In this document: positions 1-64,000 of the stretch, one piece after another
Layout: each line of letters starts with the position of its first letter
How positions within the stretch are numbered: position 1 is the first letter of the stretch
Assembly: GCF_023845585.1 (NCBI RefSeq)
Contig: NZ_JAMQHS010000008.1
Span: 1 to 64,000 of the forward strand
From: Clostridium sp. CMCC3677
GTDB lineage: Bacteria; Bacillota; Clostridia; Clostridiales; Clostridiaceae
Direction: 5' to 3'
Length of the DNA stretch: 64,000 bases
Notes under the pieces: model-generated
What the model saw: only the letters and a program-made list of their open reading frames with translations
Told to the model about the DNA's origin: nothing
The model's database searches: none
Translations under genes and position numbers: made by a program

Positions 1-54
1 ACTGTAAATCTGTTACGTTACGTTTCGATGGTTCGAATCCATCTTCCTCCACCA
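1..54 (+). tRNA. tRNA-Tyr (GTA), 3' part only
   Basis: The window opens inside the anticodon arm: ACTGTAAATCT carries anticodon GTA. A long variable arm follows, which marks a class II tRNA, then a T-loop with GGTTCGAATCC and an encoded CCA end at 52-54. GTA plus a long variable arm means tyrosine. The 5' half lies outside the window. Confidence 0.9.
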
Positions 55-56
55 AA

Positions 57-86
57 GAGAATAAACATAGTTTATTCTCTTTTTTA
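57..86 (+). terminator. Intrinsic terminator after tRNA-Tyr
   Basis: A perfect 10-bp stem (GAGAATAAAC with GTTTATTCTC) and a 3-nt loop, followed by a run of T. It begins three bases after the tRNA CCA end. Confidence 0.85.
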
Positions 87-226
87 TTATTTAATAGTCA
101 GAAGTTATTGTAAGTATAGTTTATGTACATATTTAATTTTAAAATAAGGTTATAAAGATATAGATTTTATAGAAAATAGGAAAAACTATTAATTAGATAG
201 TTTTATTAATTACTAAAAATTATAGG

Positions 227-255
227 TTGACTAAGTAAATACCATATGTTAAAAT
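227..255 (+). promoter_or_regulatory. Sigma-A promoter of the metK transcript
   Basis: TTGACT at 227-232 and TAAAAT at 250-255 are separated by 17 bp. This places the transcript start near 262, just ahead of the SAM riboswitch. Confidence 0.75.
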
Positions 256-280
256 ACGAATGAAAATTAAATTAAAGTTA

Positions 281-382
281 CTCTTATCGAGAGAGGTGGA
301 GGGAAAGGGCCCTATGAAACCCGGCAACCTGTGTATACAAGGTGCCAATTCCTGTAGATAAATTGTATCTACAAGATAAGAA
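281..382 (+). promoter_or_regulatory. SAM-I (S-box) riboswitch
   Basis: Conserved S-box core is visible: GAGAGGTGGAGGGAAAGGGCC, then ATGAAACCCGGCAACC and the AAGGTGCCAATTCCTG block. P1 pairs CTTATC (283-288) with GATAAG (375-380). TAAGAA at 377-382 can pair instead with TTCTTA at 405-410, which lies in the 5' arm of the following terminator. That is the expected OFF switch: bound S-adenosylmethionine stabilises P1 and frees the terminator. It controls metK, whose product makes the ligand. Confidence 0.95.
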
Positions 383-401
383 AAGGATTATTGAATTAGT
401 G

Positions 402-425
402 CTCTTCTTATAGAAGGGTTTTTTT
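402..425 (+). terminator. SAM-riboswitch terminator
   Basis: A 7-bp hairpin (CTCTTCT with AGAAGGG, two G-T pairs) followed by seven T. Its 5' arm overlaps the predicted antiterminator partner of the S-box P1 strand. From 426 to 679 the leader continues without a gene or clear structure. Confidence 0.85.
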
Positions 426-679
426 ATTCTTTAGAAATTTATATCGTCTGAAAATCTGTGGATAACTTATAAAATACTGTATTTTATAGGCATAATGAGT
501 ACATCCAAAGAATAAAAAAAGAGACTATAGTCACTTGTTAGATTTTTCTTACATGAATTATAGAAATAAGATGCGTAAAGAAGTGGACGATTCAAAGTCG
601 CTTAGCTATTTTTTATATCAAGATCAAATATAAGTTTAAGAATTTATTATAATAAAGAGCAGAATGAAGGGAGAAAACA

Positions 680-1855
680 ATGAGAAGATTATTTACATCA
701 GAATCAGTTACAGAAGGGCATCCAGATAAAATGTGCGATCAAATTTCAGATGCTATTTTAGATGCTATTTTAACTAAGGATCCAAATGCGAGAGTTGCAT
801 GTGAAACATGTACTACTACAGGACTAGTTATGGTAATGGGAGAAATATCAACTAATTGTTATGTTGATATTCCTAAAGTTGTTAGAGAAACAGTTAGAGA
901 AATTGGATATGATAGAGCAAAATATGGATTTGATTGTGACACTTGTTCAGTTATGACTACTATAGATGAACAATCAGCAGATATAGCAATGGGAGTTGAT
1001 GAAGCTCTTGAATCTAAAAAAGGTCAAAAAGATGAGGTAGAAGCAGTAGGTGCTGGAGATCAAGGTATGATGTTTGGTTTCGCTACTAATGAAACAGATG
1101 CATACATGCCACTACCAATTTATATGGCTCATAAATTATCTAGAAGACTTACAGAAGTAAGAAAAGATGGAACTTTAGATTATTTAAGACCAGATGGAAA
1201 AACACAAGTTACTGTTGAATATGAAAACAATAAGCCTAAGAGAATAGATACAATAGTTATATCTACTCAACATGGTGAAGAAGTATCATTAGAAACAATA
1301 GAAAAAGATATAAAAGAACATGTAATAAACTCAGTAGTTCCAGCTGAATTATTAGATTCAGAAACTAGATACTTTATAAATCCAACTGGAAGATTCGTTG
1401 TAGGGGGTCCTCAAGGGGATTCAGGATTAACAGGAAGAAAAATAATAGTTGATACATACGGTGGATATGGAAGACACGGTGGTGGAGCATTCTCAGGCAA
1501 GGATTCAACAAAGGTTGATAGATCAGCAGCTTATGCAGCAAGATGGGTGGCTAAGAACTTAGTTGCAGCAGGTATTGCAGATAAATTAGAAATACAATTA
1601 GCTTATGCTATAGGGGTTGCAAAACCAGTTTCTATTGAAATTGAAACTTTTGGAACAGGTAAAATGCCAGAGGATAAGATTGTTGAAATAGTAGAAAAAG
1701 TATTTGATTTAAGACCAGGTGCTATAATAAGAGATTTAGATTTAAGAAAGCCTATATTTAAGCAAACTGCTGCTTATGGACATTTTGGAAGAACTGATCT
1801 TGATTTACCATGGGAAAGATTAAATAAATTAGAAGAAATAAAAAAATATATTTAG
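680..1855 (+). CDS. metK: S-adenosylmethionine synthetase
   Basis: Makes S-adenosylmethionine from methionine and ATP in the cytoplasm. At 391 aa it has the usual full length. The N-terminal GHPDK motif (about residues 13-17), GAGDQG near residue 125 and the glycine-rich GGGAFSGKD loop near 268-276 are the family's ATP and phosphate-binding signatures. The ATG follows AAGGGAG with good spacing. It is a single-gene transcript behind a SAM-I riboswitch, so it is repressed when its own product is abundant, and it is closed by a strong terminator at 1887-1932. Confidence 0.97.
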
Positions 1856-1886
1856 AAATCTAATGAATTTTATATAATTTATAAAG

Positions 1887-1932
1887 ACTTATCTTACTTA
1901 TTAAGTGTATTAATAGTAAGATAAGTTTTTTT
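1887..1932 (+). terminator. Intrinsic terminator after metK
   Basis: A perfect 12-bp stem (ACTTATCTTACT with AGTAAGATAAGT) followed by seven T. Confidence 0.9.
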
Positions 1933-1970
1933 ATTCTTTAGGAATTTATATTATTAAAATATTTTAGCAA

Positions 1971-2001
1971 AGTGGTGATGTATTCATAAGTAAAGCTATA
2001 T
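1971..2001. repeat. Possible decayed fragment of the dispersed palindromic repeat
   Basis: The stretch GATGTATTCATAAGTAAAGCT resembles one end of the repeat family (GATATATGCATAAGCAAAGT at 19164-19183) with several mismatches. The match is short and AT-rich, so it is weak. The rest of 1933-2191 holds no gene that I can see. Confidence 0.25.
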
Positions 2002-2191
2002 CGAATTTTAAAAAGATTCTTATTAAAACAACATATTATTTTTAAAGATCATGTCGATAATATAAACAGTATGTATTTAAATTTTTATAAATTTATTATT
2101 CATAGTATAATATTATAAACATTATTTTTAATAAAGATTAGATTAATAGAGTTTATAAAATAAATTTATTTTGATGATTTGGAGAGATTAT

Positions 2192-4411
2192 ATGGAAGTC
2201 ATAGATGGCTTTGTTGAAAACATCGTATTTAAAAGTGAAGAAACTGGATATGTAGTTTGTAAAATAAGAACTGCTAAAAACTTAATAAGTGCAGTTGGGA
2301 CTATTCCATTTATAAAAGAGGGACAAAATGTAAAAATAAAAGGACATTGGACTGTGCACAAGCAGTTTGGACAGCAATTCCAAATAGCTGAATTTGAAGA
2401 GGTATTGCCAGATTCATTAGATGGAATAGAGAAATATTTAAGTGCAGGAATAATACATGGAATAGGTCCTGTTACAGCTAAAAAGATAATTGATAAGTTT
2501 GGTGAAGAAACTTTAGATATACTAGAAAATCATATAGAAAGATTAATGGAAATAGAAGGTATAGGAAAAAAGAAGTTCATGATAATATATGAATCTTATA
2601 TGGAACAGAATGGATTAAAGGAAGTTATACTACATTTCCATAAGTATGGGTTAAGTAATAATCAATGTATGAAAATATATAAAAAATTTGGACCATCATC
2701 TAACCAAATAGTTTCAGAAAATCCTTATATATTATCTGAAGAGATAGTTGGAATTGGATTTAAAACGGCAGATAGAATTGCTATGAATCTTGGTATAAGT
2801 GATAATTCAGAGTTTAGAATAAAAAGTGGTATAAAGCATGCTTTAAATCAGTTTTGTTTATTAGGGAATACATATATGCCAAAAGAAAAATTAATAGAAG
2901 ATTGTGAAAAACTTTTATCCATTGAAAGAATATTAATAGAGGAGAATGTATACTCAATAGCTGCTTCCAAAAATATAATATTAGAAAAATTGGGAGAAGA
3001 AGAAGCTGTATATTTGCTCCCTTACTATTATTGTGAGTTAGGAGTTACGAATAAAATAATTACTTTAGGTATGCAAACAATACAAACTATTAATTCGGAC
3101 TTGGATTTTGAAATAAATGTATTAGAAAAGGAATATAATATAAAGTTTGCTACATCTCAAAGAGAAGCTATACTTGGAGCTTTTAATAATGGGATTGAAA
3201 TAATAACAGGTGGTCCTGGTACAGGAAAAACCACTATAATTAAATGTATAATTGATATATATGAAAAAAACGGCATGGATGTAATATTAGGTGCACCAAC
3301 TGGAAGAGCTGCAAAAAGAATGACAGAATCAACAGGTCGTGAAGCAAAGACTATACACAGATTATTAGAAATAGGTGTATCAGAAGATGATTCTGTTTTT
3401 GGAAAAAGTGAATCATCTCCATTAGATACTGATGTCATAATTATAGATGAAGCTTCCATGATAGACATAATGCTTATGCATAATTTATTAAAAGCTGTTA
3501 ATTTAGGTACTAGATTAATAATTGTTGGTGATGTTGATCAATTACCATCAGTGGGAGCTGGGAATGTATTAAAAGATTTAATAGAAAGTGAATATATTAA
3601 AGTTGTAAGGCTAAATGAAATATTTAGGCAAGAAACTGAAAGTTTAATAACAACTAATGCTCATAGAATAAATCAAGGTGAGGCACCTATATTAAATCAA
3701 AAGAATAAAGATTTTTTCTTTATTGGTGAAGAAAACTTAAACAAAACAGTTAATGTTATCATAGATTTAATAAATAGGAGACTTCCAAGTTTTAATAAGC
3801 AATGGGATAAGTTTAGAGATATGCAAGTTTTAAGTCCTATGAGAAAGGGAGTACTTGGAGTAAATAATTTAAATATAAATCTTCAAAAGGTATTTAATCC
3901 ACCATCAAAAGACAAGAAAGAAAAGAAGATAAAAGAAATTATTTTTAGAGAAGGTGATAAAGTAATGCAAACTAAAAATAATTATTCTTTAAAATGGACT
4001 AGAATTAAAGGTGAGGGAGAATATGAAGGTGTTGGAGTATTTAATGGGGATTTAGGTTTTATACAAAGTATAGATGAAGAAAATAAAAGCTTTACTATAA
4101 CATTCGATGATGAACGAAAAGTTATATATGACTTTATGTATTTAGATGAATTAGACCTAGCATATGCTACTACAATACATAAAAGTCAAGGTAGTGAATT
4201 TAAAGTTGTAATAATTCCCGTATTTATGGGAAGTCCTTTTTTGATGAATAGAAATCTTTTATATACGGGTATAACTAGAGCAAAAGAACTTGTTGTAGTT
4301 GTAGGTGTGAAAAGAGCTTTAATTTACATGGTTGGAAATACGAATATCATGGAGCGGTATTCTGGATTAAAATATAGAATTAAAGATATACTGACTAATG
4401 CAATAGAGTAG
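2192..4411 (+). CDS. recD2: RecD2-type ATP-dependent DNA helicase
   Basis: A 5'-3' SF1B helicase of the RecBC-independent RecD2 type, involved in DNA repair and replication-fork maintenance. An N-terminal OB-like segment and helix-hairpin-helix repeats (GIGPVTAKKI near residue 93, EGIGKKK near 125) precede the helicase core. Walker A GGPGTGKTT lies near residue 340, IIIDEASM near 417, and the C-terminal motif TTIHKSQGSEF is present. An upstream TTG at 2171 is in frame, but GGAGAG at 2181-2186 sits five bases before the ATG at 2192, so that ATG is chosen (739 aa). No recB or recC is nearby, consistent with the RecD2 type. Confidence 0.93.
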   Translation: MEVIDGFVENIVFKSEETGYVVCKIRTAKNLISAVGTIPFIKEGQNVKIKGHWTVHKQFGQQFQIAEFEEVLPDSLDGIEKYLSAGIIHGIGPVTAKKIIDKFGEETLDILENHIERLMEIEGIGKKKFMIIYESYMEQNGLKEVILHFHKYGLSNNQCMKIYKKFGPSSNQIVSENPYILSEEIVGIGFKTADRIAMNLGISDNSEFRIKSGIKHALNQFCLLGNTYMPKEKLIEDCEKLLSIERILIEENVYSIAASKNIILEKLGEEEAVYLLPYYYCELGVTNKIITLGMQTIQTINSDLDFEINVLEKEYNIKFATSQREAILGAFNNGIEIITGGPGTGKTTIIKCIIDIYEKNGMDVILGAPTGRAAKRMTESTGREAKTIHRLLEIGVSEDDSVFGKSESSPLDTDVIIIDEASMIDIMLMHNLLKAVNLGTRLIIVGDVDQLPSVGAGNVLKDLIESEYIKVVRLNEIFRQETESLITTNAHRINQGEAPILNQKNKDFFFIGEENLNKTVNVIIDLINRRLPSFNKQWDKFRDMQVLSPMRKGVLGVNNLNINLQKVFNPPSKDKKEKKIKEIIFREGDKVMQTKNNYSLKWTRIKGEGEYEGVGVFNGDLGFIQSIDEENKSFTITFDDERKVIYDFMYLDELDLAYATTIHKSQGSEFKVVIIPVFMGSPFLMNRNLLYTGITRAKELVVVVGVKRALIYMVGNTNIMERYSGLKYRIKDILTNAIE

Positions 4412-4445
4412 CATAATATTATAATTTATAAAAGGAGATTTTTAG

Positions 4446-5459
4446 ATGGGCAAATATAATCAGCTTGATTATGAAGAATTGAATTATGCAATAGATAAAA
4501 TAGCTCATTGGTATAAAAAGAACATAAAATTTTTAAATATAATTACAGTGCCTTTTAATACATCATATATATTTTCAGATATAATAAATGAAATTTCGAT
4601 GCAAGGCGGAAAGATACTGTATATTTGGGGAAATAATAGAGAAAATAGAGAATTATTAACTCTATTAAGAGAAGTTAACTTAGAGATAACTTATTCGTAT
4701 ATTGAATGTGGTAAAGGAATTACTAATTTAACATTTGTAAATGAAAGAAATTTAGGTCTTATTAGAGGAAAATACGATTTAATTATATTTGATGATATAG
4801 GATATTTTTCAAATATTGATAATTTAAATCTAAGAAATAAAATGGATATTTGTTCTATTTTAAGTAACAAAATAATATTTTATGGAATAGAGAAAATAAG
4901 TTTAAATGGAGAATTTATTGAATTATCACCATATAATTATGAAAAACCATTTGTTGAACCTAGAATTTTAACAACAAGAATAAACTTAAACACAGATATA
5001 CCGTATAATTTATATGAATATCTTAAATGGTTTGTAAATATGAGAAAGAAAGTTGCTATTTATACTCCAGATAAGGAAAGATTAAATTCGGTTTATGAAT
5101 ATTTTGAAACACAATTAATAATGAAAGGTGTAAAAGTTATAAAGGTATCTGAAGAAGAGGAATTTAAAAGATGTGGTAGAGTATTAAAATATAAAGATAA
5201 GGCAATATTTATAATAACTGATAAAGTTAAGGAGTTGAGTGAATATTGTCTTGTTAATGATGCGGTTATCTTATTTGCAGATGATATTAGGTACACGTAC
5301 AAGAAACTCATGTATTTATGTGGAAAAATAGGACAAATAAATAAGGAGTTACCTGAAGTGTTATTAGTATCTAATAGTGTTTCAGAAGATATTGATAAAG
5401 CAAAAGAATTATCAAGAGAATTTAACAGAAAAATATGGGAAAAAAGATCAAAAAAATAA
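4446..5459 (+). CDS. Degenerate ComFA-like helicase-fold protein
   Basis: A 337-aa protein overlapping comFC by 25 bp, the position that comFA occupies in other Firmicutes. The layout follows an SF2 helicase, but the motifs are eroded. Where Walker A should be there is VPFNTSYIFSDII with no GKT. A Walker B-like LIIFDDIG remains near residue 115. The C-terminal half follows the ComFA pattern (ILFADD, then YLCGKIGQINK in place of an arginine-rich Q-GR-GR motif, then KAKELSREFNRK). I infer a ComFA homologue that can no longer hydrolyse ATP and may have a structural role with ComFC. The fold assignment rests on context and pattern, so the family is moderately certain. Confidence 0.6.
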   Translation: MGKYNQLDYEELNYAIDKIAHWYKKNIKFLNIITVPFNTSYIFSDIINEISMQGGKILYIWGNNRENRELLTLLREVNLEITYSYIECGKGITNLTFVNERNLGLIRGKYDLIIFDDIGYFSNIDNLNLRNKMDICSILSNKIIFYGIEKISLNGEFIELSPYNYEKPFVEPRILTTRINLNTDIPYNLYEYLKWFVNMRKKVAIYTPDKERLNSVYEYFETQLIMKGVKVIKVSEEEEFKRCGRVLKYKDKAIFIITDKVKELSEYCLVNDAVILFADDIRYTYKKLMYLCGKIGQINKELPEVLLVSNSVSEDIDKAKELSREFNRKIWEKRSKK

Positions 5460-6088
5460 TAAAAATTATATATGAAAGTGTAGTTTCAATAATATATCCA
5501 ATTGAAAATTATTGTATATTATGTAATAGAAATGACTATACTGGAATATGTGATATTTGTAAGTCTAAAATTACATGTATTAAAAACAATGATAATGAGA
5601 TAATAAGTTATGGGTATTATGGTGGAGTAATAAAAGAGCTTATACTTAAATTTAAGTATAAGAATAATTTTACAGCAGGGGATATCCTATCTGAATTTTT
5701 AGAAAAATATATTATCGATAATATAAATTATAAAGAATATATAATAACATATATACCTATGACTACTAAATCTCAAAAAAAGCGAGGTTTTAATCAATGT
5801 GAATATATTGCTAAAAAAATCGCTAGTTCGTTAAATATGGAATGTAAAAAAATATTAATTAAAGTAAAAGACACAAAAGAACAAAAAATGTTAAATAAAA
5901 ATGAAAGAAAAGAAAATATTAGTGGTTCTTTTGATATAATAAAGAAAATTGATTTAAATGATAAAAAAATAATACTTATTGATGACGTTACAACTACTGG
6001 TTTTACAATAAGAGAAGGATATAAAGTATTAAAAAAATATGGAGCAAAAGAAATAAAACTATTGACCTTAGCGAAAAGTCATATATAA
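5435..6088 (+). CDS. comFC: ComFC-like phosphoribosyltransferase-fold competence protein
   Basis: A 217-aa protein of the ComF/GntX family, tied to DNA uptake during natural transformation. Near the N-terminus are two CxxC pairs (CILC, CDIC) that form the usual zinc site. Near the C-terminus is the PRPP-binding loop, IILIDDVTTTG. The middle carries the family motif KSQKKRGFNQCE. It starts inside the ComFA-like gene, implying translational coupling. Its last bases contain the promoter of the downstream raiA RNA. Whether this strain is naturally competent cannot be told from here. Confidence 0.88.
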   Translation: MGKKIKKIIKIIYESVVSIIYPIENYCILCNRNDYTGICDICKSKITCIKNNDNEIISYGYYGGVIKELILKFKYKNNFTAGDILSEFLEKYIIDNINYKEYIITYIPMTTKSQKKRGFNQCEYIAKKIASSLNMECKKILIKVKDTKEQKMLNKNERKENISGSFDIIKKIDLNDKKIILIDDVTTTGFTIREGYKVLKKYGAKEIKLLTLAKSHI

Positions 6089-6089
6089 T
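6062..6089 (+). promoter_or_regulatory. Sigma-A promoter of the raiA RNA
   Basis: TTGACC at 6062-6067 and TATAAT at 6084-6089, 16 bp apart, lie in the last codons of comFC. The predicted start, near 6096, coincides with the first base of the RNA's closing stem. Confidence 0.75.
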
Positions 6090-6095
6090 ATTAAT

Positions 6096-6306
6096 GTAAA
6101 GCTAGGTTTGTGGTTGAAAGTCGATGCTAGTCGCAGGCAAAACGATCCACTTAAGTTAGACAAAATGTCTAATGAGCATGGTGCGGTATAGAAGTGAGTC
6201 CTGCCATTCATGAAGAGTGAGAGGGTTAGTAGTGAGGAATTAACTTTTAGTAGCAAAAGCTCCAGCAGGCGAGTGTGGGGGCAAAAACCAGGTCAACTAG
6301 CTTTAC
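6096..6306 (+). ncRNA. raiA-motif structured RNA
   Basis: About 211 nt of much higher GC than its surroundings, immediately upstream of the raiA/hpf-type gene, the position for which the raiA motif was named in Firmicutes and Actinobacteria. A perfect 10-bp closing stem pairs GTAAAGCTAG (6096-6105) with CTAGCTTTAC (6297-6306). Seven T follow at 6307-6313, so the closing stem can double as the terminator. It has its own promoter, and hpf has a separate one. It therefore looks like a free-standing RNA rather than a cis leader. From memory, disrupting this RNA in Clostridium affects sporulation and aggregation. Confidence 0.85.
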
Positions 6307-6392
6307 TTTTTTTATATGTTCATAAGTAATATTTTGTAATAAAAAGAATAAAATAGAAACTAAGAATTTTCTGTAAATTCTGAATATTACTC

Positions 6393-6421
6393 TTGTTAAC
6401 TAGGAAAAAAAGTAGTAAAAT
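6393..6421 (+). promoter_or_regulatory. Putative hpf promoter
   Basis: TTGTTA at 6393-6398 and TAAAAT at 6416-6421 with a 17-bp spacer, downstream of the raiA RNA terminator and 62 bp before the hpf start codon. Confidence 0.55.
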
Positions 6422-6483
6422 ATAGTTAATAAATAAAATAAATTTTGTCTAAAAGGTTTTATACAGAGAGGGGCTGGATTTTT

Positions 6484-7017
6484 ATGAAAGTAATAGTTAT
6501 AGCAAAAAATATTGAGTTAACTAATGCATTGAGAGAAATGGTTGAAAAGAAAATTTCAAAGTTAGGAAAATATTTTAATTCTGATATAGAAGCCAAGGCT
6601 ACTTTAAGCGTACAAAGAAATAGGCAAATAGTAGAAGTCATGATACCTTTTAATGGAGTCGTATTAAGAGGAGAAGAAGCTAATGAAGACATGTATAGAG
6701 CTATAGATTTAGTTGAGGAAAAGCTAGAAAGACAAATTAGAAAACAAAAAACTAAATTATCTAGAAAAAAGAATGGATCATTAAAGTTTGGAGAAATAGT
6801 AGATTTGTCTCCAGTTGCAGCTGATGAAGAAGAAGCCAAGCTAGTTAAAAGAAAGAGATTTGGTGTTAAACCTATGGATGTAGATGAAGCAATACTTCAA
6901 ATGGAATTAGTAGGACATAATTTCTTTGTTTATCAAGATGTAGAAAGTAATAAAATAAATGTAATATATAAAAGAAAAGATGGCGATTATGGATTGTTAG
7001 ATCCAGAATATAGATAA
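6484..7017 (+). CDS. hpf: Ribosome hibernation promoting factor, long form
   Basis: Binds the decoding region of idle 30S subunits and, in the long form, drives 100S ribosome dimers. The protein is 177 aa: an N-terminal S30AE domain (MKVIVIAKNIELTNALREMV through the basic helix RQIRKQKTKLSRKK) and the C-terminal dimerisation domain of long HPF (KPMDVDEAILQMELVGHNFFVYQD). An in-frame TTG exists at 6445, but GAGAGGGG at 6466-6473 places the start at the ATG at 6484. Its neighbour, the raiA RNA, is a classic association. A terminator follows at 7032. Confidence 0.95.
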   Translation: MKVIVIAKNIELTNALREMVEKKISKLGKYFNSDIEAKATLSVQRNRQIVEVMIPFNGVVLRGEEANEDMYRAIDLVEEKLERQIRKQKTKLSRKKNGSLKFGEIVDLSPVAADEEEAKLVKRKRFGVKPMDVDEAILQMELVGHNFFVYQDVESNKINVIYKRKDGDYGLLDPEYR

Positions 7018-7031
7018 AACAAAAATTTGGA

Positions 7032-7062
7032 AATCCTCTAGTAATATGCTAGAGGATTTTTA
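7032..7062 (+). terminator. Intrinsic terminator after hpf
   Basis: A 10-bp stem (AATCCTCTAG with CTAGAGGATT) with a 7-nt loop, ending in a T run. Confidence 0.88.
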
Positions 7063-7192
7063 TTTTATGGTAAATTAAATGAAAAAAGCTAGATAAAATC
7101 TAGGTTTAAGGTAACTTTAATAAAAAACGTATATATAATCCACATTATTCTTATGCTGGAAATTGATATTAAACAAAAAATTGTAAATTTTA

Positions 7193-7222
7193 TTGAAAAT
7201 AATTGATAGAGAATGTTATAAT
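7193..7222 (+). promoter_or_regulatory. Sigma-A promoter of secA
   Basis: TTGAAA at 7193-7198 and TATAAT at 7217-7222 with an 18-bp spacer, 72 bp upstream of the secA ATG. Confidence 0.65.
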
Positions 7223-7294
7223 GATAGAATGTACGATTTGCAAGAAAGTAAATTACTTTTATTGACAAAATATGTAGTTTGAAAGGATGACATT

Positions 7295-9805
7295 ATGGGA
7301 TTATTAAGTGCCGTATTTGGAACATATAGTGAAAGAGAAGTAAAGAGAATTAGACCTATTGTCAGCAAAATAAATGAATTAGACGAAGCTATGCAAAAAC
7401 TTTCAGATGATGAATTAAAAGCAAAGACTGTAGAGTTTAAAGAAAGACTTAACAATGGTGAAGCAATAGATGATATTTTACCAGAAGCATTTGCAGTAGT
7501 TAGAGAAGCGTCTAAAAGAGTATTAAATATGAAACATTATGATGAGCAACTTATTGGAGGAGTTGTTTTACATCAAGGTAGAATAGCTGAAATGAAGACC
7601 GGAGAAGGTAAAACATTAGTAGCAACTTTACCAGCATATTTAAACGGATTAACAGGCAAGGGTGTTCATATAATAACAGTTAATGATTATCTTGCAAAAA
7701 GAGATGCTGAACAAATGGGAGAATTATATGGCTTTTTGGGATTGACAACGGGTGTTATTGTTCATGAATTAACTAATGAACAAAGAAGAGAAGCATATAA
7801 CTCAGATATAACTTATGGAACAAATAATGAATTTGGTTTTGATTATTTAAGAGATAATATGGTTATATACAAAGAAGAAAGAGTTCAAAGAAAATTGAAC
7901 TTTACTATAGTAGATGAAGTTGACTCAATATTAATTGATGAAGCTAGAACTCCACTTATAATTTCTGGTCAAGGAGAAAAATCTACAGAATTTTACAAAG
8001 TAGCAGATTATTTTGTTAAAACATTAGTAAAAGAAAAAGATTATACAATAGATGAAAAAGCTAATGCAGTAATGTTAACTGATGAAGGATTCCATAAAGC
8101 AGAACAAACTTTTAAAGTAGAAAATTATGCAGATGCTGAAAATGTAGAATTACAACATTATGTTACTCAAGCATTGAAAGCTAACTATGCAATGAGAAGA
8201 GATAAAGATTACATGGTTAAAGATGGAGAAGTAATAATTGTTGATGAATTTACAGGAAGACTTATGGAAGGAAGACGATATTCGGATGGTCTTCACCAAG
8301 CAATAGAAGCTAAAGAAAATGTTAAGATTGCAAGAGAATCTAAGACATTAGCGACTATTACGTTCCAAAATTACTTCAGAATGTATGAAAAATTATCAGG
8401 AATGACAGGTACAGCATTAACAGAAGAAAATGAATTTAGAGAAATTTATGGATTAGATGTTATTGTTGTTCCAACTCATAAACCAGTTGTTAGAATAGAT
8501 AATCCGGATTTAGTATTTAAAAGTGAAAAAGGAAAGATCATGGCTGTTGTTGATGAGATAGCAAAGGCGCATGAAGTAGGTCAACCAGTACTAGTTGGTA
8601 CTGTAAGTATTGAAAAATCAGAATTGATTTCAAGTATGCTTAAGAAAAAAGGCGTTCCACATCAAGTTTTAAATGCAAAATTCCATGAACAAGAAGCAGA
8701 AATAATAACTCATGCTGGAGAAAAAGGTATGGTTACTATAGCTACTAATATGGCTGGTAGAGGTACTGATATTAAGCTTGGAGATGGTGTTCTTGAAATT
8801 GGTGGACTTAAGATAATAGGTACTGAAAGACATGAATCAAGAAGAATAGATAACCAATTAAGAGGACGTTCTGGTAGACAAGGAGATAACGGTGAATCAA
8901 CATTCTTTATTTCATTAGAAGATGATTTAATGAGAATTTTTGGATCAGAAAAAATTCAAGGTGTTGTTGAAAAACTTGGTCTTCAAGAAGATGAAGCAAT
9001 AGAAAGTAAACTTGTTTCTAAGTCTATAGAAAATGCTCAAAAGAAAGTTGAAGGTAATAACTTTGATATAAGAAAAACATTATTAGGATATGATGATGTT
9101 ATGAATAAACAAAGAGAAGTTATCTACAAACAAAGAGCAGAAGTTCTTGAGGGTGAAGATGTAAAAGAAGAAATATTACATATGTTAAGAGATGTAATAT
9201 CAGATGCAGTTGATGCTCATATTAAAGAAGATGCTGAAGATTATAGAGAAAGCTTCTTATTCTTAATATCATACTTAAATGACATATGTATACCAACAAA
9301 TGAAGTGAATTTACCTGCACTTGCAGATATGTCAAAGGAAGAAATAGTAGATCATTTATATGATGTTGCAGTTAAAAGCTACGAAGATAAAGAAGAAGAA
9401 TTTACATCAGAAAGATTAAGAGAAATAGAAAGAGTTGTTCTTTTAAGATCTGTTGATACAAAATGGATGGATCATATTAATAATATGGATAACTTAAAAC
9501 AAGGTATTGGACTTAGAGCATTCAAACAAGTAGATCCTGTTCAAGCGTATCAAATGGAAGGTAGCGCTATGTTTGAAGAAATGATAGATTCTATTAAGAA
9601 GGAAACTGTAAAGATGTTATTCCATGTTAAAGTGGAAAGAGCACCTGAAAGAGTAAGAGTTGCACAAGAAACAGATGCTGTGCATGGAGATAAACCATCA
9701 GCTCCAGTAGGACCAGTTAGAAATCTTAATAAATTTGGAAGAAATGATGTATGTCCATGCGGAAGTGGAAAGAAATTTAAAAATTGTTGTGGTAGAGAAG
9801 CTTAA
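7295..9805 (+). CDS. secA: Preprotein translocase ATPase SecA
   Basis: The motor that pushes unfolded preproteins through SecYEG. It is 836 aa, a standard length. Walker A is MKTGEGKT near residue 102 and the DEAD-type Walker B is [12 protein letters not shown] near 206. The helicase C-lobe carries [14 protein letters not shown] and the arginine-rich [11 protein letters not shown]. The C-terminal zinc site, [13 protein letters not shown], is intact, so SecB-like or lipid contacts are possible. The ATG follows AAAGGATG. It is a single-gene transcript with its own promoter and a terminator at 9845. Confidence 0.98.
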
Positions 9806-9844
9806 AAATAAATATTAAAATATTTATAAAGATAGTATAATAAA

Positions 9845-9899
9845 TTCCGTAGAAGTTTCATAGTAAAATAATATTATGAAATTTGCTACGGAGTTTTTT
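9845..9899 (+). terminator. Intrinsic terminator after secA
   Basis: A long two-part hairpin: the outer stem TTCCGTAG/CTACGGAG closes an inner TTTCATA/TATGAAA stem, followed by six T. Confidence 0.85.
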
Positions 9900-10014
9900 A
9901 AATAACAATATTATTTTTATCAACTGTTAACACATAAAACCTGTGGATAAGTAAATGTAATTGTTTATAAGTAATATGGTGTTATTAAAAATAAAAAATG
10001 AAGAGGTGAATATA

Positions 10015-11116
10015 TTGATTATTGAATTAGAAAAAGAATTATTAAAACTTTCTAATATAAAAAAATCTATATTTGAAATGAGTGAATCTCTTTGACAAAG
10101 AATATTTGGAAAAACAATTAAGTGAATTGGAATTTCAAATGCAAGAAGATGGCTTTTGGAATGATACTAAAAGAGCAGAAGAGATAACTAAAGAGAGTAA
10201 AAGAATAAAAGACAAGATTCAAAGAGTAGAAAGTGTTCAATCTAAGCTTGATGATATTGAAGTTTTAAAAGAAATTATGGATGATGACGATGAAGAATCT
10301 GCATATGAAATAATTAATAATATAAAAGAGATTGAAGAAGAAATTGATAATTATAATATGGAAATTCTATTGTCAGGTGAATATGATAAGAATAATGCAA
10401 TACTTACATTACACGTAGGTGTTGGAGGTACAGATGCAAATGATTGGACAGAAATGCTTCTTAGAATGTACACAAGATGGTGTGAAAAGAAGAATTATAA
10501 AGTTGAAATGATTGACTTACTTGAAGGTGATGAAGCAGGGATAAAGAGCGTTACTCTAAAAGTCATAGGAGAATATGCTTATGGATATCTTAAAGCTGAA
10601 AAAGGAATTCATAGATTAGTTAGAATATCACCTTTTAACGCTAATGGTAAAAGACAAACATCATTTGCTTCAATGGAAGTATTACCAGAGCTTACAAAAG
10701 AACAAGATATTGATATAAGGTCAGAAGATATTAAAATTGATACTTATAGGGCATCAGGGGCTGGAGGACAGCATATAAATAAAACTGACTCAGCAGTGAG
10801 AATAACACATCTTCCTACTGGTGTTGTAGTGCAATGTCAAAATGAAAGAAGTCAGTTTTCTAATAAAGATACAGCAATGGGAATGCTTAAAGCAAAGTTA
10901 ATAGAATTAAAAGAAAGAGCTCATAAAGAAAAAATTGAAGATTTAACTGGAGAACTAAAAGATATGGGATGGGGAAGTCAAATACGTTCATATGTATTTC
11001 ACCCATATAATTTAGTTAAAGACCATAGAACAAATGTAGAAGTTTCTAATGTTACTGCAGTTATGGATGGAGATTTGGATTTATTTATAAATTCATACTT
11101 AAAGAGCTTAAAATAA
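10015..11116 (+). CDS. prfB: Peptide chain release factor 2, with programmed +1 frameshift
   Basis: Releases the finished peptide at UGA and UAA codons. The first 26 codons (TTG at 10015 behind AGAGGTG) end at an in-frame TGA (10093-10095). Reading resumes one base later at GAC (10094) and continues to 11116, giving about 367 aa in all. The slip site is CTTTGAC, the classic RF2 autoregulatory frameshift in which low RF2 promotes slipping. The peptidyl-transferase motif GGQ lies in SGAGGQHINKTDSAVRITH near residue 250. A naive call would start at the GTG at 10082 and lose the true N-terminus. Confidence 0.95.
10090..10096 (+). other. prfB +1 programmed frameshift site
   Basis: CTT TGA C: a slippery leucine codon, an in-frame UGA and a following C, the conserved RF2 recoding site. 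The two frames join precisely into an RF2 sequence. I did not find an obvious internal Shine-Dalgarno stimulator just upstream. Confidence 0.93.
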
Positions 11117-11161
11117 AAAAAGTTGAGGGTTAATGAAAAATTTTTAACTCTCAACTTTTTT
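11117..11161 (+). terminator. Intrinsic terminator after prfB
   Basis: AAGTTGAGGGTTAA pairs with TTAACTCTCAACTT through at least 13 bp around a 10-nt loop, followed by six T. Confidence 0.9.
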
Positions 11162-11229
11162 GATTTATTCACTTAAAAATCTAGCATAGTTGATTTACAA
11201 AAAATATATAATAAGTAGAAAAACAAAAT

Positions 11230-12612
11230 TTAAATTACACGAATTTTATTTTTATTAACGTATTGTTTTAATTTTTTCTTGATAGTGGGTAAAAAGAATA
11301 TAAATAAGAATAAAGCAAATAAAAATAAAATAAAATTATGACTATAAAAGACTAATCTAAAATCATCATAAGCATAATTAGAAATTTCATCTTTAACAAG
11401 AGAATAAACATCATCAATTGCTTTGGTATCAATATACTCTACTTTATCATTTAGCGTATGAATTTTAGAGGTATCAGAATGACATAATGTAATAGAATCC
11501 ATTCCCATATTAGTAAAACTTGCATGATCACTACAATCTTCAAATGTAATTTTATAATCGATATTTTTATTTGAACAGATTGTTTTTAATGAATTTAATA
11601 AATTTATATTAGCATCTTTATTACTTTTGCATACTGATCCACTCATTATAGAAATAGGGGTATTAGCAGCACCAATCATATCAAAATTAATAATTTCACT
11701 ATTTTTTATAAGATTTTCATGATTTTGAGCAAAATTTGAAGATCCAAGTAATCCAAACTCTTCTCCAGTTAATGCTACAAAAATAATATCTCTTTTTGGT
11801 TTTATGAAACTTGATAAATTCTTAGATAACTCCATTAAAAAAGCTGTACCAGAAGCATTATCTAATGCACCGCCATAACAATTATTTAAATAATCTTGTC
11901 CTACATGATCGAAATGAGCAGTAATTACAAGTGGCGGTAAATTTTTAGACGTTCCATTTATTACTCCAACTACATTAGAGGTTGATTTTTCATGCTTAGA
12001 ATAAGGAAGAGTAATTTTTATTATATTATTGCTTCTTAAAGAATCTAGTATATTGTTATATAACTCAGTAGTTATAGCAATTGAAAATTGATAATCAGAT
12101 TTATCATTAAAGGAACTTCTAAAAGAAAAGTTGTTACATGAAGGTGTATAAAACAAATATATTTTTTCATCATGTTTTATTGTTAAAGAAGTAGGGAAAA
12201 TGTTAAGAATATCTTCTTTATTAAAAGTAACTGAACTTTCATTAAAATTAAGCAAGTCCTCTTTATAATCAACACCATATTTGTAATCATATAAGATTTT
12301 ATCATCATTTAATATTTTAAATGAGGGATTATTTCCATTCTTAAATGGTGTATTAACATAAAAACTTTCTTTATAATTTTCAGTTAATGGAACTAAACCA
12401 ATATCTTTAAACCAATTTTCTATAAAATCAGCAGTTTTTTCATTTCCGCTTGAGCCTGTTAATCTACCTTCATATTCATCAGATGAAATTATTTTAATAT
12501 TATTTTTAACGTTTGAAGAGTTAAAGTGATAATATGTAGTTTGAAGAAATATTGAAAATACTAGAGCTATAAATACTAATAATAAACTACTGTAATAAAT
12601 AATCTTTTTCAT
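11230..12612 (-). CDS. Membrane-anchored M28-family zinc aminopeptidase
   Basis: A 460-aa peptidase, probably outside the membrane. An N-terminal hydrophobic helix (SLLLVFIALVFSIFL) acts as signal or anchor, and a second membrane helix lies near the C-terminus (FILFLFALFLFIFFLP) before a basic tail. The M28 zinc ligands are all visible: ITAHFDHVG, GALDNASGTA, LTGEEFGLLG, NFDMIG and the final histidine in DHASFTNMG. It is divergent from its right-hand neighbour and convergent with prfB. The substrate is unknown; M28 enzymes usually trim N-terminal amino acids. The extra C-terminal membrane helix is not typical of secreted members. Confidence 0.85.
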   Translation of the reverse strand: MKKIIYYSSLLLVFIALVFSIFLQTTYYHFNSSNVKNNIKIISSDEYEGRLTGSSGNEKTADFIENWFKDIGLVPLTENYKESFYVNTPFKNGNNPSFKILNDDKILYDYKYGVDYKEDLLNFNESSVTFNKEDILNIFPTSLTIKHDEKIYLFYTPSCNNFSFRSSFNDKSDYQFSIAITTELYNNILDSLRSNNIIKITLPYSKHEKSTSNVVGVINGTSKNLPPLVITAHFDHVGQDYLNNCYGGALDNASGTAFLMELSKNLSSFIKPKRDIIFVALTGEEFGLLGSSNFAQNHENLIKNSEIINFDMIGAANTPISIMSGSVCKSNKDANINLLNSLKTICSNKNIDYKITFEDCSDHASFTNMGMDSITLCHSDTSKIHTLNDKVEYIDTKAIDDVYSLVKDEISNYAYDDFRLVFYSHNFILFLFALFLFIFFLPTIKKKLKQYVNKNKIRVI

Positions 12613-12810
12613 TGTTAACCTCTCTTAAATTATTTCTCATAGTAGAGTTTATTAATAATTAATTAACAATATGAACTATATTTTTATATAAATATAAATG
12701 TAAAATAAAAAAGACACAATGTAAATAGTTACACAAAAAGAAATAATTGAAAAACAAAATCAAATAAGTTAAAATATGGTGTACATAATTTATAATTGGA
12801 GGCATTATTT

Positions 12811-13155
12811 ATGGAGAATATTTCAAACAATCAAGTTCCACAAGAAGTGAAAAAGTGGAATTGGGGAGCATTTATGCTAAATATATTTTGGGGAATAGGT
12901 AATAATAGTTATCTTCCTCTTTTATGTTTAGTTCCTCTACTTAACATAGTATGGATATTTGTATGTGGAGCAAAAGGAAATGAATGGGCATGGAAAAAAG
13001 GAAGTTATTCAAGTGCTGAAGAATTTTTATTAGTTCAAAAAACTTGGAATAAAGCAGGACTAGCATACTTTGTGTTTACATTCGTAGTAATATTATTATA
13101 CATATTTGTTTTTAGTGCATTAATAGCTGGATTATCATCTACAATGTATTATTAA
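12811..13155 (+). CDS. Small tryptophan-rich membrane protein, unknown function
   Basis: A 114-aa protein. The N-terminal segment VKKWNWGAFMLNIFWGIGN and the middle LCLVPLLNIVWIFVCGAKGNEWAWK recall a widespread family of small Firmicutes inner-membrane proteins sometimes mis-annotated as ribonuclease G. Two membrane segments are clear, at about residues 37-53 and 86-108. GGAGG at 12798-12802 sets the start at the ATG at 12811 rather than the in-frame TTG at 12796. No partner genes are nearby. I assign no function. Confidence 0.7.
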   Translation: MENISNNQVPQEVKKWNWGAFMLNIFWGIGNNSYLPLLCLVPLLNIVWIFVCGAKGNEWAWKKGSYSSAEEFLLVQKTWNKAGLAYFVFTFVVILLYIFVFSALIAGLSSTMYY

Positions 13156-13165
13156 AAACAACATA

Positions 13166-13210
13166 AAAAATATAAGCTATTCGTATTTTATGTGAATAGC
13201 TTATATTTTT
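13166..13210. terminator. Bidirectional terminator between convergent genes
   Basis: A perfect 17-bp inverted repeat (AAAAATATAAGCTATTC with its complement) and an 11-nt loop. It has A on one side and T on the other, so it works in both directions. Confidence 0.9.
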
Positions 13211-13213
13211 TAT

Positions 13214-13546
13214 TTATACTTTTTTATAAAACATGTCAATAATGCAATAAATAGATGTAAAAGCTAAGCAACTATAAATATACATATTTAATCCAGATTC
13301 CAATATAGAAATTATTCCACCAATAATTAAATTTAATATTATTACTATGTTAATAAACTTAAAAAGTTTGGAATTAGTAGTTAAGATTACATTTATAGCT
13401 GAAAATATAGTTAATATAAGAGTCAAAAAATAAAATATGTTTCTTAAATCTTCAGAGTAATCTATAACTTTTAACTTATTTAAAGATAGTACTAATATAA
13501 AAAATAATAATAAGAATGAAGTAACTTTATTAACAACTTTAATCAT
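13214..13546 (-). CDS. Small integral membrane protein, unknown function
   Basis: A 110-aa protein, almost entirely hydrophobic, with about four predicted membrane segments (VTSFLLLFFILVLSL, NIFYFLTLILTIFSAI, FINIVIILNLIIGGI and the C-terminal CLAFTSIYCIIDMF). The reading frame opens three codons earlier, but AAGAGGTG lies six to seven bases before the ATG at 13546, which is preferred. It is not recognised as a named family and has no operon partner. Confidence 0.55.
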   Translation of the reverse strand: MIKVVNKVTSFLLLFFILVLSLNKLKVIDYSEDLRNIFYFLTLILTIFSAINVILTTNSKLFKFINIVIILNLIIGGIISILESGLNMYIYSCLAFTSIYCIIDMFYKKV

Positions 13547-13882
13547 CTGCAGCACCTCTTATTACAAATATTTCCAATTATAATTATACAGTTAGCTTTA
13601 CATAAGAGCAATAAAAATATAGGATATATTACATTTAATGTAAATTCAAAAAGCTAATTATTTAAAAGTTATGTTAACTTTTAAAATTAATATAGTGTTT
13701 AATTTTATGTTTTGGTTAATATATACATATAATATTGCTATTAATGTAAATAAGTTTATAATATTAGTAGTCACTTAGATATTTTATAAAGTTTATTTAT
13801 TTAGAAGTATGTTAATACTTTAATATAAACAGTTAATTATAAAACAGAGTGGATAATTTAATATAGTCATTAGGAGGAAAGC
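13547..13882. other. Intergenic region, divergent, no gene seen
   Basis: About 336 bp of AT-rich DNA between divergent genes. It holds the start of the small membrane protein's leader, a hairpin near 13660-13684 (TTTAAAAGTTA with TAACTTTTAAA) without a T run, and presumably the tex promoter. I see no open frame or known RNA. Confidence 0.5.
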
Positions 13883-16060
13883 ATGAAATCTATAGAAGAA
13901 AGATTAGCAGCAGAATTGAATTTAGGATTAACTCAAATTAACAATGTAGTAAGTCTTTTAGATGATGGAAATACAGTTCCGTTTATATCAAGATATAGAA
14001 AAGAAGCAACAGGAGGTCTTTCTGATGAAGTGTTAAGAAAGTTATCAGAAAGACTTACTTATTTAAGAAATCTAGATGAAAGAAAAGATGACATTAAAAG
14101 ATTGATTAATGAGCAAGGAAAATTAAATACTGAAATAGAAAATGCATTAGAAAAAGCAACAACATTAACAGAAGTTGAAGATATATATAGACCATATAAA
14201 CCTAAAAAGAAGACTAAAGCTACAATAGCTGTAGCAAAAGGATTAAAACCATTTGCAGAATTAATACAAGGCGGAGTTTTTAAAGGAAATTTAAATGAAG
14301 AAGCATCTAAATACATTAATGACGAAAAAGGTGTATTAAAGGCAGAAGAAGCTGTTCAAGGAGCATTAGATATAATTGCAGAAAATATATCTGATGAGGC
14401 TAAATTTAGAAAACATATAAGAGAATTAATTATAAAAGAAGGTTTTATAGAATCAAAAGGTGATTCAAAAGATACTACTCCTTATGAAATGTATTATGAT
14501 TATAAGGAAGAAGTTAAAAAGATACCTCCACATAGAATATTAGCTATTAATAGAGGAGAAAAAGAAAAAGTATTAAGTGTAAAAATTACAGTTAATGAAG
14601 ATAAAATAATAAGATATTTAGAAAATAATATTTTAACTGGAAATGAAGTTTTAGATGAAAAATTAAAACTTTCTATAAAGGATTCTTTAAAAAGATTAAT
14701 ATACCCATCAATAGAAAGAGAAATAAGAAATGAATTAACTAATATTGGTGAAGAAGGTGCTATAAATATATTTAAAGAAAATTTAAAAGCATTATTATTA
14801 CAAGCACCTATAAAGGGTAAAGTTGTAATGGGGTTTGATCCGGGATTTAGAACAGGATGTAAGATTGCAATATTAGATGAAACAGGTAAGTTCTTAGAGA
14901 ATACAGCGGTATATCCTACGCTACCTAAGAGAGATATTGCTGGAACTAAAAAAACATTAAAAGAATTAATTTACAAGCATGATGTAGATGTTATATCTCT
15001 TGGAAATGGTACAGCTTCAAGAGAATCAGAAGAAGTCATAGCTGAAATGATAAAAGAGATAAAAGAAGAAAAAGGAAAAGAAGTATCATATGTAATTGTA
15101 TCTGAGGCAGGGGCATCAGTTTATTCAGCATCAGAGCTTGCAACTAAGGAATATCCTAATTTAGATGTTACTGTAAGAGGAGCTATATCAATAGGTAGAA
15201 GACTTCAAGATCCACTTGCAGAACTAGTAAAGATTGATCCAAAGGCTATAGGTGTAGGTCAATATCAACATGATGTTACTCCTAAAAAATTAGAACAATC
15301 ATTAGCTGGTGTGGTTGAAGATTCTGTTAATACTGTTGGCGTGGATTTAAATATAGCAACACCATCTTTATTAACATATATATCAGGAATAAATTCTACT
15401 ATTGCACAAAACATTGTAGCCTATAGAGAAGAACTAGGACAATTTAAATCAAGAAAAGAATTACTAAAAGTAAAGAGGTTAGGTCAGAAGGCATATGAGC
15501 AATGTGCAGGATTTTTAAGAGTTTCTGAAAGTAAAGAATACCTTGATAATACGTCTGTGCATCCAGAGTCATATAATGTTGCAAAGAAGTTAATTGAAAT
15601 ATTAGGATATAATAAAGATGATTTAAAAAATAATAATTTAGATGATATAGATAAGAGAGCAGAACTAAATGGAATAAGTAAATTAAGTAATGACTTAGAT
15701 ATTGGAGAACTTACATTAAAAGATATAATAAAGGAATTAAAGAAGCCTGGTAGAGACCCTAGAGATGAAATGCCAACGCCTATATTAAAAACTGGAATAA
15801 TAGAACTTAAAGATTTAAAGCCAGGAATGGTTTTAAATGGAACAGTAAGGAACGTATCTGATTTTGGAGCTTTTGTTGATATAGGAGTTCATCAAGATGG
15901 TTTGGTTCATAAAAGTCAAATGGCAAATAGGTTTGTAAAACATCCATTAGATATAGTAAAGGTTGGAGACATAGTAAAGGTTAGTATTTTAGAAGTGGAT
16001 CCAAAAAGAAAGAGAATTTCTTTAAGCATGAAAGATGTAGAAGAAAAATTGAATGCTTAA
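13883..16060 (+). CDS. tex: Tex-type transcription accessory / RNA-binding protein
   Basis: A nucleic-acid-binding protein of the Tex/Spt6-like family linked to transcription and RNA turnover. It is 725 aa with the standard order: an N-terminal helical region, a YqgF/RNase H-like domain (VMGFDPGFRTGCKIAILDETG near residue 315), helix-hairpin-helix modules (ELLKVKRLGQKAYEQCAGFLR) and a C-terminal S1 domain (GMVLNGTVRNVSDFGAFVDIGVHQDGLVH to RISLSMKD). The ATG follows TAGGAGGAAAGC. It is monocistronic with a strong terminator. Confidence 0.95.
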   Translation: MKSIEERLAAELNLGLTQINNVVSLLDDGNTVPFISRYRKEATGGLSDEVLRKLSERLTYLRNLDERKDDIKRLINEQGKLNTEIENALEKATTLTEVEDIYRPYKPKKKTKATIAVAKGLKPFAELIQGGVFKGNLNEEASKYINDEKGVLKAEEAVQGALDIIAENISDEAKFRKHIRELIIKEGFIESKGDSKDTTPYEMYYDYKEEVKKIPPHRILAINRGEKEKVLSVKITVNEDKIIRYLENNILTGNEVLDEKLKLSIKDSLKRLIYPSIEREIRNELTNIGEEGAINIFKENLKALLLQAPIKGKVVMGFDPGFRTGCKIAILDETGKFLENTAVYPTLPKRDIAGTKKTLKELIYKHDVDVISLGNGTASRESEEVIAEMIKEIKEEKGKEVSYVIVSEAGASVYSASELATKEYPNLDVTVRGAISIGRRLQDPLAELVKIDPKAIGVGQYQHDVTPKKLEQSLAGVVEDSVNTVGVDLNIATPSLLTYISGINSTIAQNIVAYREELGQFKSRKELLKVKRLGQKAYEQCAGFLRVSESKEYLDNTSVHPESYNVAKKLIEILGYNKDDLKNNNLDDIDKRAELNGISKLSNDLDIGELTLKDIIKELKKPGRDPRDEMPTPILKTGIIELKDLKPGMVLNGTVRNVSDFGAFVDIGVHQDGLVHKSQMANRFVKHPLDIVKVGDIVKVSILEVDPKRKRISLSMKDVEEKLNA

Positions 16061-16126
16061 AATAAAGAATTAAACTATTTTAAAATAGTATTAATATTAT
16101 AAAAAGTTTATAATAGATAAGCTAAT

Positions 16127-16182
16127 AAAAAGACTGTTTCAAAATAATTTTAGAGAAATATTATTTACGAAACAGTCTTTTA
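16127..16182 (+). terminator. Intrinsic terminator after tex
   Basis: AAAAGACTGTTTC pairs with GAAACAGTCTTTT. The interior can extend as AAATAAT/ATTATTT. The downstream arm ends in T. Confidence 0.88.
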
Positions 16183-16229
16183 TAATTAATTATTTGTTCA
16201 CAATATAACTTAAATTGGGGGAGTTACGC

Positions 16230-17186
16230 ATGGATAAGAAAAAAATTTATACTAATAGAAAAAATATAGTTATATTAGCAATTATATGCTGCATTTTATG
16301 GGGAAGTGCATATCCAGCCATAAAGGTTGGTTACCAGTTATTTAATATAGGATCAAATGATATATGTTCAAAATTAATATTTGCAGGGTATAGATTTGCT
16401 ATTGCAGGTATTCTGGTATTATTGCTAGAAGTAATTAATAAAAAAAATATATTTAATTATTCATTAAGAGAATTTGGAGAAATGACTTTATTAGGTTCTA
16501 CTCAAACAGCTCTTCAATACATATTTTTTTATATTGGATTATCTTATACAACAGGAGTAAGAGGATCTATAATAAATGGAACAGGGACATTTGCAAGTAT
16601 AATATTAGCTCATATAATATACAAAAACGATAAATTAAATTTTAATAAAGTTATAGGATGTATTATAGGATTTGTTGGTGTAATTATTGTTAATTTAAAT
16701 GGTAAAGCAATTACAGGACAAGCATTTTCTATGAGAGGAGAAGGTTCTCTTATGATAGCAGCAATAATCTTTGCTGCATCAGCAATATATGGTAAAAAAA
16801 TTACTCAAAATAAAGATGCATCAATAGTTACTGGATATCAATTACTTATAGGTGGAATTCTATTAAGCATATTAGGGTTCTTATTTGGTGGATCTTTAAA
16901 AGGATTTACATTAAATTCAACATTGCTTTTAATATATATGGCATTATTATCATCAATAGCTTTTGCTGTTTGGACTCAATTATTAAAATTTAATAAGGTT
17001 GGAGTAATATCAGTTTTTAATTTCTTAGTACCTATATTTGGAACATTACTATCAGCTATATTTCTTAAAGAAAATATATTTGATATTAAAATTTTAATAT
17101 CTTTAATACTAGTTTGTTCAGGAATTTTTTTAGTTTATAATGAAAAAGCCATTAAATTAACAAAGATAAATTCAGATAAAAAATAA
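16230..17186 (+). CDS. EamA-family (drug/metabolite superfamily) transporter
   Basis: A 318-aa inner-membrane protein with about ten membrane helices in two EamA repeats (IVILAIICCILWGSAYPAIKVG at the start, LMIAAIIFAASAIYGKK opening the second half). DMT transporters usually export amino acids, metabolites or drugs; the substrate cannot be read from the sequence. GGGGGAG at 16216-16222 selects the ATG at 16230 over the upstream in-frame GTG. It stands alone between two terminators. Confidence 0.88.
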   Translation: MDKKKIYTNRKNIVILAIICCILWGSAYPAIKVGYQLFNIGSNDICSKLIFAGYRFAIAGILVLLLEVINKKNIFNYSLREFGEMTLLGSTQTALQYIFFYIGLSYTTGVRGSIINGTGTFASIILAHIIYKNDKLNFNKVIGCIIGFVGVIIVNLNGKAITGQAFSMRGEGSLMIAAIIFAASAIYGKKITQNKDASIVTGYQLLIGGILLSILGFLFGGSLKGFTLNSTLLLIYMALLSSIAFAVWTQLLKFNKVGVISVFNFLVPIFGTLLSAIFLKENIFDIKILISLILVCSGIFLVYNEKAIKLTKINSDKK

Positions 17187-17230
17187 AAATTACTATTAGT
17201 TAATCAGTATACTAATTTTAAGATATGAGA

Positions 17231-17283
17231 AGTTATGGAATATTAAAAATTACTTAATATATTTTTAAATTCCATAATTTTCT
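17231..17283 (+). terminator. Probable terminator after the EamA gene
   Basis: TTATGGAAT (17233-17241) pairs with ATTCCATAA (17269-17277), followed by TTTTCTTG. The loop is long and AT-rich, so it is weaker than its neighbours. Confidence 0.6.
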
Positions 17284-17350
17284 TGTTTTATAAATGAAAA
17301 TAGTAAATATTCACAAAATAATAACGAAAATATTAGTAAAGGAGGTAGTT

Positions 17351-18037
17351 ATGGAGATAATTTTTGAGTACGAAGGAAAAGGGAATTTAGAAGTTAATAG
17401 TGTGGCTGTTATAGGAAGCTTTAATAATTTTGATCATACAAAAGGGAATATGGTAAGAGAAGGAAGCAAATGGGTTTTAAAATGTGATCTTTTAGAAGGA
17501 GAGCATTATTACAAATTTCTTATAAATAATGAATTAAAACTTAATGATTCATCAGCAAATATATATTTACCAGATGATAATGAGGAGCTTTGGTCTGTAG
17601 TTATAATAAATGATAAAAATCAAAGAATGTATAACAATAATCAATATACTGTTCATGTTGATTCGTATAATGTGACTTGCAATATCAATGAAGAACAAAA
17701 ATCAGCAAATAAAAAGAATTTTAATGTATTATTAGATAAAAAAGTTGTTACAAGATTGGGTTTCACTAATGTAACAGGATTGCATAGCATTACAACAGCA
17801 TGGTTTACCCCGAAGGGAGAATTGTTTCAAGTAGTAGAAAATAATTTATTTGCTACAAAAGATAATGAAAAAGATCCAATATTAATGTGGTTTTGGATGG
17901 AATTAAATGATAGTCATAAAAATAACTGTGGAATTTGGACAATTAAATTATTTATTGATGGAGAATTTGTTTTAGAAGATCAAATCAAATTGTTAGAAAA
18001 CACTTCTTATACGGCTCAAGGAAAAATGAATTACTAA
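17351..18037 (+). CDS. Protein with N-terminal glycogen-binding-like (CBM48/AMPK-type) domain
   Basis: A 228-aa protein with no signal peptide. Residues about 1-85 look like an early-set/CBM48 fold: VAVIGSFNNFDHTKGNMVREGSKWVLKCDLLEGEHYYKFLINN matches the pattern of AMPK-beta glycogen-binding domains (V-GSFN-W, G-W, L--G-Y-YKF-V) though the usual binding tryptophan after the asparagines is F or D here. The C-terminal half is beta-rich, with WFTPKGELFQ and CGIWTIKLFIDGEFV, and is unnamed. AAAGGAGG directs the ATG at 17351; the frame is open to 17294. It is 24 bp from the next gene, so they are probably co-transcribed. A polysaccharide-granule role is inference. Confidence 0.6.
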   Translation: MEIIFEYEGKGNLEVNSVAVIGSFNNFDHTKGNMVREGSKWVLKCDLLEGEHYYKFLINNELKLNDSSANIYLPDDNEELWSVVIINDKNQRMYNNNQYTVHVDSYNVTCNINEEQKSANKKNFNVLLDKKVVTRLGFTNVTGLHSITTAWFTPKGELFQVVENNLFATKDNEKDPILMWFWMELNDSHKNNCGIWTIKLFIDGEFVLEDQIKLLENTSYTAQGKMNY

Positions 18038-18061
18038 ATACTGAAAGTGAAGTGATTAAAT

Positions 18062-19135
18062 ATGATAAAAGCTATCAATATTAACACAAATTTTAATGAA
18101 AACATAAATAATATAAATCAAAAAAATAGTAAAGTTCAAAGTAAAAAAACTATATCTAGCAATGAAAATAATATGAACATTGATGAATACAAAGCATCAA
18201 TTTTAAAAGATGCTTCTACAGAAAATGAAGTGTCTAAAGTAAAAAATACAACTAAAAGTTCACTTGGAAACTTTTTTGAAGGATTAACATCTACTGCAAA
18301 TGCGGTAAAAAAGGCAGTAACATCAGTAGTTGATAATGTAAATAAAACAATTATATCTGTAAGTGAAAGCGTTAAAAATACTGTGAATTCAGTTTCTAAA
18401 AGTGTAATAGATGCTTCAAACGCAATCAATAAGACTATAATGAACGTTTCTAAATCAGTAACAAATACTATAAATAAAACATCATCACAAATAGCTAGTA
18501 CGGTAAAACAAGTAACAACTACAGCATCGGAATTGAAAGAAGCTGCTTTAAATGTAAAAAATGCTGTTACTGATATGATTAGTGTTGGAAGTAAGACATT
18601 AGTATCTGTATCTTCTGATGTATTAGAAGTATCAGGTAAGATTGGAAGCACTGTAGTAGGAGTTAAAATGGCGACAAGTAATCCTAATGATAATATAATA
18701 AAAAAGACAGTAGCAACTTTTAACATTGTAAAAAATGGAGTCGATTCAATAAAAGAGCCTATTGGTAGAATTAAAAATACTCTAGTTAAAGGGTATGAAG
18801 ACATGTCTAAGAGTTATGGTGAAGTAGTGAATAATCTTAACAAATTAAAGGACTCATTGGATATTGCAAAAGATATTCCTAATACAATAATTTCTACTAG
18901 TAAAGATGTTATATCAAATGTAAAGTTTGTAGCAAGTGAAATTAAAGACGGAAGTATTAATGTATTTAATACTTTAAAGAGTACTACAACTGAAGTTAAA
19001 AATACTGTTTTCAATGGAATTGAAGAAGTAAGTAATACTGTTAAAGAAAATTATGAAAGCTGTAAAAATGATGTTACAGAATCAGTAGATACAATAAAAA
19101 ATAATAACAGTATGTTTTCTCCAGAATTAGCATAA
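18062..19135 (+). CDS. Amphipathic-repeat protein, phasin- or apolipoprotein-like, unknown
   Basis: A 357-aa protein of low complexity, rich in S, T, V, N and K with few aromatics and no signal peptide or membrane helix. From about residue 75 to 170 it repeats short amphipathic units: NKTIISVSESVKNTVNSVSK is followed some 29 residues later by NKTIMNVSKSVTNTINK. Later blocks vary the same theme up to the end (TLKSTTTEVKNTVFNGIEEV). Such 11-residue-like helices bind lipid or granule surfaces in other systems. I do not recognise the family. It follows the glycogen-binding-like gene by 24 bp, suggesting a joint job, and is followed by a palindromic repeat. Confidence 0.6.
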   Translation: MIKAININTNFNENINNINQKNSKVQSKKTISSNENNMNIDEYKASILKDASTENEVSKVKNTTKSSLGNFFEGLTSTANAVKKAVTSVVDNVNKTIISVSESVKNTVNSVSKSVIDASNAINKTIMNVSKSVTNTINKTSSQIASTVKQVTTTASELKEAALNVKNAVTDMISVGSKTLVSVSSDVLEVSGKIGSTVVGVKMATSNPNDNIIKKTVATFNIVKNGVDSIKEPIGRIKNTLVKGYEDMSKSYGEVVNNLNKLKDSLDIAKDIPNTIISTSKDVISNVKFVASEIKDGSINVFNTLKSTTTEVKNTVFNGIEEVSNTVKENYESCKNDVTESVDTIKNNNSMFSPELA

Positions 19136-19145
19136 TTAATATTAC

Positions 19146-19257
19146 ATCTGTTTAAGTAAAGTGTTGATATATGCATAAGCAAAGTTGATTTAGTAATTGA
19201 ATTTAGGAACAATGTTAATTTGCCTAGTGCATATATCAACATATATTTAAAGTATAT
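19146..19257 (-). repeat. Dispersed palindromic repeat, short form, copy A
   Basis: About 112 bp. Its ends TGTTGATATATGCA and TGCATATATCAACA are perfect inverted repeats. Read on the minus strand it aligns along its length with the copy at 25056-25164 (shared CTAAATTCAATTACT versus CTAAGTTTAATTACT and ACTTTGCTTATGCATATATCAACAC). Outer flanks match the end of copy C (ATCAACATATATTTAAA). No coding potential. Confidence 0.75.
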
Positions 19258-19373
19258 ACATATCATAAAAAATTTTAAAAAAGTAAATAATATATATACT
19301 GCTTAAAAATGTGTTGTAAAAATTATTTTAAGAATATATAATGAATGTATAGTAAAAAATAATTTAATACTTA

Positions 19374-19485
19374 TATCTTCAGGGCAGGGTGTAAATCCCT
19401 ACTGGCGGTAAAGCCCGCGAGCTAAATTTATAGCAGATTCGGTGTAACTCCGAAGCCAACAGTATAGTCTGGATGAAAGAAGGTA
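19374..19485 (+). promoter_or_regulatory. FMN riboswitch (RFN element)
   Basis: The conserved core is visible: CTTCAGGGCAGGGTG, CCCTACTGGCGGTAAAGCCCGCGA, GATTCGGTG-AACTCCG-AGCC and AGTCTGGATGAAAGAAGG. P1 pairs TATCTTC with GAAGGTA. It lies ahead of ribU with a terminator at 19536, so FMN should switch off riboflavin uptake by premature termination. Confidence 0.95.
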
Positions 19486-19535
19486 ACCTATTAGGAATTA
19501 AGATAGTTTTATTCTTAATAATTTAGTATATGCCC

Positions 19536-19563
19536 TGATGTATTTATGCATCAGTTTTTTTGT
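19536..19563 (+). terminator. FMN-riboswitch terminator
   Basis: CTGATG pairs with CATCAG around a short AT loop, followed by seven or more T. The remaining 200 bp to ribU carry no gene. Confidence 0.85.
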
Positions 19564-19763
19564 TTTTTAGAGAGTTATGAAATGTAATTTTTAGCATACA
19601 ATTTATATAAAAATGTGCTTTAAGAAAACATAAAATCTAAAGAATAAAAATATTAAATTTAAGAACAACTTAATTTGTAATTTAATCTTACAAAGAGTAG
19701 TAAAACGTTATCTTAAGACTTAATAAGCTACACCAGGGAGATAATCTTTTGGGAGGCGTAAAA

Positions 19764-20351
19764 ATGAACAAAAACACAAACAAAACAATTAAAATTTCAT
19801 TATTATCAGCATCAGCACTTATACTTATGTACCTTGAAATTCCTTATCCAGTATTTCCATGGCTTAAAATTGATTTAAGTGATGTGCCAGCATTATTAGG
19901 AGCATTTGGATTTGGACCATTGGCAGGTGTAACTATAGAATTAATTAAAAACATATTGATTCTTTTAATTAAAGGAAGTCAAAGTGGATTTGTTGGAGAA
20001 CTTGCTAACTTTTTAGTTGGAGTATCTTTAATATTACCAGCAGGAATTCTTTATAAAAGAAATAAATCTAAAGAATCAGCTATTTTAGGAATGATTTTAG
20101 GTGGAGTTTGTATCGAAATTATAGGAATTATCTCAAATGTATATTTGCTTTTACCAGCATATGGTATGCAAATGAGCAGTGCAGAATTATTAAGATATGT
20201 TACTGTGGGTTTAGTACCTTTTAATGGAATAAAAGCTATATTGGTATGTACATTAACATATGTTTTATATAAAAAGGTGTCTGCATCTATATTTAAGGCA
20301 GAACCTAACTTTGGAAGTCCAGAAAAAAACTCAAAGACTATAACTGAATGA
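19764..20351 (+). CDS. ribU: Riboflavin ECF transporter S component RibU
   Basis: The membrane protein that binds riboflavin and hands it to a shared ECF energy-coupling module, which is not encoded nearby. It is 195 aa with about six helices and the family's early motif LEIPYPVFPWLKIDLSDVPALLGAFGFGPLAG, typical of RibU. GGGAGGCG sets the ATG at 19764 rather than the in-frame TTG at 19749. The FMN riboswitch upstream independently confirms the substrate. A bidirectional terminator follows. Confidence 0.95.
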   Translation: MNKNTNKTIKISLLSASALILMYLEIPYPVFPWLKIDLSDVPALLGAFGFGPLAGVTIELIKNILILLIKGSQSGFVGELANFLVGVSLILPAGILYKRNKSKESAILGMILGGVCIEIIGIISNVYLLLPAYGMQMSSAELLRYVTVGLVPFNGIKAILVCTLTYVLYKKVSASIFKAEPNFGSPEKNSKTITE

Positions 20352-20361
20352 TTAAATATAT

Positions 20362-20404
20362 AAAAATAATTCGTAGGCTAAATTAGCTTACGAATTATTT
20401 TTTT
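20362..20404. terminator. Bidirectional terminator between ribU and rimI
   Basis: AATAATTCGTA and TACGAATTATT form a perfect stem with an inner GCTAA/TTAGC-like pairing. A and T runs on either side serve both genes. It overlaps the 3' end of rimI. Confidence 0.85.
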
Positions 20405-20843
20405 CATCTATACGCCACATAATTATTGCATCTTCTTTATTATCTTGATAATAATTTTTCCTCACTCCTTGCTCTACAAATCCATATTTTTTGTATAATT
20501 CTTGAGCAGGAATATTGCTAGCTCTTACTTCTAAAGTATAAGCATTACAATTAGCACTTTTAGTTAATTTAACTAATTCACCTAATAAAGCAGAAGCAAC
20601 ATTTTTTCTTCTAAAATTAGGATGTACAGCTATATTTGTGATATGGGCTTCATCTATTATTATCCAAGCGCCTATAAAACCTATAACTTTATCATCACAT
20701 TTCGCAACTATATAATTAGCAAGAGGATTTGCTAATTCTTGAATATATGATTCTTTACTCCAAGATGTAGGGAAACTTAATAAGCTAATTTCTAAAACAT
20801 CATCAATATCAGTTTCAGTCATTAAACTAGTTGTTAGTTTCAC
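20388..20843 (-). CDS. rimI: Ribosomal protein S18-alanine N-acetyltransferase
   Basis: A GNAT-fold enzyme of 151 aa that acetylates the N-terminal alanine of S18 in the model organism. The acetyl-CoA region reads ITNIAVHPNFRRKNVASALLGELV, followed by LEVRASNIPAQELYKKYGFVEQGVRKNYY, the RimI signature. It starts at a GTG that overlaps the end of tsaB by 17 bp, with AAAGGATG upstream. The tsaE-tsaB-rimI order is conserved across Firmicutes. Confidence 0.92.
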   Translation of the reverse strand: MKLTTSLMTETDIDDVLEISLLSFPTSWSKESYIQELANPLANYIVAKCDDKVIGFIGAWIIIDEAHITNIAVHPNFRRKNVASALLGELVKLTKSANCNAYTLEVRASNIPAQELYKKYGFVEQGVRKNYYQDNKEDAIIMWRIDEKNNS

Positions 20844-21543
20844 TTTTTAATTTCATCCTTTTTTCATATTCCCTCTCAGCTTGAGGTTTTTTTAAATAAA
20901 ATGGAGCAGAGTTAGAATCATCATATTCACCATTTTTTAGTTTTATTAGTCCTAATTCACCCAATGAAGAAGCTCTAACTAAATTAAGATGATTTGGTGG
21001 AAAGAAACAATTATTACAATTTTCTAATATGTATTCCTTTGTATTATTAAGTCCATCACCAATGAACATAACATTTTCTCCTTTTTCATTAAGCATATCA
21101 ACTAGCTCATTTATATCAAGAGCAGAGTAATCCATTATTTGTTCTAACTTTCCGTTACAAGATTTATATAAGGCAGTATAAACATTGTTTCTTAATGCAT
21201 CCATTACAGGACAGATTATACCGTTAAATGGAGAAATACTATATGCAAGTGCATCAAGACTAGAAATACTTACATAAGGTTTATTTCCTCCAAAGCTTAA
21301 TCCTTTAATTGTAGCCATTCCAATTCTTAAACCTGTAAAAGAACCAGGGCCTTTAGATACTACAAAGCCATCTATAGAATCAATATCTAAATTACAGTTT
21401 TCTAATAAATTTTCTACTAAAGTCATTAATATAGTAGAGTGCTCTTTTTTATTGTTTAAAGTTATTTCTCCTAGTAATTTATCATCTTGAAGTAAAGCAG
21501 CAGTTGCAACTTTTGAAGATGAATCTATACTTAGTATAATCAT
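20827..21543 (-). CDS. tsaB: tRNA t6A synthesis protein TsaB
   Basis: A non-catalytic partner of TsaD in making threonylcarbamoyl-adenosine at position 37 of ANN-reading tRNAs. The protein is 238 aa with an ASKHA fold: ILSIDSSSKVATAALL at the start and VSKGPGSFTGLRIGMATIKGL near residue 60 are diagnostic. The ATG overlaps the tsaE stop (ATGA) and follows AAGGAG. tsaD itself is not in this window. Confidence 0.94.
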   Translation of the reverse strand: MIILSIDSSSKVATAALLQDDKLLGEITLNNKKEHSTILMTLVENLLENCNLDIDSIDGFVVSKGPGSFTGLRIGMATIKGLSFGGNKPYVSISSLDALAYSISPFNGIICPVMDALRNNVYTALYKSCNGKLEQIMDYSALDINELVDMLNEKGENVMFIGDGLNNTKEYILENCNNCFFPPNHLNLVRASSLGELGLIKLKNGEYDDSNSAPFYLKKPQAEREYEKRMKLKSETNN

Positions 21544-22001
21544 ATTTTTAACTCCTTTATATATTCATATTTTTTGCCGTAAGGTGTTAATGTTATCTTT
21601 CTATAATTATCACCTTTTTCTAAATCTTTTTCTATATTTATATGAAGAAACTCATCAGGAAGAATATCTTCAATATAATTTGCCCATTCTATGATAGACA
21701 CACTATCAGAAAAAATATAATCATCAAATCCAATTGCATATATTTCATCAGGATCATTTACTCTATATACATCAAAATGATTTAATTTTAATCTTCCGTC
21801 ATCATATTCATTTACAATTGTAAATGTAGGGCTTGTAATATCATCTTTTATATCTAAACCAAGAGCAATGCCTTTAGTTATATGAGTTTTACCAGTACCT
21901 AAATCTCCTGTTAGACAAATTATATCTCCTGAATTAAGTAATTTTCCTATTTCTATACCTAAGTTAGTAGTTTCATTTATGCTATAAACATTAAATTCCA
22001 T
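21540..22001 (-). CDS. tsaE: tRNA t6A synthesis ATPase TsaE
   Basis: A small P-loop ATPase that drives turnover of the TsaBD complex. It is 153 aa with Walker A GDLGTGKTHITKG near residue 32 and the family motif SPTFTIVNEY, then HFDVYR and SIIEWANY. The frame is open eight codons further up, but GAAAGGAG sits properly spaced from the ATG at 22001. It is the first gene of the tsaE-tsaB-rimI operon, with a 4-bp overlap with tsaB. Confidence 0.94.
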   Translation of the reverse strand: MEFNVYSINETTNLGIEIGKLLNSGDIICLTGDLGTGKTHITKGIALGLDIKDDITSPTFTIVNEYDDGRLKLNHFDVYRVNDPDEIYAIGFDDYIFSDSVSIIEWANYIEDILPDEFLHINIEKDLEKGDNYRKITLTPYGKKYEYIKELKI

Positions 22002-22330
22002 AAAAAGAACTCCTTTCACTAGCATTTAAACTTAATTTGTTTTTATATTAAAAATTATTGCCATCTTTTTATTTTATCTAATTTCAATTATAAAATCAAA
22101 GCTTATAATTTTACTTATAAAAATTAATCTATAATAATATTATATTTAAAGTTAGAATAATAGGGCAAATTAATTAATATAAGTTAAAAAAGTATACAAA
22201 AATATACATAATAAATTAAATTTAAATAAATTTTATAATAAAAATATATACATTTAACATATTTAGTTGATATAATATTACTAGAGTTTTATTTGGAAAT
22301 AATTTATATATATTTTCGGAGGAGATCGAT
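22002..22330. other. Divergent intergenic region, no gene seen
   Basis: About 330 bp of very AT-rich DNA between the minus-strand tsaE operon and the plus-strand ZnuA-like gene. It must hold divergent promoters; a TATAAT is present at 22271-22276, but no well-spaced -35 partner stands out. I see no conserved RNA or open frame. Confidence 0.5.
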
Positions 22331-23197
22331 TTGAAAAAGATTACCTTTATTATGATTGTAATAACTCTTACATTTTCTATAGGTATGGGAGTATTTGCGA
22401 ATCCGTTATTAGCTAATACTGAAAATAATCAAAAAGAAGATAGAGAGAAATATTTAAATATAATGACTGTTAATAAACCACAATATAAAATGGTAAAGAA
22501 AATTGTTAATAATAAACACAATGTTCAATACATGATGACAGAAGAAGCAGATATTAATGAATTTAAGTACAATAAAGAGATTATAGAAAATGTATCTAAT
22601 ATGGATCTTTTTATTTATTCTGGAACAAGTTTTGAACCTTGGGCAAATAGTTTTATAGATGAACTTAAAAAGGGTAGTATGGGAATAATTAATTTATCAA
22701 GAGGTATGAGGCTTCTAAATTATGGTGGAAATGAATCATCAAAAGAAAACCCTTATTACTTTGAAGGAATAGATTCATATAAGATAGCTTTATACAATAT
22801 AAAAGCTGCTGTTCAAGATAGAGACCCTAAAAATAGAGATTATTATGAAGAAAACTATAATAATGCTATAAAAGAATTAAATGTTCAAATAGAACCCTAT
22901 AGTGAAAAAATAAAAGGATTAAAAGATTATACATTCCTAGCTTTAAATGATAATTTTGATTATTTAACTAAAGACTTAGGATTACATGTAGTAAAATTAA
23001 ACAATTATGAAATATCAGAGTTTATAAAAGTTAATAATTTAGATGAAAAGAAACTAGTTATATTAAAAGATGGTACAGAACAAACTAATATGGATTTATC
23101 GAAATACAAAGTGGTGAATTTATGGAAGTATTACGGAAATATGTCTTTTGATGAGCTAATATTATACAACATAAAAGTATTAACAGATTTATTGTAG
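22331..23197 (+). CDS. ZnuA-like substrate-binding protein lacking metal ligands
   Basis: A 288-aa exported protein: signal peptide at residues 1-23 (hydrophobic core, then VFANPLLA) without a lipobox cysteine. The body follows the zinc/manganese cluster-A9 fold (MDLFIYSGTSFEPWANSFIDELKKG, then NPYYFEGIDSYKIALYNIKAA). In true family members these positions hold histidines (EPHDYEP, DPHSW). Here the first is replaced by ADINEFKY and the second by NPYYFE, so metal binding looks lost. The start is TTG at 22331 behind CGGAGGAG. No ABC permease or ATPase is adjacent. It may bind something else or be a remnant that stays expressed. Confidence 0.65.
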   Translation: MKKITFIMIVITLTFSIGMGVFANPLLANTENNQKEDREKYLNIMTVNKPQYKMVKKIVNNKHNVQYMMTEEADINEFKYNKEIIENVSNMDLFIYSGTSFEPWANSFIDELKKGSMGIINLSRGMRLLNYGGNESSKENPYYFEGIDSYKIALYNIKAAVQDRDPKNRDYYEENYNNAIKELNVQIEPYSEKIKGLKDYTFLALNDNFDYLTKDLGLHVVKLNNYEISEFIKVNNLDEKKLVILKDGTEQTNMDLSKYKVVNLWKYYGNMSFDELILYNIKVLTDLL

Positions 23198-23204
23198 AAA
23201 ATAG

Positions 23205-23233
23205 TTGATTTTTTAATAATCATGTTATATAAT
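23205..23233 (+). promoter_or_regulatory. Sigma-A promoter of the first tRNA-Trp
   Basis: TTGATT at 23205-23210 and TATAAT at 23228-23233 with a 17-bp spacer, 15 bp before the tRNA. Confidence 0.8.
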
Positions 23234-23247
23234 AAATACTGTTGTGA

Positions 23248-23322
23248 AGGGGTATGGCTCAACGGTAGAGTAGTGGTCTCCAAAACCATTGGTTCTGGGT
23301 TCAAATCCTAGTGCCCCTGCCA
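23248..23322 (+). tRNA. tRNA-Trp (CCA), copy 1
   Basis: The 7-bp acceptor stem AGGGGTA/TGCCCCT, anticodon loop CTCCAAA with anticodon CCA, T-loop GGTTCAAATCC and encoded CCA end all fit. It is identical base for base to the copy at 24929-25003. It has its own promoter and terminator. Confidence 0.96.
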
Positions 23323-23323
23323 G

Positions 23324-23367
23324 AAAAGGTCGTAACACGTTGTGTTGCGGCTTTTATTTTTTTGTCT
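23324..23367 (+). terminator. Intrinsic terminator after tRNA-Trp copy 1
   Basis: AAAAG-GT-CGTAACAC pairs with GTGTTGCG-G-CTTTT, followed by a T run. Confidence 0.85.
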
Positions 23368-23409
23368 AAAAATAAATGCTGTAAATTATCTATAGATAAT
23401 TTTTTTTAC

Positions 23410-23439
23410 TTTACAATAGAACTAATGTTCGTATAAAAT
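23410..23439 (+). promoter_or_regulatory. Promoter of the Y-family polymerase gene
   Basis: TTTACA at 23410-23415 and TAAAAT at 23434-23439 with an 18-bp spacer. A LexA-type box fills the spacer. Confidence 0.7.
23418..23432. promoter_or_regulatory. LexA (SOS) box
   Basis: GAAC-TAAT-GTTC at 23419-23430 followed by G matches the Gram-positive LexA operator GAAC-N4-GTTC. It sits between the -35 and -10 elements, where a bound repressor would block RNA polymerase. Confidence 0.75.
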
Positions 23440-23478
23440 TATAGTGAAGTAAGAATACATTTAGGGAGTGTAGATATA

Positions 23479-24702
23479 TTGGGTAGAAGTGATAAATTAA
23501 TTTTTCATATAGATGTTAATTCTGCATATCTTTCTTGGACAGCACTTAAACTTTTAAATGAAGGTAGCAATATAGACATAAGAAAAATACCATCAGCTAT
23601 AGGTGGGGATGAGGAAAAACGTCATGGTGTTGTTTTAGCAGCATCAATACCAGCCAAGAAGCTAGGAGTAAAGACAGGTGAGAGTTTATATGAAGCTAAA
23701 AAGAAATGTCCTAATTTAGTTATATATCCGCCAGATCATAGTTGGTACTTTAAACTTAGCAATGAAATGATAAAAATATTAAAGGAGTATTCTCCTAAGA
23801 TAGAAAGATATAGTATTGATGAATGTTTTATGGACTGTACTCATTATAAAGGTAATTATAATATGATGTCTGTAAATATCAAAAACAGGATAAGTGCAGA
23901 GCTTGGGTTTAACTGTAATATAGGAATATCAACAAATAAATTATTAGCTAAGATGGCAAGTGATTTTAAACCTAAGAATTCAATACACACTTTATTTAAA
24001 AATGAAATTAAACAAAAAATGTGGCCACTTCCAGTTGGAGAATTATTTATGGTTGGTAAATCTACTAAATTGAAATTAACTAAATTAAATATTAAGACAA
24101 TAGGAGAACTAGCTAATTTAGATGTTAATTTTTTAATTGAAAAAATGCATTCACATGGAAAACTTATATATGAATATGCTAATGGAATAGATAATTCTGA
24201 GTTAGTTGAATCAGAATCTTTAAAAATAAAAGGAATAGGAAATTCTACGACTCTTTCTAAGGATGTTGATAATACTGAAGAAGCTTTGAAAATCCTACTT
24301 TCTCTTACAGAAAATGTTTCAAGAAGGCTTAGAGAAAGTAAAAATTTATGTTCTATTGTTACTGTAAGCATAAAAACTAATAATTTTATATTATATTCTC
24401 ATCAAAAGGTTTTAAGTAACTATACAGATAATACTATGGAAATTTTTAAAGGAATAAAAAAAGCTTTTTATGAATGTTATAAAGGAGAAAAAATACGTTT
24501 ATTAGGAGTTAGACTTACTAAATTGTGTGATAATAAGTATTATCAGCCTAGTCTTTTTGATTTTAAAAATAATGAAAAACAGAAGAGTCTAGATATTACA
24601 ATGGATATGATAAGAAAAAAATATGGTAAGGAGTCTATAGTCAGATCTGAATTATTAAATTCGTCTGCAATAAATTTAAAAGATGATATAAATAAATACT
24701 GA
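23479..24702 (+). CDS. dinB: Y-family translesion DNA polymerase (DinB/Pol IV type)
   Basis: Copies past damaged bases at low fidelity. It is 407 aa. Catalytic acidic residues are in FHIDVNSAYLSW (residues about 8-19) and YSIDECFMD near 113. The helix-hairpin-helix region and little-finger domain follow. A beta-clamp binding motif, QPSLFDF, lies near residue 355. The N-terminal DVNSAYLSW marks a Firmicutes subgroup distinct from E. coli Pol IV (DMDAFFAS). The start is TTG at 23479 behind GGGAGTG. A LexA-type box in the promoter indicates SOS control. The gene lies between two identical tRNA-Trp genes. Confidence 0.92.
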   Translation: MGRSDKLIFHIDVNSAYLSWTALKLLNEGSNIDIRKIPSAIGGDEEKRHGVVLAASIPAKKLGVKTGESLYEAKKKCPNLVIYPPDHSWYFKLSNEMIKILKEYSPKIERYSIDECFMDCTHYKGNYNMMSVNIKNRISAELGFNCNIGISTNKLLAKMASDFKPKNSIHTLFKNEIKQKMWPLPVGELFMVGKSTKLKLTKLNIKTIGELANLDVNFLIEKMHSHGKLIYEYANGIDNSELVESESLKIKGIGNSTTLSKDVDNTEEALKILLSLTENVSRRLRESKNLCSIVTVSIKTNNFILYSHQKVLSNYTDNTMEIFKGIKKAFYECYKGEKIRLLGVRLTKLCDNKYYQPSLFDFKNNEKQKSLDITMDMIRKKYGKESIVRSELLNSSAINLKDDINKY

Positions 24703-24886
24703 TTAAATAAAAATATAAATTAATTATGTTATGAATAAATTTAATATAATTAGATAAGATAATGTTTTATTATTAGTTAAAAGTTGAAAATTATATTTTA
24801 TGTATTTTATCTTAGAATTTTAAATTTAATAAGTATAAAAAAGAAGATAAGTTTAATTTTACTATTAAGTTATTTTTTAAATCTTG

Positions 24887-24916
24887 TTGACATAAATATG
24901 GTATTCATGTTAAAAT
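24887..24916 (+). promoter_or_regulatory. Sigma-A promoter of the second tRNA-Trp
   Basis: TTGACA at 24887-24892 and TAAAAT at 24911-24916, 18 bp apart, 13 bp before the tRNA. The upstream stretch 24703-24886 holds nothing recognisable. Confidence 0.8.
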
Positions 24917-24928
24917 TAAAAACGACTT

Positions 24929-25003
24929 AGGGGTATGGCTCAACGGTAGAGTAGTGGTCTCCAAAACCATTGGTTCTGGGTTCAAATCCTAGTGCCCCTG
25001 CCA
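24929..25003 (+). tRNA. tRNA-Trp (CCA), copy 2
   Basis: Identical in all 75 bases to copy 1, including the encoded CCA, but with unrelated promoter and terminator sequences. Confidence 0.96.
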
Positions 25004-25007
25004 TAAG

Positions 25008-25039
25008 AAAAAGCTAGAATATAAGTTCTAGCTTTTTTT
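25008..25039 (+). terminator. Intrinsic terminator after tRNA-Trp copy 2
   Basis: AAAAAGCTAGAA pairs with TTCTAGCTTTTT through 12 bp around a 6-nt loop, followed by more T. Confidence 0.9.
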
Positions 25040-25055
25040 ATATTTAAAATTAATA

Positions 25056-25164
25056 CTCCGTTTTAAATGTGTGTTGATATATGCAATAGGTAAAGTGGCA
25101 TTCCTAAGTTTAATTACTCCGCCCACTTTGCTTATGCATATATCAACACTCTGCTAAAACAGAG
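25056..25164 (+). repeat. Dispersed palindromic repeat, short form, copy B
   Basis: A 109-bp imperfect palindrome bounded by CTCCGTTTTA and TAAAACAGAG. Inner arms TGTTGATATATGCA/TGCATATATCAACA are perfect and continue as AAAGTGG/CCACTTT-like pairing. It shares TTCCTAAGTTTAATTACT and CACTTTGCTTATGCATATAT with the other copies. Confidence 0.78.
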
Positions 25165-25174
25165 ACAAAATTAA

Positions 25175-25224
25175 ATAAAAAAAGATATTGATATTAAGTG
25201 ATTTTTTTAATATCAATATCTTTT
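25175..25224 (-). terminator. Terminator for the minus-strand FMN oxidoreductase gene
   Basis: A perfect 17-bp inverted repeat (AAAAGATATTGATATTA with its complement). Read on the minus strand, a T run follows the stem. It lies beyond repeat copy I, downstream of the oxidoreductase gene. Confidence 0.7.
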
Positions 25225-25254
25225 AAAAAGTAAATAATTAAATAGATAATTTTT

Positions 25255-25441
25255 ACTATTATATATAATAAGCAAAGTTGTATTTTAACTTAACCTTGAG
25301 GATTATCAAATAAAATTAAAAATAAGGGTAATTATTAAAATCTTATATATTTAGGTTAAAATGAGAATATATTTATTTTATTATGGATAAGTTTAATTAA
25401 TTTATACAACTTTACCTATGAATATATCAATAAAATGTGAA
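25255..25441 (-). repeat. Dispersed palindromic repeat, divergent copy I
   Basis: The left edge TATATAATAAGCAAAGTTG and right edge CAACTTTACCTATGAATATATCAATA match the two ends of copies A and B in reverse orientation. CAACTTTACCTAT is the complement of the left arm ATAGGTAAAGT of copy B. The middle is AT-rich and diverged. It is only about 90 bp from copy B. Confidence 0.55.
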
Positions 25442-25450
25442 TAGATTATA

Positions 25451-26518
25451 TTAAGCTTTTCTCAATTCTTCTTCTAATTCAGTCATAAGTTCTTTAACAG
25501 ACATCATTTTATCAATTCTACTTGCGTTTTCTCCACAGAAGATAAGTCCTTCATTAATGTTTCCATTAACAGCATTCATAAGTGCTTTACTTATGCAATA
25601 AGGTGTTGTTTTAGGATCACAAGGAGTTAAACAATTATAGCAACTAGTTATATTTTCTCTACCTGTTAAAGTCTTTTTTATGAAATCATTTTTTATAGCT
25701 CTGCCAGGCATTCCAACAGGACTTTTAACAATATCTATATCTTCTTTTGAACAATTAATATATGCATCTTTAAATTCTTGTGACGCATCGCATTCGTAAG
25801 TAGCAACAAATCGTGTAGCCATTTGGACACCATTAGCACCTAGTTTAAGATATTTAGCAATATCATAGCCGTCATAAACACCACCAGCTACTATTACAGG
25901 AATTTCCTTATTATATTTTTCACTATATTTTTTTGTTTCTTCAATTATTTGAATTATAGTGTCATCAAAATTTATATTATCATTTTTTAGTTCTTCTTCT
26001 TTAAATCCTAAATGTCCACCTGCTTTAGGACCTTCTATAATAACTAAATCTGGAGCTATATTATCATGTCTATCCCATAATTTTAAGATTACCTTTGCAG
26101 ACTTTAATGATGAAACTATAGGTGCAAGTTTTACTTTTGAATCTTTTGCTATTTTAGGTAGCATAGTAGGTAAACCAGCACCAGATATTATTAAATCAAT
26201 ACCAGCATTAATAGCTGTTTTTACATATTCAGCATAGTTGCTGCTTGCAACCATTATATTAACTCCAATTATTCCATTAGGAGCATTCTTTTTAGCAGTT
26301 ATTATATGTTCTTTTAATGCATTTAAATTTGAACCTAAAGCATCTTTATTAAAATTAGAATCTTTATAGCCTAATTGAGCAGAAGAAATAATACCTATTC
26401 CTCCAGCATTAGCAACCGCTGATGCAAGCTTTGAAGCGGACACGCCTATTCCCATTCCACCTTGTATTATTGGAAGGTTTGCTATTAAATTACTTATTTT
26501 AAGTGAATTAAATTTCAT
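25451..26518 (-). CDS. FMN-dependent 2-nitropropane dioxygenase-family oxidoreductase
   Basis: A TIM-barrel FMN enzyme of the nitronate monooxygenase/FabK family, 355 aa. Family signatures: PIIQGGMGIGVSASKLASAVANAGGIGIIS at the N-terminus, GPKAGGHLG near 170 and IPVIVAGGVYDGYDIAKYLKLGANGVQMATRFVAT near 215. A cysteine-rich stretch follows (TSCYNCLTPCDPKTTPYC). It could be a nitronate monooxygenase or an enoyl-ACP reductase; without fab neighbours I cannot decide. Two ATGs are six bases apart; spacing from GAAAGGAT favours the inner one at 26518. It is monocistronic. Confidence 0.85.
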   Translation of the reverse strand: MKFNSLKISNLIANLPIIQGGMGIGVSASKLASAVANAGGIGIISSAQLGYKDSNFNKDALGSNLNALKEHIITAKKNAPNGIIGVNIMVASSNYAEYVKTAINAGIDLIISGAGLPTMLPKIAKDSKVKLAPIVSSLKSAKVILKLWDRHDNIAPDLVIIEGPKAGGHLGFKEEELKNDNINFDDTIIQIIEETKKYSEKYNKEIPVIVAGGVYDGYDIAKYLKLGANGVQMATRFVATYECDASQEFKDAYINCSKEDIDIVKSPVGMPGRAIKNDFIKKTLTGRENITSCYNCLTPCDPKTTPYCISKALMNAVNGNINEGLIFCGENASRIDKMMSVKELMTELEEELRKA

Positions 26519-26790
26519 ATTCATTTATCCTTTCAAACAAATTTGATTGTTAAACATTTTGATTATCAAAGTATTTATTATATTATAATTTAAAAGTTAT
26601 ATATTAACAACCCTTAAATATTAGATTATAGTGTAATAATAAATTTATTTTGTATTATATTCTATAAGTACATTTAATTACCAAGAATATATATATCTAT
26701 ATTGGATAATATAATAGTGTAGCCAGGAAGAGTTAAATAAAATTTAAATTTTCCTGATTATATAAATACCAATAGCCGGGAGGGATTGTT

Positions 26791-26976
26791 ATGTCAAACA
26801 GCGTATTAGTTCCAGAAGCAAAACAAGGATTAGCTAGATTCAAGAACGAAGTAGCTAATGAACTAGGAGTACCATTTAGTGAATACAATGGTGATCTAAG
26901 TTCAAGACAATGTGGTTCCGTAGGTGGCGAAATGGTTAAAAGAATGGTAGAGCAATACGAAAACTCAATTCAATAA
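26791..26976 (+). CDS. Alpha/beta-type small acid-soluble spore protein
   Basis: A 61-aa DNA-coating protein that protects the dormant spore chromosome. It carries both family signatures: KNEVANELGVPF, which contains the GPR protease recognition region, and the C-terminal SSRQCGSVGGEMVKRM. The ATG follows GGGAGGG. It is a single-gene transcript with a strong terminator and probably a sigma-G promoter, which I could not place with confidence in the 270 bp upstream. Confidence 0.96.
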   Translation: MSNSVLVPEAKQGLARFKNEVANELGVPFSEYNGDLSSRQCGSVGGEMVKRMVEQYENSIQ

Positions 26977-27034
26977 CAAATTGAAAAGAGAATAAATATA
27001 ACTAAGTAAAGTTATATTGTATTGCAAAACTAGG

Positions 27035-27073
27035 AGGGTACACTACTTAAAATGTAGTGTACCCTTTCTTTTT
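27035..27073 (+). terminator. Intrinsic terminator after the SASP gene
   Basis: AGGGTACACTAC pairs perfectly with GTAGTGTACCCT around a 7-nt loop, followed by TTCTTTTT. Confidence 0.92.
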
Positions 27074-27262
27074 ATTTATAAAGTTTTTTATCTAAGCATT
27101 ACATTTTTATTACTAAAAAATATTTAAAAATAGTTTAGAATAAGAGTAAATACAAATTTTATATAAAATATAAAAAAATACTAGAACATTATTAAGAGTA
27201 AAAGCATCTAATAAGTAGTTAAATAAATAAAGTCTTTTATATTGAAAGGAGGAGAACATAAA

Positions 27263-27964
27263 ATGTATAGTAGTTATTTTAATAATTTTTTTAGTTGTAT
27301 AGATATATTTAATTTTATAAATTTAAATATAAAGAATGATATTTTAGATAGAAAATTAAATATTATAAAGCAACAAATAAACAAATTATATGAAATGAAT
27401 ATAACTCAAAATAAAAGTGAGAAAGGAAAAGTTGAAAATAATATAGTTGATTATAATAAATTAAAAAAATATAGTACTGAATATAAAGCTTCAAAGGGGG
27501 ATAAAGAAGCTTTTATAGAATTAATTACAGAAAATAAGTTGTCATTATATAGAGTAGCGAAAGGAATATTAAAAAATGAAGAGAGAGTAGAGGATGCCAT
27601 TCAAAATACAATATTAAAGGCTTATGAGAATATAGTAAAAATAAAAAAACATGAGTACTTTAAGACTTGGATTATTAGAATTCTTATAAATGAATGCAAA
27701 GCAATAATTAAAAAAGAAAAAAGAGTTATTTATTTAGATGAAACAATTATAGAAGGCAATTATGAGGATAAATATCAAAATATAGATTTAGAAACAGCTT
27801 TAAATAACATTGATGAAGATTTACGCGAATTAGTAGTCTTGTATTATTTTGACGACATTCCTCAAAAAGAAATTGCTAAAATTTTAAATATTAATGAAAC
27901 TACAGTTAGGACAAGACTTTTAAGAGCTAGAAAAAAGCTTTACGAGTTATTAAAATTAGAATAG
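27263..27964 (+). CDS. ECF-type RNA polymerase sigma factor
   Basis: A 233-aa extracytoplasmic-function sigma factor. Region 2 (LYRVAKGILKNEERVEDAIQNTILKAYENI, then YFKTWIIRILINECKAIIKK) lies at about residues 92-150, and region 4 (DDIPQKEIAKILNINETTVRTRLLRARKKL) at the C-terminus. The first 75-80 residues are an unusual asparagine- and lysine-rich extension not seen in ordinary ECF sigmas of about 165-180 aa. GGAGGAG sets the ATG at 27263. Its probable anti-sigma follows 22 bp downstream. Confidence 0.9.
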   Translation: MYSSYFNNFFSCIDIFNFINLNIKNDILDRKLNIIKQQINKLYEMNITQNKSEKGKVENNIVDYNKLKKYSTEYKASKGDKEAFIELITENKLSLYRVAKGILKNEERVEDAIQNTILKAYENIVKIKKHEYFKTWIIRILINECKAIIKKEKRVIYLDETIIEGNYEDKYQNIDLETALNNIDEDLRELVVLYYFDDIPQKEIAKILNINETTVRTRLLRARKKLYELLKLE

Positions 27965-27986
27965 TTAGAGAGGAGGAAAAATAAAA

Positions 27987-29372
27987 GTGGACAATAAAAA
28001 TTTTGATAAAATATTAAAAGATAAAATTAAAAGTAAGTATAATAGTGTTCCAGATAAAATAGATCTAATGATTCAAGAAACATTGGATTCACTTAAGCAT
28101 AAAGAACAAAAAAGATATAGAAAAGTTATTAGTATAGCGGTTATTTGCTTTTTTGTATTATTTGCCAGTGTAGGTGTGGGGATAACTACGACAGCTAATG
28201 CATTAGGTCTTCCAGTTAAGGATTTTATAGCTGAAATAATGGGACTATCACCTCAATATTCTGATTATGCATCTGATGTAAATATAACTAAAGAGAGTAA
28301 TGGAGTAAATTTTACAATAACAAGTGTGCTTTATGATGGATATAAGCTTAAAATAGCATATAAAGTAGAAGGTACAGTGGCGGATTCTTTAGAAAAACTT
28401 GCGAAATTATCATCTTTTCTAAATACTAAAGTTTCAGTAAATGGAAAAGAAGTAAATCTAACTAGTTCGGGATATTCAAAGCCTATAAATAGTAATACAG
28501 TTGGTGGAATTAATATTTTTGATATAGATAATACCATGTATGATAATTCATTTATGGGATTAACACAATTAGATATTTTAGATACGTTTAACTTTAATAT
28601 TAGTATTGAAGATGAAATTGACAATGAAAAATATAAATGGGATTTTAATATTCCTATATCTAGTGAAAAAATTAAGAGTAAAATAGAAGAATATTCATTA
28701 GATAATACTGTAGGGGATTATAAAATAAAAAATGTAATAGTAACACCTATAAGCACTTATATAAGTGGGACATTTAAAGATTCTAAAGATAAAATATCAA
28801 TTATGAATTATATTGTTGTTGATGATAAAGGAAGAGAAGTTAAAATTGATAATTGCAATGAAAGTACAGGAGTTGGTGGAGGAAAATTTAGATGTGAAAT
28901 TTTAAATAATGATTCAGAATTAAATTCATTAACATTTATTCCTTATAAAAATAAGCAACACTATTCTCCAGAAGAAATGCCATCTACCGATGGGGAAGCA
29001 AAAGAATTTAAAAAGGCATATAGAGAAAAATTGCAAAAAGAAATAAGTTTAACATTAAGTGAAAATGGATTTAATTTTACCGGTGATTCTGAATTGAATA
29101 TAACTAAAGTGGTAAGAGAAGAAAATAAAACAAAAATATATTATGAAACTAAGTATCCAACAATGGTGAATTTACGATTAAATATTTCAAGAGATGATAT
29201 TAAAACAAAAAGTAATAACAATGTAGAAAATGTAGAAAGTATTGAATCAGGAGTTGGAGTTGTAACATTGAATGGAATATTAGAAGATAAAACTTATAAT
29301 TTAATATATGATAGTCCAGATAAATCATTAGAAGTTTATAAAGAAAGAGCAGTTACTGTGGAATTAAAATAA
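27987..29372 (+). CDS. Membrane anti-sigma factor candidate (DUF4179-like)
   Basis: A 461-aa single-pass protein. The first 40 residues are cytoplasmic and charged, a membrane helix follows at about residues 44-68 (VISIAVICFFVLFASVGVGITTT), and the remainder is an extracellular beta-rich region (VNITKESNGVNFTITSVLYDGYKLKIAY). This layout and position, directly behind an ECF sigma gene, fit the anti-sigma proteins with DUF4179 domains common in Clostridium. The start is GTG behind AGAGGAGG. The signal it senses is unknown. A strong terminator ends the operon. Confidence 0.75.
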   Translation: MDNKNFDKILKDKIKSKYNSVPDKIDLMIQETLDSLKHKEQKRYRKVISIAVICFFVLFASVGVGITTTANALGLPVKDFIAEIMGLSPQYSDYASDVNITKESNGVNFTITSVLYDGYKLKIAYKVEGTVADSLEKLAKLSSFLNTKVSVNGKEVNLTSSGYSKPINSNTVGGINIFDIDNTMYDNSFMGLTQLDILDTFNFNISIEDEIDNEKYKWDFNIPISSEKIKSKIEEYSLDNTVGDYKIKNVIVTPISTYISGTFKDSKDKISIMNYIVVDDKGREVKIDNCNESTGVGGGKFRCEILNNDSELNSLTFIPYKNKQHYSPEEMPSTDGEAKEFKKAYREKLQKEISLTLSENGFNFTGDSELNITKVVREENKTKIYYETKYPTMVNLRLNISRDDIKTKSNNNVENVESIESGVGVVTLNGILEDKTYNLIYDSPDKSLEVYKERAVTVELK

Positions 29373-29480
29373 CAATTCTTATGTTTTAAATAAATATCAT
29401 GAACTTATGTAGATTTCTTTATTAAAGTTTATCAATTTTCTTAGTATTAAAAATATAATTGTTATTTTAATACTAAGTGT

Positions 29481-29527
29481 AAAAAGTTCTTTTGTAGTAG
29501 AAAATTTTATTACAAAAGAACTTTTTT
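29481..29527 (+). terminator. Intrinsic terminator after the sigma/anti-sigma operon
   Basis: A perfect 16-bp stem, AAAAAGTTCTTTTGTA with its complement, and a final T run. Confidence 0.92.
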
Positions 29528-29618
29528 ATGTGAAATTTTCAATTTAAATTGAAATGGAAGATATTTTAATTAATAGTATAAAATCATATAAATAAATGTT
29601 GGAAATAAAGGAAAATTT

Positions 29619-29648
29619 TTGGACTATTATTAAATTTCATGATAAAAT
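29619..29648 (+). promoter_or_regulatory. Promoter of the SbcD/SbcC-like operon
   Basis: TTGGAC at 29619-29624 and TAAAAT at 29643-29648 with an 18-bp spacer, immediately followed by a LexA-type box. Confidence 0.6.
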
Positions 29649-29649
29649 G

Positions 29650-29663
29650 AGAACTAAAGTTCG
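29650..29663. promoter_or_regulatory. LexA (SOS) box
   Basis: GAAC-TAAA-GTTC at 29651-29662 followed by G: the same operator type as upstream of the Y-family polymerase gene. It lies over the predicted transcript start, a repressing position. Confidence 0.72.
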
Positions 29664-29679
29664 ATGAAAAGGTGATATT

Positions 29680-30810
29680 ATGAAAAAAATAAAAATTTTA
29701 CATACATCAGATTTACATTTTGATACTCCTTTTAGTGGAATGAAGAATAATAAATCTATTAAATGTAGAGAAGAACTTAAAGAAGTCTTTGAAAAAATAA
29801 TAAAAATTTCATTAGAAAATAATATAGATATTTTATTAATTGCAGGAGATATGTTTGATAATTTATCAGTAAATAAAAGTACATTATGTTTTTTAAAATC
29901 ATGTTTTGAGAAAATAGATAAAGTAAAAATATTTATAAGTCCAGGTAATCATGATCCATATAATGAAAAATCGTTTTATAGCATGATAGAGTGGCCTAAA
30001 AATGTATATATATTTAAGGGAAATATGGAAAAAGTGGTTTTAGAGGATTTAAAAACTATTGTATGGGGAGCTGCTTTTACTCACAATTATATTTATGAAT
30101 CCTTAATAAAAGATGTAAATAGAATTGATGGATATAACAATATAATGGTTATTCATGGAGAGATATCATCAAAAGAAAAGAATGAATATAACCCTATAAC
30201 TGAAGAAGAAATTGCTAAAAGTAATATGGATTATATAGCATTAGGACATAGACATAAGTATGTTGGTGTTAATAAAGTATCAAATACTTATTATGCATAT
30301 AGTGGGTGTCCACAAGGAAGAGGATTTGATGAATTAGATGACAAAGGAATTATATTATTAGAGATTTCTAATAGATATTGTGATTATAAGTTTATAAAAA
30401 CAGCTATTAGAAATTATTATGAAAAGGAAATAAATATAGAAGGTTGTTTTGGATACAATCAAGTTAAAAGTAAAATTTTTAGTTGTATAGATAAAGAAAA
30501 TATTAAAGATAATTCTTACAAAGTAATATTAAAGGGAGAAATTAATGAGGAATTTAATTTAAGAGAAGAAATCATAGAAGAGATGATAAAAAAGGATGAT
30601 TACGATATAAGAGTAATAGATAAAACTGAAGTGAAAATAGATATGGATGAATTATTGAAAGGGTATTCAATAAAGAGCTTATTTGCAAGAAAAATATATG
30701 AAGAACTAGAAAAAGCAGAAACAGAAGAAGAAAAAGAAATAATAAAATTAGCTTTAAAGAAAGGACTTCAAAGTTTATCGGGTGAAGAGGTGAGAGATTA
30801 TAATTATTAA
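29680..30810 (+). CDS. SbcD/YhaO-type DNA repair metallophosphoesterase
   Basis: A 376-aa calcineurin-like nuclease subunit, partner of the SbcC/YhaN-type ATPase encoded next. The five metal-binding motifs are present in order: HTSDLHFD, AGDMFDN, SPGNHDP, VIHGEIS and LGHRHKY. By family it is expected to be a manganese-dependent nuclease. The ATG at 29680 follows AAAGGTG. The next gene starts inside its last five codons. The LexA-type box upstream suggests induction by DNA damage. The length is closer to YhaO than to E. coli SbcD. Confidence 0.88.
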   Translation: MKKIKILHTSDLHFDTPFSGMKNNKSIKCREELKEVFEKIIKISLENNIDILLIAGDMFDNLSVNKSTLCFLKSCFEKIDKVKIFISPGNHDPYNEKSFYSMIEWPKNVYIFKGNMEKVVLEDLKTIVWGAAFTHNYIYESLIKDVNRIDGYNNIMVIHGEISSKEKNEYNPITEEEIAKSNMDYIALGHRHKYVGVNKVSNTYYAYSGCPQGRGFDELDDKGIILLEISNRYCDYKFIKTAIRNYYEKEINIEGCFGYNQVKSKIFSCIDKENIKDNSYKVILKGEINEEFNLREEIIEEMIKKDDYDIRVIDKTEVKIDMDELLKGYSIKSLFARKIYEELEKAETEEEKEIIKLALKKGLQSLSGEEVRDYNY

Positions 30811-33538
30811 GCAAGTTAATATAGAAAATTTTGCAGGGATAAAAGGAAGAATTATAAGCTTTGCTAATAAATTTAACTTAATATATGGTGAAAATGAAAA
30901 AGGTAAAAGTACAATAGAGAATTTTATAAAGATATGGCTTTATGGATTTGAAAAAAATCGTGGCAAAGATAATGATAGGAAAAAGTTTACTCCATTAACT
31001 GGCGGAAAAATAAGTGGAGAATTAACAGTTGAACATGAAGGGGTAACATATGTTATAAGAAGAAGTTTTGGATTAACTAAAAAAGAAGATACCTGTGAAA
31101 TACTTGATGAAGTAACTGGAGATAAAATAGATATACCATATAATAATGAACCAGGAAAATATTTTTTAGATATAAATTTATCAACATTTTCTAAAACTTT
31201 ATTTATAAATCAATTAGGGGTTATGGTAAATAAGGATAAAGAAGAAGAAATAATGGAGAAAATAACTAATACTTATAATTCAGGAGAAGAAAATGTATCT
31301 TTTAAGAAAGCAATAGAAGTATTAGAAAAAGGAAAAAAGAAAATTAAGACAACTAGGAAATCTGGGGAATTAGATTTACTTACAGAAAAGAAAAATTTAC
31401 TAAAAGAAGAATTATGGAATGCATATACTCTGTCAGAGGCAAACATAGAAAATGAAGAAAAATTATTAAATACTAAAAATGAAAAAGAAGAAATAATAAA
31501 GAAATTAGATAGTTTAGAATTATACAAGAAGTATATAAAAAAGAGTAATTTACAAAAAGATTATTTAGAAATTGCGCAATATTTAAAGAAGAGTGAAGAA
31601 CTTAAGAAAAAAGAAGAAGTAATAAATGAAGAACTAAATAGAAATTATACTAATATAAATAGTGAGTTTTTAGAAGAATTAAATAAAGAGTATAATAGAT
31701 ATTTAAATTTAAATGATATAAAACAAGAAAAGAAAAGAGAATTAAATATTTTACAAAATAAATTAAATGAAAAAAACAATGATTTTAAAGAATATAAAGT
31801 ATTAGATTCCCTTTGTGAAGAAGATATAAAAGATAAATTATATGTATTAAAAATAGAACAGGAAAATTTAAAGGAGAAATTATATAAAGTTGAGTCTATA
31901 GAAAATTCTATAGAAACATTTAAAAATGATTTAAATATTAGATCTAATAAAATGAGGAATTTGGAATATATAGCTGAATATAGAGAGGATATAGAGGAAA
32001 ATATTAATTTATATAAAGATAAATTAAAAGAACTAAAATATAAATTAGAATTATACTCATCAAACAATGAGAGGTGCTCTATAAAAAATATTAAGAATAA
32101 GATGATTTTTATTTATGTATTGTTTGCTTTGTTTTTAGTAGTTTTATTTATAGGTATTTTTAAAGAGAACTTTATAATAGATATCTTAACAGTACCTTTA
32201 CTAGCTATTTTGACTAAAGTTTATTTAAAGTATTCACTAATAATGAAGGAAGCTTCTATTAAAGAAAAAAATAAACTTAGCATACAAAAGCTAAAAAATG
32301 AAGTAGAACAATATGAAGAAAAATTGAATTTGCATATGAATGAAATTAATTGTAAGGATTATGAGAATTTAATAAAGCAATTATCACAATATGATTCATA
32401 TAAAATCTATAAGGATAATATTTATGCATCTATAAACTCTAAAGTTAAAGAAATTAATGATTTTAATATAGAAGAATTAAATAATAAATATAATAAAAAT
32501 AAGAAAGTACTAGAATCATTATTTAAATTATTAGAGTGTAATTCCATAGAAGAAACAATAAATAAAGTAAATATATATAGTAAATTTAAAAAAGAGTTAT
32601 TACCAATGGAATATAAAATTAGTTCATTAGCATTAGAACTAAAAGAAATAGATTTTCAACTAAAGGATAAAGAAGAAGATTTAAGAGAAAAGACAAAAGG
32701 AATGGAATTTGAAAATATTGATATATTGGATTTTCATATAAAAATTAAAGAGTATAAGGATAAAGTTAATAAAATAATGGAAGTAAAAAGTAATCTTAAT
32801 AGTGTAGAAGAAACATATAAGGTGCTTTTAAAAGATAGGAATATAGAAGAAATCAAAAAAGAAATTAAAAATATATTACCTGATGATTTAAGCTATTCTT
32901 ATAAATCAGAAGAAGATATAGAAAAAGAAATAAAAAAAAGTTCTAACAAGTTATTAAAAATAGAAAAAGAAATAAAAGATTTAGAACATCTTATAGAAAA
33001 ACGATATTTAGGTAAAAGAGCAATAGCTGAGATAGAAGAAGAATTATATGATGCTCAGGAAAAAATTTTAAAGTGTGAAAAAGAATTTAAGGCTTTAGAA
33101 GTAGCTTCTTTAAAATTACAAGAATCATTTAAAGAACTAAGAAGCAATATAGGACCTAAGTTGAACAATGAAGTATTAAAAAATTTTAATTTCTTAACAT
33201 TAAAAAATTATAAAGATGTTAAAATATCTGAGGACTATAAGTTAAAGGTGAGGGATAATAGCGTATTATTTGATTCAGAAATATTAAGTAATGGAGCTAA
33301 GGATCAGTTATATCTATCGCTAAGATTATCATTTATAAATATGCTGTTTAAAAATAAGAAAGTGCCTATATTTTTAGATGATGCATTTATACAATATGAT
33401 GATAATAGAAGAGAAAGAGCATTAAAGCTATTAATAAAAGAAGATTTTAATCAAGTAATATTTTTTACATGCCAAACAATAGAAAAGAATATTTTAGATA
33501 ATATTTCATATGATTATAATTTAATCGAATTAAGTTAA
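30797..33538 (+). CDS. SbcC/YhaN-type ATPase with apparent ATT or ATA start
   Basis: An SMC-like repair ATPase, about 913 aa. Walker A YGENEKGKST lies near residue 36. Two long coiled coils flank a central pair of membrane helices (residues about 435-480, MIFIYVLFALFLVVLFIGIF). The C-terminal ABC signature is LSNGAKDQLYLSLRLSF, with Walker B VPIFLDDAF. No ATG, GTG or TTG is in frame between the stop at 30791 and the ATG at 31223, which would cut off the Walker A. AGAGGTGA at 30786-30793 sits just before ATT (30797) and ATA (30800), and the protein IIIKQVNIENFAGI aligns with normal family N-termini. It may use a non-canonical start, or the read may have a base error. Confidence 0.85.
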   Translation: MIIIKQVNIENFAGIKGRIISFANKFNLIYGENEKGKSTIENFIKIWLYGFEKNRGKDNDRKKFTPLTGGKISGELTVEHEGVTYVIRRSFGLTKKEDTCEILDEVTGDKIDIPYNNEPGKYFLDINLSTFSKTLFINQLGVMVNKDKEEEIMEKITNTYNSGEENVSFKKAIEVLEKGKKKIKTTRKSGELDLLTEKKNLLKEELWNAYTLSEANIENEEKLLNTKNEKEEIIKKLDSLELYKKYIKKSNLQKDYLEIAQYLKKSEELKKKEEVINEELNRNYTNINSEFLEELNKEYNRYLNLNDIKQEKKRELNILQNKLNEKNNDFKEYKVLDSLCEEDIKDKLYVLKIEQENLKEKLYKVESIENSIETFKNDLNIRSNKMRNLEYIAEYREDIEENINLYKDKLKELKYKLELYSSNNERCSIKNIKNKMIFIYVLFALFLVVLFIGIFKENFIIDILTVPLLAILTKVYLKYSLIMKEASIKEKNKLSIQKLKNEVEQYEEKLNLHMNEINCKDYENLIKQLSQYDSYKIYKDNIYASINSKVKEINDFNIEELNNKYNKNKKVLESLFKLLECNSIEETINKVNIYSKFKKELLPMEYKISSLALELKEIDFQLKDKEEDLREKTKGMEFENIDILDFHIKIKEYKDKVNKIMEVKSNLNSVEETYKVLLKDRNIEEIKKEIKNILPDDLSYSYKSEEDIEKEIKKSSNKLLKIEKEIKDLEHLIEKRYLGKRAIAEIEEELYDAQEKILKCEKEFKALEVASLKLQESFKELRSNIGPKLNNEVLKNFNFLTLKNYKDVKISEDYKLKVRDNSVLFDSEILSNGAKDQLYLSLRLSFINMLFKNKKVPIFLDDAFIQYDDNRRERALKLLIKEDFNQVIFFTCQTIEKNILDNISYDYNLIELS

Positions 33539-33553
33539 TAATTATATTATAGT

Positions 33554-33582
33554 TTGACAAGTATAAGAAAATAAATTAAAAT
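33554..33582 (+). promoter_or_regulatory. Sigma-A promoter of the ZnuA-like lipoprotein
   Basis: TTGACA at 33554-33559 and TAAAAT at 33577-33582, exactly 17 bp apart. Confidence 0.8.
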
Positions 33583-33585
33583 TAT

Positions 33586-33612
33586 ATTTGCAAATGCAAA
33601 TCATATGCAAAT
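33586..33612. promoter_or_regulatory. Triple TGCAAAT operator-like site
   Basis: Three copies of TGCAAAT start at 33589, 33595 and 33606, and ATTTGCAAAT (33586-33595) is a perfect palindrome. The array covers the predicted transcript start between the -10 and the ribosome site, where a repressor would act. A metal-responsive regulator such as Zur is plausible given the gene, but this is inference. Confidence 0.55.
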
Positions 33613-33623
33613 AGGAGGACTTA

Positions 33624-34526
33624 ATGAAAAAAAGATTTTTTTTAACACTATCATGCATTCTAATGAGTTTATTTATCATTGGATGTTCTAATTCAAATTC
33701 AACGAATGAATCTAATAAAGTAAATGATGAGAGTAAAAAGTTACAGGTTATGGTTTCAATATATCCATTAAAGGAATTCACTGAAAAAATAGGCGGAGAT
33801 AAAATTGAGGTTACTTGTTTAGTTCCTGAAAATATGGAACCACATGATTATGAACCAAAGACTAAAGATTTTGAAAAGCTTATGAATAGTGATATTTTTA
33901 TTTATAATGGATTAGGAATGGAACATTGGATTGATTCTGTTAATAATGTAGTTTCTGATGATAAAGTATTAAAAGTAAATTCAAGCGATGGCATTGATGT
34001 TAGAAAAGAGGGAGAACTAGTAGATCCTCATTCATGGTTAAGTTTAATACAAGTACAAAAACAATGTGAAAATATAAAAAATTCACTTATAAGTTTGGAT
34101 GAAGCAAATAAGGATACATATGAAGCAAACTATAATAAATTTAAAGAAGAATTACAAGGTTTATATGATGAATACTCAGCTAAGTTTAATGAGTTAAGCC
34201 AAAAAGATTTTATAACAGGTCATGCTGCTTTTGGTTATTTATGTAGGGATTTTGGGTTATCTCAAAAATCAGTTGAAAATTTATATGGAGAGGGTGAACC
34301 TACTCCCAAGGAATTGGAAAATTTGGTTAATTTCTGTAAAGAAAATAATATAAAAGTTATTTTTTCTGAATCTTTAGCAAGTCCAAAAGTTTCAGAGACA
34401 TTAGCATCAGAAGTTGGTGCAGAGGTAGTTCCTATATATACATTAGAATCAAATGAAGATGATATGAGTTATTTAGACGCTATGAAAAATAATTTAGATA
34501 AGATATATAATTCTTTAAGTAAGTAG
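33624..34526 (+). CDS. ZnuA-type metal-binding lipoprotein of an ABC transporter
   Basis: A 300-aa extracellular metal receptor, probably for zinc or manganese. A lipoprotein signal peptide ends in FIIGC (Cys near residue 21). The cluster-A9 ligands are intact: MEPHDYEP, DPHSWL, TGHAAFGYL and, near the C-terminus, SESLASPK. There is no histidine-rich loop. The ATG follows AGGAGG. No permease or ATPase gene is adjacent, so it must use a transporter encoded elsewhere. It contrasts with the ligand-less relative at 22331. Confidence 0.9.
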   Translation: MKKRFFLTLSCILMSLFIIGCSNSNSTNESNKVNDESKKLQVMVSIYPLKEFTEKIGGDKIEVTCLVPENMEPHDYEPKTKDFEKLMNSDIFIYNGLGMEHWIDSVNNVVSDDKVLKVNSSDGIDVRKEGELVDPHSWLSLIQVQKQCENIKNSLISLDEANKDTYEANYNKFKEELQGLYDEYSAKFNELSQKDFITGHAAFGYLCRDFGLSQKSVENLYGEGEPTPKELENLVNFCKENNIKVIFSESLASPKVSETLASEVGAEVVPIYTLESNEDDMSYLDAMKNNLDKIYNSLSK

Positions 34527-34528
34527 AT

Positions 34529-34558
34529 AAAAAGTGAACCAATTAGGTTCACTTTTTT
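34529..34558 (+). terminator. Intrinsic terminator after the ZnuA-like gene
   Basis: AAAAGTGAACC pairs with GGTTCACTTTT around AATTA, followed by T. Confidence 0.9.
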
Positions 34559-34652
34559 AATTATACATAAATTTTATTTATGATTTTTTTATGAAATGGC
34601 AATATATATGTTAAAATTAGTATATTATTACTAATAATAAGAGGGAGATAAT

Positions 34653-36446
34653 ATGAGCAATTCAAAGGAATTTTATAAAAGTACTTTAAAAGAAAATATA
34701 ACAAAAAGAGAGTCATTATTAAAAAAAATAAATATTATAAGTGTTATTAGGTTAGTAATAGTTCTTTTTATGTTAATAATTGATTATTTATTATATAAGG
34801 CAAATAATTATATAGCAATAATATTTACAACTACCATGTTTCTGATTATGTTTATAATTGCAGCACTATTTCATTCAAGTAAGCTAAGAGACAAAAATAT
34901 TGCAGATATATTAATAGACATGAATCAAAAAGGTATTGATAGAATAAATGGAGATTTTAAAAAGTTTAAAGATAATGGTGAGGAATACTTAAATTATAAA
35001 CATAAATTTATAAATGATTTAAATATATTTGGACCTAATTCTCTTTTTCAATTTATAAATTCTACAGTTACATCTGGTGGTAGAAAGAGATTAGTACAAA
35101 TATTAAGTATTGAACAAAATATAAATAAAAACGATATACTAATAAGACAGGAATCTATAAAAGAGCTATCTTCAAAAGTTCAATGGAGACAAAAATTTAT
35201 AGTAAAAGGTTTAATGAACAAATCATCTAAATTTAATTTGAATGATTTAATTAGTTGGGGTAAAGAGAAAAGCAAAGTAAACAAAATAAATATAATTATT
35301 AGCTGTATTTTTATAGTGACTAATTTTGTATCAATATTTTTAGCACTAAGTACTATATTACCTTGGTCATTTGTTATATTAGTATTTATGATTGATTTTG
35401 TTGTACTTAAAATGTTAACAAAATCAATAAATAAAGACATACTACTATTTAACAATATAAAACAAGATATTAATGGATATAGCGAAATATTAGAATTAAT
35501 AGAAAATGAAAATTTTAATTCAGAATATTTAAAGGAACTAAAAAATAAGATATCTCATGAAGAAGTTAGTTGTAAGAAAGAAATGAAAAAACTAACTAAT
35601 TTAGTAGAATGGATAGGAGATAGTTCTTATAATGCATATTATTTAGTAATAAATATATTATTTTTTTCAGATGTATTTATAATGAATAATTTAGAAAAAT
35701 GGAGAAAAACTAATGGATTAAGGTTAATGGAATGGCTTAATGTAATGAATGAATTTGATGCATTAAATAGTATTTCTAATATAGCATTTGATAATGAAGA
35801 GTGGGTATATCCTAATATATTAGATACTAGTGAAGTATATGGAGAAGAGATTGGTCATCCCTTAATAGGACATAAAGCAGTAAAAAATAGTTTCTCTTTA
35901 AATGGAATTCAAAAGGTTGCATTAATTACAGGTTCAAATATGTCAGGAAAAAGTACATTTTTAAGAAGCATAGGTTGTAATTTGTTATTAAGTTATATAG
36001 GAGCTCCTGTATGTGCAAAAAGGTTTAACTGTGGAATAATGAGTTTATATACATGCATCACTACAAGAGATAGTTTAGAAGAAAGTATTTCTTCATTTTA
36101 TGCAGAAATTTTAAGAATAAAGATACTTATAGAAGCTTGTAAAAGAGGAGAAAAAGTATTTTTCCTTTTAGATGAAATATTTAAAGGAACTAATTCTAGA
36201 GATAGGCATACTGGAGCTACTGTATTAATAAATCAATTAATAAAATACGGTGCTATAGGACTTGTCTCAACTCATGATTTAGAATTATGTGATTTAGAAA
36301 AAGAAGATAATAAAATAATAAATTATAATTTTAGAGAATTTTATGAAGATGATAAAATAAAATTTGATTATATACTTAGAAGGGGAAAGAGTGAGACTCA
36401 AAATGCTATTAATTTAATGAAATTAGCAGGAATAGATTTCATGTAG
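34653..36446 (+). CDS. Membrane-anchored MutS-like ATPase
   Basis: A 597-aa protein with the MutS C-terminal ATPase domain: Walker A GSNMSGKSTFLRSIG near residue 428, then FFLLDEIFKGTNSRDRHTGA (Walker B and the MutS signature) and the STHDLEL motif. It lacks the mismatch-recognition domains. Two hydrophobic hairpins, near residues 28-72 and 210-255, indicate membrane attachment, which is unlike mismatch-repair MutS. This subfamily is frequent in Firmicutes but has no established function as far as I know. It is a single gene with its own ribosome site, AGAGGGAG. Confidence 0.85.
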   Translation: MSNSKEFYKSTLKENITKRESLLKKINIISVIRLVIVLFMLIIDYLLYKANNYIAIIFTTTMFLIMFIIAALFHSSKLRDKNIADILIDMNQKGIDRINGDFKKFKDNGEEYLNYKHKFINDLNIFGPNSLFQFINSTVTSGGRKRLVQILSIEQNINKNDILIRQESIKELSSKVQWRQKFIVKGLMNKSSKFNLNDLISWGKEKSKVNKINIIISCIFIVTNFVSIFLALSTILPWSFVILVFMIDFVVLKMLTKSINKDILLFNNIKQDINGYSEILELIENENFNSEYLKELKNKISHEEVSCKKEMKKLTNLVEWIGDSSYNAYYLVINILFFSDVFIMNNLEKWRKTNGLRLMEWLNVMNEFDALNSISNIAFDNEEWVYPNILDTSEVYGEEIGHPLIGHKAVKNSFSLNGIQKVALITGSNMSGKSTFLRSIGCNLLLSYIGAPVCAKRFNCGIMSLYTCITTRDSLEESISSFYAEILRIKILIEACKRGEKVFFLLDEIFKGTNSRDRHTGATVLINQLIKYGAIGLVSTHDLELCDLEKEDNKIINYNFREFYEDDKIKFDYILRRGKSETQNAINLMKLAGIDFM

Positions 36447-36462
36447 TATATAAAAAGCATTT

Positions 36463-36507
36463 TATGTCCTAAAGATAATTGATATTTTAGTATAGGGCAT
36501 ATTTTTA
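36463..36507 (+). terminator. Probable terminator after the MutS-like gene
   Basis: TATGTCCTA pairs with TAGGGCATA (9 bp, one G-T pair) around a 21-nt loop, followed by five T. Confidence 0.65.
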
Positions 36508-36564
36508 TACTAAAATATTAATTAGTTTTTAACCAGAAGCATTGTATTAAGAGAGGATTTGGGT

Positions 36565-37476
36565 ATGGGGTATGTAATAATTGATTTAGAATTTAATAAT
36601 TTAAAAAATATAACTAAATATGAAGAAGATTTCTTTGATAAACATAAAGAATTAGAAAATATAAATTTAGAAAATGAAATTATAGAGATTGGTGCTATAA
36701 AAGTTGATAAGTATATGAAACAAGTGGCTGAAATGAGAGAATATATAAAGCCATCTGTGTTTCCTGTAATGAATCCAATAGTAACGAATATAACAAAGAT
36801 AACTATGGATACTTTAAAAAGAGAAGGAATAACATTTAAACAAGGCATGGATAAGCTAAAGAATATGATTGAAGATGGGGATATTATATGTTCATGGGCT
36901 AAGGATGATATTGCTGAAATTATAATAAATTCTAATTATCATAATTATACTGATTTAAGTTGGATAAAGGAGTATTTAGATTTACAAGAATATTCAACTA
37001 AGATTTTAGGACATAAGAAAGCAATGGGCTTAAAAAGTGCATTAGATGAATTGAAAATTAAAGTTGATAATACAAAACTTCATGATGCATTAAATGATGC
37101 TGAATATACTTTACTTGTATTTAAGCACATATACAATTCTAGAATAGTTAAAAATTATATAATAAATGATATATATAGTATGCCTGCAATACACGTAAAA
37201 GATTTAGAAAATATAGATATAGATGAAGAGAAATTAGATATAAGATGTCCTAAGTGTAACAAAAAAATAGATTTAAAAGAAAATTTCAAGTTATTAAATT
37301 GGAGATTTGTATCAATAGGTATTTGTCCTAAATGTAATAATAAGATACTGAGTGAGTTAATAGTTAAAAGAACACTTCAAGGTGAAAATGCCTACAATGA
37401 AGTAAATACTATACTTAAAGAAGAGGCTTATCTAAATTATTACTATAAATTGGAGAAATTAAATTCATGCAAATAA
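36565..37476 (+). CDS. DEDDh 3'-5' exonuclease-family protein with zinc ribbon
   Basis: A 303-aa protein. The exonuclease fold starts with VIIDLEFNN (the D and E metal ligands) and continues through ENEIIEIGAIKVD, ICSWAKDDIAEI and the final HDALNDAEYT (H and D ligands). Residues about 225-270 form a four-cysteine zinc ribbon (CPKCNKK and CPKCNNK). The combination suggests binding and trimming of RNA or DNA, but the substrate is unknown. GAGAGG sets the ATG at 36565; a TTG two codons earlier is less well spaced. Confidence 0.82.
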   Translation: MGYVIIDLEFNNLKNITKYEEDFFDKHKELENINLENEIIEIGAIKVDKYMKQVAEMREYIKPSVFPVMNPIVTNITKITMDTLKREGITFKQGMDKLKNMIEDGDIICSWAKDDIAEIIINSNYHNYTDLSWIKEYLDLQEYSTKILGHKKAMGLKSALDELKIKVDNTKLHDALNDAEYTLLVFKHIYNSRIVKNYIINDIYSMPAIHVKDLENIDIDEEKLDIRCPKCNKKIDLKENFKLLNWRFVSIGICPKCNNKILSELIVKRTLQGENAYNEVNTILKEEAYLNYYYKLEKLNSCK

Positions 37477-37564
37477 AGGTTTTCATTAAAGATTTTTTTA
37501 TAAAAATATGTTAAAATATAAGTATACAAGAGTAAATAATATTAGTACAAGAGAGGATTTTGTT

Positions 37565-38002
37565 ATGAATATAGCATTTTTTCTTACTCCAAAAAATGAA
37601 GTCGTATATGAAAGCGAAGATGCAACAATGAGACAAGTTATGGAGAAGATGGAGCGATACGGATACACAGCTATTCCACTTATTGATAAAGAAGGAAAGT
37701 ATGTTGGAACATTAACAGAAGGAGATTTATTATGGAAATTAAAGAATACTCCTGACCTAAATTTTAAGAATACTGAATGTGTAAATGTAAGTGATATAAG
37801 CCGAAGAATATCTCATAAATCTGTTTCTATTAATGCTGATATAGAGAACTTAATATCATTAGCTATAAGTCAGAATTTTGTCTCAGTAGTTGATGATGAT
37901 GGAATATTTATAGGAATAATAAAGAGAAGTGATATAATAAATTATTGCTTTAACGAAATAAAGAAAAACAATGAAATAAAAAATAAAAAAGAAATAGTAT
38001 AA
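37565..38002 (+). CDS. Two-CBS-domain protein
   Basis: A 145-aa soluble protein made of a pair of CBS domains: ATMRQVMEKMERYGYTAIPLIDKEGKYVGTLTEGDLL and ADIENLISLAISQNFVSVVDDDGIFIGIIKRSDI. CBS pairs bind adenosine nucleotides and usually sense energy state. No enzyme domain is attached. GAGAGGA sets the ATG at 37565. A -10-like TTAAAAT at about 37510 lies over the upstream in-frame ATG (37508), so that ATG is probably not in the transcript. Confidence 0.85.
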   Translation: MNIAFFLTPKNEVVYESEDATMRQVMEKMERYGYTAIPLIDKEGKYVGTLTEGDLLWKLKNTPDLNFKNTECVNVSDISRRISHKSVSINADIENLISLAISQNFVSVVDDDGIFIGIIKRSDIINYCFNEIKKNNEIKNKKEIV

Positions 38003-38005
38003 ATG

Positions 38006-38044
38006 ATAAAGCTGTATTGAAATTAATTCAATACAGCTTTATTG
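38006..38044 (+). terminator. Terminator after the CBS gene
   Basis: A perfect 14-bp stem, AAAGCTGTATTGAA with its complement, around ATTAA. Only a short T run follows. Confidence 0.8.
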
Positions 38045-38055
38045 TTCTAATAATT

Positions 38056-38273
38056 GACTATGTTTTAAATATATGTTGATATATACAATAGGCAAAGTGG
38101 CATTGTAATTGGGCTTTTGGAATACTTAATGAGTATTGTCACATTTACTGCTTGTCACAATTTTATATTGGGAACAAGCTAAAATGGGACTATAATCATT
38201 TTTAGTATTCCTAAGTTCAATTACTCAGTCCACTTTGCTTATGTATATATCAACACTATACTAAAACATAGTC
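38056..38273 (+). repeat. Dispersed palindromic repeat, long form, copy C
   Basis: 218 bp with perfect terminal inverted repeats, GACTATGTTTTA and TAAAACATAGTC. Next come TGTTGATATATACA/TATATATCAACA, then AAAGTGG/CCACTTT, then nested inner arms GTAATTG...GGAATACT with AGTATTCC...CAATTAC, and a central hairpin GCTTGT...ACAAGC. The whole can fold as one branched structure. It is 17 bp beyond the 3' end of the minus-strand operon and could end its transcripts. Confidence 0.85.
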
Positions 38274-38289
38274 TACTAAAATTACATCT

Positions 38290-38946
38290 TTAATAATCAG
38301 CGTTTTGATAAGTTTCAACTATAAAATCAAATTCATCTACATCAGTAATCTCTCCATAAGAATCTCCTCTTATTTCGGGATAGTAGTATAATACTAATTT
38401 ATCATTAGATGAAGATATGTTTTCTAGTATTATATATTGATTTTCATTAATACAATTTTCAAGTGTAGCTAAAACTTTATATTTAGATGAATTACCACTA
38501 TCATTATTTGTTAAATCAATAATGAAGTTATCATGTTTTCTAACATTAATCTTTTCTTTATCACATGATTTAATATAAGATCCAAATCTACAGCTTGTGC
38601 ATGATTTAAATTTACAATCAAAAGTACAATTTAAACAAGTACATTTACTGCAATTCTCCAATTCTTTGAATGATTGTCTGTTTTCAGTTTTAAAGTTGCT
38701 TACTTTATCTAAAGCACTATTGGATTTAAATAATTTAAATAATCCACCTTTTTTACAATCTAATTCAGTAGAATCTAAAAGTTTAATATAATCTTTTAAT
38801 ACAGAAGATTTAACATAATATTTTCTGTTTTTTAATTTTTCTTTAGAGAGAAATGATGCATTTTCACTTATAGAATAAGCTATATCAGTATAAATTTTTC
38901 CCCAGTACTTCTTCTCATCATTAATAAAATCTAAATCTTTACTCAT
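38290..38946 (-). CDS. Cysteine-cluster protein of the PspA cassette, unknown
   Basis: A 218-aa soluble protein, last gene of a three-gene minus-strand operon behind pspA, with a 10-bp gap. The middle holds a dense cysteine cluster of nine cysteines within about 33 residues (CSKCTCLNCTFDCKFKSC, then CTSC and a further C), probably a zinc or iron-sulfur site. The C-terminal part is acidic and beta-like (YYPEIRGDSYGEITDVDEFDFIVETY). I do not recognise the family. Context suggests a role in membrane-stress responses, which is inference. Confidence 0.55.
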   Translation of the reverse strand: MSKDLDFINDEKKYWGKIYTDIAYSISENASFLSKEKLKNRKYYVKSSVLKDYIKLLDSTELDCKKGGLFKLFKSNSALDKVSNFKTENRQSFKELENCSKCTCLNCTFDCKFKSCTSCRFGSYIKSCDKEKINVRKHDNFIIDLTNNDSGNSSKYKVLATLENCINENQYIILENISSSNDKLVLYYYPEIRGDSYGEITDVDEFDFIVETYQNADY

Positions 38947-38956
38947 ATGAAATCAC

Positions 38957-39610
38957 CTATTTATTATCTTTATATTTTTCTAATTCAAGGTCTAAATCAA
39001 CCTCATTTAATTTTTCAAATTGGCTATCAAAATCATCTAAATCTTTTAATTCACTTAAACCTTTTGCACGAGATTCGGTTCTTTGAATTTTTCTTTCTAT
39101 ATTATCAATTTGTATTGAATTATTTTTAGTTTGTACATTAGCTAATACTTCATTTATTTTTTCTGAAGCTTGAGCGTTAGAATACCTAGCAGCAGCTTCA
39201 TCTCTATAGTTTCTAGTTTTAGTTATTTCTTCTTCTAATTCCTTTAAGCTTTTCTTTAATGCATCAGCTTGAACCTTAGAATTATCATAGCTTAATTTTA
39301 AAGAATCATATTTTTTATCAATTTCCATTTTTCTAGATAAAGCTTTTTTAGCTAACTCTTCATCACCTTTAGATAAAGCAAGTTTTACTTTTGATTCAAA
39401 ATCTTCAGATTGTTTCTTTGCATCATTCATGTTCTTTTCTATTTCATGAACATTTCCTAAGATTTGTGCAGAATTTAATTTAGCTTTACTAAGTTGTTCT
39501 TCCATTTCTCTTAATTTTTGATCTAATAATTCTATTGGATTTTCCATTTCATCTAAAGTATTATTTACCTTTGCCTTAAACATATTTGATATTCTTGAAA
39601 AAACTCCCAT
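38957..39610 (-). CDS. pspA: PspA/IM30-family membrane-stress protein
   Basis: A 217-aa ESCRT-III-like coiled-coil protein that coats and repairs the inner face of stressed membranes. The sequence starts MGVFSRISNMFKAKVNNTLDEMENPIELLDQKLREMEE, the diagnostic PspA/Vipp1 N-terminus with its amphipathic helix 0, followed by long coiled coil (DALKKSLKELEEEITKTRN). The ATG follows AGGAGG. It lies between an exported Ser-rich protein and the cysteine-cluster protein. Confidence 0.93.
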   Translation of the reverse strand: MGVFSRISNMFKAKVNNTLDEMENPIELLDQKLREMEEQLSKAKLNSAQILGNVHEIEKNMNDAKKQSEDFESKVKLALSKGDEELAKKALSRKMEIDKKYDSLKLSYDNSKVQADALKKSLKELEEEITKTRNYRDEAAARYSNAQASEKINEVLANVQTKNNSIQIDNIERKIQRTESRAKGLSELKDLDDFDSQFEKLNEVDLDLELEKYKDNK

Positions 39611-39648
39611 AAAAATGCCTCCTAAATATTTTTTATTATTATCTATTA

Positions 39649-40395
39649 TTATCTTTTTCTTCTTAAATAAAGTTTTATTAACATTAAAATTACAAAGAAC
39701 ATTAGTGCTAATACTAAAGCATTAATTATTAAGCTTGAAGGTGATCCAAAATACATAGGTCTAAAAAATCTAGAACCTCCATACCAGCCAAGTCCCCCTG
39801 AACTTGATGATGGTATATATGTTTTTGATTCATCCTTCTGCGTACTACTATTTGTGCTGGATGAATTTGAATCATTTGGATTATTAGTAGAAGAATATGA
39901 TCCACTGCTAAATCCTTTTGAAGCACCACTGCTAGTTTCATTGGAATCATTAGTTGTTTTATCTATGTTTGAAGAATTTGTATTACTATTATTTTTTGTG
40001 TCAGAAAAACTTCCTGATTTAAATCCTTCAGCACTCTTATCAGTGGTATTTTTGTTACTTTCACTAGAAGATTTACTTGAAGAACTGTTAAAATTTCCTG
40101 ATTTAAATCCGCTAGAGCTTCCGGAACTTTTACTGCTAGATTTTGAACTACTAGAACTCTTACTGGTTGATCTAGATCCACTGGAACTCTTACCACCAGA
40201 CTTAGCTAACAAGTTAGTGCTTGTTGAGCTCAATATACTGGCATCTATATTACTATCTGCGTAAGCAATTAAATTATTATTAGTATTATGGTTTACATTA
40301 GATATAAGTTCTAATGGCAAACTGGAAATGCTAAATAAAAAAACTAATAATATAGTAAATATATGTTTTTTCTTAATCTTAAAAATAGTGAGCAC
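39649..40395 (-). CDS. Exported Ser-rich protein with GFKSGxF repeats and C-terminal membrane anchor
   Basis: About 248 aa. A signal-like helix (HIFTILLVFLFSISSLPL) is followed by a serine/asparagine-rich linker carrying three related motifs, GFKSGNF, GFKSGSF and GFSSGSY, each ending an S-rich block. Then come GGLGWYGGSRFFRPMYFG and a membrane helix (LIINALVLALMFFVILMLIKLYL) with a basic end. Not a named family to me. Start uncertain: the GTG at 40395 touches the AGGGGG ribosome site with no spacing, whereas ATT at 40386 is spaced about eight bases from it. It is the first gene of the pspA operon. Confidence 0.65.
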   Translation of the reverse strand: MLTIFKIKKKHIFTILLVFLFSISSLPLELISNVNHNTNNNLIAYADSNIDASILSSTSTNLLAKSGGKSSSGSRSTSKSSSSSKSSSKSSGSSSGFKSGNFNSSSSKSSSESNKNTTDKSAEGFKSGSFSDTKNNSNTNSSNIDKTTNDSNETSSGASKGFSSGSYSSTNNPNDSNSSSTNSSTQKDESKTYIPSSSSGGLGWYGGSRFFRPMYFGSPSSLIINALVLALMFFVILMLIKLYLRRKR

Positions 40396-40783
40396 CCCCT
40401 AAAAGATTATAGCTTTATTATAGATAAAATATCTAGACTACACAATATGGAAAAACAACTAAAAATGTTAAGTAGAGAAAAATAAAATCAATTAACTCTT
40501 TATATCTCTATATATCTAATATTTAATGATAAATAAAAGCTTTTAAAGAGTTATATTATAACTCTTTAAAATTTAAGAGTAAAATCAAAAATTATAATGC
40601 CACTTCACTTATTGAATATATAAACACATAATTAAAATGGGTGAATTCTTGTATAAATTAGATTAATAGATTAAAATTATATTAATTAAGCTCTAGTTTA
40701 TTAGATGTTTTAAGTGATTGGCTATACATTAAATATTAACAAGTATTAAAAGGATAGCTAAATAATATTAAGGAAGTGGTTAA
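40396..40783. other. Divergent intergenic region before rpsA
   Basis: About 390 bp of AT-rich DNA between the minus-strand pspA operon and rpsA. It must hold both promoters. The one clear structure is the 31-bp inverted repeat at 40541-40571. No open frame or known RNA is seen. Confidence 0.5.
40541..40571. repeat. Near-perfect 31-bp palindrome, operator-like
   Basis: TTTTAAAGAGTTATA and its exact complement TATAACTCTTTAAAA are separated by a single T. There is no T run, and a 1-nt loop cannot form a normal terminator. A further half site, AACTCTTTA, lies at about 40494. It looks more like a dimeric regulator site than an RNA hairpin. Confidence 0.55.
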
Positions 40784-41920
40784 ATGTCAGATAATACTAT
40801 GAAAAGTTTTTTAGAAGAATATGATGTGAAAAGAATAAATAAAGGTCAAATACTAAAAGGAAAAGTTTTAGAAGTTAATGAAAAGGAAGTAGTAGTAAAT
40901 ATAAATTATGCATTTGATGGATTAATAGCTAAAGAAGAAGTATCAATAGATGATAAAAATCCTATGGATGTACTTAAAGTTGATGACGAAATAGATGTAT
41001 ACGTTATATCTCCAAACGATGGTGAAGGCTATGTTAAGCTATCACTTATAAAGGCATTAGTTATTAAAGAAAAAGAACAATTACAAAAAGCTTTTAAGGA
41101 AGAAAAAAATGTTAAAGTATATGTAAAAGATGAAATTAAAGGTGGACTTATTTCTTATTATGGTAATATAAGAGTATTTATCCCAGCTTCATTAGCATCA
41201 AGAAGTATGATAGATTTAAGTACATTAAAGAATACAGAATTAGAAGTTAGAATAATAGAACTAGACTTTAGAAATAACAAAATAGTTGCATCAAGAAAAG
41301 CAATTGAAAATGAAGAATATGAAAAGAATAGAAAAGTTATATGGAATTCTTTAAAAGAAGGAGAAAAAAGAACAGGAGTAGTTAAGAAGTTAGTTAAATA
41401 TGGTGCTTTTGTTGATATTGGTGGAGTAGAAGGATTAGTTCATATATCAGATTTATCTTGGAATAGAGTAAATAGGCCAGAAGAAGTAGTAAAGGAAAAT
41501 GACAAAGTTGAAGTATATATAGGTTCTGTTGATGTAGAAAAACAAAAATTATCTTTAGTATTAAAAGATATAAATAAAGAACCTTGGACTTTACATACAA
41601 ATGAAATTAAGTCAGGAATGATATTTGAAGGTAAAGTTGTAAAATTTGCTTCATTTGGAGCGTTTGTTGAAATATTTGAAGGAATAGAAGGATTAGTTCA
41701 TATTTCAGAAATAACTGATGAAAATATTGCTAAACCATCTGACGTATTGGAATTAAATCAAAAGGTAAAAGTTAAGGTATTAGACTTTAACAAGGAAGGT
41801 AAGAGATTATCTTTAAGTATAAAAGATGCAGTAGAAACTAGTAAAGAATATTTACAATATGTAGATGAAGAAGATGGAGTATCATTAGGAGAATTATTTA
41901 AGGATTTTAAATTTGAATAA
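40784..41920 (+). CDS. rpsA: S1-domain RNA-binding protein, ribosomal protein S1-like
   Basis: A 378-aa cytoplasmic protein made of four S1 repeats: GQILKGKVLEVNEKEVVVNINYAFDGLI, a degenerate second (VKVYVKDEIKGGLISYYGNIRVFIPASL), and two canonical ones ending in GAFVDIGGVEGLVHISDLSW and GAFVEIFEGIEGLVHISEIT. Four repeats is the usual Firmicutes form; six are found in E. coli. It probably helps mRNA binding, although Firmicutes S1 is not always essential. The ATG follows AGGAAGTG. It is alone between a large intergenic region and repeat copy D. Confidence 0.9.
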   Translation: MSDNTMKSFLEEYDVKRINKGQILKGKVLEVNEKEVVVNINYAFDGLIAKEEVSIDDKNPMDVLKVDDEIDVYVISPNDGEGYVKLSLIKALVIKEKEQLQKAFKEEKNVKVYVKDEIKGGLISYYGNIRVFIPASLASRSMIDLSTLKNTELEVRIIELDFRNNKIVASRKAIENEEYEKNRKVIWNSLKEGEKRTGVVKKLVKYGAFVDIGGVEGLVHISDLSWNRVNRPEEVVKENDKVEVYIGSVDVEKQKLSLVLKDINKEPWTLHTNEIKSGMIFEGKVVKFASFGAFVEIFEGIEGLVHISEITDENIAKPSDVLELNQKVKVKVLDFNKEGKRLSLSIKDAVETSKEYLQYVDEEDGVSLGELFKDFKFE

Positions 41921-41985
41921 TATTATTATGTATGATACATGAAAATTTATATATTGTACACATGAATAGTTAAAAAAATAGTAAG

Positions 41986-42197
41986 GCTATGTTTTAAATG
42001 TGTATTCATATATGTAATAGGCAAAGTAGCATTGTAATTGGATTTTGAGAATACTTAATAAATATTGTCACATTTACTGCTTGTCTCAATTTTATATTGG
42101 GAGCAAGCTAAAATGGGACTATAGTTATTTTAGTATTCCTAAGTTCAATTACTCAGTCTACTTTGCTTATACATATATTAATACATAGATTTAAATA
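41986..42197 (+). repeat. Dispersed palindromic repeat, long form, copy D
   Basis: About 212 bp, aligned over its whole length with copy C at 38056-38273. Shared blocks include ACTTAAT-A-TATTGTCACATTTACTGCTTGT, TTTTATATTGGGA-CAAGCTAAAATGGGACTATA and AGTATTCCTAAGTTCAATTACTCAGTC. The left end GCTATGTTTTAAATGTGT is clear. The right end has drifted and merges with the hairpin at 42193. Confidence 0.82.
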
Positions 42198-42243
42198 AGC
42201 TGTTTCACATACAAGGAATATTGTATGTTGAAACAGCTTATTT
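42193..42243. terminator. Terminator between convergent rpsA and pyk
   Basis: AAATAAGCTGTTTC pairs with GAAACAGCTTATTT through 14 bp, with an inner ATACAA/TTGTAT stem. It lies between convergent genes and may serve both. Confidence 0.8.
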
Positions 42244-42277
42244 GAGTTTTAAAGTATTTTAAATTTTAAAATAAATA

Positions 42278-43696
42278 TTATAATTTCTCTATTTTTAACA
42301 TATTTGTTCCACCAGTTTGAGTTGTTGGCATTCCAGCAGCAACTACAATATCATCACCTGGTAAAGCAAAATTTAATTCAAACACTGATCTTCTAGCTTC
42401 CACTAAGATTTCATCAGTAGTATTATACATTTCGCAAAGCATTGGTAATACACCAAAAGTTAAAGCTAAACTTCTTCTTACTTGTTCGTAAGGAGTTATT
42501 GCTATAACAGGAGATTTTGGTCTATATCTTGAAATCATAGTAGCTGTAGCACCACTTTTAGTAGCAGCTACTATTGCAGCTGCATTTAATAAATTTGAAG
42601 TTCTACAAGCTGTATAACTTATTGCACCAGCATAATCAGTAAGAGATGGTTCTCTTAATCTTGCTGTTAAGTGAGCATAATCTAAATGAGCTTCTGCTTC
42701 CTGTGCAATTTCAGACATTGTTGTAGCAGCTTCAATTGGGAAATTTCCAGAAGCACTTTCACCACTTAACATGATAGCATCAGTTCCATCAAATATAGCA
42801 TTACAAATATCACTTGCTTCAGCTCTAGTTGGTAAAGAGTTTCTAATCATTGAATCAAGCATTTGAGTTGCTGTTACAACGAATTTTCCTGCATCATTAC
42901 ATTTTCTAATTATCATTTTTTGAATTATAGGAACTTTTTGAATTGGAATTTCAACTCCCATATCTCCTCTAGCTACCATTACTGCATCAGTTTGCTCTAT
43001 TATAGAGTCTATGTTATCTACGCCTTCTTGATTTTCAATTTTAGCTATTACTTTAATATGTTTTCCATTGTTTTCAGAAAGTATTTTCTTTACATCAGCT
43101 ACATCACTAGCTTTTCTTATAAAAGATGCTGCAATAAAGTCTACACCCATTTCACAACCGAACTTTATATCAGCTATATCTTTTTCTGTTACTGAAGGTA
43201 GTCTTATTATTACATTAGGAACATTAACACCTTTGTGATTTTTAATCATTCCACCAACAGTTACAGCACATCTAATAGATTTACCTTCAACAGAAATAAC
43301 TTTGAATCTTAAAAGACCATCATCAACAAGAATTTCTCCGCCAATTTGTATGTCTTTATAAAGTTCTTCATAAGTAATAGAACATCTTTCTTCATCACCA
43401 AGAAGTTCATCTCCGCATATAAAACAGAATTCTTGACCAGTTTTTAATTCTACGCCATCATTTACAAAGTTATGTGTTCTTATCTTAGGTCCTTTTATGT
43501 CTAAGACTATTGCAGTAGGAGTTCCCATATCTTCTCTTACTTTTTTAATTAATTCTATCTTCTCTCTGTGTGATTCATAAGTACCATGCGAAAAATTTAA
43601 TCTTGCAGCATTCATTCCGATTCCTATAAATTTTCTAATAGTCTCCTCATTATCACTTGCAGGTCCAATAGTAAAAATCATTTTAGTTTTTTGCAT
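42278..43696 (-). CDS. pyk: Pyruvate kinase
   Basis: The last glycolytic step: phosphoenolpyruvate plus ADP gives pyruvate plus ATP. It is 472 aa. Motifs: KMIFTIGPASDNEETIRKFIGIGMNAARLNFSHG at the N-terminus, the metal/PEP segment VMVARGDMGVEIP near residue 240 and the substrate helix FVVTATQMLDSMIRNSLPTRAEASD. The extra C-terminal PEP-utiliser domain of some Bacillus enzymes is absent. The start follows GGAGAGGTG. It is monocistronic here; pfkA, often its partner in Firmicutes, is not in the 200 bp upstream. Confidence 0.97.
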   Translation of the reverse strand: MQKTKMIFTIGPASDNEETIRKFIGIGMNAARLNFSHGTYESHREKIELIKKVREDMGTPTAIVLDIKGPKIRTHNFVNDGVELKTGQEFCFICGDELLGDEERCSITYEELYKDIQIGGEILVDDGLLRFKVISVEGKSIRCAVTVGGMIKNHKGVNVPNVIIRLPSVTEKDIADIKFGCEMGVDFIAASFIRKASDVADVKKILSENNGKHIKVIAKIENQEGVDNIDSIIEQTDAVMVARGDMGVEIPIQKVPIIQKMIIRKCNDAGKFVVTATQMLDSMIRNSLPTRAEASDICNAIFDGTDAIMLSGESASGNFPIEAATTMSEIAQEAEAHLDYAHLTARLREPSLTDYAGAISYTACRTSNLLNAAAIVAATKSGATATMISRYRPKSPVIAITPYEQVRRSLALTFGVLPMLCEMYNTTDEILVEARRSVFELNFALPGDDIVVAAGMPTTQTGGTNMLKIEKL

Positions 43697-43897
43697 ATAA
43701 ACACCTCTCCTATAAATTTTAATACCTTTTTGTATTTATGTAATATTAAAGCTCAATAATAAAATTAGCTAAATTCTATAATATTAATTTAGTTTTATGA
43801 TAAAATTAATAAATAATACAATTTATTTAATTTTAATACTAAGCTTAATTAGTACATATGTTAATTTTATCACATATTTAGGAAGGAAAGAATAATT

Positions 43898-45352
43898 ATG
43901 AGAAAATTTCAACAAATTAATTGTGAAAAAGTTTTTTATTACTTTAATGAAATATCTAGGATACCTAGAGGTTCAGGGAATGAGAAGGAAATAAGCGATT
44001 ATTTATTTAATTTCGGGAAAGACCTAGGATTAGAAGCAATTCAAGATGATGCCTTAAATATAATTATAAAAAAGCCAGCATCACCAGGATATGAAAAATC
44101 TCCTAAGGTAATAATACAAGGTCATATGGATATGGTCTGTGAAAAAAATAACGAAAAAGTGCATGATTTTACTAAAGATCCTATAGAATTAGTAGAAAAA
44201 GATGGTTTTATTTATGCTAGTGGTACAACACTTGGCGCTGATGATGGTATTGCAGTAGCATATGCAATGGCAATATTAGAAGATAATACATTAGAACATC
44301 CAGCAATAGAAGTTTTACTTACAAGTGATGAAGAAGCAGGTATGAGTGGAGCTATGGCTTTAAAGTCAGGATGCTTAGATGGAAAAATAGTAATAAATTT
44401 AGATTCTGAAGAAGAAGGTAAATTATTAGTAAGTTGTGCTGGAGGGATAAGAACAAAATCTACTTTAGATGTACAATGGGAAAATATTAAAGAAGGCAAA
44501 AAAGCTTTCAAAGTTGTAATAAAGGGTTTGAGTGGAGGACATTCAGGATCTGATATACATTTGGGAAGAGGAAATTCTAATAAACTTATAGGAAGAGTAT
44601 TAAAAAATATACTTAACCAAATGGAGTTGAATTTAGTATCATTAAACGGTGGATCTAAGAATAATGCTATACCAAGAGAAGCAATTGCAGAATTATTAAT
44701 AGATGCTGATAAGGAAAAAGAATTTTTAAATATAATATCTACATTAAGAGATGAGTTTAAAAATGAATTTAGAGTTAAAGATCCTAATATTCAATTAGAA
44801 ATAGAAGAATTAAAAGAAAATATAGAAAAAGTATTTTCAAAGAAAAGTACAGAAAATGTAATAAATCTTTTATACTTATATCCTAATGGAATAAATACAG
44901 TAAGTTCTGATATTGAAGGTTTAACTGAAAGTTCAACTAACATAGGAGTTCTTACAACAAAAGAAGATCATGTAGAATATGATAGTGCAGTTAGAAGTTC
45001 TGTATTTTCTTTAAGAGGAGAAATAGTTTTAAGAATAAAATGTTTAACTGAAATTTTAGGCGGAACTGTGTCTAATACAGCTGGATACCCAGAGTGGCAA
45101 TATAAAGAAGAATCTAAGATAAGAGAAATTTGTAAAGATGTTTACAAAGAAATGTATAATGAAGAAGCAGAAGTTGTGGCAATTCATGCTGGTGTAGAAT
45201 GTGGATTATTTAAAGAAAAATTAGGAGACTTAGATATGATAAGTTTTGGACCAGATATATTTGATGCACATACTCCAAATGAACATATGAGTATTTCTTC
45301 TGTAGAAAGAGTATGGAGTTATTTATTAGAGGTATTAAAAGAAATAAGATAA
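43898..45352 (+). CDS. pepD: PepD-type aminoacyl-histidine dipeptidase (M20)
   Basis: A cytoplasmic zinc dipeptidase with broad specificity, including Xaa-His dipeptides such as carnosine. It is 484 aa, the family length. Metal and catalytic motifs: IIQGHMDMVCE near residue 75, GADDGIAVAYAMA near 114, TSDEEAGMSGA near 143, and FGPDIFDAHTPNEHMS near the C-terminus. The lid-domain motif GLSGGHSGSDIHLGRGN is present. The ATG follows AGGAAGG. It is monocistronic with a terminator downstream. Confidence 0.95.
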   Translation: MRKFQQINCEKVFYYFNEISRIPRGSGNEKEISDYLFNFGKDLGLEAIQDDALNIIIKKPASPGYEKSPKVIIQGHMDMVCEKNNEKVHDFTKDPIELVEKDGFIYASGTTLGADDGIAVAYAMAILEDNTLEHPAIEVLLTSDEEAGMSGAMALKSGCLDGKIVINLDSEEEGKLLVSCAGGIRTKSTLDVQWENIKEGKKAFKVVIKGLSGGHSGSDIHLGRGNSNKLIGRVLKNILNQMELNLVSLNGGSKNNAIPREAIAELLIDADKEKEFLNIISTLRDEFKNEFRVKDPNIQLEIEELKENIEKVFSKKSTENVINLLYLYPNGINTVSSDIEGLTESSTNIGVLTTKEDHVEYDSAVRSSVFSLRGEIVLRIKCLTEILGGTVSNTAGYPEWQYKEESKIREICKDVYKEMYNEEAEVVAIHAGVECGLFKEKLGDLDMISFGPDIFDAHTPNEHMSISSVERVWSYLLEVLKEIR

Positions 45353-45390
45353 TAATATATTATAAATTTGATTTTAAATTTATATATTAG

Positions 45391-45435
45391 AGGTATGTAA
45401 TAAGATTATAAAATTTTATTATATACCTTATTTTT
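45391..45435 (+). terminator. Probable terminator after pepD
   Basis: AGGTATGTAATAA pairs with TTATTATATACCT around a 12-nt loop, followed by TATTTTTG. Confidence 0.7.
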
Positions 45436-45461
45436 GTTAAAACTAAAAGAAGCTAAACTCA

Positions 45462-45545
45462 GGTACAATGGCTGAGTAAGTTCAAAAAAATTAATATACA
45501 ATATTTATCTATCATGTATATCAACATAGATTTAAAATAGAGCCA
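45462..45545 (-). repeat. Dispersed palindromic repeat, truncated copy E
   Basis: Read on the plus strand, GGCTGAGTAAGTTCAA and ATCTATCATGTATATCAACATA match the reverse complement of copy C (GGACTGAGTAATTGAACT and CCTATTGTATATATCAACATA). The outer part of one end and most of the middle are missing. Confidence 0.55.
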
Positions 45546-45681
45546 AATTTAAAAATAAATTATCATTTCAAATAACGTAACAAATATTTATATTTAATAA
45601 AGGATAAATATGGATTAATAAAGAATTATTACTTAATAAGTAATTAATATCTAGAACTAATTGAAAGAGGGGATATATGTA

Positions 45682-46194
45682 TTGGTAGATGTTGAGTTTT
45701 ATTATGAAGATTTTGAAATAACTAGTGTAAAAAAGAGTGACATAGATAGATTAAATAAATGGATAATTTTAAATGACAAATTCAGTGTTGATTTATTTTC
45801 TTTAGACCAACAATTATTTTTCAGAAGATTTTTAGAATATTATTTAACAGAAGAAGAACTATTTTTAAAAATAGAAAAAGATAATGAGATTTATGGTGTG
45901 TTTAAAGGCAGATTAGAGTTACAAGAAAAATCAGAGCTATTCATATGGCTATATTTAATAGATTCAAGATTTAGAAACAAAGGGCTTGGAAAAAATATGT
46001 TAATAGAAATTTTGCAATATTTTAAGAGTAAATATTGTATAGAGTGTTTCAAAGTTGGTGTAAATTCAAAAAATAAGAGGGCAGTTAAGTTTTGGAATAA
46101 CTCTGGATTCAATAAATTAAGAATTGCAAAAAACTTTTTTGAAGATAGTAAATATGAAACATCAGATTTACTTATATTAAATAAGATATCGTAA
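45682..46194 (+). CDS. GNAT-family acetyltransferase
   Basis: A 170-aa acetyltransferase. The acetyl-CoA binding motif reads FRNKGLGKNMLIEILQYF (R-x-x-G-x-G type), followed by the typical beta-bulge and the C-terminal VGVNSKNKRAVKFWNNSGFNKLRI. The substrate is unknown. AGAGGGGA at 45666-45673 is correctly spaced from TTG at 45682 and overlaps too closely with earlier in-frame codons, so TTG is taken as the start. It stands alone. The 300 bp upstream hold repeat copy E and nothing else I can name. Confidence 0.82.
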   Translation: MVDVEFYYEDFEITSVKKSDIDRLNKWIILNDKFSVDLFSLDQQLFFRRFLEYYLTEEELFLKIEKDNEIYGVFKGRLELQEKSELFIWLYLIDSRFRNKGLGKNMLIEILQYFKSKYCIECFKVGVNSKNKRAVKFWNNSGFNKLRIAKNFFEDSKYETSDLLILNKIS

Positions 46195-46312
46195 GTAAAA
46201 TTTATAAAATAAAATACCTAACATAATTCATATAAATGTAAAGTTAACAATAAATATATTATTACAAATATAATTAATATATTTTACATAATTTAATTTT
46301 AGGAGGTATTTT

Positions 46313-46972
46313 ATGAAGTATACTAGATATGAATATAAAAAACATGGAAAGATGAAACTTATATTTATAATATTAATAATAGCTTTATTATCAATTTTAA
46401 TGGGAATGTATTTTAGTAAATTCATATTTAAGGGGAAATTAGATATTAGTTCATTCAATCAACAAGAAAATGTTGTTTCAGATCAAGAGTTTATAGCACT
46501 ACAATTTGGATATTATTCCAACAAAGACAATGCAGATGCAGCAATGAGAACAATACCTTCTAAATATAATTCTTACATTATTGAAGAAGAAGGTCATTAT
46601 AGAGTTGTTATAGGATTGTATTCTAAAAAAGATGGTGAAAAACAATTGGAAAATTTAATATCTCAAGGAATAAATGCTGTGAAAATTAAATTTAGTATAT
46701 CTAAAGAAAATTTAGAACAAAATAAAGTTGCAGAACTTATAAATGCATTTTTAAAGATAAATAGCACATTAGAAGATGAAAATGTAAAAAGTGTAAAAAC
46801 ATCTGATTATAAAACTTGGTGTTTAAATATTACAAAAAAAGAGAACTTGGATACAAATAATAGTTTAAAAGAAATCAGTGATTATATAAATAATTTACCA
46901 GATGAATTAAATAAAAATAATGTAAATGAATACTTAAAATACTTTTATGAAAGATTAAAAAATATGCAATAG
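46313..46972 (+). CDS. Single-pass SPOR-domain protein
   Basis: A 219-aa membrane protein. A short basic cytoplasmic start precedes a membrane helix at about residues 15-38 (LIFIILIIALLSILMGMYFS). The SPOR domain follows at about 58-130 (FIALQFGYYSNKDNADAAMRTIPSK, then HYRVVIGLYSKKDGEKQLENL). SPOR domains bind denuded glycan strands at division septa or in the spore wall. It lies just before the maf-radC-mre cluster, as is common in clostridia. The ATG follows AGGAGG. Confidence 0.85.
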   Translation: MKYTRYEYKKHGKMKLIFIILIIALLSILMGMYFSKFIFKGKLDISSFNQQENVVSDQEFIALQFGYYSNKDNADAAMRTIPSKYNSYIIEEEGHYRVVIGLYSKKDGEKQLENLISQGINAVKIKFSISKENLEQNKVAELINAFLKINSTLEDENVKSVKTSDYKTWCLNITKKENLDTNNSLKEISDYINNLPDELNKNNVNEYLKYFYERLKNMQ

Positions 46973-47065
46973 AATAATTATTACAATAAAATTAAATTTT
47001 TATAAAAGTGTTACAAGTTGCTTTAACGTACTTGTTTAAGAACTAGTTAAATGATAAACTATATT

Positions 47066-47108
47066 GGTGTAGTAAGTGACTGTAGTAAGTCGTCACAATT
47101 ACTACACC
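47066..47108 (+). terminator. Hairpin after the SPOR-domain gene
   Basis: GGTGTAGTAAGTGAC pairs with GTCACAATTACTACACC with a small bulge and a 10-nt loop. The following T run is interrupted, so termination is probable but not certain. Confidence 0.65.
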
Positions 47109-47204
47109 TTATATATTTTAATTATTAAAAATATGTAATATGTCTATAATTATTATAAATAAGAGATATTTATTTGATGATAGTTATTAAAGGGATGTGA
47201 TTAT

Positions 47205-47771
47205 ATGAAAGTAATATTGGCATCTGCATCACAAAGAAGACAAGAATTACTAATTAGATTATGTGATGATTTTGATATAATGGTTAGTGATTTTGATGAA
47301 GAAAAAGTGATTTTTGAAAACTCAGTTGATGAGTATGTTCAAAGTATAGCATTAGGAAAAGCAATGAGCATTAAAGATAAGATAAAAGAAGATGCTATAA
47401 TAATATCAGCAGATACTATAGTTACATTAGATGATAAGATACTTGGAAAACCTAAAGATGAAGAAGATGCATTCAATATGATTAAATTACTTCAAGGAAG
47501 AAGCCATAAGGTATATTCAGGAGTAGTAGTTATTAACACTAAAAAAGATTTAGTATTAAAAGATAGCGTTGCTACAGAGGTTGTTTTTTCAAAGATGAAT
47601 GACGATGAGATTAGAAAATACATAAAAACCAAGGAACCTTTAGATAAGGCAGGAGCCTATGGAATACAGGGTATAGGTGGAATTTTTGTTAAAGAAATTA
47701 GAGGATGTTACTATAATGTTGTAGGACTTCCTTTAAATAAATTGAAAACTATGCTTGAAGAAGCTATATAG
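47205..47771 (+). CDS. maf: Maf-type nucleoside triphosphate pyrophosphatase
   Basis: A house-cleaning hydrolase that removes dTTP/UTP and modified nucleotides. It is 188 aa. The N-terminal substrate loop VILASASQRRQELL is diagnostic; IISADTIVTLDDKILGKPKDEEDAFNMI and the C-terminal KAGAYGIQGIGGIFVKEIRGCYYNVVGLP complete the family pattern. In Bacillus, Maf also links to septum arrest. It is first in a run of same-strand genes, maf-radC-mreBCD-PBP2, with short gaps. GGGATGTG precedes the ATG. Confidence 0.95.
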   Translation: MKVILASASQRRQELLIRLCDDFDIMVSDFDEEKVIFENSVDEYVQSIALGKAMSIKDKIKEDAIIISADTIVTLDDKILGKPKDEEDAFNMIKLLQGRSHKVYSGVVVINTKKDLVLKDSVATEVVFSKMNDDEIRKYIKTKEPLDKAGAYGIQGIGGIFVKEIRGCYYNVVGLPLNKLKTMLEEAI

Positions 47772-47814
47772 TATTAAGGGATGGGGTATCCAAAATATTA
47801 AGAGGAGAGTATTT

Positions 47815-48504
47815 ATGGAAAATAGTCTTAAAATTAAGGATATACCTAAAAGTGAAAGACCTAAAGAGAAGTTATTATCGTATGGAGCGGATACTTTAAA
47901 TAATTCTGAATTATTAGCAATAATACTTAGAACCGGTACTAAAGGTGAAAATGTGCTTCAACTTAGCAATAGGTTATTATCAGAATTTCAAGGGTTAGAT
48001 GGAATTTTAGAAGCAAGTTTAGATGATATAACATCAATAAAGGGAATAAAAGAAGGCAAAGCTTCTCAAATACTAGCTTTAGCTGAACTTTTTAAAAGAT
48101 TTAGAACATTTAAATCAGTAGATAGAGATGTAAAAATTATGTGTCCTAATGATTTAGCGACATTAATTAATGGAGAAATGAGTTTATTAAAGCAAGAAAT
48201 ATTAAAGGTAATATTTTTAAATACTAAAAATATTGTTATTGGCACAAAAGATGTATTCAAAGGTAGTCTTAATACATCTATCGTCCATCCAAGAGAAATC
48301 TTTAAGGAAGCAATAAATAAAAGTAGTGCAAAAATAATAATAGCTCATAATCATCCCTCAGGAGACCCCACACCCAGCAAGGAAGATAAAAATATAACTC
48401 TTAGAATAAAAGAGTGTGGTGAAATCATGGGGATTGAATTGCTTGATCATATAATAATTGGGAAAAATAATTTTATAAGCTTAAAAGAAAAAGGATTTGT
48501 ATAA
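47815..48504 (+). CDS. radC: RadC-family JAB-domain protein
   Basis: A 229-aa protein long named as a DNA repair factor, although direct evidence for that role is weak. An N-terminal helix-hairpin-helix region (DDITSIKGIKEGKASQILALAEL) is followed by a JAB/MPN domain with the metal motif IIIAHNHPSGDPTPSKED near residue 175. The frame is open 20 codons upstream, into maf, but AGAGGAGAG fits the ATG at 47815. The radC-mreB adjacency is conserved in Firmicutes. Confidence 0.93.
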   Translation: MENSLKIKDIPKSERPKEKLLSYGADTLNNSELLAIILRTGTKGENVLQLSNRLLSEFQGLDGILEASLDDITSIKGIKEGKASQILALAELFKRFRTFKSVDRDVKIMCPNDLATLINGEMSLLKQEILKVIFLNTKNIVIGTKDVFKGSLNTSIVHPREIFKEAINKSSAKIIIAHNHPSGDPTPSKEDKNITLRIKECGEIMGIELLDHIIIGKNNFISLKEKGFV

Positions 48505-48530
48505 TTGAAAATTGAAAGGGGAAAAATACA

Positions 48531-49631
48531 ATGGCATTTTTTGGATCTGGAAAAGATATGGGAATAGATTTAGGAACAGCAAACACTTTAGTATTTGCAA
48601 AAGGAAAAGGAATAGTTTTAAGAGAACCTTCTGTTGTAGCAATGAACAATATAACTAGAAAACCACTAGCAGTAGGTTCAGAAGCTAAACTTATGATAGG
48701 AAGAACACCAGGAAATATAGTTGCAATAAGACCTTTAAGAGATGGAGTAATTGCAGACTTTGATGTAGCTCAAACAATGCTAAAGAAATTAATAGAAAAA
48801 GTTTCTACTAAAAATGCATTTAAGAGCCCAAGAATAATAGTTTGTTATCCATCAGGAATTACAGAGGTAGAAAAAAGAGCAATCGAAGAAGCTACTAAAT
48901 TAGCGGGTGCAAGAGACGTTATATTAATGGAAGAACCAATGGCAGCAGCTATCGGCGCAGGATTACCAGTTAGTGAACCAACAGGTAGTATGATAGTAGA
49001 TATTGGTGGAGGAACAACTGAAGTCGCTATTATATCATTAGGTGGTATAGTAACAAGCAGATCATTAAGAGTTGCTGGAGATGAATTAGATCAAGCAATA
49101 ATTTCTTATATTAAGAAAGAATTTAATTTAATGATTGGTGAAAGAACATCAGAACAAGTTAAAATGGAGATAGGTTCAGCTCACGTAAGTAAAAAGCTTA
49201 ATAATTCAGTAAATGTTGAAGCTGCAAGTGAATCTGATGAAGAAAGTGATAAAGTAAGTGAAGTAGTTGAATTTAATAATGATGATAGAACTATGGAAAT
49301 AAAAGGTAGAGACATGATAAGTGGTTTACCTAAAGTAATAGAAATTACAGAATCTCAAATAAGAGAAGCTTTAAGAGAGCCAGTATGTGCTATTATTGAA
49401 GCAATTAAAACAACACTAGAAAAAACACCACCAGAATTAGCAGCAGATATTATGGATAAAGGAATCATGTTAGCTGGTGGGGGAGCTTTATTAAAAGGCT
49501 TGGATATTTTAATAAATGAAGAAACAAATATGCCTGTACATATAGCAGAGGCACCTCTTGATTGTGTAGTTTTAGGCGCTGGTAAAGCTCTAGAAGATTT
49601 TGATAAGATAAGCAAAGATCAAAGAGGTTAG
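48531..49631 (+). CDS. mreB: Rod-shape actin homologue MreB with an acidic insertion
   Basis: A bacterial actin that guides lateral wall synthesis. It is 366 aa, about 30 longer than usual. Phosphate and adenosine motifs: [26 protein letters not shown] and [14 protein letters not shown]. Between MEIGSAH (near residue 217) and [15 protein letters not shown] (near 254) lies an insertion of roughly 30 residues, rich in S, E and D ([19 protein letters not shown]), where other MreBs have a short turn. The frame is intact and the flanks align normally. mreC follows after 3 bp. Confidence 0.95.
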
Positions 49632-49634
49632 TAA

Positions 49635-50480
49635 ATGAAATTTCTTAAAAACAAACTGGCAGTAACTATTATAGTGCTGTCAGTTACATTTTTAGGACTT
49701 ATAGTTTATACAGTCAAGAGAGAGAATAAAACTGTTATTGAAAATGGTGCTAGTAATGCGTTGAAACCAGCTCAAACGCTTATTTATAAGGCTACAAACA
49801 GAGTGAAAGAAACTTTAGATTTCTTTTTAAATTTTTCAGAAGTTAAAGATCAAAGTAAAAAGCTAACAGTAGAAAATGAAGAACTTAAAAGTAAACTTAT
49901 ACAATATTCAGATTTAGAAGAAGAGAATAAAAGATTAAGATCAATTGTAAATTTTGCAGAGCAAAATAACAATTACAATTATATAGGATGCGATATAATC
50001 GGATATAGCGGTGGAAATTTTTTAGATGGATATATAGTTAATAAGGGCGAAAATGAAGGTATAAAAAAAGGTATGGTTGTTATGGCTGCACAAGGTCTTG
50101 TAGGTCAAGTAACATCAGTAGGAAGTAACTGGAGTATAGTTCAATCATTGATCAATGAAAACATAGCTGTAAGCGTTATGGTTGAAAGTACTAGAGAATC
50201 AACTGGATACTTAAAAGGATATAAAGATAATAAAAATAGAAATTTAGCTAAGGTATACAATTTACCAATTGATTCAGAAGTAAAAGAGGGTGATGTAATA
50301 ATTACATCAGGTGTTGGACTGATTTATCCTAAAGAAATTAAAATAGGGGAAGTTACTCATGTTGACGAAGATAAGATAAAAGTTATGAAGAGTGCTGTTG
50401 TAAAACCTTATGTAGATTTTAATAAGCTAGAAGAATTATTTATTGTATCTCCTAAAGACACAAGAGAAATAAAATATTAG
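49635..50480 (+). CDS. mreC: Rod-shape protein MreC
   Basis: A 281-aa bitopic protein linking cytoplasmic MreB to periplasm-side wall enzymes. An N-terminal membrane helix (KLAVTIIVLSVTFLGLIVYTV) is followed by a coiled coil (residues about 65-105, ENEELKSKLIQYSDLEEENKRLRSIV) and the double beta-barrel (GQVTSVGSNWSIVQSLINEN, GDVIITSGVGLIYPKEIKIGEV). Its order and 3-bp spacing from mreB confirm the assignment. Confidence 0.95.
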   Translation: MKFLKNKLAVTIIVLSVTFLGLIVYTVKRENKTVIENGASNALKPAQTLIYKATNRVKETLDFFLNFSEVKDQSKKLTVENEELKSKLIQYSDLEEENKRLRSIVNFAEQNNNYNYIGCDIIGYSGGNFLDGYIVNKGENEGIKKGMVVMAAQGLVGQVTSVGSNWSIVQSLINENIAVSVMVESTRESTGYLKGYKDNKNRNLAKVYNLPIDSEVKEGDVIITSGVGLIYPKEIKIGEVTHVDEDKIKVMKSAVVKPYVDFNKLEELFIVSPKDTREIKY

Positions 50481-50490
50481 GGGTTTTAGT

Positions 50491-50982
50491 ATGGAAAAAT
50501 TAATAGTTATTTTAATATCTATAGGATTAGCTATATTGGATAATTCTTTAATTCCGTTCTTTTCTATACATGGGGTATATCCGAGCATATTACTTACTTT
50601 TGCTATTGCATACTCACTTGTATATGGAAGAGAAAAGGCAGTCTTTATAGGATCGGTAAGTGGAATACTACAGGATTTATTTTTCTTTAATGTTTTTGGA
50701 ATAAATTCTATATTAAATTTATTATTATGTCTTTTTGCAAGTATAATTGGTGAAAATATATTTAAAACTAAAAAGTTAATTCCCATAATTTCTATGTTTT
50801 TAATAACTGTTTTAAAATATATGGGAATATTTATAATATGCTATTTTTTAAGAATAGATATGGAACTATTCAAAGGTATAGGAATGGCATTATACAATTC
50901 TATAATTATGTTTTTTGTATATAAGCTAATTATGAAAATTCCAGATGAGGAATATAAAAAAAGACCATGGAGGTTTAAATGA
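50491..50982 (+). CDS. mreD: Rod-shape protein MreD
   Basis: A 163-aa polytopic membrane protein of the elongasome. It has about five hydrophobic segments (LIVILISIGLAILDNSLIPFF, YPSILLTFAIAYSLVYG, and so on) and the family motif EKAVFIGSVSGILQDLFFFNVFGINSI. It lies between mreC and the PBP2 gene and overlaps the latter by 4 bp. It is poorly conserved in sequence, as usual, so position supports the name. Confidence 0.92.
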   Translation: MEKLIVILISIGLAILDNSLIPFFSIHGVYPSILLTFAIAYSLVYGREKAVFIGSVSGILQDLFFFNVFGINSILNLLLCLFASIIGENIFKTKKLIPIISMFLITVLKYMGIFIICYFLRIDMELFKGIGMALYNSIIMFFVYKLIMKIPDEEYKKRPWRFK

Positions 50983-53864
50983 TAGTAAATAAGCCAACAA
51001 AGAAAAAGAAAATTTCAAGGTATACTATTTTGAGTATAATAATGTTTATTATCTTTGGAGCTATTACTATAAAGCTTATATATCTTCAAGTGTTAAATTA
51101 TGATAATTATAAAGAAAGAGCTAATGCCAATTCGACAAGATTCGTATCGGAAAAAGCACCAAGAGGAAAGATATATGATCAAAGTGGTAATTTATTAGCT
51201 ACTAATATACAAACATATACTCTTACATATACTAAAACTACAGATGCAGATAAAGTGTTTTATTCAACTATGAAAGAACTTTTTAAAGTATTAGAAGAAA
51301 ATGGAGAAAAATTTCAAGATACTTTAAATTTAAAATTAAATGATAATAATGAAATTTACTTCGAGTATAAAACATCAGATGCAGAATCAAGAAAATATGA
51401 AGAAATTAGGTTTAAAAGAGATAGAGGTTTAAATGATGAACTTCACAAAACTCTTTTCAAGGATGTAGAAGAACTTGATGACAATCAAAATCAAAAAATA
51501 AATGAAGAATTAGTTAAGATAAGTCCAGAAGATACTTTTTATTATTTAGTCAAGGCTTATAATTTAATTAAGTGTGTTGATCCGAGTCCTAATAAGGAAC
51601 AAAGTGCAGCATATAGTAAAATGAGCGGAAAAGAAATAACAGATATATTATTACAAAATGGATATTCATTAAGGGATATTAGAAACTTTATTGTAATAAA
51701 AGATGCTATAAAAATGCAAAGTTTTAAAGGTTATAAAGCTGTAACAATAGCAAGTAATATAAAAAAAGATACTGCTTTTATAGTTTATCAAAAGCTTAGT
51801 TCATTGCCAGGAATAGATGTTAATTTAGAGCCTGTAAGATATTATCCTAATCAAGAATTAGCATCTTCGGCTTTAGGTTATGTGTCATCTATTGATAGTT
51901 CACAAAGTGATAAGTATGAATTAAGAGGATATGATGTATCATCAGATTTAATAGGTAAATCTGGTATAGAGTCAGCATTTGAGGAACAATTAAAGGGTGT
52001 TAAAGGTGGAAAAACAGTAAAGGTAAATTCTCAAGGTAGAGTTACAGAAGAACTGTTTAAGCTTCAATCTTATCCAGGAAATGATGTTCATCTTACAATA
52101 GATAGTGAAATTCAATATGCAGCAGAGCATGCTTTTGCAGATGGTATAAAGAATATAAGAGAAAATGTTTATGATAGTGATGGATCAAGATATTCTAATG
52201 CAACAAGAGGTGCTTTAATTGCAGTAGATGTCAATAGTGGTAAAATTTTATCTTTAGTTAGTTATCCAAACTATAATCCTAATGTATTTACAATACCAGG
52301 AACGGTAAGTGAAGAAGAAACCAAAGAATATTTTTCACCAGATTATGAAGCTTTTGCAAATCAATTAATACAAAATAAGGGATTAAGTAAAAGTGTTAAT
52401 CAATTATTTCCAGAAGATGCGAATGGGTATAGAGAAGATGTTAATGATTTATATCCAAAACCATTTTATAATTATGCAACAATGGGAAAAATCCCGCCAG
52501 GATCAACATTTAAAGTATTAACATCAATTGCTGGTCTTGAAGAAGGGGCAGTTACTCCAGGTGAAACTATATTAGATAGGGGTATATTTAAAGAACATCC
52601 TGAAACATTTGGACCGACGTTTGGTCCAGAATGTTTAATTTATCACAATAGTGGTGCTACTCATGGACCTACAGATGTAGCTAAGGCAATACAGGTATCT
52701 TGTAACTATTATTTCTATGAAGTTGCTTATAGAATGTATATGTTAAATGGTAAAGGAATTGAAGGATTAAATTCTATAGCAAAATATGCATGGGAATTTG
52801 GATTAGGAATTCCACCTGATTCTAAGGAAAAAGCTACAACAGGGATAGAGATAGAAGAAAATTTTGGTCAAACATATAATTTTGAATCATTTAAAAATCA
52901 ATCAGTATACTATGCTAAATACGAATTAGTAGATTATTTGGAAAAAGGAGATTATAAGGGAGCAGAAAGAAATTTTGTTCCGTTTGATATAGGATTTTCA
53001 GAAGATGATACTGAAAAAATAAAAGAAGCTAAAAAGTCTATAAAAGATAAGGTTGAGGAAAGATTAAAAAAAGTTGAACCAGGAAAGGGCATTGAAGAAA
53101 CAGAAGATGAGTTTTCTAAGAGTATAAAACCTTATGTAAAAACAATAGTAGATAATTCAGATAAATATAAACAAAGCGTGGCTAAGTGGGAAAGTGAAGG
53201 TAAAAAATTTAATGCAGATGAGCAAGTTGCTGCAGTTACTAGAATAATTACTAGATTTGCAGTTAATGACAAACCGGCAGAAATAACGTCACCAGCTCAA
53301 ATAGTATATGCTGCAATAGGTCAAGGTATAAATTTATATACACCTATGCAATTAGCATCATATGTTTCAACTGTAGCAAATGGTGGAACTAGATATAAAC
53401 TTCATTTAGTAGATAAAATTACTGATAATGATGGAAATGTAGTTCAAGAATTTGGTTCAGAAGTTTTAAATAAAGTAGAAATGAAAAGTGATACAATAAA
53501 TGCTGTTAGAAACGGTATGTCAAGTGTTAATGAAGCGGAAGGTGGTACTGCTTCCGCTACATTTAGAAATTTTCCTATACCAACAGCAGGTAAAACAGGT
53601 ACTGCAGATTTTAGAGAGAATCAAAAGGAAATAGGTAGATCACCTTATGCAACATATATAAGTTTTGCTCCATCTGATAATCCTAAAATAGCAGTAGTTG
53701 CAGTTGTATTTGATGGAGGACATGGTGGAGAGATAGCTCCAGCAGTTAAAGCTGTTTATGAAGCATATTTTAAAGATCAATTAATTGGAACTAATTATGC
53801 ATCGCAATCAGAATCATTTAAAAAATATGTATTAGAAAATCCTTTTAATACAACTAAACCATAA
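50979..53864 (+). CDS. mrdA: Class B penicillin-binding protein 2 (elongation transpeptidase)
   Basis: The cross-linking enzyme of lateral wall growth, working with RodA. At 961 aa it is longer than the roughly 600-700 aa model enzymes. A membrane helix lies at residues about 14-36, followed by the pedestal domain starting RFVSEKAPRGKIYDQSGNLLATN. Catalytic motifs: STFK with Ser509, SCN at 574-576 and KTGT at 872-875. Much of the added length is a charged insertion at about 625-765 between SCN and KTGT (KEAKKSIKDKVEERLKKVEPG), plus another near 90-260. It overlaps mreD by 4 bp and ends the cluster. Confidence 0.93.
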   Translation: MIVNKPTKKKKISRYTILSIIMFIIFGAITIKLIYLQVLNYDNYKERANANSTRFVSEKAPRGKIYDQSGNLLATNIQTYTLTYTKTTDADKVFYSTMKELFKVLEENGEKFQDTLNLKLNDNNEIYFEYKTSDAESRKYEEIRFKRDRGLNDELHKTLFKDVEELDDNQNQKINEELVKISPEDTFYYLVKAYNLIKCVDPSPNKEQSAAYSKMSGKEITDILLQNGYSLRDIRNFIVIKDAIKMQSFKGYKAVTIASNIKKDTAFIVYQKLSSLPGIDVNLEPVRYYPNQELASSALGYVSSIDSSQSDKYELRGYDVSSDLIGKSGIESAFEEQLKGVKGGKTVKVNSQGRVTEELFKLQSYPGNDVHLTIDSEIQYAAEHAFADGIKNIRENVYDSDGSRYSNATRGALIAVDVNSGKILSLVSYPNYNPNVFTIPGTVSEEETKEYFSPDYEAFANQLIQNKGLSKSVNQLFPEDANGYREDVNDLYPKPFYNYATMGKIPPGSTFKVLTSIAGLEEGAVTPGETILDRGIFKEHPETFGPTFGPECLIYHNSGATHGPTDVAKAIQVSCNYYFYEVAYRMYMLNGKGIEGLNSIAKYAWEFGLGIPPDSKEKATTGIEIEENFGQTYNFESFKNQSVYYAKYELVDYLEKGDYKGAERNFVPFDIGFSEDDTEKIKEAKKSIKDKVEERLKKVEPGKGIEETEDEFSKSIKPYVKTIVDNSDKYKQSVAKWESEGKKFNADEQVAAVTRIITRFAVNDKPAEITSPAQIVYAAIGQGINLYTPMQLASYVSTVANGGTRYKLHLVDKITDNDGNVVQEFGSEVLNKVEMKSDTINAVRNGMSSVNEAEGGTASATFRNFPIPTAGKTGTADFRENQKEIGRSPYATYISFAPSDNPKIAVVAVVFDGGHGGEIAPAVKAVYEAYFKDQLIGTNYASQSESFKKYVLENPFNTTKP

Positions 53865-53910
53865 ATAAATGAAGCGACTGTTACTCAAAACTAATATATA
53901 GAAAAATAAT

Positions 53911-53953
53911 AAAAAGTTATCTTAAACGAATTTAAGTTTAAGATAACTTTTTT
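53911..53953 (+). terminator. Intrinsic terminator after the mre-PBP2 operon
   Basis: AAAAAGTTATCTTAAAC pairs perfectly with GTTTAAGATAACTTTTT, 17 bp, ending in T. Confidence 0.92.
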
Positions 53954-54043
53954 ATTTACGAATAGAAAATTATAAGAAGTTTTTTAAACTTTCAAAAAGT
54001 CACTTTTTAACAAGCAGTTTTAAGTGTTAAAGCCAAATTAATA

Positions 54044-54073
54044 TGTACAAAAATAATATAATAATGTTATAAT
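54044..54073 (+). promoter_or_regulatory. Putative minCDE promoter
   Basis: TGTACA at 54044-54049 and a perfect TATAAT at 54068-54073, 18 bp apart, about 190 bp before minC. Confidence 0.5.
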
Positions 54074-54186
54074 TTAAACTAGGTTGTAATATCAAAAATG
54101 AGTATTAATTTTATATTTAATATATACATAATTTATCCTAATATATCATTGCTAATATTATTTAATGTAATAATATTTTAGTTAAT

Positions 54187-54253
54187 GCTATGTTTAAGAA
54201 GTGATGAACTAGATAGTTAAATCTTGTTGCTTTACATAAATAATAATCACTTG
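54187..54253. repeat. Possible decayed copy of the dispersed repeat
   Basis: GCTATGTTTAAGAAGTG resembles the left end GCTATGTTTTAAATGTG of copy D, and TTGCTTTACATAAATAATAATCACT resembles its right end. The match is imperfect and the region AT-rich, so this is tentative. Otherwise the 53954-54266 interval shows only the minC promoter. Confidence 0.25.
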
Positions 54254-54266
54254 ATTGGAGGTAGCA

Positions 54267-54908
54267 ATGCATAAGGATGGTGTTTTAATAAAGGGAAACA
54301 GGGAAGGTATAAATGCGACAATTGATATGGAGAAATTCGAGAGCTTTGAAGACATGTTAAATATGTTAATAAAAAAGTTATCAAAAGGTAAGCATTTTTA
54401 CAAAGGTACAACCTTAATTCTTAATGTGAATTTAAGTTTGATAAAAAAAAATGATATTCAAAAACTTAAAGAATCTCTTTTAAATGAAATAGAATTAAAC
54501 GAAATTATTTTTGAACAATTAGAGCAAGAAAGTAATATACAAACGAAAATATTTAATGGGGTATATGAAGGAAAAACTAAATTTATAAGACGTACTGTAA
54601 GAAGTGGTCAATGTTTGACTTACCCAGGTAATATTGTAATTATAGGAGATGTTAATAGCGGAGCAGAAGTTCATGCAGGTGGCAATATAATCGTTTTAGG
54701 ATCACTAAAAGGAAGCGTAAATGCAGGGAATACAGGGAATAAAAAATCTATTATTGCTGCTTTTTTACTAGAACCAGAAATATTAAAAATAGCAGATGTA
54801 ATAACTATTTCACCAGATGGATTAGAAAAACCTAAGTATCCAGAAATAGCAAAAGTGAAGGACGGAACCATTATAGTTGAACCATATTTAGCAAATAAAT
54901 ATATATAA
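54267..54908 (+). CDS. minC: Septum-site inhibitor MinC
   Basis: Blocks FtsZ assembly away from midcell. It is 213 aa. The N-terminal domain (residues 1-95) is followed by the C-terminal beta-helix, with RSGQCLTYPGNIVIIGDVNSGAEVHAGGNIIVLGSLKGSVNAG, the MinD-binding face. GGAGG sets the ATG at 54267; the frame is open four codons earlier. It is the first gene of minCDE. Confidence 0.95.
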   Translation: MHKDGVLIKGNREGINATIDMEKFESFEDMLNMLIKKLSKGKHFYKGTTLILNVNLSLIKKNDIQKLKESLLNEIELNEIIFEQLEQESNIQTKIFNGVYEGKTKFIRRTVRSGQCLTYPGNIVIIGDVNSGAEVHAGGNIIVLGSLKGSVNAGNTGNKKSIIAAFLLEPEILKIADVITISPDGLEKPKYPEIAKVKDGTIIVEPYLANKYI

Positions 54909-54926
54909 TATCGGAGGAGAATGTAA

Positions 54927-55724
54927 ATGGGAGAATCTATTGTAGTAACTTCAGGTAAGGGTGGAGTTGGAAAAACAACTACAACAGCAAATATAGGTAC
55001 TGCATTAGCTGCACTTGGTAAAAGAGTTGTAGTTATTGATGGAGATACAGGACTTAGAAATTTAGATGTATTGTTAGGATTAGAAAATAGAATAGTATAT
55101 ACATTAGTTGATGTACTAGAGGGAAGATGTAGGTTAAAACAAGCACTTATAAAAGATAAAAGATTTCAAAATATGTGTTTACTTCCAACTGCCCAAACTA
55201 AAGATAAAGACGATATAAGCCCACAAGAAATGCTTAGAATAGTAAATGAATTAAAGGAAGAATTTGATTATGTTATTATAGACTCACCAGCGGGAATAGA
55301 ACAAGGATTTGAAAACGCTGTTATTGGTGCAGATAGTGCTGTTATTGTTGTAAATCCAGAAATAACATCAGTTAGAGATGCAGATAGAGTTATAGGAAAA
55401 TTAGATGCTAAAGGTCTAGAAGATCATAAGTTAATAATAAATAGACTTAATTATGAAATGACTAAAAATGGAGATATGCTTGACATAAGTGATATTATAG
55501 AAACTTTATCAGTTGAACTTTTAGGAGTTGTTCCTGATGACAAAAACATAACTGTTTCTACTAATAAGGGAGAACCAATAGTATTAGAGGAACAATCATA
55601 TTCAGGACAAGCATTTAGAAATATAGCTAAAAGAATTACAGGAGAAAAAGTTGATATAATGAATTTACAACAAGAATCAACTGGTTTCTTTACATCATTA
55701 AAAAGATTATTTAAACGTAAGTAA
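54927..55724 (+). CDS. minD: Septum-site ATPase MinD
   Basis: A membrane-associated ParA-type ATPase that recruits MinC and responds to MinE. It is 265 aa. The deviant Walker A GKGGVGKTTTTANIG starts near residue 8, and VIDGDTGLRNLDVLLGLENR and FDYVIIDSPAGIEQGFENA follow. The C-terminal amphipathic membrane-targeting helix is visible as FTSLKRLFKRK. CGGAGGAG precedes the ATG. It lies 18 bp from minC and 12 bp from minE. Confidence 0.97.
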   Translation: MGESIVVTSGKGGVGKTTTTANIGTALAALGKRVVVIDGDTGLRNLDVLLGLENRIVYTLVDVLEGRCRLKQALIKDKRFQNMCLLPTAQTKDKDDISPQEMLRIVNELKEEFDYVIIDSPAGIEQGFENAVIGADSAVIVVNPEITSVRDADRVIGKLDAKGLEDHKLIINRLNYEMTKNGDMLDISDIIETLSVELLGVVPDDKNITVSTNKGEPIVLEEQSYSGQAFRNIAKRITGEKVDIMNLQQESTGFFTSLKRLFKRK

Positions 55725-55736
55725 GGAGGGTCTTAA

Positions 55737-56003
55737 ATGGGATTTTTTAAGGGGTTGAGCAGTAGACCAACACCTAAGCAAGTTGCAAAGGATAGATTAA
55801 AGCTTATACTTATACATGATAGAGGGGAAATTCCTACAGATACTTTAGAAAAAATAAGAAAAGAAATACTTGCGGTAATATCTAAATATATAGAAATTCA
55901 AGTAGATGATGTTGAAATATCTGTAAATAAGAGTGAAGATATGGAAGGTGAAAATACTTCTGCATTAATTGCAAGTATTCCTATTAAAAGTATAAGAAGA
56001 TAA
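55737..56003 (+). CDS. minE: Division topological specificity factor MinE
   Basis: An 88-aa protein that stimulates MinD ATPase and drives pole-to-pole patterning. Features: an N-terminal membrane-binding start (MGFFKGLSSRPTPKQVAKDRLKLILIHDR) that includes the anti-MinCD helix, and the C-terminal specificity domain (ILAVISKYIEIQVDDVEISVNK). Many Firmicutes use DivIVA alone; a full MinCDE set here fits Clostridium. Confidence 0.95.
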   Translation: MGFFKGLSSRPTPKQVAKDRLKLILIHDRGEIPTDTLEKIRKEILAVISKYIEIQVDDVEISVNKSEDMEGENTSALIASIPIKSIRR

Positions 56004-56126
56004 AGCTTATAATAAAATATTAATATTTTATTATGATTTGTTGAATTAATAGCTTTTTATAGAGAAAAATAAGATAATATATATATATAATTTTATTATA
56101 AATCTCTATATATTCGAGGTGAGGAA

Positions 56127-57260
56127 TTGCTTAAAAACTTCAAAATTGACTTAAGATTAATAAAAGAAATTGATAAAACTGTATTAATTTCTACAGTGCT
56201 TTTAGTGCTATATGGTATTTTAAACATTTATATGTGTACTAAAGGAGAATATGGTTTTGCTTTTGCAAAACAACAATTTTTTTGGCTTGTTTTATCTATA
56301 ATTGCACTGTATTTTTTTGTTGCTATAGATTATACAATAATATTAAATTATGTTCCAATATTTTATTGGGGATCTGTAATACTGCTTTTAGCTGCTAAGA
56401 TTCCGGGAATTGGAGTAGTAGTTAATGGTGCAAGGGGATGGATTAGAGTTGGAGGCTTTCAATTACAACCAGCTGAACTTGCAAAACTAGGAATTATACT
56501 TATGCTAGCTAAAAAGTTAGATGAGATGGATGGAGAAATAAATAATCTTAAAAGTTTCTTTATACTTGTCTTTTATGCATTGGTACCAGTTATATTTATT
56601 GTAACTCAACCTGATATGGGAATGACTATGGTTTGCTTTTTTATAGTTCTTGGTATATTTTATATAGCAGGACTTGATATGAAAGTAATAGGTGGTGGGT
56701 TGTTAAGCTTAGTACTATTAATAGTTATAGTTTGGAATTCAGGACTTATTCAATCATATCAAAAGCAAAGATTTACAGCGTTTTTAAATCCTGAAGCAGC
56801 AGATGCTACATCTGGATATCACTTAACACAGTCATTAATAGGAATAGGATCAGGCGGAATACTTGGAAGTAGGCCATCATTAAAAATTGATGGAACAACA
56901 GGATATTCAGCTCAGAATGTTCCAGAAGTTCAAACAGATTTTATATTTGCAGCAATAGCTGAACAATGGGGGCTTATTGGAGCTATAGTATTATTAACCT
57001 TATATGGATTTTTAATATATAAGATGATTTCTATTGCAAGAACATCAAAAGATATTTTTGGATCTATTATATGTGTTGGAATAATTTCATACTTCTTGTT
57101 TGCAATATTTCAAAATATAGGTATGACAATTGGATTATTACCTATAACAGGAATAACATTACCATTAATAAGTTATGGTGGAAGTTCACTTTTAACAACT
57201 ATTATGTCTATAGCTTTAGTATTGAATATAGGTATGAGAAGAAAGAAAATATATTTTTAG
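56127..57260 (+). CDS. rodA: SEDS glycosyltransferase RodA/FtsW family
   Basis: A 377-aa peptidoglycan polymerase with about ten membrane helices. Family motifs: NGARGWIRVGGFQLQPAELAKLGIIL near residue 99, FLNPEAADATSGYHLTQSLIGIGSGGILG near 223, QTDFIFAAIAEQWGLIGA and the C-terminal GITLPLISYGGSSLLTTI. The position behind minCDE, and the SEDS partner PBP2 further up, favour RodA over FtsW. The start is TTG at 56127 behind GAGGTGAGG. The mgsA remnant follows 50 bp downstream. Confidence 0.92.
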   Translation: MLKNFKIDLRLIKEIDKTVLISTVLLVLYGILNIYMCTKGEYGFAFAKQQFFWLVLSIIALYFFVAIDYTIILNYVPIFYWGSVILLLAAKIPGIGVVVNGARGWIRVGGFQLQPAELAKLGIILMLAKKLDEMDGEINNLKSFFILVFYALVPVIFIVTQPDMGMTMVCFFIVLGIFYIAGLDMKVIGGGLLSLVLLIVIVWNSGLIQSYQKQRFTAFLNPEAADATSGYHLTQSLIGIGSGGILGSRPSLKIDGTTGYSAQNVPEVQTDFIFAAIAEQWGLIGAIVLLTLYGFLIYKMISIARTSKDIFGSIICVGIISYFLFAIFQNIGMTIGLLPITGITLPLISYGGSSLLTTIMSIALVLNIGMRRKKIYF

Positions 57261-57309
57261 ATAAAAGATAAAAGCTAGATTAAATGGTTTAGAATAGGGA
57301 GTGGGATAT

Positions 57310-57432
57310 ATGAGAATAGCATTAATAGCACATGAACCAGATGTATCAGCATTGCTTAGGGTATGCGATGTACATAATATACCGGTTGTTACCAACTTAG
57401 GTACAGCAGATTTAATAATTAAACAATTTTAA
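57310..57432 (+). pseudogene. mgsA: Methylglyoxal synthase remnant with internal in-frame deletion
   Basis: A 40-codon open frame with a ribosome site. Its first eight residues, MRIALIAH, match the start of methylglyoxal synthase. From [19 protein letters not shown] onward it matches the enzyme's C-terminal part, with a short end [13 protein letters not shown]. The intervening roughly 80-90 residues, including the active-site aspartates and the phosphate-binding GTTG region, are missing. The join falls at a histidine that both segments share (ALIAH and PHEPDV), suggesting deletion between short repeats. The product cannot be an active enzyme. It occupies the normal clostridial mgsA position after rodA. 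Confidence 0.8.
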
Positions 57433-57472
57433 TAAAGGGTATTAATCTTCATGTTAGAAGGTTATATAGAAG

Positions 57473-57505
57473 CAGGTGATATTAATGTATCATCTGTTTT
57501 TTTTT
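57473..57505 (+). terminator. Intrinsic terminator after the mgsA remnant
   Basis: CAGGTGATA pairs with TATCATCTG around a 6-nt loop, followed by nine T. Confidence 0.88.
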
Positions 57506-57510
57506 AGAGT

Positions 57511-57577
57511 TCTTAAAGTAAATTCCTCTGTCCATGAGCTTTATACTACAATATCAACAATGTTTTAAAACATAGCC
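57511..57577 (+). repeat. Dispersed palindromic repeat, right-half copy F
   Basis: TTCTTAAAGTAAATTCCTCTGTCCA, then CAATATCAACAATGTTTTAAAACATAGCC, follows the right half of copy C (TTCCTAAGTTCAATTACTCAGTCCA and ATATCAACA...TAAAACATAGTC). The left half is missing. Confidence 0.55.
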
Positions 57578-57710
57578 TAATAAAATAGAACCAAAAAGCA
57601 TGTACTGTAATAAAATAATAGTATTTTTTTTATTTAGTAGTTAAATATTTCATAATATACGTTTTCCGTAAATATAATTTAATAAGGCATTATATTATAC
57701 CTAGTATTAA

Positions 57711-57752
57711 AGAAATAACTAGAATTAATAATCTTTAATTCTAGTTATTTCT
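57711..57752. repeat. Perfect 18-bp inverted repeat upstream of spoIVFA
   Basis: AGAAATAACTAGAATTAA and its exact complement with a 6-nt loop, ending 38 bp before the spoIVFA start codon. It could be a terminator with only a weak T run, or a leader hairpin. The rest of 57578-57790 is AT-rich and carries no gene. Confidence 0.6.
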
Positions 57753-57790
57753 CTAATATAAAATTTAAATCATTAATAATGGAGGGAAAT

Positions 57791-58588
57791 ATGAGTAACT
57801 ATAGAAGTCAATATGAAAGATACTACAAGAATATATTGAATCAAAAAAGAGGTATCAATACTAGAAAATCAATTAATCCTTATAATAAAAGATTAAGTTA
57901 TGCTAATGATTATACAAATTTAAAAAAGAAACCTAGATTTATTAACAAGTTATTATTTCAATGTGTATTTTCTGTAATATTATTTGCTATAATATTTTCT
58001 TTGAAAATTACGCCAATACAAAAAACTAGAGACATATATACATTATCAAAACAATATCTAACTCAAGACTTTAGCAAAGATATTAATTATTCTTATGTTA
58101 TTAGTGTTATTAATAAAATAAAGAGTACTGATTTAAAGGATAAAGCTGTAGATTGTATGAATTTACTTAAAGAAAAAACAAATAAAGTTGAAAAGACTAG
58201 CATTAAAGCCAAAATAAAAGATAATTATTGCTTGCCAGTTTTGGCTTCGTACATGAAATTGCAAGGTGATATTAAAGGGGTTTTCCTTGAAGGTAAAGAA
58301 GGAGAACAAGTTATTTGTAGTATGGATGGAACTGTTGTTAAAGCTGCAACTGATGATGGAGGACAAAATATACTAATAAATCATGGTAATGGAATTCAAA
58401 CATACTATGGAATGATTAAAAATTCTGATATTAAAGAAGGGGATGAAATAAAAAAAGGAGAGTATTTAGGAGATTGCAATAAAATATCTAATACTGAAAA
58501 AACAGGAGTAATATTTAAGTTTATTTATATGGGAAAGGAACAAGATCCAACTGAATATTTAGATTTTTCTAATTTGAAAAATGTATAA
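57791..58588 (+). CDS. spoIVFA: SpoIVFA-like M23-fold sporulation regulator
   Basis: A 265-aa bitopic protein that in Bacillus holds and restrains the SpoIVFB protease in the outer forespore membrane until a forespore signal arrives. A basic N-terminus precedes a membrane helix (residues about 46-68, LLFQCVFSVILFAIIFSL). The C-terminal part is a LytM/M23-like domain: GKEGEQVICSMDGTVVKAATDDGGQNILINHGNGIQTYYG. The zinc ligands H-x-H are not complete, so it is probably not an active peptidase. GGAGGG sets the ATG at 57791. spoIVFB follows after 28 bp. Confidence 0.85.
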   Translation: MSNYRSQYERYYKNILNQKRGINTRKSINPYNKRLSYANDYTNLKKKPRFINKLLFQCVFSVILFAIIFSLKITPIQKTRDIYTLSKQYLTQDFSKDINYSYVISVINKIKSTDLKDKAVDCMNLLKEKTNKVEKTSIKAKIKDNYCLPVLASYMKLQGDIKGVFLEGKEGEQVICSMDGTVVKAATDDGGQNILINHGNGIQTYYGMIKNSDIKEGDEIKKGEYLGDCNKISNTEKTGVIFKFIYMGKEQDPTEYLDFSNLKNV

Positions 58589-58616
58589 TGCAATATCAAT
58601 GACGTAGGAGTTGAAC

Positions 58617-59492
58617 ATGAAAAAATGGTATAGTATTTTTATTATAGAAATTTTAATAATATTTGCTATCTTAGATTTTAAGAGTACACTATTTATAAGT
58701 TTTTTTTGGATTATAGCACATGAATGTATTCATATATTGGTTGCTAAGAAGTTTGGTTGTAAATTTTATAATATGAAATTAAATTTATCAGGAACATATG
58801 CAGAACTAAGTGATGTTGATGAATTATCAGAAAAGAAAAAGCTTATTTTATATTTATCTGGTCCTGCATTTAATATTTTTATGGTTGTATTTTTATTTTT
58901 TATTCAGGAATATGTAGATTCTAATTTTATAAAAAGAAGTATAGATATTAACTTGAGTTTGGGAATATTTAATCTTTTACCAGCATATCCATTGGATGGT
59001 TCAAGAATATATGAAATATTGCTATCAAAAAAGTTTTTATATAAGGAATCTAAAAAAATCACAGGAATTTTTAGTTTTATTGTTTCTAGCATATTTTTTA
59101 TATTATTTATTATAATGATATTTTTACATAAAATAAATATAAGTCTATTTTTAGCTGCTATACTGATGACATATGCTACAATTAGAGAGAAAGAGAAGAC
59201 AATGTATATAATTATGAGTGATATGATTAAAAAATCAAGAAAATTAGAAAAGTATGATTATATAGAAAATAAAAGTATCTCGGTATATTATAAAAAGGGC
59301 TTAGTCAATGTACTAACATTAGTAGATAAAAATAAATTTAATACATTTTATGTTATTGATGATGATATGCAATTACTTAAAATAATTCATGAAGATGAAT
59401 TGTTAAGAGCTTTAAAGGAGTATGGAAATATAACTTTAGAAGAGTATGTGAAAAAGAACATTAAAAATTTATATGAAAATAATAAAATGTAA
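58617..59492 (+). CDS. spoIVFB: SpoIVFB-like site-2 (M50) intramembrane protease
   Basis: An intramembrane zinc protease expected to cut pro-sigma-K and so start late mother-cell transcription. It is 291 aa. The HExxH zinc motif is FWIIAHECIHILVAKKFG in the second helix, and the third ligand is in NLLPAYPLDGSRIYEILL. About five or six membrane helices are followed by a C-terminal CBS-like domain (SVYYKKGLVNVLTLVDKNKFNTFYVIDDD), which in Bacillus senses ATP. TAGGAG fits the ATG at 58617; a TTG two codons earlier is too close. Confidence 0.92.
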   Translation: MKKWYSIFIIEILIIFAILDFKSTLFISFFWIIAHECIHILVAKKFGCKFYNMKLNLSGTYAELSDVDELSEKKKLILYLSGPAFNIFMVVFLFFIQEYVDSNFIKRSIDINLSLGIFNLLPAYPLDGSRIYEILLSKKFLYKESKKITGIFSFIVSSIFFILFIIMIFLHKINISLFLAAILMTYATIREKEKTMYIIMSDMIKKSRKLEKYDYIENKSISVYYKKGLVNVLTLVDKNKFNTFYVIDDDMQLLKIIHEDELLRALKEYGNITLEEYVKKNIKNLYENNKM

Positions 59493-59570
59493 TTTAGGTA
59501 TTGTATGAAGTATTGGCAATAATAACGCTGTTTCAAATATACTATAATTGTGTTAGAATAGGGTTATCAA

Positions 59571-59605
59571 AAAATAAGAAGTATACTTGTTATACTTCTT
59601 ATTTT
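59571..59605 (+). terminator. Intrinsic terminator after spoIVFB
   Basis: AAAATAAGAAGTATA and its complement form a perfect 15-bp stem around CTTGT. Confidence 0.88.
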
Positions 59606-59700
59606 AATGTAGAAGATTACAAAAGTTTAAAAATATAACGTCCGAATGAAATAGAAAGAACAATCATATTTTATGATTTTTAAGGAGGAAATTTTTTAGA

Positions 59701-61554
59701 ATGAACAAAATTTCAGATGATATTTTATTTAAGGTTGAAAAGCCGTGTAGATATACTGGTGGAGAATTAAACCAAGTTATTAAAGAACCAAAAGAAGTTG
59801 ACATAAGATTTGCATTTTGTTTTCCAGATGTTTATGAGGTTGGAATGTCTCATTTAGGAAGTAGAATACTTTATCATACAATAAATAAAAGAAATGATAC
59901 ATATTGCGAAAGAACATTTGCACCATGGCCAGATATGGAAGAACAATTAAGAAAAAATAATATTCCATTGTTTACGTTAGAAACTCAAGATTCATTAGGT
60001 GAATTTGATATATTAGGATTCACATTACAATATGAAATGAGTTATACAAATATATTAAATATGCTTGATATGTCAGGAATAACTATTAGAGCATCAAAAA
60101 GAGGCGAAGATGAGCCAATAGTTATGGCTGGTGGTCCTTGTGCGTATAATCCAGAACCTTTATATGACATAGTAGATTTCTTTGAAATTGGTGAAGGCGA
60201 AGAAATGATGGATGACGTTTTAGAAGTATATAAAAAATACAAGGGTAAGGGTAAGAAAAAGGAATTCTTAAGAGAAATATCAAAAATTCAAGGTATTTAT
60301 GTACCTTCATTATATGATGTTACTTATAAGGAAGATGGAACAATAAAAGAATTTAAACCTAAATATGATGATGTTCCAAAAGTTGTTACAAAGAGAATTA
60401 TAAATAATTATACAGATGTTGATTTTCCAGAGAACATCATAGTTCCTTATACAGAAGTAGTGCATGATAGAGTAGTATTAGAAACATTTAGAGGATGTAC
60501 TAATGGATGTAGATTCTGCCAAGCAGGAATGATTTATAGGCCAGTTAGAGAAAAGAAAAGAGAAGACTTAGTAAAGCAAGCTAGAGAATTAGTTAAAAAT
60601 ACAGGATATCAAGAAATTTCATTATCTTCATTAAGTACTTGTGATTATTCTGAAATAGAAAAATTAATAAAAGATTTAATGGAAGAACATGAGCCAAATA
60701 AGGTTGGAATAGCGCTGCCATCAATAAGAGTGGATGCTTTTTCAGTTGATTTAATAAAGGAAATTCAAAAAGTTAGAAAAACAGGTTTAACTTTTGCGCC
60801 AGAAGCAGGATCTCAAAGAATGAGAGATATAATAAATAAGGGGTTAACTGAAGAAAGAATATTAGACGCAGCCAAGAGTGCATTTCAATCAGGGTGGAGT
60901 AAATTAAAGCTTTACTTTATGATTGGATTACCATATGAGAATATAGAGGATTGTGCTGCTATTGGAGAATTAGCTGAAAAAATAGTTGCAAAATATTATG
61001 AAATTCCTAAAGGTGTTAGAAATAAAGGACTTAGAGTTACAGTGAGTACTTCAATATTGGTACCTAAGCCATTTACACCATTCCAATGGAGTGCTATGGA
61101 AAGAATGGAAATTGTAAATAAAAAGATAAATGCTGTAAAAGATTCAATAAAAACTAGAGCTATAAATTATAATTATCATGAGCAAAAAACATCATTTATG
61201 GAATCATTATTTGCTAGAGGCGACAGAAGATTATGTGATGTTTTAATAAAAGCTTTTGAAAAAGGTGCTAAATTTGATGGATGGTCAGAGTATTTTAAAT
61301 ATGATGCATGGATGGAATCACTAGAAGAATGTAATGTAGATGGAGAATTCTATGTATATAGAGAAAGAGAATATTCAGAAATATTACCTTGGGACTTCAT
61401 TAATATCGGAGTAAATAGAAAATATTTAGAAATAGAAAATGAAAAAGCTAAAAGAGAAGAATTAACACAAAACTGTAGAAAAGGATGTACAGGATGTGGT
61501 GTTAATGTGAACTTTAAGGAAGGGGAATGTTTCGAAGGTGCGATACTTAATTAA
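59701..61554 (+). CDS. B12-binding-type radical SAM protein (TIGR03960-like)
   Basis: A 617-aa iron-sulfur enzyme. The N-terminal part is a B12-binding-like domain (IRFAFCFPDVYEVGMSHLGSRILYHTINKR, then ILGFTLQYEMSYTNILNMLDMSG). The radical SAM cluster motif is RGCTNGCRFCQAG near residue 262, followed by SLSSLSTCDY and LTFAPEAGSQRMRDIINKG. The C-terminus adds CRKGCTGCGVNVNFKEGEC, a second cysteine motif. The reaction is not established. It overlaps the DUF2344 gene by 17 bp, and both precede rng-rplU as in many Firmicutes, which hints at rRNA or tRNA modification. AAGGAGG precedes the ATG. Confidence 0.88.
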   Translation: MNKISDDILFKVEKPCRYTGGELNQVIKEPKEVDIRFAFCFPDVYEVGMSHLGSRILYHTINKRNDTYCERTFAPWPDMEEQLRKNNIPLFTLETQDSLGEFDILGFTLQYEMSYTNILNMLDMSGITIRASKRGEDEPIVMAGGPCAYNPEPLYDIVDFFEIGEGEEMMDDVLEVYKKYKGKGKKKEFLREISKIQGIYVPSLYDVTYKEDGTIKEFKPKYDDVPKVVTKRIINNYTDVDFPENIIVPYTEVVHDRVVLETFRGCTNGCRFCQAGMIYRPVREKKREDLVKQARELVKNTGYQEISLSSLSTCDYSEIEKLIKDLMEEHEPNKVGIALPSIRVDAFSVDLIKEIQKVRKTGLTFAPEAGSQRMRDIINKGLTEERILDAAKSAFQSGWSKLKLYFMIGLPYENIEDCAAIGELAEKIVAKYYEIPKGVRNKGLRVTVSTSILVPKPFTPFQWSAMERMEIVNKKINAVKDSIKTRAINYNYHEQKTSFMESLFARGDRRLCDVLIKAFEKGAKFDGWSEYFKYDAWMESLEECNVDGEFYVYREREYSEILPWDFINIGVNRKYLEIENEKAKREELTQNCRKGCTGCGVNVNFKEGECFEGAILN

Positions 61555-62251
61555 ATATACTAAAGAAGCAAATGTAAAATTTATTTCTCATCTAGATTTA
61601 ATGAGGACTATACAAAAAAATATTAGAAGAGCTGAGCTTCCAATGGAGTATTCAAAAGGGTTTAATCCACATATGACTATGTCCATAGCTCAACCACTAG
61701 CTGTTGGCGTGTATTCTGATGGAGAATACATGGATCTAGTATTTGCAGAGGAAATGAATGAAAAAGAAATTATAGATAGATTAAATTCAGTATCTTCAAG
61801 TGGAATAAAATTTAAAGAGGCAACTAAAATTCCATATGTAGAGGGGGAAAAGAAAGTTCCTCAGGGGATGGCATTAATTGATGCAGCGAGATATACAGCA
61901 AAAGTTCCTTATGAAAATACAGAAAATCTTGAAAATGAAGTTAATGAACTTTTAAATAAAAACCAGTGGAAGACAATAAAAAAGAGCAAAAAAGGTGAAA
62001 AAGAAGTAGATATAAAAACAATGATTAGAGAATTTAAATTTTGGATAAAGGATGATTATCTAGTTATAAATATGGTTATTAATTCAGGTAGTAGAGAGCA
62101 TTTAGCACCTGAATTGGTAGTTAAATATATACAAGAAAGAACTTCTAATGTTAAAACAGAATCTTTTGTAGATATAAAAAGAGAAGAAATGTATTTCTTA
62201 AAAGGTGAAAGATTATTACCATTATATAAAGCATTAGAATTTAATAAATAG
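61538..62251 (+). CDS. Radical-SAM-linked DUF2344 protein (TIGR03936-like)
   Basis: A 237-aa protein of the family that is nearly always next to, or fused with, the radical SAM gene upstream. It starts YLIKYTKEANVKFISHLDLMRTIQKNIRRAELPMEYSKGFNPH, the conserved core, then MSIAQPLAVGVYSDGEYMDL. No catalytic residues are evident. It is probably a substrate-recognition partner. The start is GTG at 61538, inside the end of the upstream gene. Confidence 0.88.
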   Translation: MRYLIKYTKEANVKFISHLDLMRTIQKNIRRAELPMEYSKGFNPHMTMSIAQPLAVGVYSDGEYMDLVFAEEMNEKEIIDRLNSVSSSGIKFKEATKIPYVEGEKKVPQGMALIDAARYTAKVPYENTENLENEVNELLNKNQWKTIKKSKKGEKEVDIKTMIREFKFWIKDDYLVINMVINSGSREHLAPELVVKYIQERTSNVKTESFVDIKREEMYFLKGERLLPLYKALEFNK

Positions 62252-62259
62252 TAATTATA

Positions 62260-62313
62260 GACTATGTTTTAAAACAGTGTTGATATTTAATAATAAAGCT
62301 AATTCATTTAGGA
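62260..62313 (+). repeat. Dispersed palindromic repeat, left-half copy G
   Basis: GACTATGTTTTAAAACAGTGTTGATATTTAATAATAAAGC follows the left end of copy C (GACTATGTTTTAAATATATGTTGATATATACAATAGGCAAAG). The first 13 bases are identical. It ends at the ribosome site of rng. Confidence 0.55.
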
Positions 62314-62323
62314 TGTGAGTGTA

Positions 62324-63772
62324 TTGAAAGAGATTTTTATTGAAAGAAAAGAATCTTTATTAAGAATTGGTATAAGAGAAAATGAAAAGTTAGTAGAGAG
62401 TATAGTAGAAGAGAATAAAAATGAACCGATAATAGGAGAAATATATAAGGCAAGAGTAAAAAAAATACTTCCTGCTATTAATTCAATTTTTGTAGACTTA
62501 GGATTAAACAAAGAAGGATATTTATATTATAGTGAAGAGCTAAAAAGTACTGGCATAAAAAAAGGTGAAGATATACTTGTTGAAGTTGTAAAAGAGCCAA
62601 TAAATGATAAAGGTGCTAAGCTTACTACTAAAGTTAGTATACCTGGTAAATATGCAGTATTAAATTGTTATGACAAAGGAATTCATTTTTCAAAGAGAAT
62701 AGTTGATGAAGAAAAGAAAAAAGAAATCTTAGAAAATTTACAAGAGTTAAATGATGTAGGAATAACAATTAGAACAGAAGCAATATATGCAGACAGTGAA
62801 ACTTTAAAAAATGAAATTAATAGACTGTATAATGAATTTCTTAATATAAATAAAAGTTTAAAGTATTCTACCCAAGTTAAGAAAATTTATGGCGAAGATT
62901 TGAGCTTATTTAGAATTTTAAGAAATACAATTGGACAGAATCCTGTGAAAATATATGCAGATAATAAAGAAGATTTTGAAAAGATCAAAGATTTTAGTAA
63001 AGATGAAAGTAATGTAGTATTAGAATTGTATTCTGGTATGAGAAATATCTTTGATTTTTATGGACTTGAAAAAGAGCTTTTAAAGTTAAGACATAATAAA
63101 GTCAATCTTCCATGTGGTGGTTATATAGTTATTGATAAAACAGAAGCAATGTATGTTATTGATGTTAATAGTGGAAAAAACATAAAAGGAAGAAGTTTTG
63201 ATAAAACTATTTTAGAAACTAATTTAGAAGCAGCAAAAGAAATTGGAAATCAAGTAAAAGTTAGAAACCTAAGTGGAATAATTGTTATAGATTTTATAGA
63301 TATGAGAGATAAATCTCAAAAAAATATTGTTATGAGAGCCTTAGAAGAAAGTTTTTCATCAGACAAGGGCAATACTAAGATATTTAAATTTACAGAATTA
63401 GACTTAGTTCAAATATCAAGAAGAAGACAAGGGAAAAGTATTTATGAGTATATGGAAGAAGATTGTATGACTTGTAATGGACATGGAAGAATTTTGAAAT
63501 TGTTTTATATTCAAGACCTTATAAAAAATGAAATTTTAAGAATAAAAGAAGATAATACAATAAGTTCTTTTTATATTGAAATTGACAATGTTTATAAAGA
63601 GAGAATAAAAGGTGATCTATTTAATTTTCTAAAAGAAATAGATTGTCTTGATAAAGAGATTTATTTAAATTATATTGAAAATATGGAAGGGTTTAAGATA
63701 GAACCTTTAATTTTTCAAAGTCAAAAAGTTAATTTAGAGAAATACAAAATAACACAATTTGACACTATATAA
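62324..63772 (+). CDS. rng: Ribonuclease G/E family endoribonuclease
   Basis: Cuts single-stranded AU-rich RNA, with roles in rRNA maturation and mRNA decay. It is about 482 aa, the RNase G size with no RNase E scaffold tail. An S1 domain spans about residues 35-110 (GEIYKARVKKILPAINSIFVDLGLNKEGYLYYS). The catalytic magnesium aspartates are in MYVIDVNSGKNIKG near residue 276 and GIIVIDFIDMRDK near 320. The zinc-link CMTCNGHGRI lies near 382. TTG at 62324 is preferred over GTG at 62315 from ribosome-site spacing, but this is uncertain. It lies upstream of rplU as is common. Confidence 0.92.
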   Translation: MKEIFIERKESLLRIGIRENEKLVESIVEENKNEPIIGEIYKARVKKILPAINSIFVDLGLNKEGYLYYSEELKSTGIKKGEDILVEVVKEPINDKGAKLTTKVSIPGKYAVLNCYDKGIHFSKRIVDEEKKKEILENLQELNDVGITIRTEAIYADSETLKNEINRLYNEFLNINKSLKYSTQVKKIYGEDLSLFRILRNTIGQNPVKIYADNKEDFEKIKDFSKDESNVVLELYSGMRNIFDFYGLEKELLKLRHNKVNLPCGGYIVIDKTEAMYVIDVNSGKNIKGRSFDKTILETNLEAAKEIGNQVKVRNLSGIIVIDFIDMRDKSQKNIVMRALEESFSSDKGNTKIFKFTELDLVQISRRRQGKSIYEYMEEDCMTCNGHGRILKLFYIQDLIKNEILRIKEDNTISSFYIEIDNVYKERIKGDLFNFLKEIDCLDKEIYLNYIENMEGFKIEPLIFQSQKVNLEKYKITQFDTI

Positions 63773-63845
63773 GATGAAAAATATATTATAATGAGCAAAA
63801 AACAAAAAATATAATAAATTTACACTACAAAATAGCAAATTTTAA

Positions 63846-63874
63846 TTTACAAAAAATTAATAATGTGATAAAAT
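63846..63874 (+). promoter_or_regulatory. Sigma-A promoter of the rplU operon
   Basis: TTTACA at 63846-63851 and TAAAAT at 63869-63874 with a 17-bp spacer, just before the L21 leader. Confidence 0.75.
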
Positions 63875-63876
63875 GG

Positions 63877-63948
63877 CTTTTGTAGACCGCACACGTAAGG
63901 TTTTAATGAACAAAGTTAAATCTTTGTACCAAAAGTGGCGAGACCGTT
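63877..63948 (+). promoter_or_regulatory. L21 leader RNA (ribosomal protein autoregulatory leader)
   Basis: CTTTTGTAGACCGCACACGTAAGG and the closing TACCAAAAGTGGCGAGACCGT are the conserved halves of the Firmicutes L21 leader. AACAAAG/CTTTGT forms the inner hairpin. L21 is thought to bind it and limit its own synthesis. Confidence 0.88.
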
Positions 63949-63966
63949 AAATGAGGAGGTGTTTTA

Positions 63967-64000
63967 ATGTACGCAGTATTAGCAACAGGAGGAAAACAAT
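63967..64000 (+). CDS. rplU: 50S ribosomal protein L21, 5' end only
   Basis: The window ends 34 bases into the gene. MYAVLATGGKQ is the L21 N-terminus. The ATG follows GAGGAGGTG. The L21 leader directly upstream confirms the identity. Confidence 0.93.
   Translation, partial: MYAVLATGGKQ

Follow-up and report, generated by a model that had tools for sequence, protein, structure and literature searches.

The window, a stretch of 64,000 nucleotides of DNA from Clostridium sp. CMCC3677, carries the following related repeats, of which A to D are fairly complete copies and the others are degenerate.

19144..19259, no strand assigned: copy A, 116 bp, decayed, internally deleted, without the core (ends placed with the end matrix).
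25054..25166, no strand assigned: copy B, 113 bp, internally deleted, with the perfect 8-bp target duplication AAAATTAA (as L031; end matrix).
25255..25441, no strand assigned: copy I, a degenerate relative with inner arms only, ATAAGCAAAGTTG / CAACTTTACCTATGAATATATCA (by eye).
38056..38273, plus strand: copy C, full-length, 218 bp, a single hairpin from end to end (end matrix).
38088..38245, plus strand: core of copy C (L001:1533-1690), which is the segment kept between species and has the apex GCTTGTC..GGAACAAGC.
41985..42197, plus strand: copy D, nearly full-length, left end at 41985 and right end decayed (end matrix).
45462..45545, no strand assigned: copy E, a remnant with one recognizable end, at position 45544 (17.8 bits).
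57511..57577, no strand assigned: copy F, a remnant of a second subfamily (by eye), without an end of at least 14 bits.
62260..62313, no strand assigned: copy G, a remnant of the second subfamily (by eye), with one end at 62260 (19.3 bits).

The predicted fold of copy C has a free energy of −97 kcal/mol (z −14). Its flanking 8-mers agree at only 5 of 8 positions, so that it has no intact duplication; those of copy A agree at only 4 of 8, and an intact 8-bp duplication is absent from copies A, C, and D in the window. The deletion form of copy B occurs at a second locus (C150:142154-142266), with 97% identity. Copies F and G were compared by eye with full-length members of the second subfamily (TGTTGATAT..AGTATAAAGCTCATGGACAGAG), which are present in C. 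weizhouense and C. uliginosum. A candidate promoter in copy C (38168-38196, 10/12 match) was set aside, as there is no regional excess over shuffles; other species lack its −10 element, as judged by eye.

The initial annotation had noticed related palindromes here and suggested looking for more; they belong to a large genomic family. A 32-bp end pattern, searched with up to three mismatches, gave 175 matches (87 + 88) in the 3.64-Mb genome, against none for the reversed pattern. Two size classes had been described, but lengths instead form a continuum of 46 to 325 bp with a mode at 216 to 218 bp: the 42 complete copies in the window's own genome measure 60 to 325 bp, shorter forms of 46 bp (L091) and of 20 to 22 bp are also found, and both A and B have lost internal sequence, including the core. 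The smaller classes, as seen in B compared with C, may have arisen by loss of internal sequence between short direct repeats, an event that the palindrome would favor. The repeats had also been called always intergenic; none of the 42 complete copies overlaps an open reading frame (ORF) of ≥90 amino acids, but 9 of 138 cores from 10 genomes overlap a predicted ORF, and the wording is therefore better given as nearly always. Cores lie a median of 66.5 bp from the 3′ end of a gene (n = 142), the corresponding median for 5′ ends being 200 bp (n = 88). Terminators, called with a home-made detector, adjoin 13 of 84 element flanks versus 75 of 1350 control flanks, a modest effect (P = 0.0012). Copies tend to lie beside gene 3′ ends, some of them by terminators, where harm may be least. 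Fourteen contig ends of the draft assembly fall within copies, which may explain where that assembly breaks.

Both termini of the repeats carry inverted GGCT(A/C)TGTTTTA, also written GGCT(A/C)TGTTTTAAA. Direct repeats of 8 bp, perfect in 25 of the 42 complete copies (0.75% in a mismatched-pair control), flank the elements, and none of the 42 has such repeats at 7 or 9 bp. The duplicated 8-mers are AT-rich and differ in sequence between copies. Related species show the same, with 8-bp direct repeats at 27 of 105 loosely paired ends in C. uliginosum (control, 0.17%) and at 4 of 16 in C. weizhouense (control, 3.3%). The elements are also small, abundant, and noncoding. Because of the perfect 8-bp repeats and their rarity in the control, we conclude that the repeats are very likely a family of miniature inverted-repeat transposable elements (MITEs), that is, nonautonomous DNA transposons; this was one of the readings first offered, together with a search for target-site duplications, and the duplications and inverted ends support it. 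A DDE transposase would recognize the ends in trans and cut an AT-rich target with an 8-bp stagger.

A clean empty site was not found, one pair of loci being available for this comparison (phage L254/L255). BLAST had suggested that pair as an empty site, and it was rejected because the aligned loci differ by a deletion that runs between ACAT repeats and leaves the element's last bases in place. The same pair also differs by a module, M, which is present in one locus and absent from the other at the same element, with bases altered on one side. Module M is IS200/IS605-like and about 68 bp long, and many copies contain it; folding of two such modules predicted two hairpins in each. TTAA stands at its edge in 25 of 27 cases (the exceptions being L287 and L311), as judged by eye and with a query that itself began with TTAA. 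A clean insertion is seen in C. uliginosum, as TTAA|M|TGAATATT versus TTAATGAATATT, found with a pattern that required TTAA, and in the copies of the window's own genome and of the phage the far side of the module is altered. Module M resembles IS200/IS605-type PATEs, which insert on the 3′ side of a constant tetranucleotide, make no duplication, and have two subterminal hairpins; a Y1 (HUH) transposase would be what mobilizes such elements.

The majority end of the MITEs, GGCTCTGTTTTAAA, shares 11 of its 14 bases with the published IS6/IS26 consensus GGTTCTGTTGCAAA; among single ends the mean agreement is 9.1 of 14, and 57 of 84 carry a GG tip and 74 of 84 a G at position 7. By this likeness, the ends appear to fit an IS6/IS26-type enzyme best, with an ISL3-type enzyme as the next candidate, and a known insertion-sequence family may stand behind the repeats. 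The IS6 transposase domain PF13610 had no match in the window's own genome, the only genome searched for it, and the repeats are therefore not filed as IS6 members; six small contigs that read N could contain an autonomous partner. The own genome holds only two decayed ISL3 fragments. Of 17 other genomes, 4 have ISL3, and its one intact form differs in the inner ends; for the ISL3 of G051, nine of whose eleven copies were aligned, 8-bp AT-rich duplications were seen by eye, and the copies start with GGCT followed by CAACACTAAAAAC. IS1595 was found in 1 of 14 genomes (G033), bounded by different inverted repeats, TGGCAAAAC. Searches with PF01610, PF13610, and PF12762 gave no autonomous partner with the family's ends, nor did an outer-end-only pattern in six genomes (among the matches listed, with 20 places in the own genome and the retrieved loci examined) or reading inward from one-ended copies. 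An end-pair scan over 1.04 Mb of loci gave 36 pairs 600 to 3000 bp apart, none with a perfect 8-bp duplication (best, 6/8). The transposase gene with the same ends that the initial annotation had proposed to look for was not found intact in these searches of the own and the related genomes.

The hairpin core of about 158 nucleotides (nt) was found in 17 of the 68 genomes searched across the genus, the own genome being one of them; 13 genomes each gave at least 43 scored matches. In the core alignment, 94.7% of cells are paired, and there are 124 two-sided changes versus 33.7 in shuffles, none of 500 shuffles reaching 124. A degenerate core pattern found 61 stretches in the genome contig collection, from C. 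uliginosum, C. weizhouense, and MAG_CA253; an exact 26-mer had no match in that collection, from which the genome of the window itself may be missing. The plasmid and phage collections gave no match to the family, and 7 kb of L255 gave none in the phage collection. The weakest relatives are a match in G050 that is not element-like and short end-only forms in G033 and G045, and the core model found nothing in G050 or G045. In larger genomes, a homologous core lies between different, TA-type ends (TATAGATATCC), and no 8-bp direct repeat flanks any of 73 such elements, with 11 boundaries tried for each (one pair per locus). A hidden Markov model built from GG-type cores matches 89 of 95 loci of the TA-type genomes, and one built from TA-type cores matches all 78 GG-type loci, with no match in either reversed-sequence control. 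The core is kept where ends differ between species, and within it a T.T mismatch (TTCT[T]AATGG / CCATT[T]AGAA) persists across species, as judged by eye. The hairpin center may have passed between two transposition systems, one duplicating 8 bp and one of TA type.

The core also has a preferred strand. Of 74 cores in tandem gene settings, 61 are antisense to the genes on either side (P = 1.4e-8); three complete genomes gave 42 of 52 (P = 9e-6). Counted by replichore, the antisense shares are 32/36 (G029), 15/24 (G037), and 14/22 (G043). Where the flanking genes converge or diverge, 15 of 25 cores are antisense to the leading strand (P = 0.42), versus 39 of 47 co-oriented tandem cases (P = 0.046). 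Replication direction could account for the orientation bias, and covariation in a palindrome can arise without selection, through template-switch correction or gene conversion.

These results can be read as those of a MITE family and nothing more, the likeness of the cores being due to common descent and to mismatch correction templated by the hairpin, and the strand bias to an insertion preference set by transcription or fork polarity, with no function. Mutation by palindrome-templated correction is well established, and the 8-bp duplications are as expected of such elements. Copies without the core (classes of 75 to 141 bp) have perfect duplications as well, and one 113-bp deleted form occurs at two loci, so the core may be dispensable for transposition (deletion after insertion is possible). 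This account, to which we give a good chance that falls somewhat short of even, is at odds with the conservation of the core where the ends are not conserved and with the persistence of the T.T mismatch, which mismatch correction should erase. An RNA family that is repetitive but never transposed, whether a structured RNA gene or a cis-regulatory RNA, would share the covariation, the strand bias, and the proximity to 3′ ends, but we regard it as very improbable: it is contradicted by perfect 8-bp repeats of differing AT-rich sequence at more than half of the complete copies, and RNA genes are not known to have such flanking repeats. Misassembly or repeat collapse, to which the contig ends inside copies might point, is contradicted by the presence of the family in separately sequenced named genomes and in single-contig genomes, and its probability is negligible.

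Taken together, the sequences suggest that these are MITEs moved in trans whose conserved, strand-biased hairpin center, carried on two transposition systems, probably acts as RNA near gene 3′ ends. Transcribed together with the upstream gene, the core would form a long bulged hairpin that might affect mRNA fate in one orientation. A structured RNA had been among the first suggestions; core covariation and strand bias favor it, as an addition to the MITE reading and not as an alternative to it. A bolder version is that the conserved unit is the core and not the transposon, namely, a strand-biased structured RNA of Clostridium 3′ regions that is carried by two unrelated transposition systems (IS6-like and TA-type) and serves as a landing site for the IS200/IS605-like module; we hold this version only tentatively and judge it rather unlikely. 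The usual definition of a bacterial MITE rests on its ends; in this family the ends vary from one related species to another, and it is the hairpin center that stays, covaries, and keeps its strand. If the strand bias is transcriptional, the family would be a genus-scale natural experiment on mobile hairpins kept for their effects on mRNA.

As first stated, the repeats resemble no named family as far as Rfam is concerned: no family reached its gathering score over the repeats of the window, and in a permissive search of 10 loci, 10 of 11 matches lay below the gathering score, the one above it being a molybdenum riboswitch in L130, beside the element and not inside it. Titles and the beginnings of abstracts on Clostridium MITEs, palindromes, repeats, and IS6, among sources other than subscription papers, preprints, and ISfinder, gave no description of the family, and the main text of a review of prokaryotic MITEs does not contain the string "Clostridi" (PMC10969869). 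The REP-like reading proposed at first does not fit, since REP elements are palindromes of 20 to 40 bp with a GTAG/CGTC tag and a RAYT transposase, and the size and ends differ here.

Among known mobile repeats, bcr1 moves with a 5-bp TTTAT duplication, and ERIC and Correia (NEMIS) elements show TA-type insertion, to which the TA-type relatives found here are closer. According to the excerpted parts of PMC6807381 and PMC7986276, the IS6 family has the consensus end given above, 8-bp repeats, and the known MITEs MITEBth2 and MITEHarch3 of 227 and 336 bp; as described there, IS6/IS26 MITEs share with our family the 8-bp duplications, the GG tips, and cTGTt and caaa in the ends, whereas in our family the hairpin takes up almost the full length of the element and contains a core found across species, and the own genome has no IS6 transposase match. 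Clop-1 of C. perfringens (93 bp) and Clot-1 of C. tetani (74 bp) are, by their description in the excerpts of PMC2267715, likewise families of stem-loop repeats that lie between genes, in species that bear the name Clostridium. The same excerpts describe bcr1, of the Bacillus cereus group, as an intergenic repeat of 147 to 167 bp with a conserved predicted structure, by that description like the family here, in a different genus. The ERIC and Correia (NEMIS) elements, in other genera, are, like the family here, MITEs, and their structured transcripts act on the mRNA of adjacent genes, the effect of ERIC depending on its orientation (PMC2229807, as excerpted).

Copies A to D, reported in the initial annotation as members of a dispersed repeat family, were genuine at every reported place when the sequence was read. 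The relationship claimed for the other four held in reduced form, with I a degenerate relative and E, F, and G remnants. The copies are as follows.

19144-19259, copy A
25054-25166, copy B
25255-25441, copy I, degenerate relative
38056-38273, copy C, with the conserved hairpin centre (core) at 38088-38245
41985-42197, copy D
45462-45545, copy E, remnant
57511-57577, copy F, remnant
62260-62313, copy G, remnant

Over its full length, copy C folds as a single hairpin; one strand gives −97 kcal/mol and the other −90, each with a z of about −14. No Rfam match at gathering score fell over any copy in the window, where the matches were a SAM riboswitch (281-382), an FMN riboswitch (19371-19488; ∼110 bp downstream of copy A), a raiA RNA (6097-6305; 198.8 bits), and two equal-scoring tRNAs (23248-23319 and 24929-25000), which flank a Y-family DNA polymerase gene and the second of which is followed by copy B. 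A 771-amino-acid frame at 31223-33538 had no Pfam match at 0.001.

This Clostridium repeat family is real and larger than first described, and by its sequence characters it is a MITE family. Its unusual feature is a conserved, covarying, strand-biased centre beneath two kinds of ends. In the genome of Clostridium sp. CMCC3677 (3.64 Mb), the copy C query gave 73 matches in both orientations at ∼40 places, among the best 40 of 366 first-look candidates, and a 32-bp end pattern (≤3 mismatches) was found at 87 forward and 88 reverse places (reversed pattern, 0). Fourteen contig ends fall within copies, showing that the draft assembly breaks at them. Across 30 aligned copies, the ends GGCT(A/C)TGTTTTA lead through an inner arm, GTGTTGATATATGCA, to the centre; lengths by end pairing were 60 to 325 bp, with a mode of 216 to 218 bp (18 of 42). 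By eye, copy B is the long form minus its centre, removed at the short repeat GCATT/CATT, and a second locus carries the same 113-bp form (97% identical). Smaller still are a 46-bp form with a perfect 8-bp repeat, TAATAATA (locus L091), and 20- to 22-bp tip-to-tip palindromes, GGCTCTGTTTTAACAGAGCC (L187, L188, L189, and L190), which are perhaps scars of near-total deletion.

Evidence of mobility came from the flanks. Using an end matrix built without flank bases, and keeping only distinct copies with both ends at ≥22 bits and 40 bp of flank present, we found perfect flanking 8-mers in 25 of 42 complete copies of the same genome, where mismatched left-right pairs predict 0.75%, and no perfect repeats at 7 or 9 bp in the 42. 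Among window copies A, B, and C, the duplication was intact in B only. Under looser end pairing, which takes in wrong pairs, perfect 8-mers occurred at 27 of 105 paired ends in C. uliginosum (control, 0.17%) and at 4 of 16 in C. weizhouense (control, 3.3%), with no perfect repeats at 5 to 7, 9, or 10 bp in either. Two near-identical phage contigs (L254:2072-2321 versus L255:5674-5679) differ by one copy, deleted between ACAT repeats; at a shared element, related contigs L254 and L255 also differ by an IS200/IS605-like module, present in one and absent from the other. A 66-nt query for this module, which folds into two hairpins, gave 26 matches in the same Clostridium sp. CMCC3677 genome and 44 and 37 in two others (G038 and G005), among the best 40 candidates each. 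Of 30 fetched module loci, 27 were read (three were too short), and by eye 25 of the 27 modules lay within elements, after TTAA, in either arm, while two (L287 and L311) appeared solitary. In C. uliginosum, the module is a clean insertion.

With up to 8 candidates scored per genome, the copy C query matched in 14 of 98 genomes, own included and all of the same genus, some of the weakest matches being doubtful, and in 0 of 39 genomes outside the genus. Query positions 81 to 133 were the best conserved between genomes. A degenerate core pattern matched C. uliginosum DSM 12992, C. weizhouense YB-6, and MAG_CA253, and a covariance model built from 42 cores of 10 genomes had matches in 17 of the 68 genomes of the genus, among them that of the window itself (at least 43 matches in 13 genomes and 42, 38, 27, and 2 in the other four). 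In MAG_CA253 and larger genomes, the core lies between different ends, TATAGATATCC..GGATATCTATA. A pattern requiring TATAGATA.. at each end (≤2 mismatches) selected 73 distinct complete copies of the second kind (274 to 384 bp) in a set of 130 loci, some of which overlap; the near-invariance of those end bases is thus partly by construction. These elements probably insert at TA, which fits the absence of an 8-bp direct repeat in all 73 at any of 11 boundary positions; insertion at TA is typical of the IS630 family. An HMM of 13 cores with GGCT ends (GG-type) matched, below 1e−5, 89 of the 95 loci taken from genomes whose ends are TA-type, and the reverse HMM, from which the intermediate L124 was excluded, matched all 78 loci taken from GG-type genomes; because the loci were picked for holding cores, these matches test homology, not frequency. 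Reversed-sequence controls gave 0 matches for both. By eye, the inner arms of L124 (genome G029) look intermediate between the two kinds. A third core subfamily (such as TTCTTCA..GTTGTTCC) has different outer arms (L248:3512-3669, L138:1769-1926, and L230:5573-5731).

In the 42-sequence core alignment, 94.7% of cells pair under a structure derived from those same sequences, and slid versions of it reduced the paired share to 32 to 49%. Two-sided changes occurred in 13 of 22 pairs, in 124 cells versus 33.7 in shuffles, counts that kinship among the sequences inflates; 0 of 500 shuffles reached the alignment on any of five measures. The covariation thus indicates that the hairpin is kept and does not show why, since the structure is self-derived, the sequences are related, and correction by template switching is possible in palindromes.

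Orientation was scored for 138 distinct, stably folding cores, from 10 genomes and all core subfamilies, with safe calls (margin, ≥13.8 bits). Nine overlapped a predicted ORF, and 14 lacked a neighbour on one side; the other 115 were in 74 tandem, 34 convergent, and 7 divergent settings (gaps in the same loci, those with copies included: 223, 58, and 46). In tandem settings, 61 cores were antisense versus 13 sense (P = 1.4e−8), and antisense cores predominated in all nine genomes that had tandem cores. Three complete genomes (G029, G037, and G043), which enter both counts, had 42 of 52 tandem cores antisense: 39 of 47 where genes were co-oriented with the fork and 3 of 5 where opposed. Cores antisense to the leading strand were 10 of 17 convergent and 5 of 8 divergent (39 of 47 versus 15 of 25, P = 0.046). 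These fork-based counts assume the origin at coordinate 0 and the terminus at half; gene direction backs that layout in G029 and G037, whereas the left half of G043 gives it no such support. The bias leans toward transcription, rather than replication direction, as its possible cause.

By end likeness, we infer that the repeats would be moved by an IS6/IS26-type transposase; the lack of PF13610 (IS6) matches in the same Clostridium sp. CMCC3677 genome counts against such a mover. ISL3 is present there as two decayed fragments only. According to PMC6807381, the IS6/IS26 end consensus is GGTTCTGTTGCAAA, with GG and G7 nearly fixed; according to PMC7986276, IS6 makes 8-bp repeats and includes two MITEs of 227 and 336 bp. 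The majority end of the Clostridium repeats, GGCTCTGTTTTAAA, equals the consensus at 11 of 14 positions. Position 5 is either A or C, and the mean agreement of single ends is 9.1/14. An intact ISL3-family element of 1,383 bp in genome G051 (11 matches, nine aligned: L406, L410, and L412 to L418) has, by eye, 8-bp AT-rich duplications in the nine aligned copies, and its ends begin GGCT like those of the repeats here but diverge further in.
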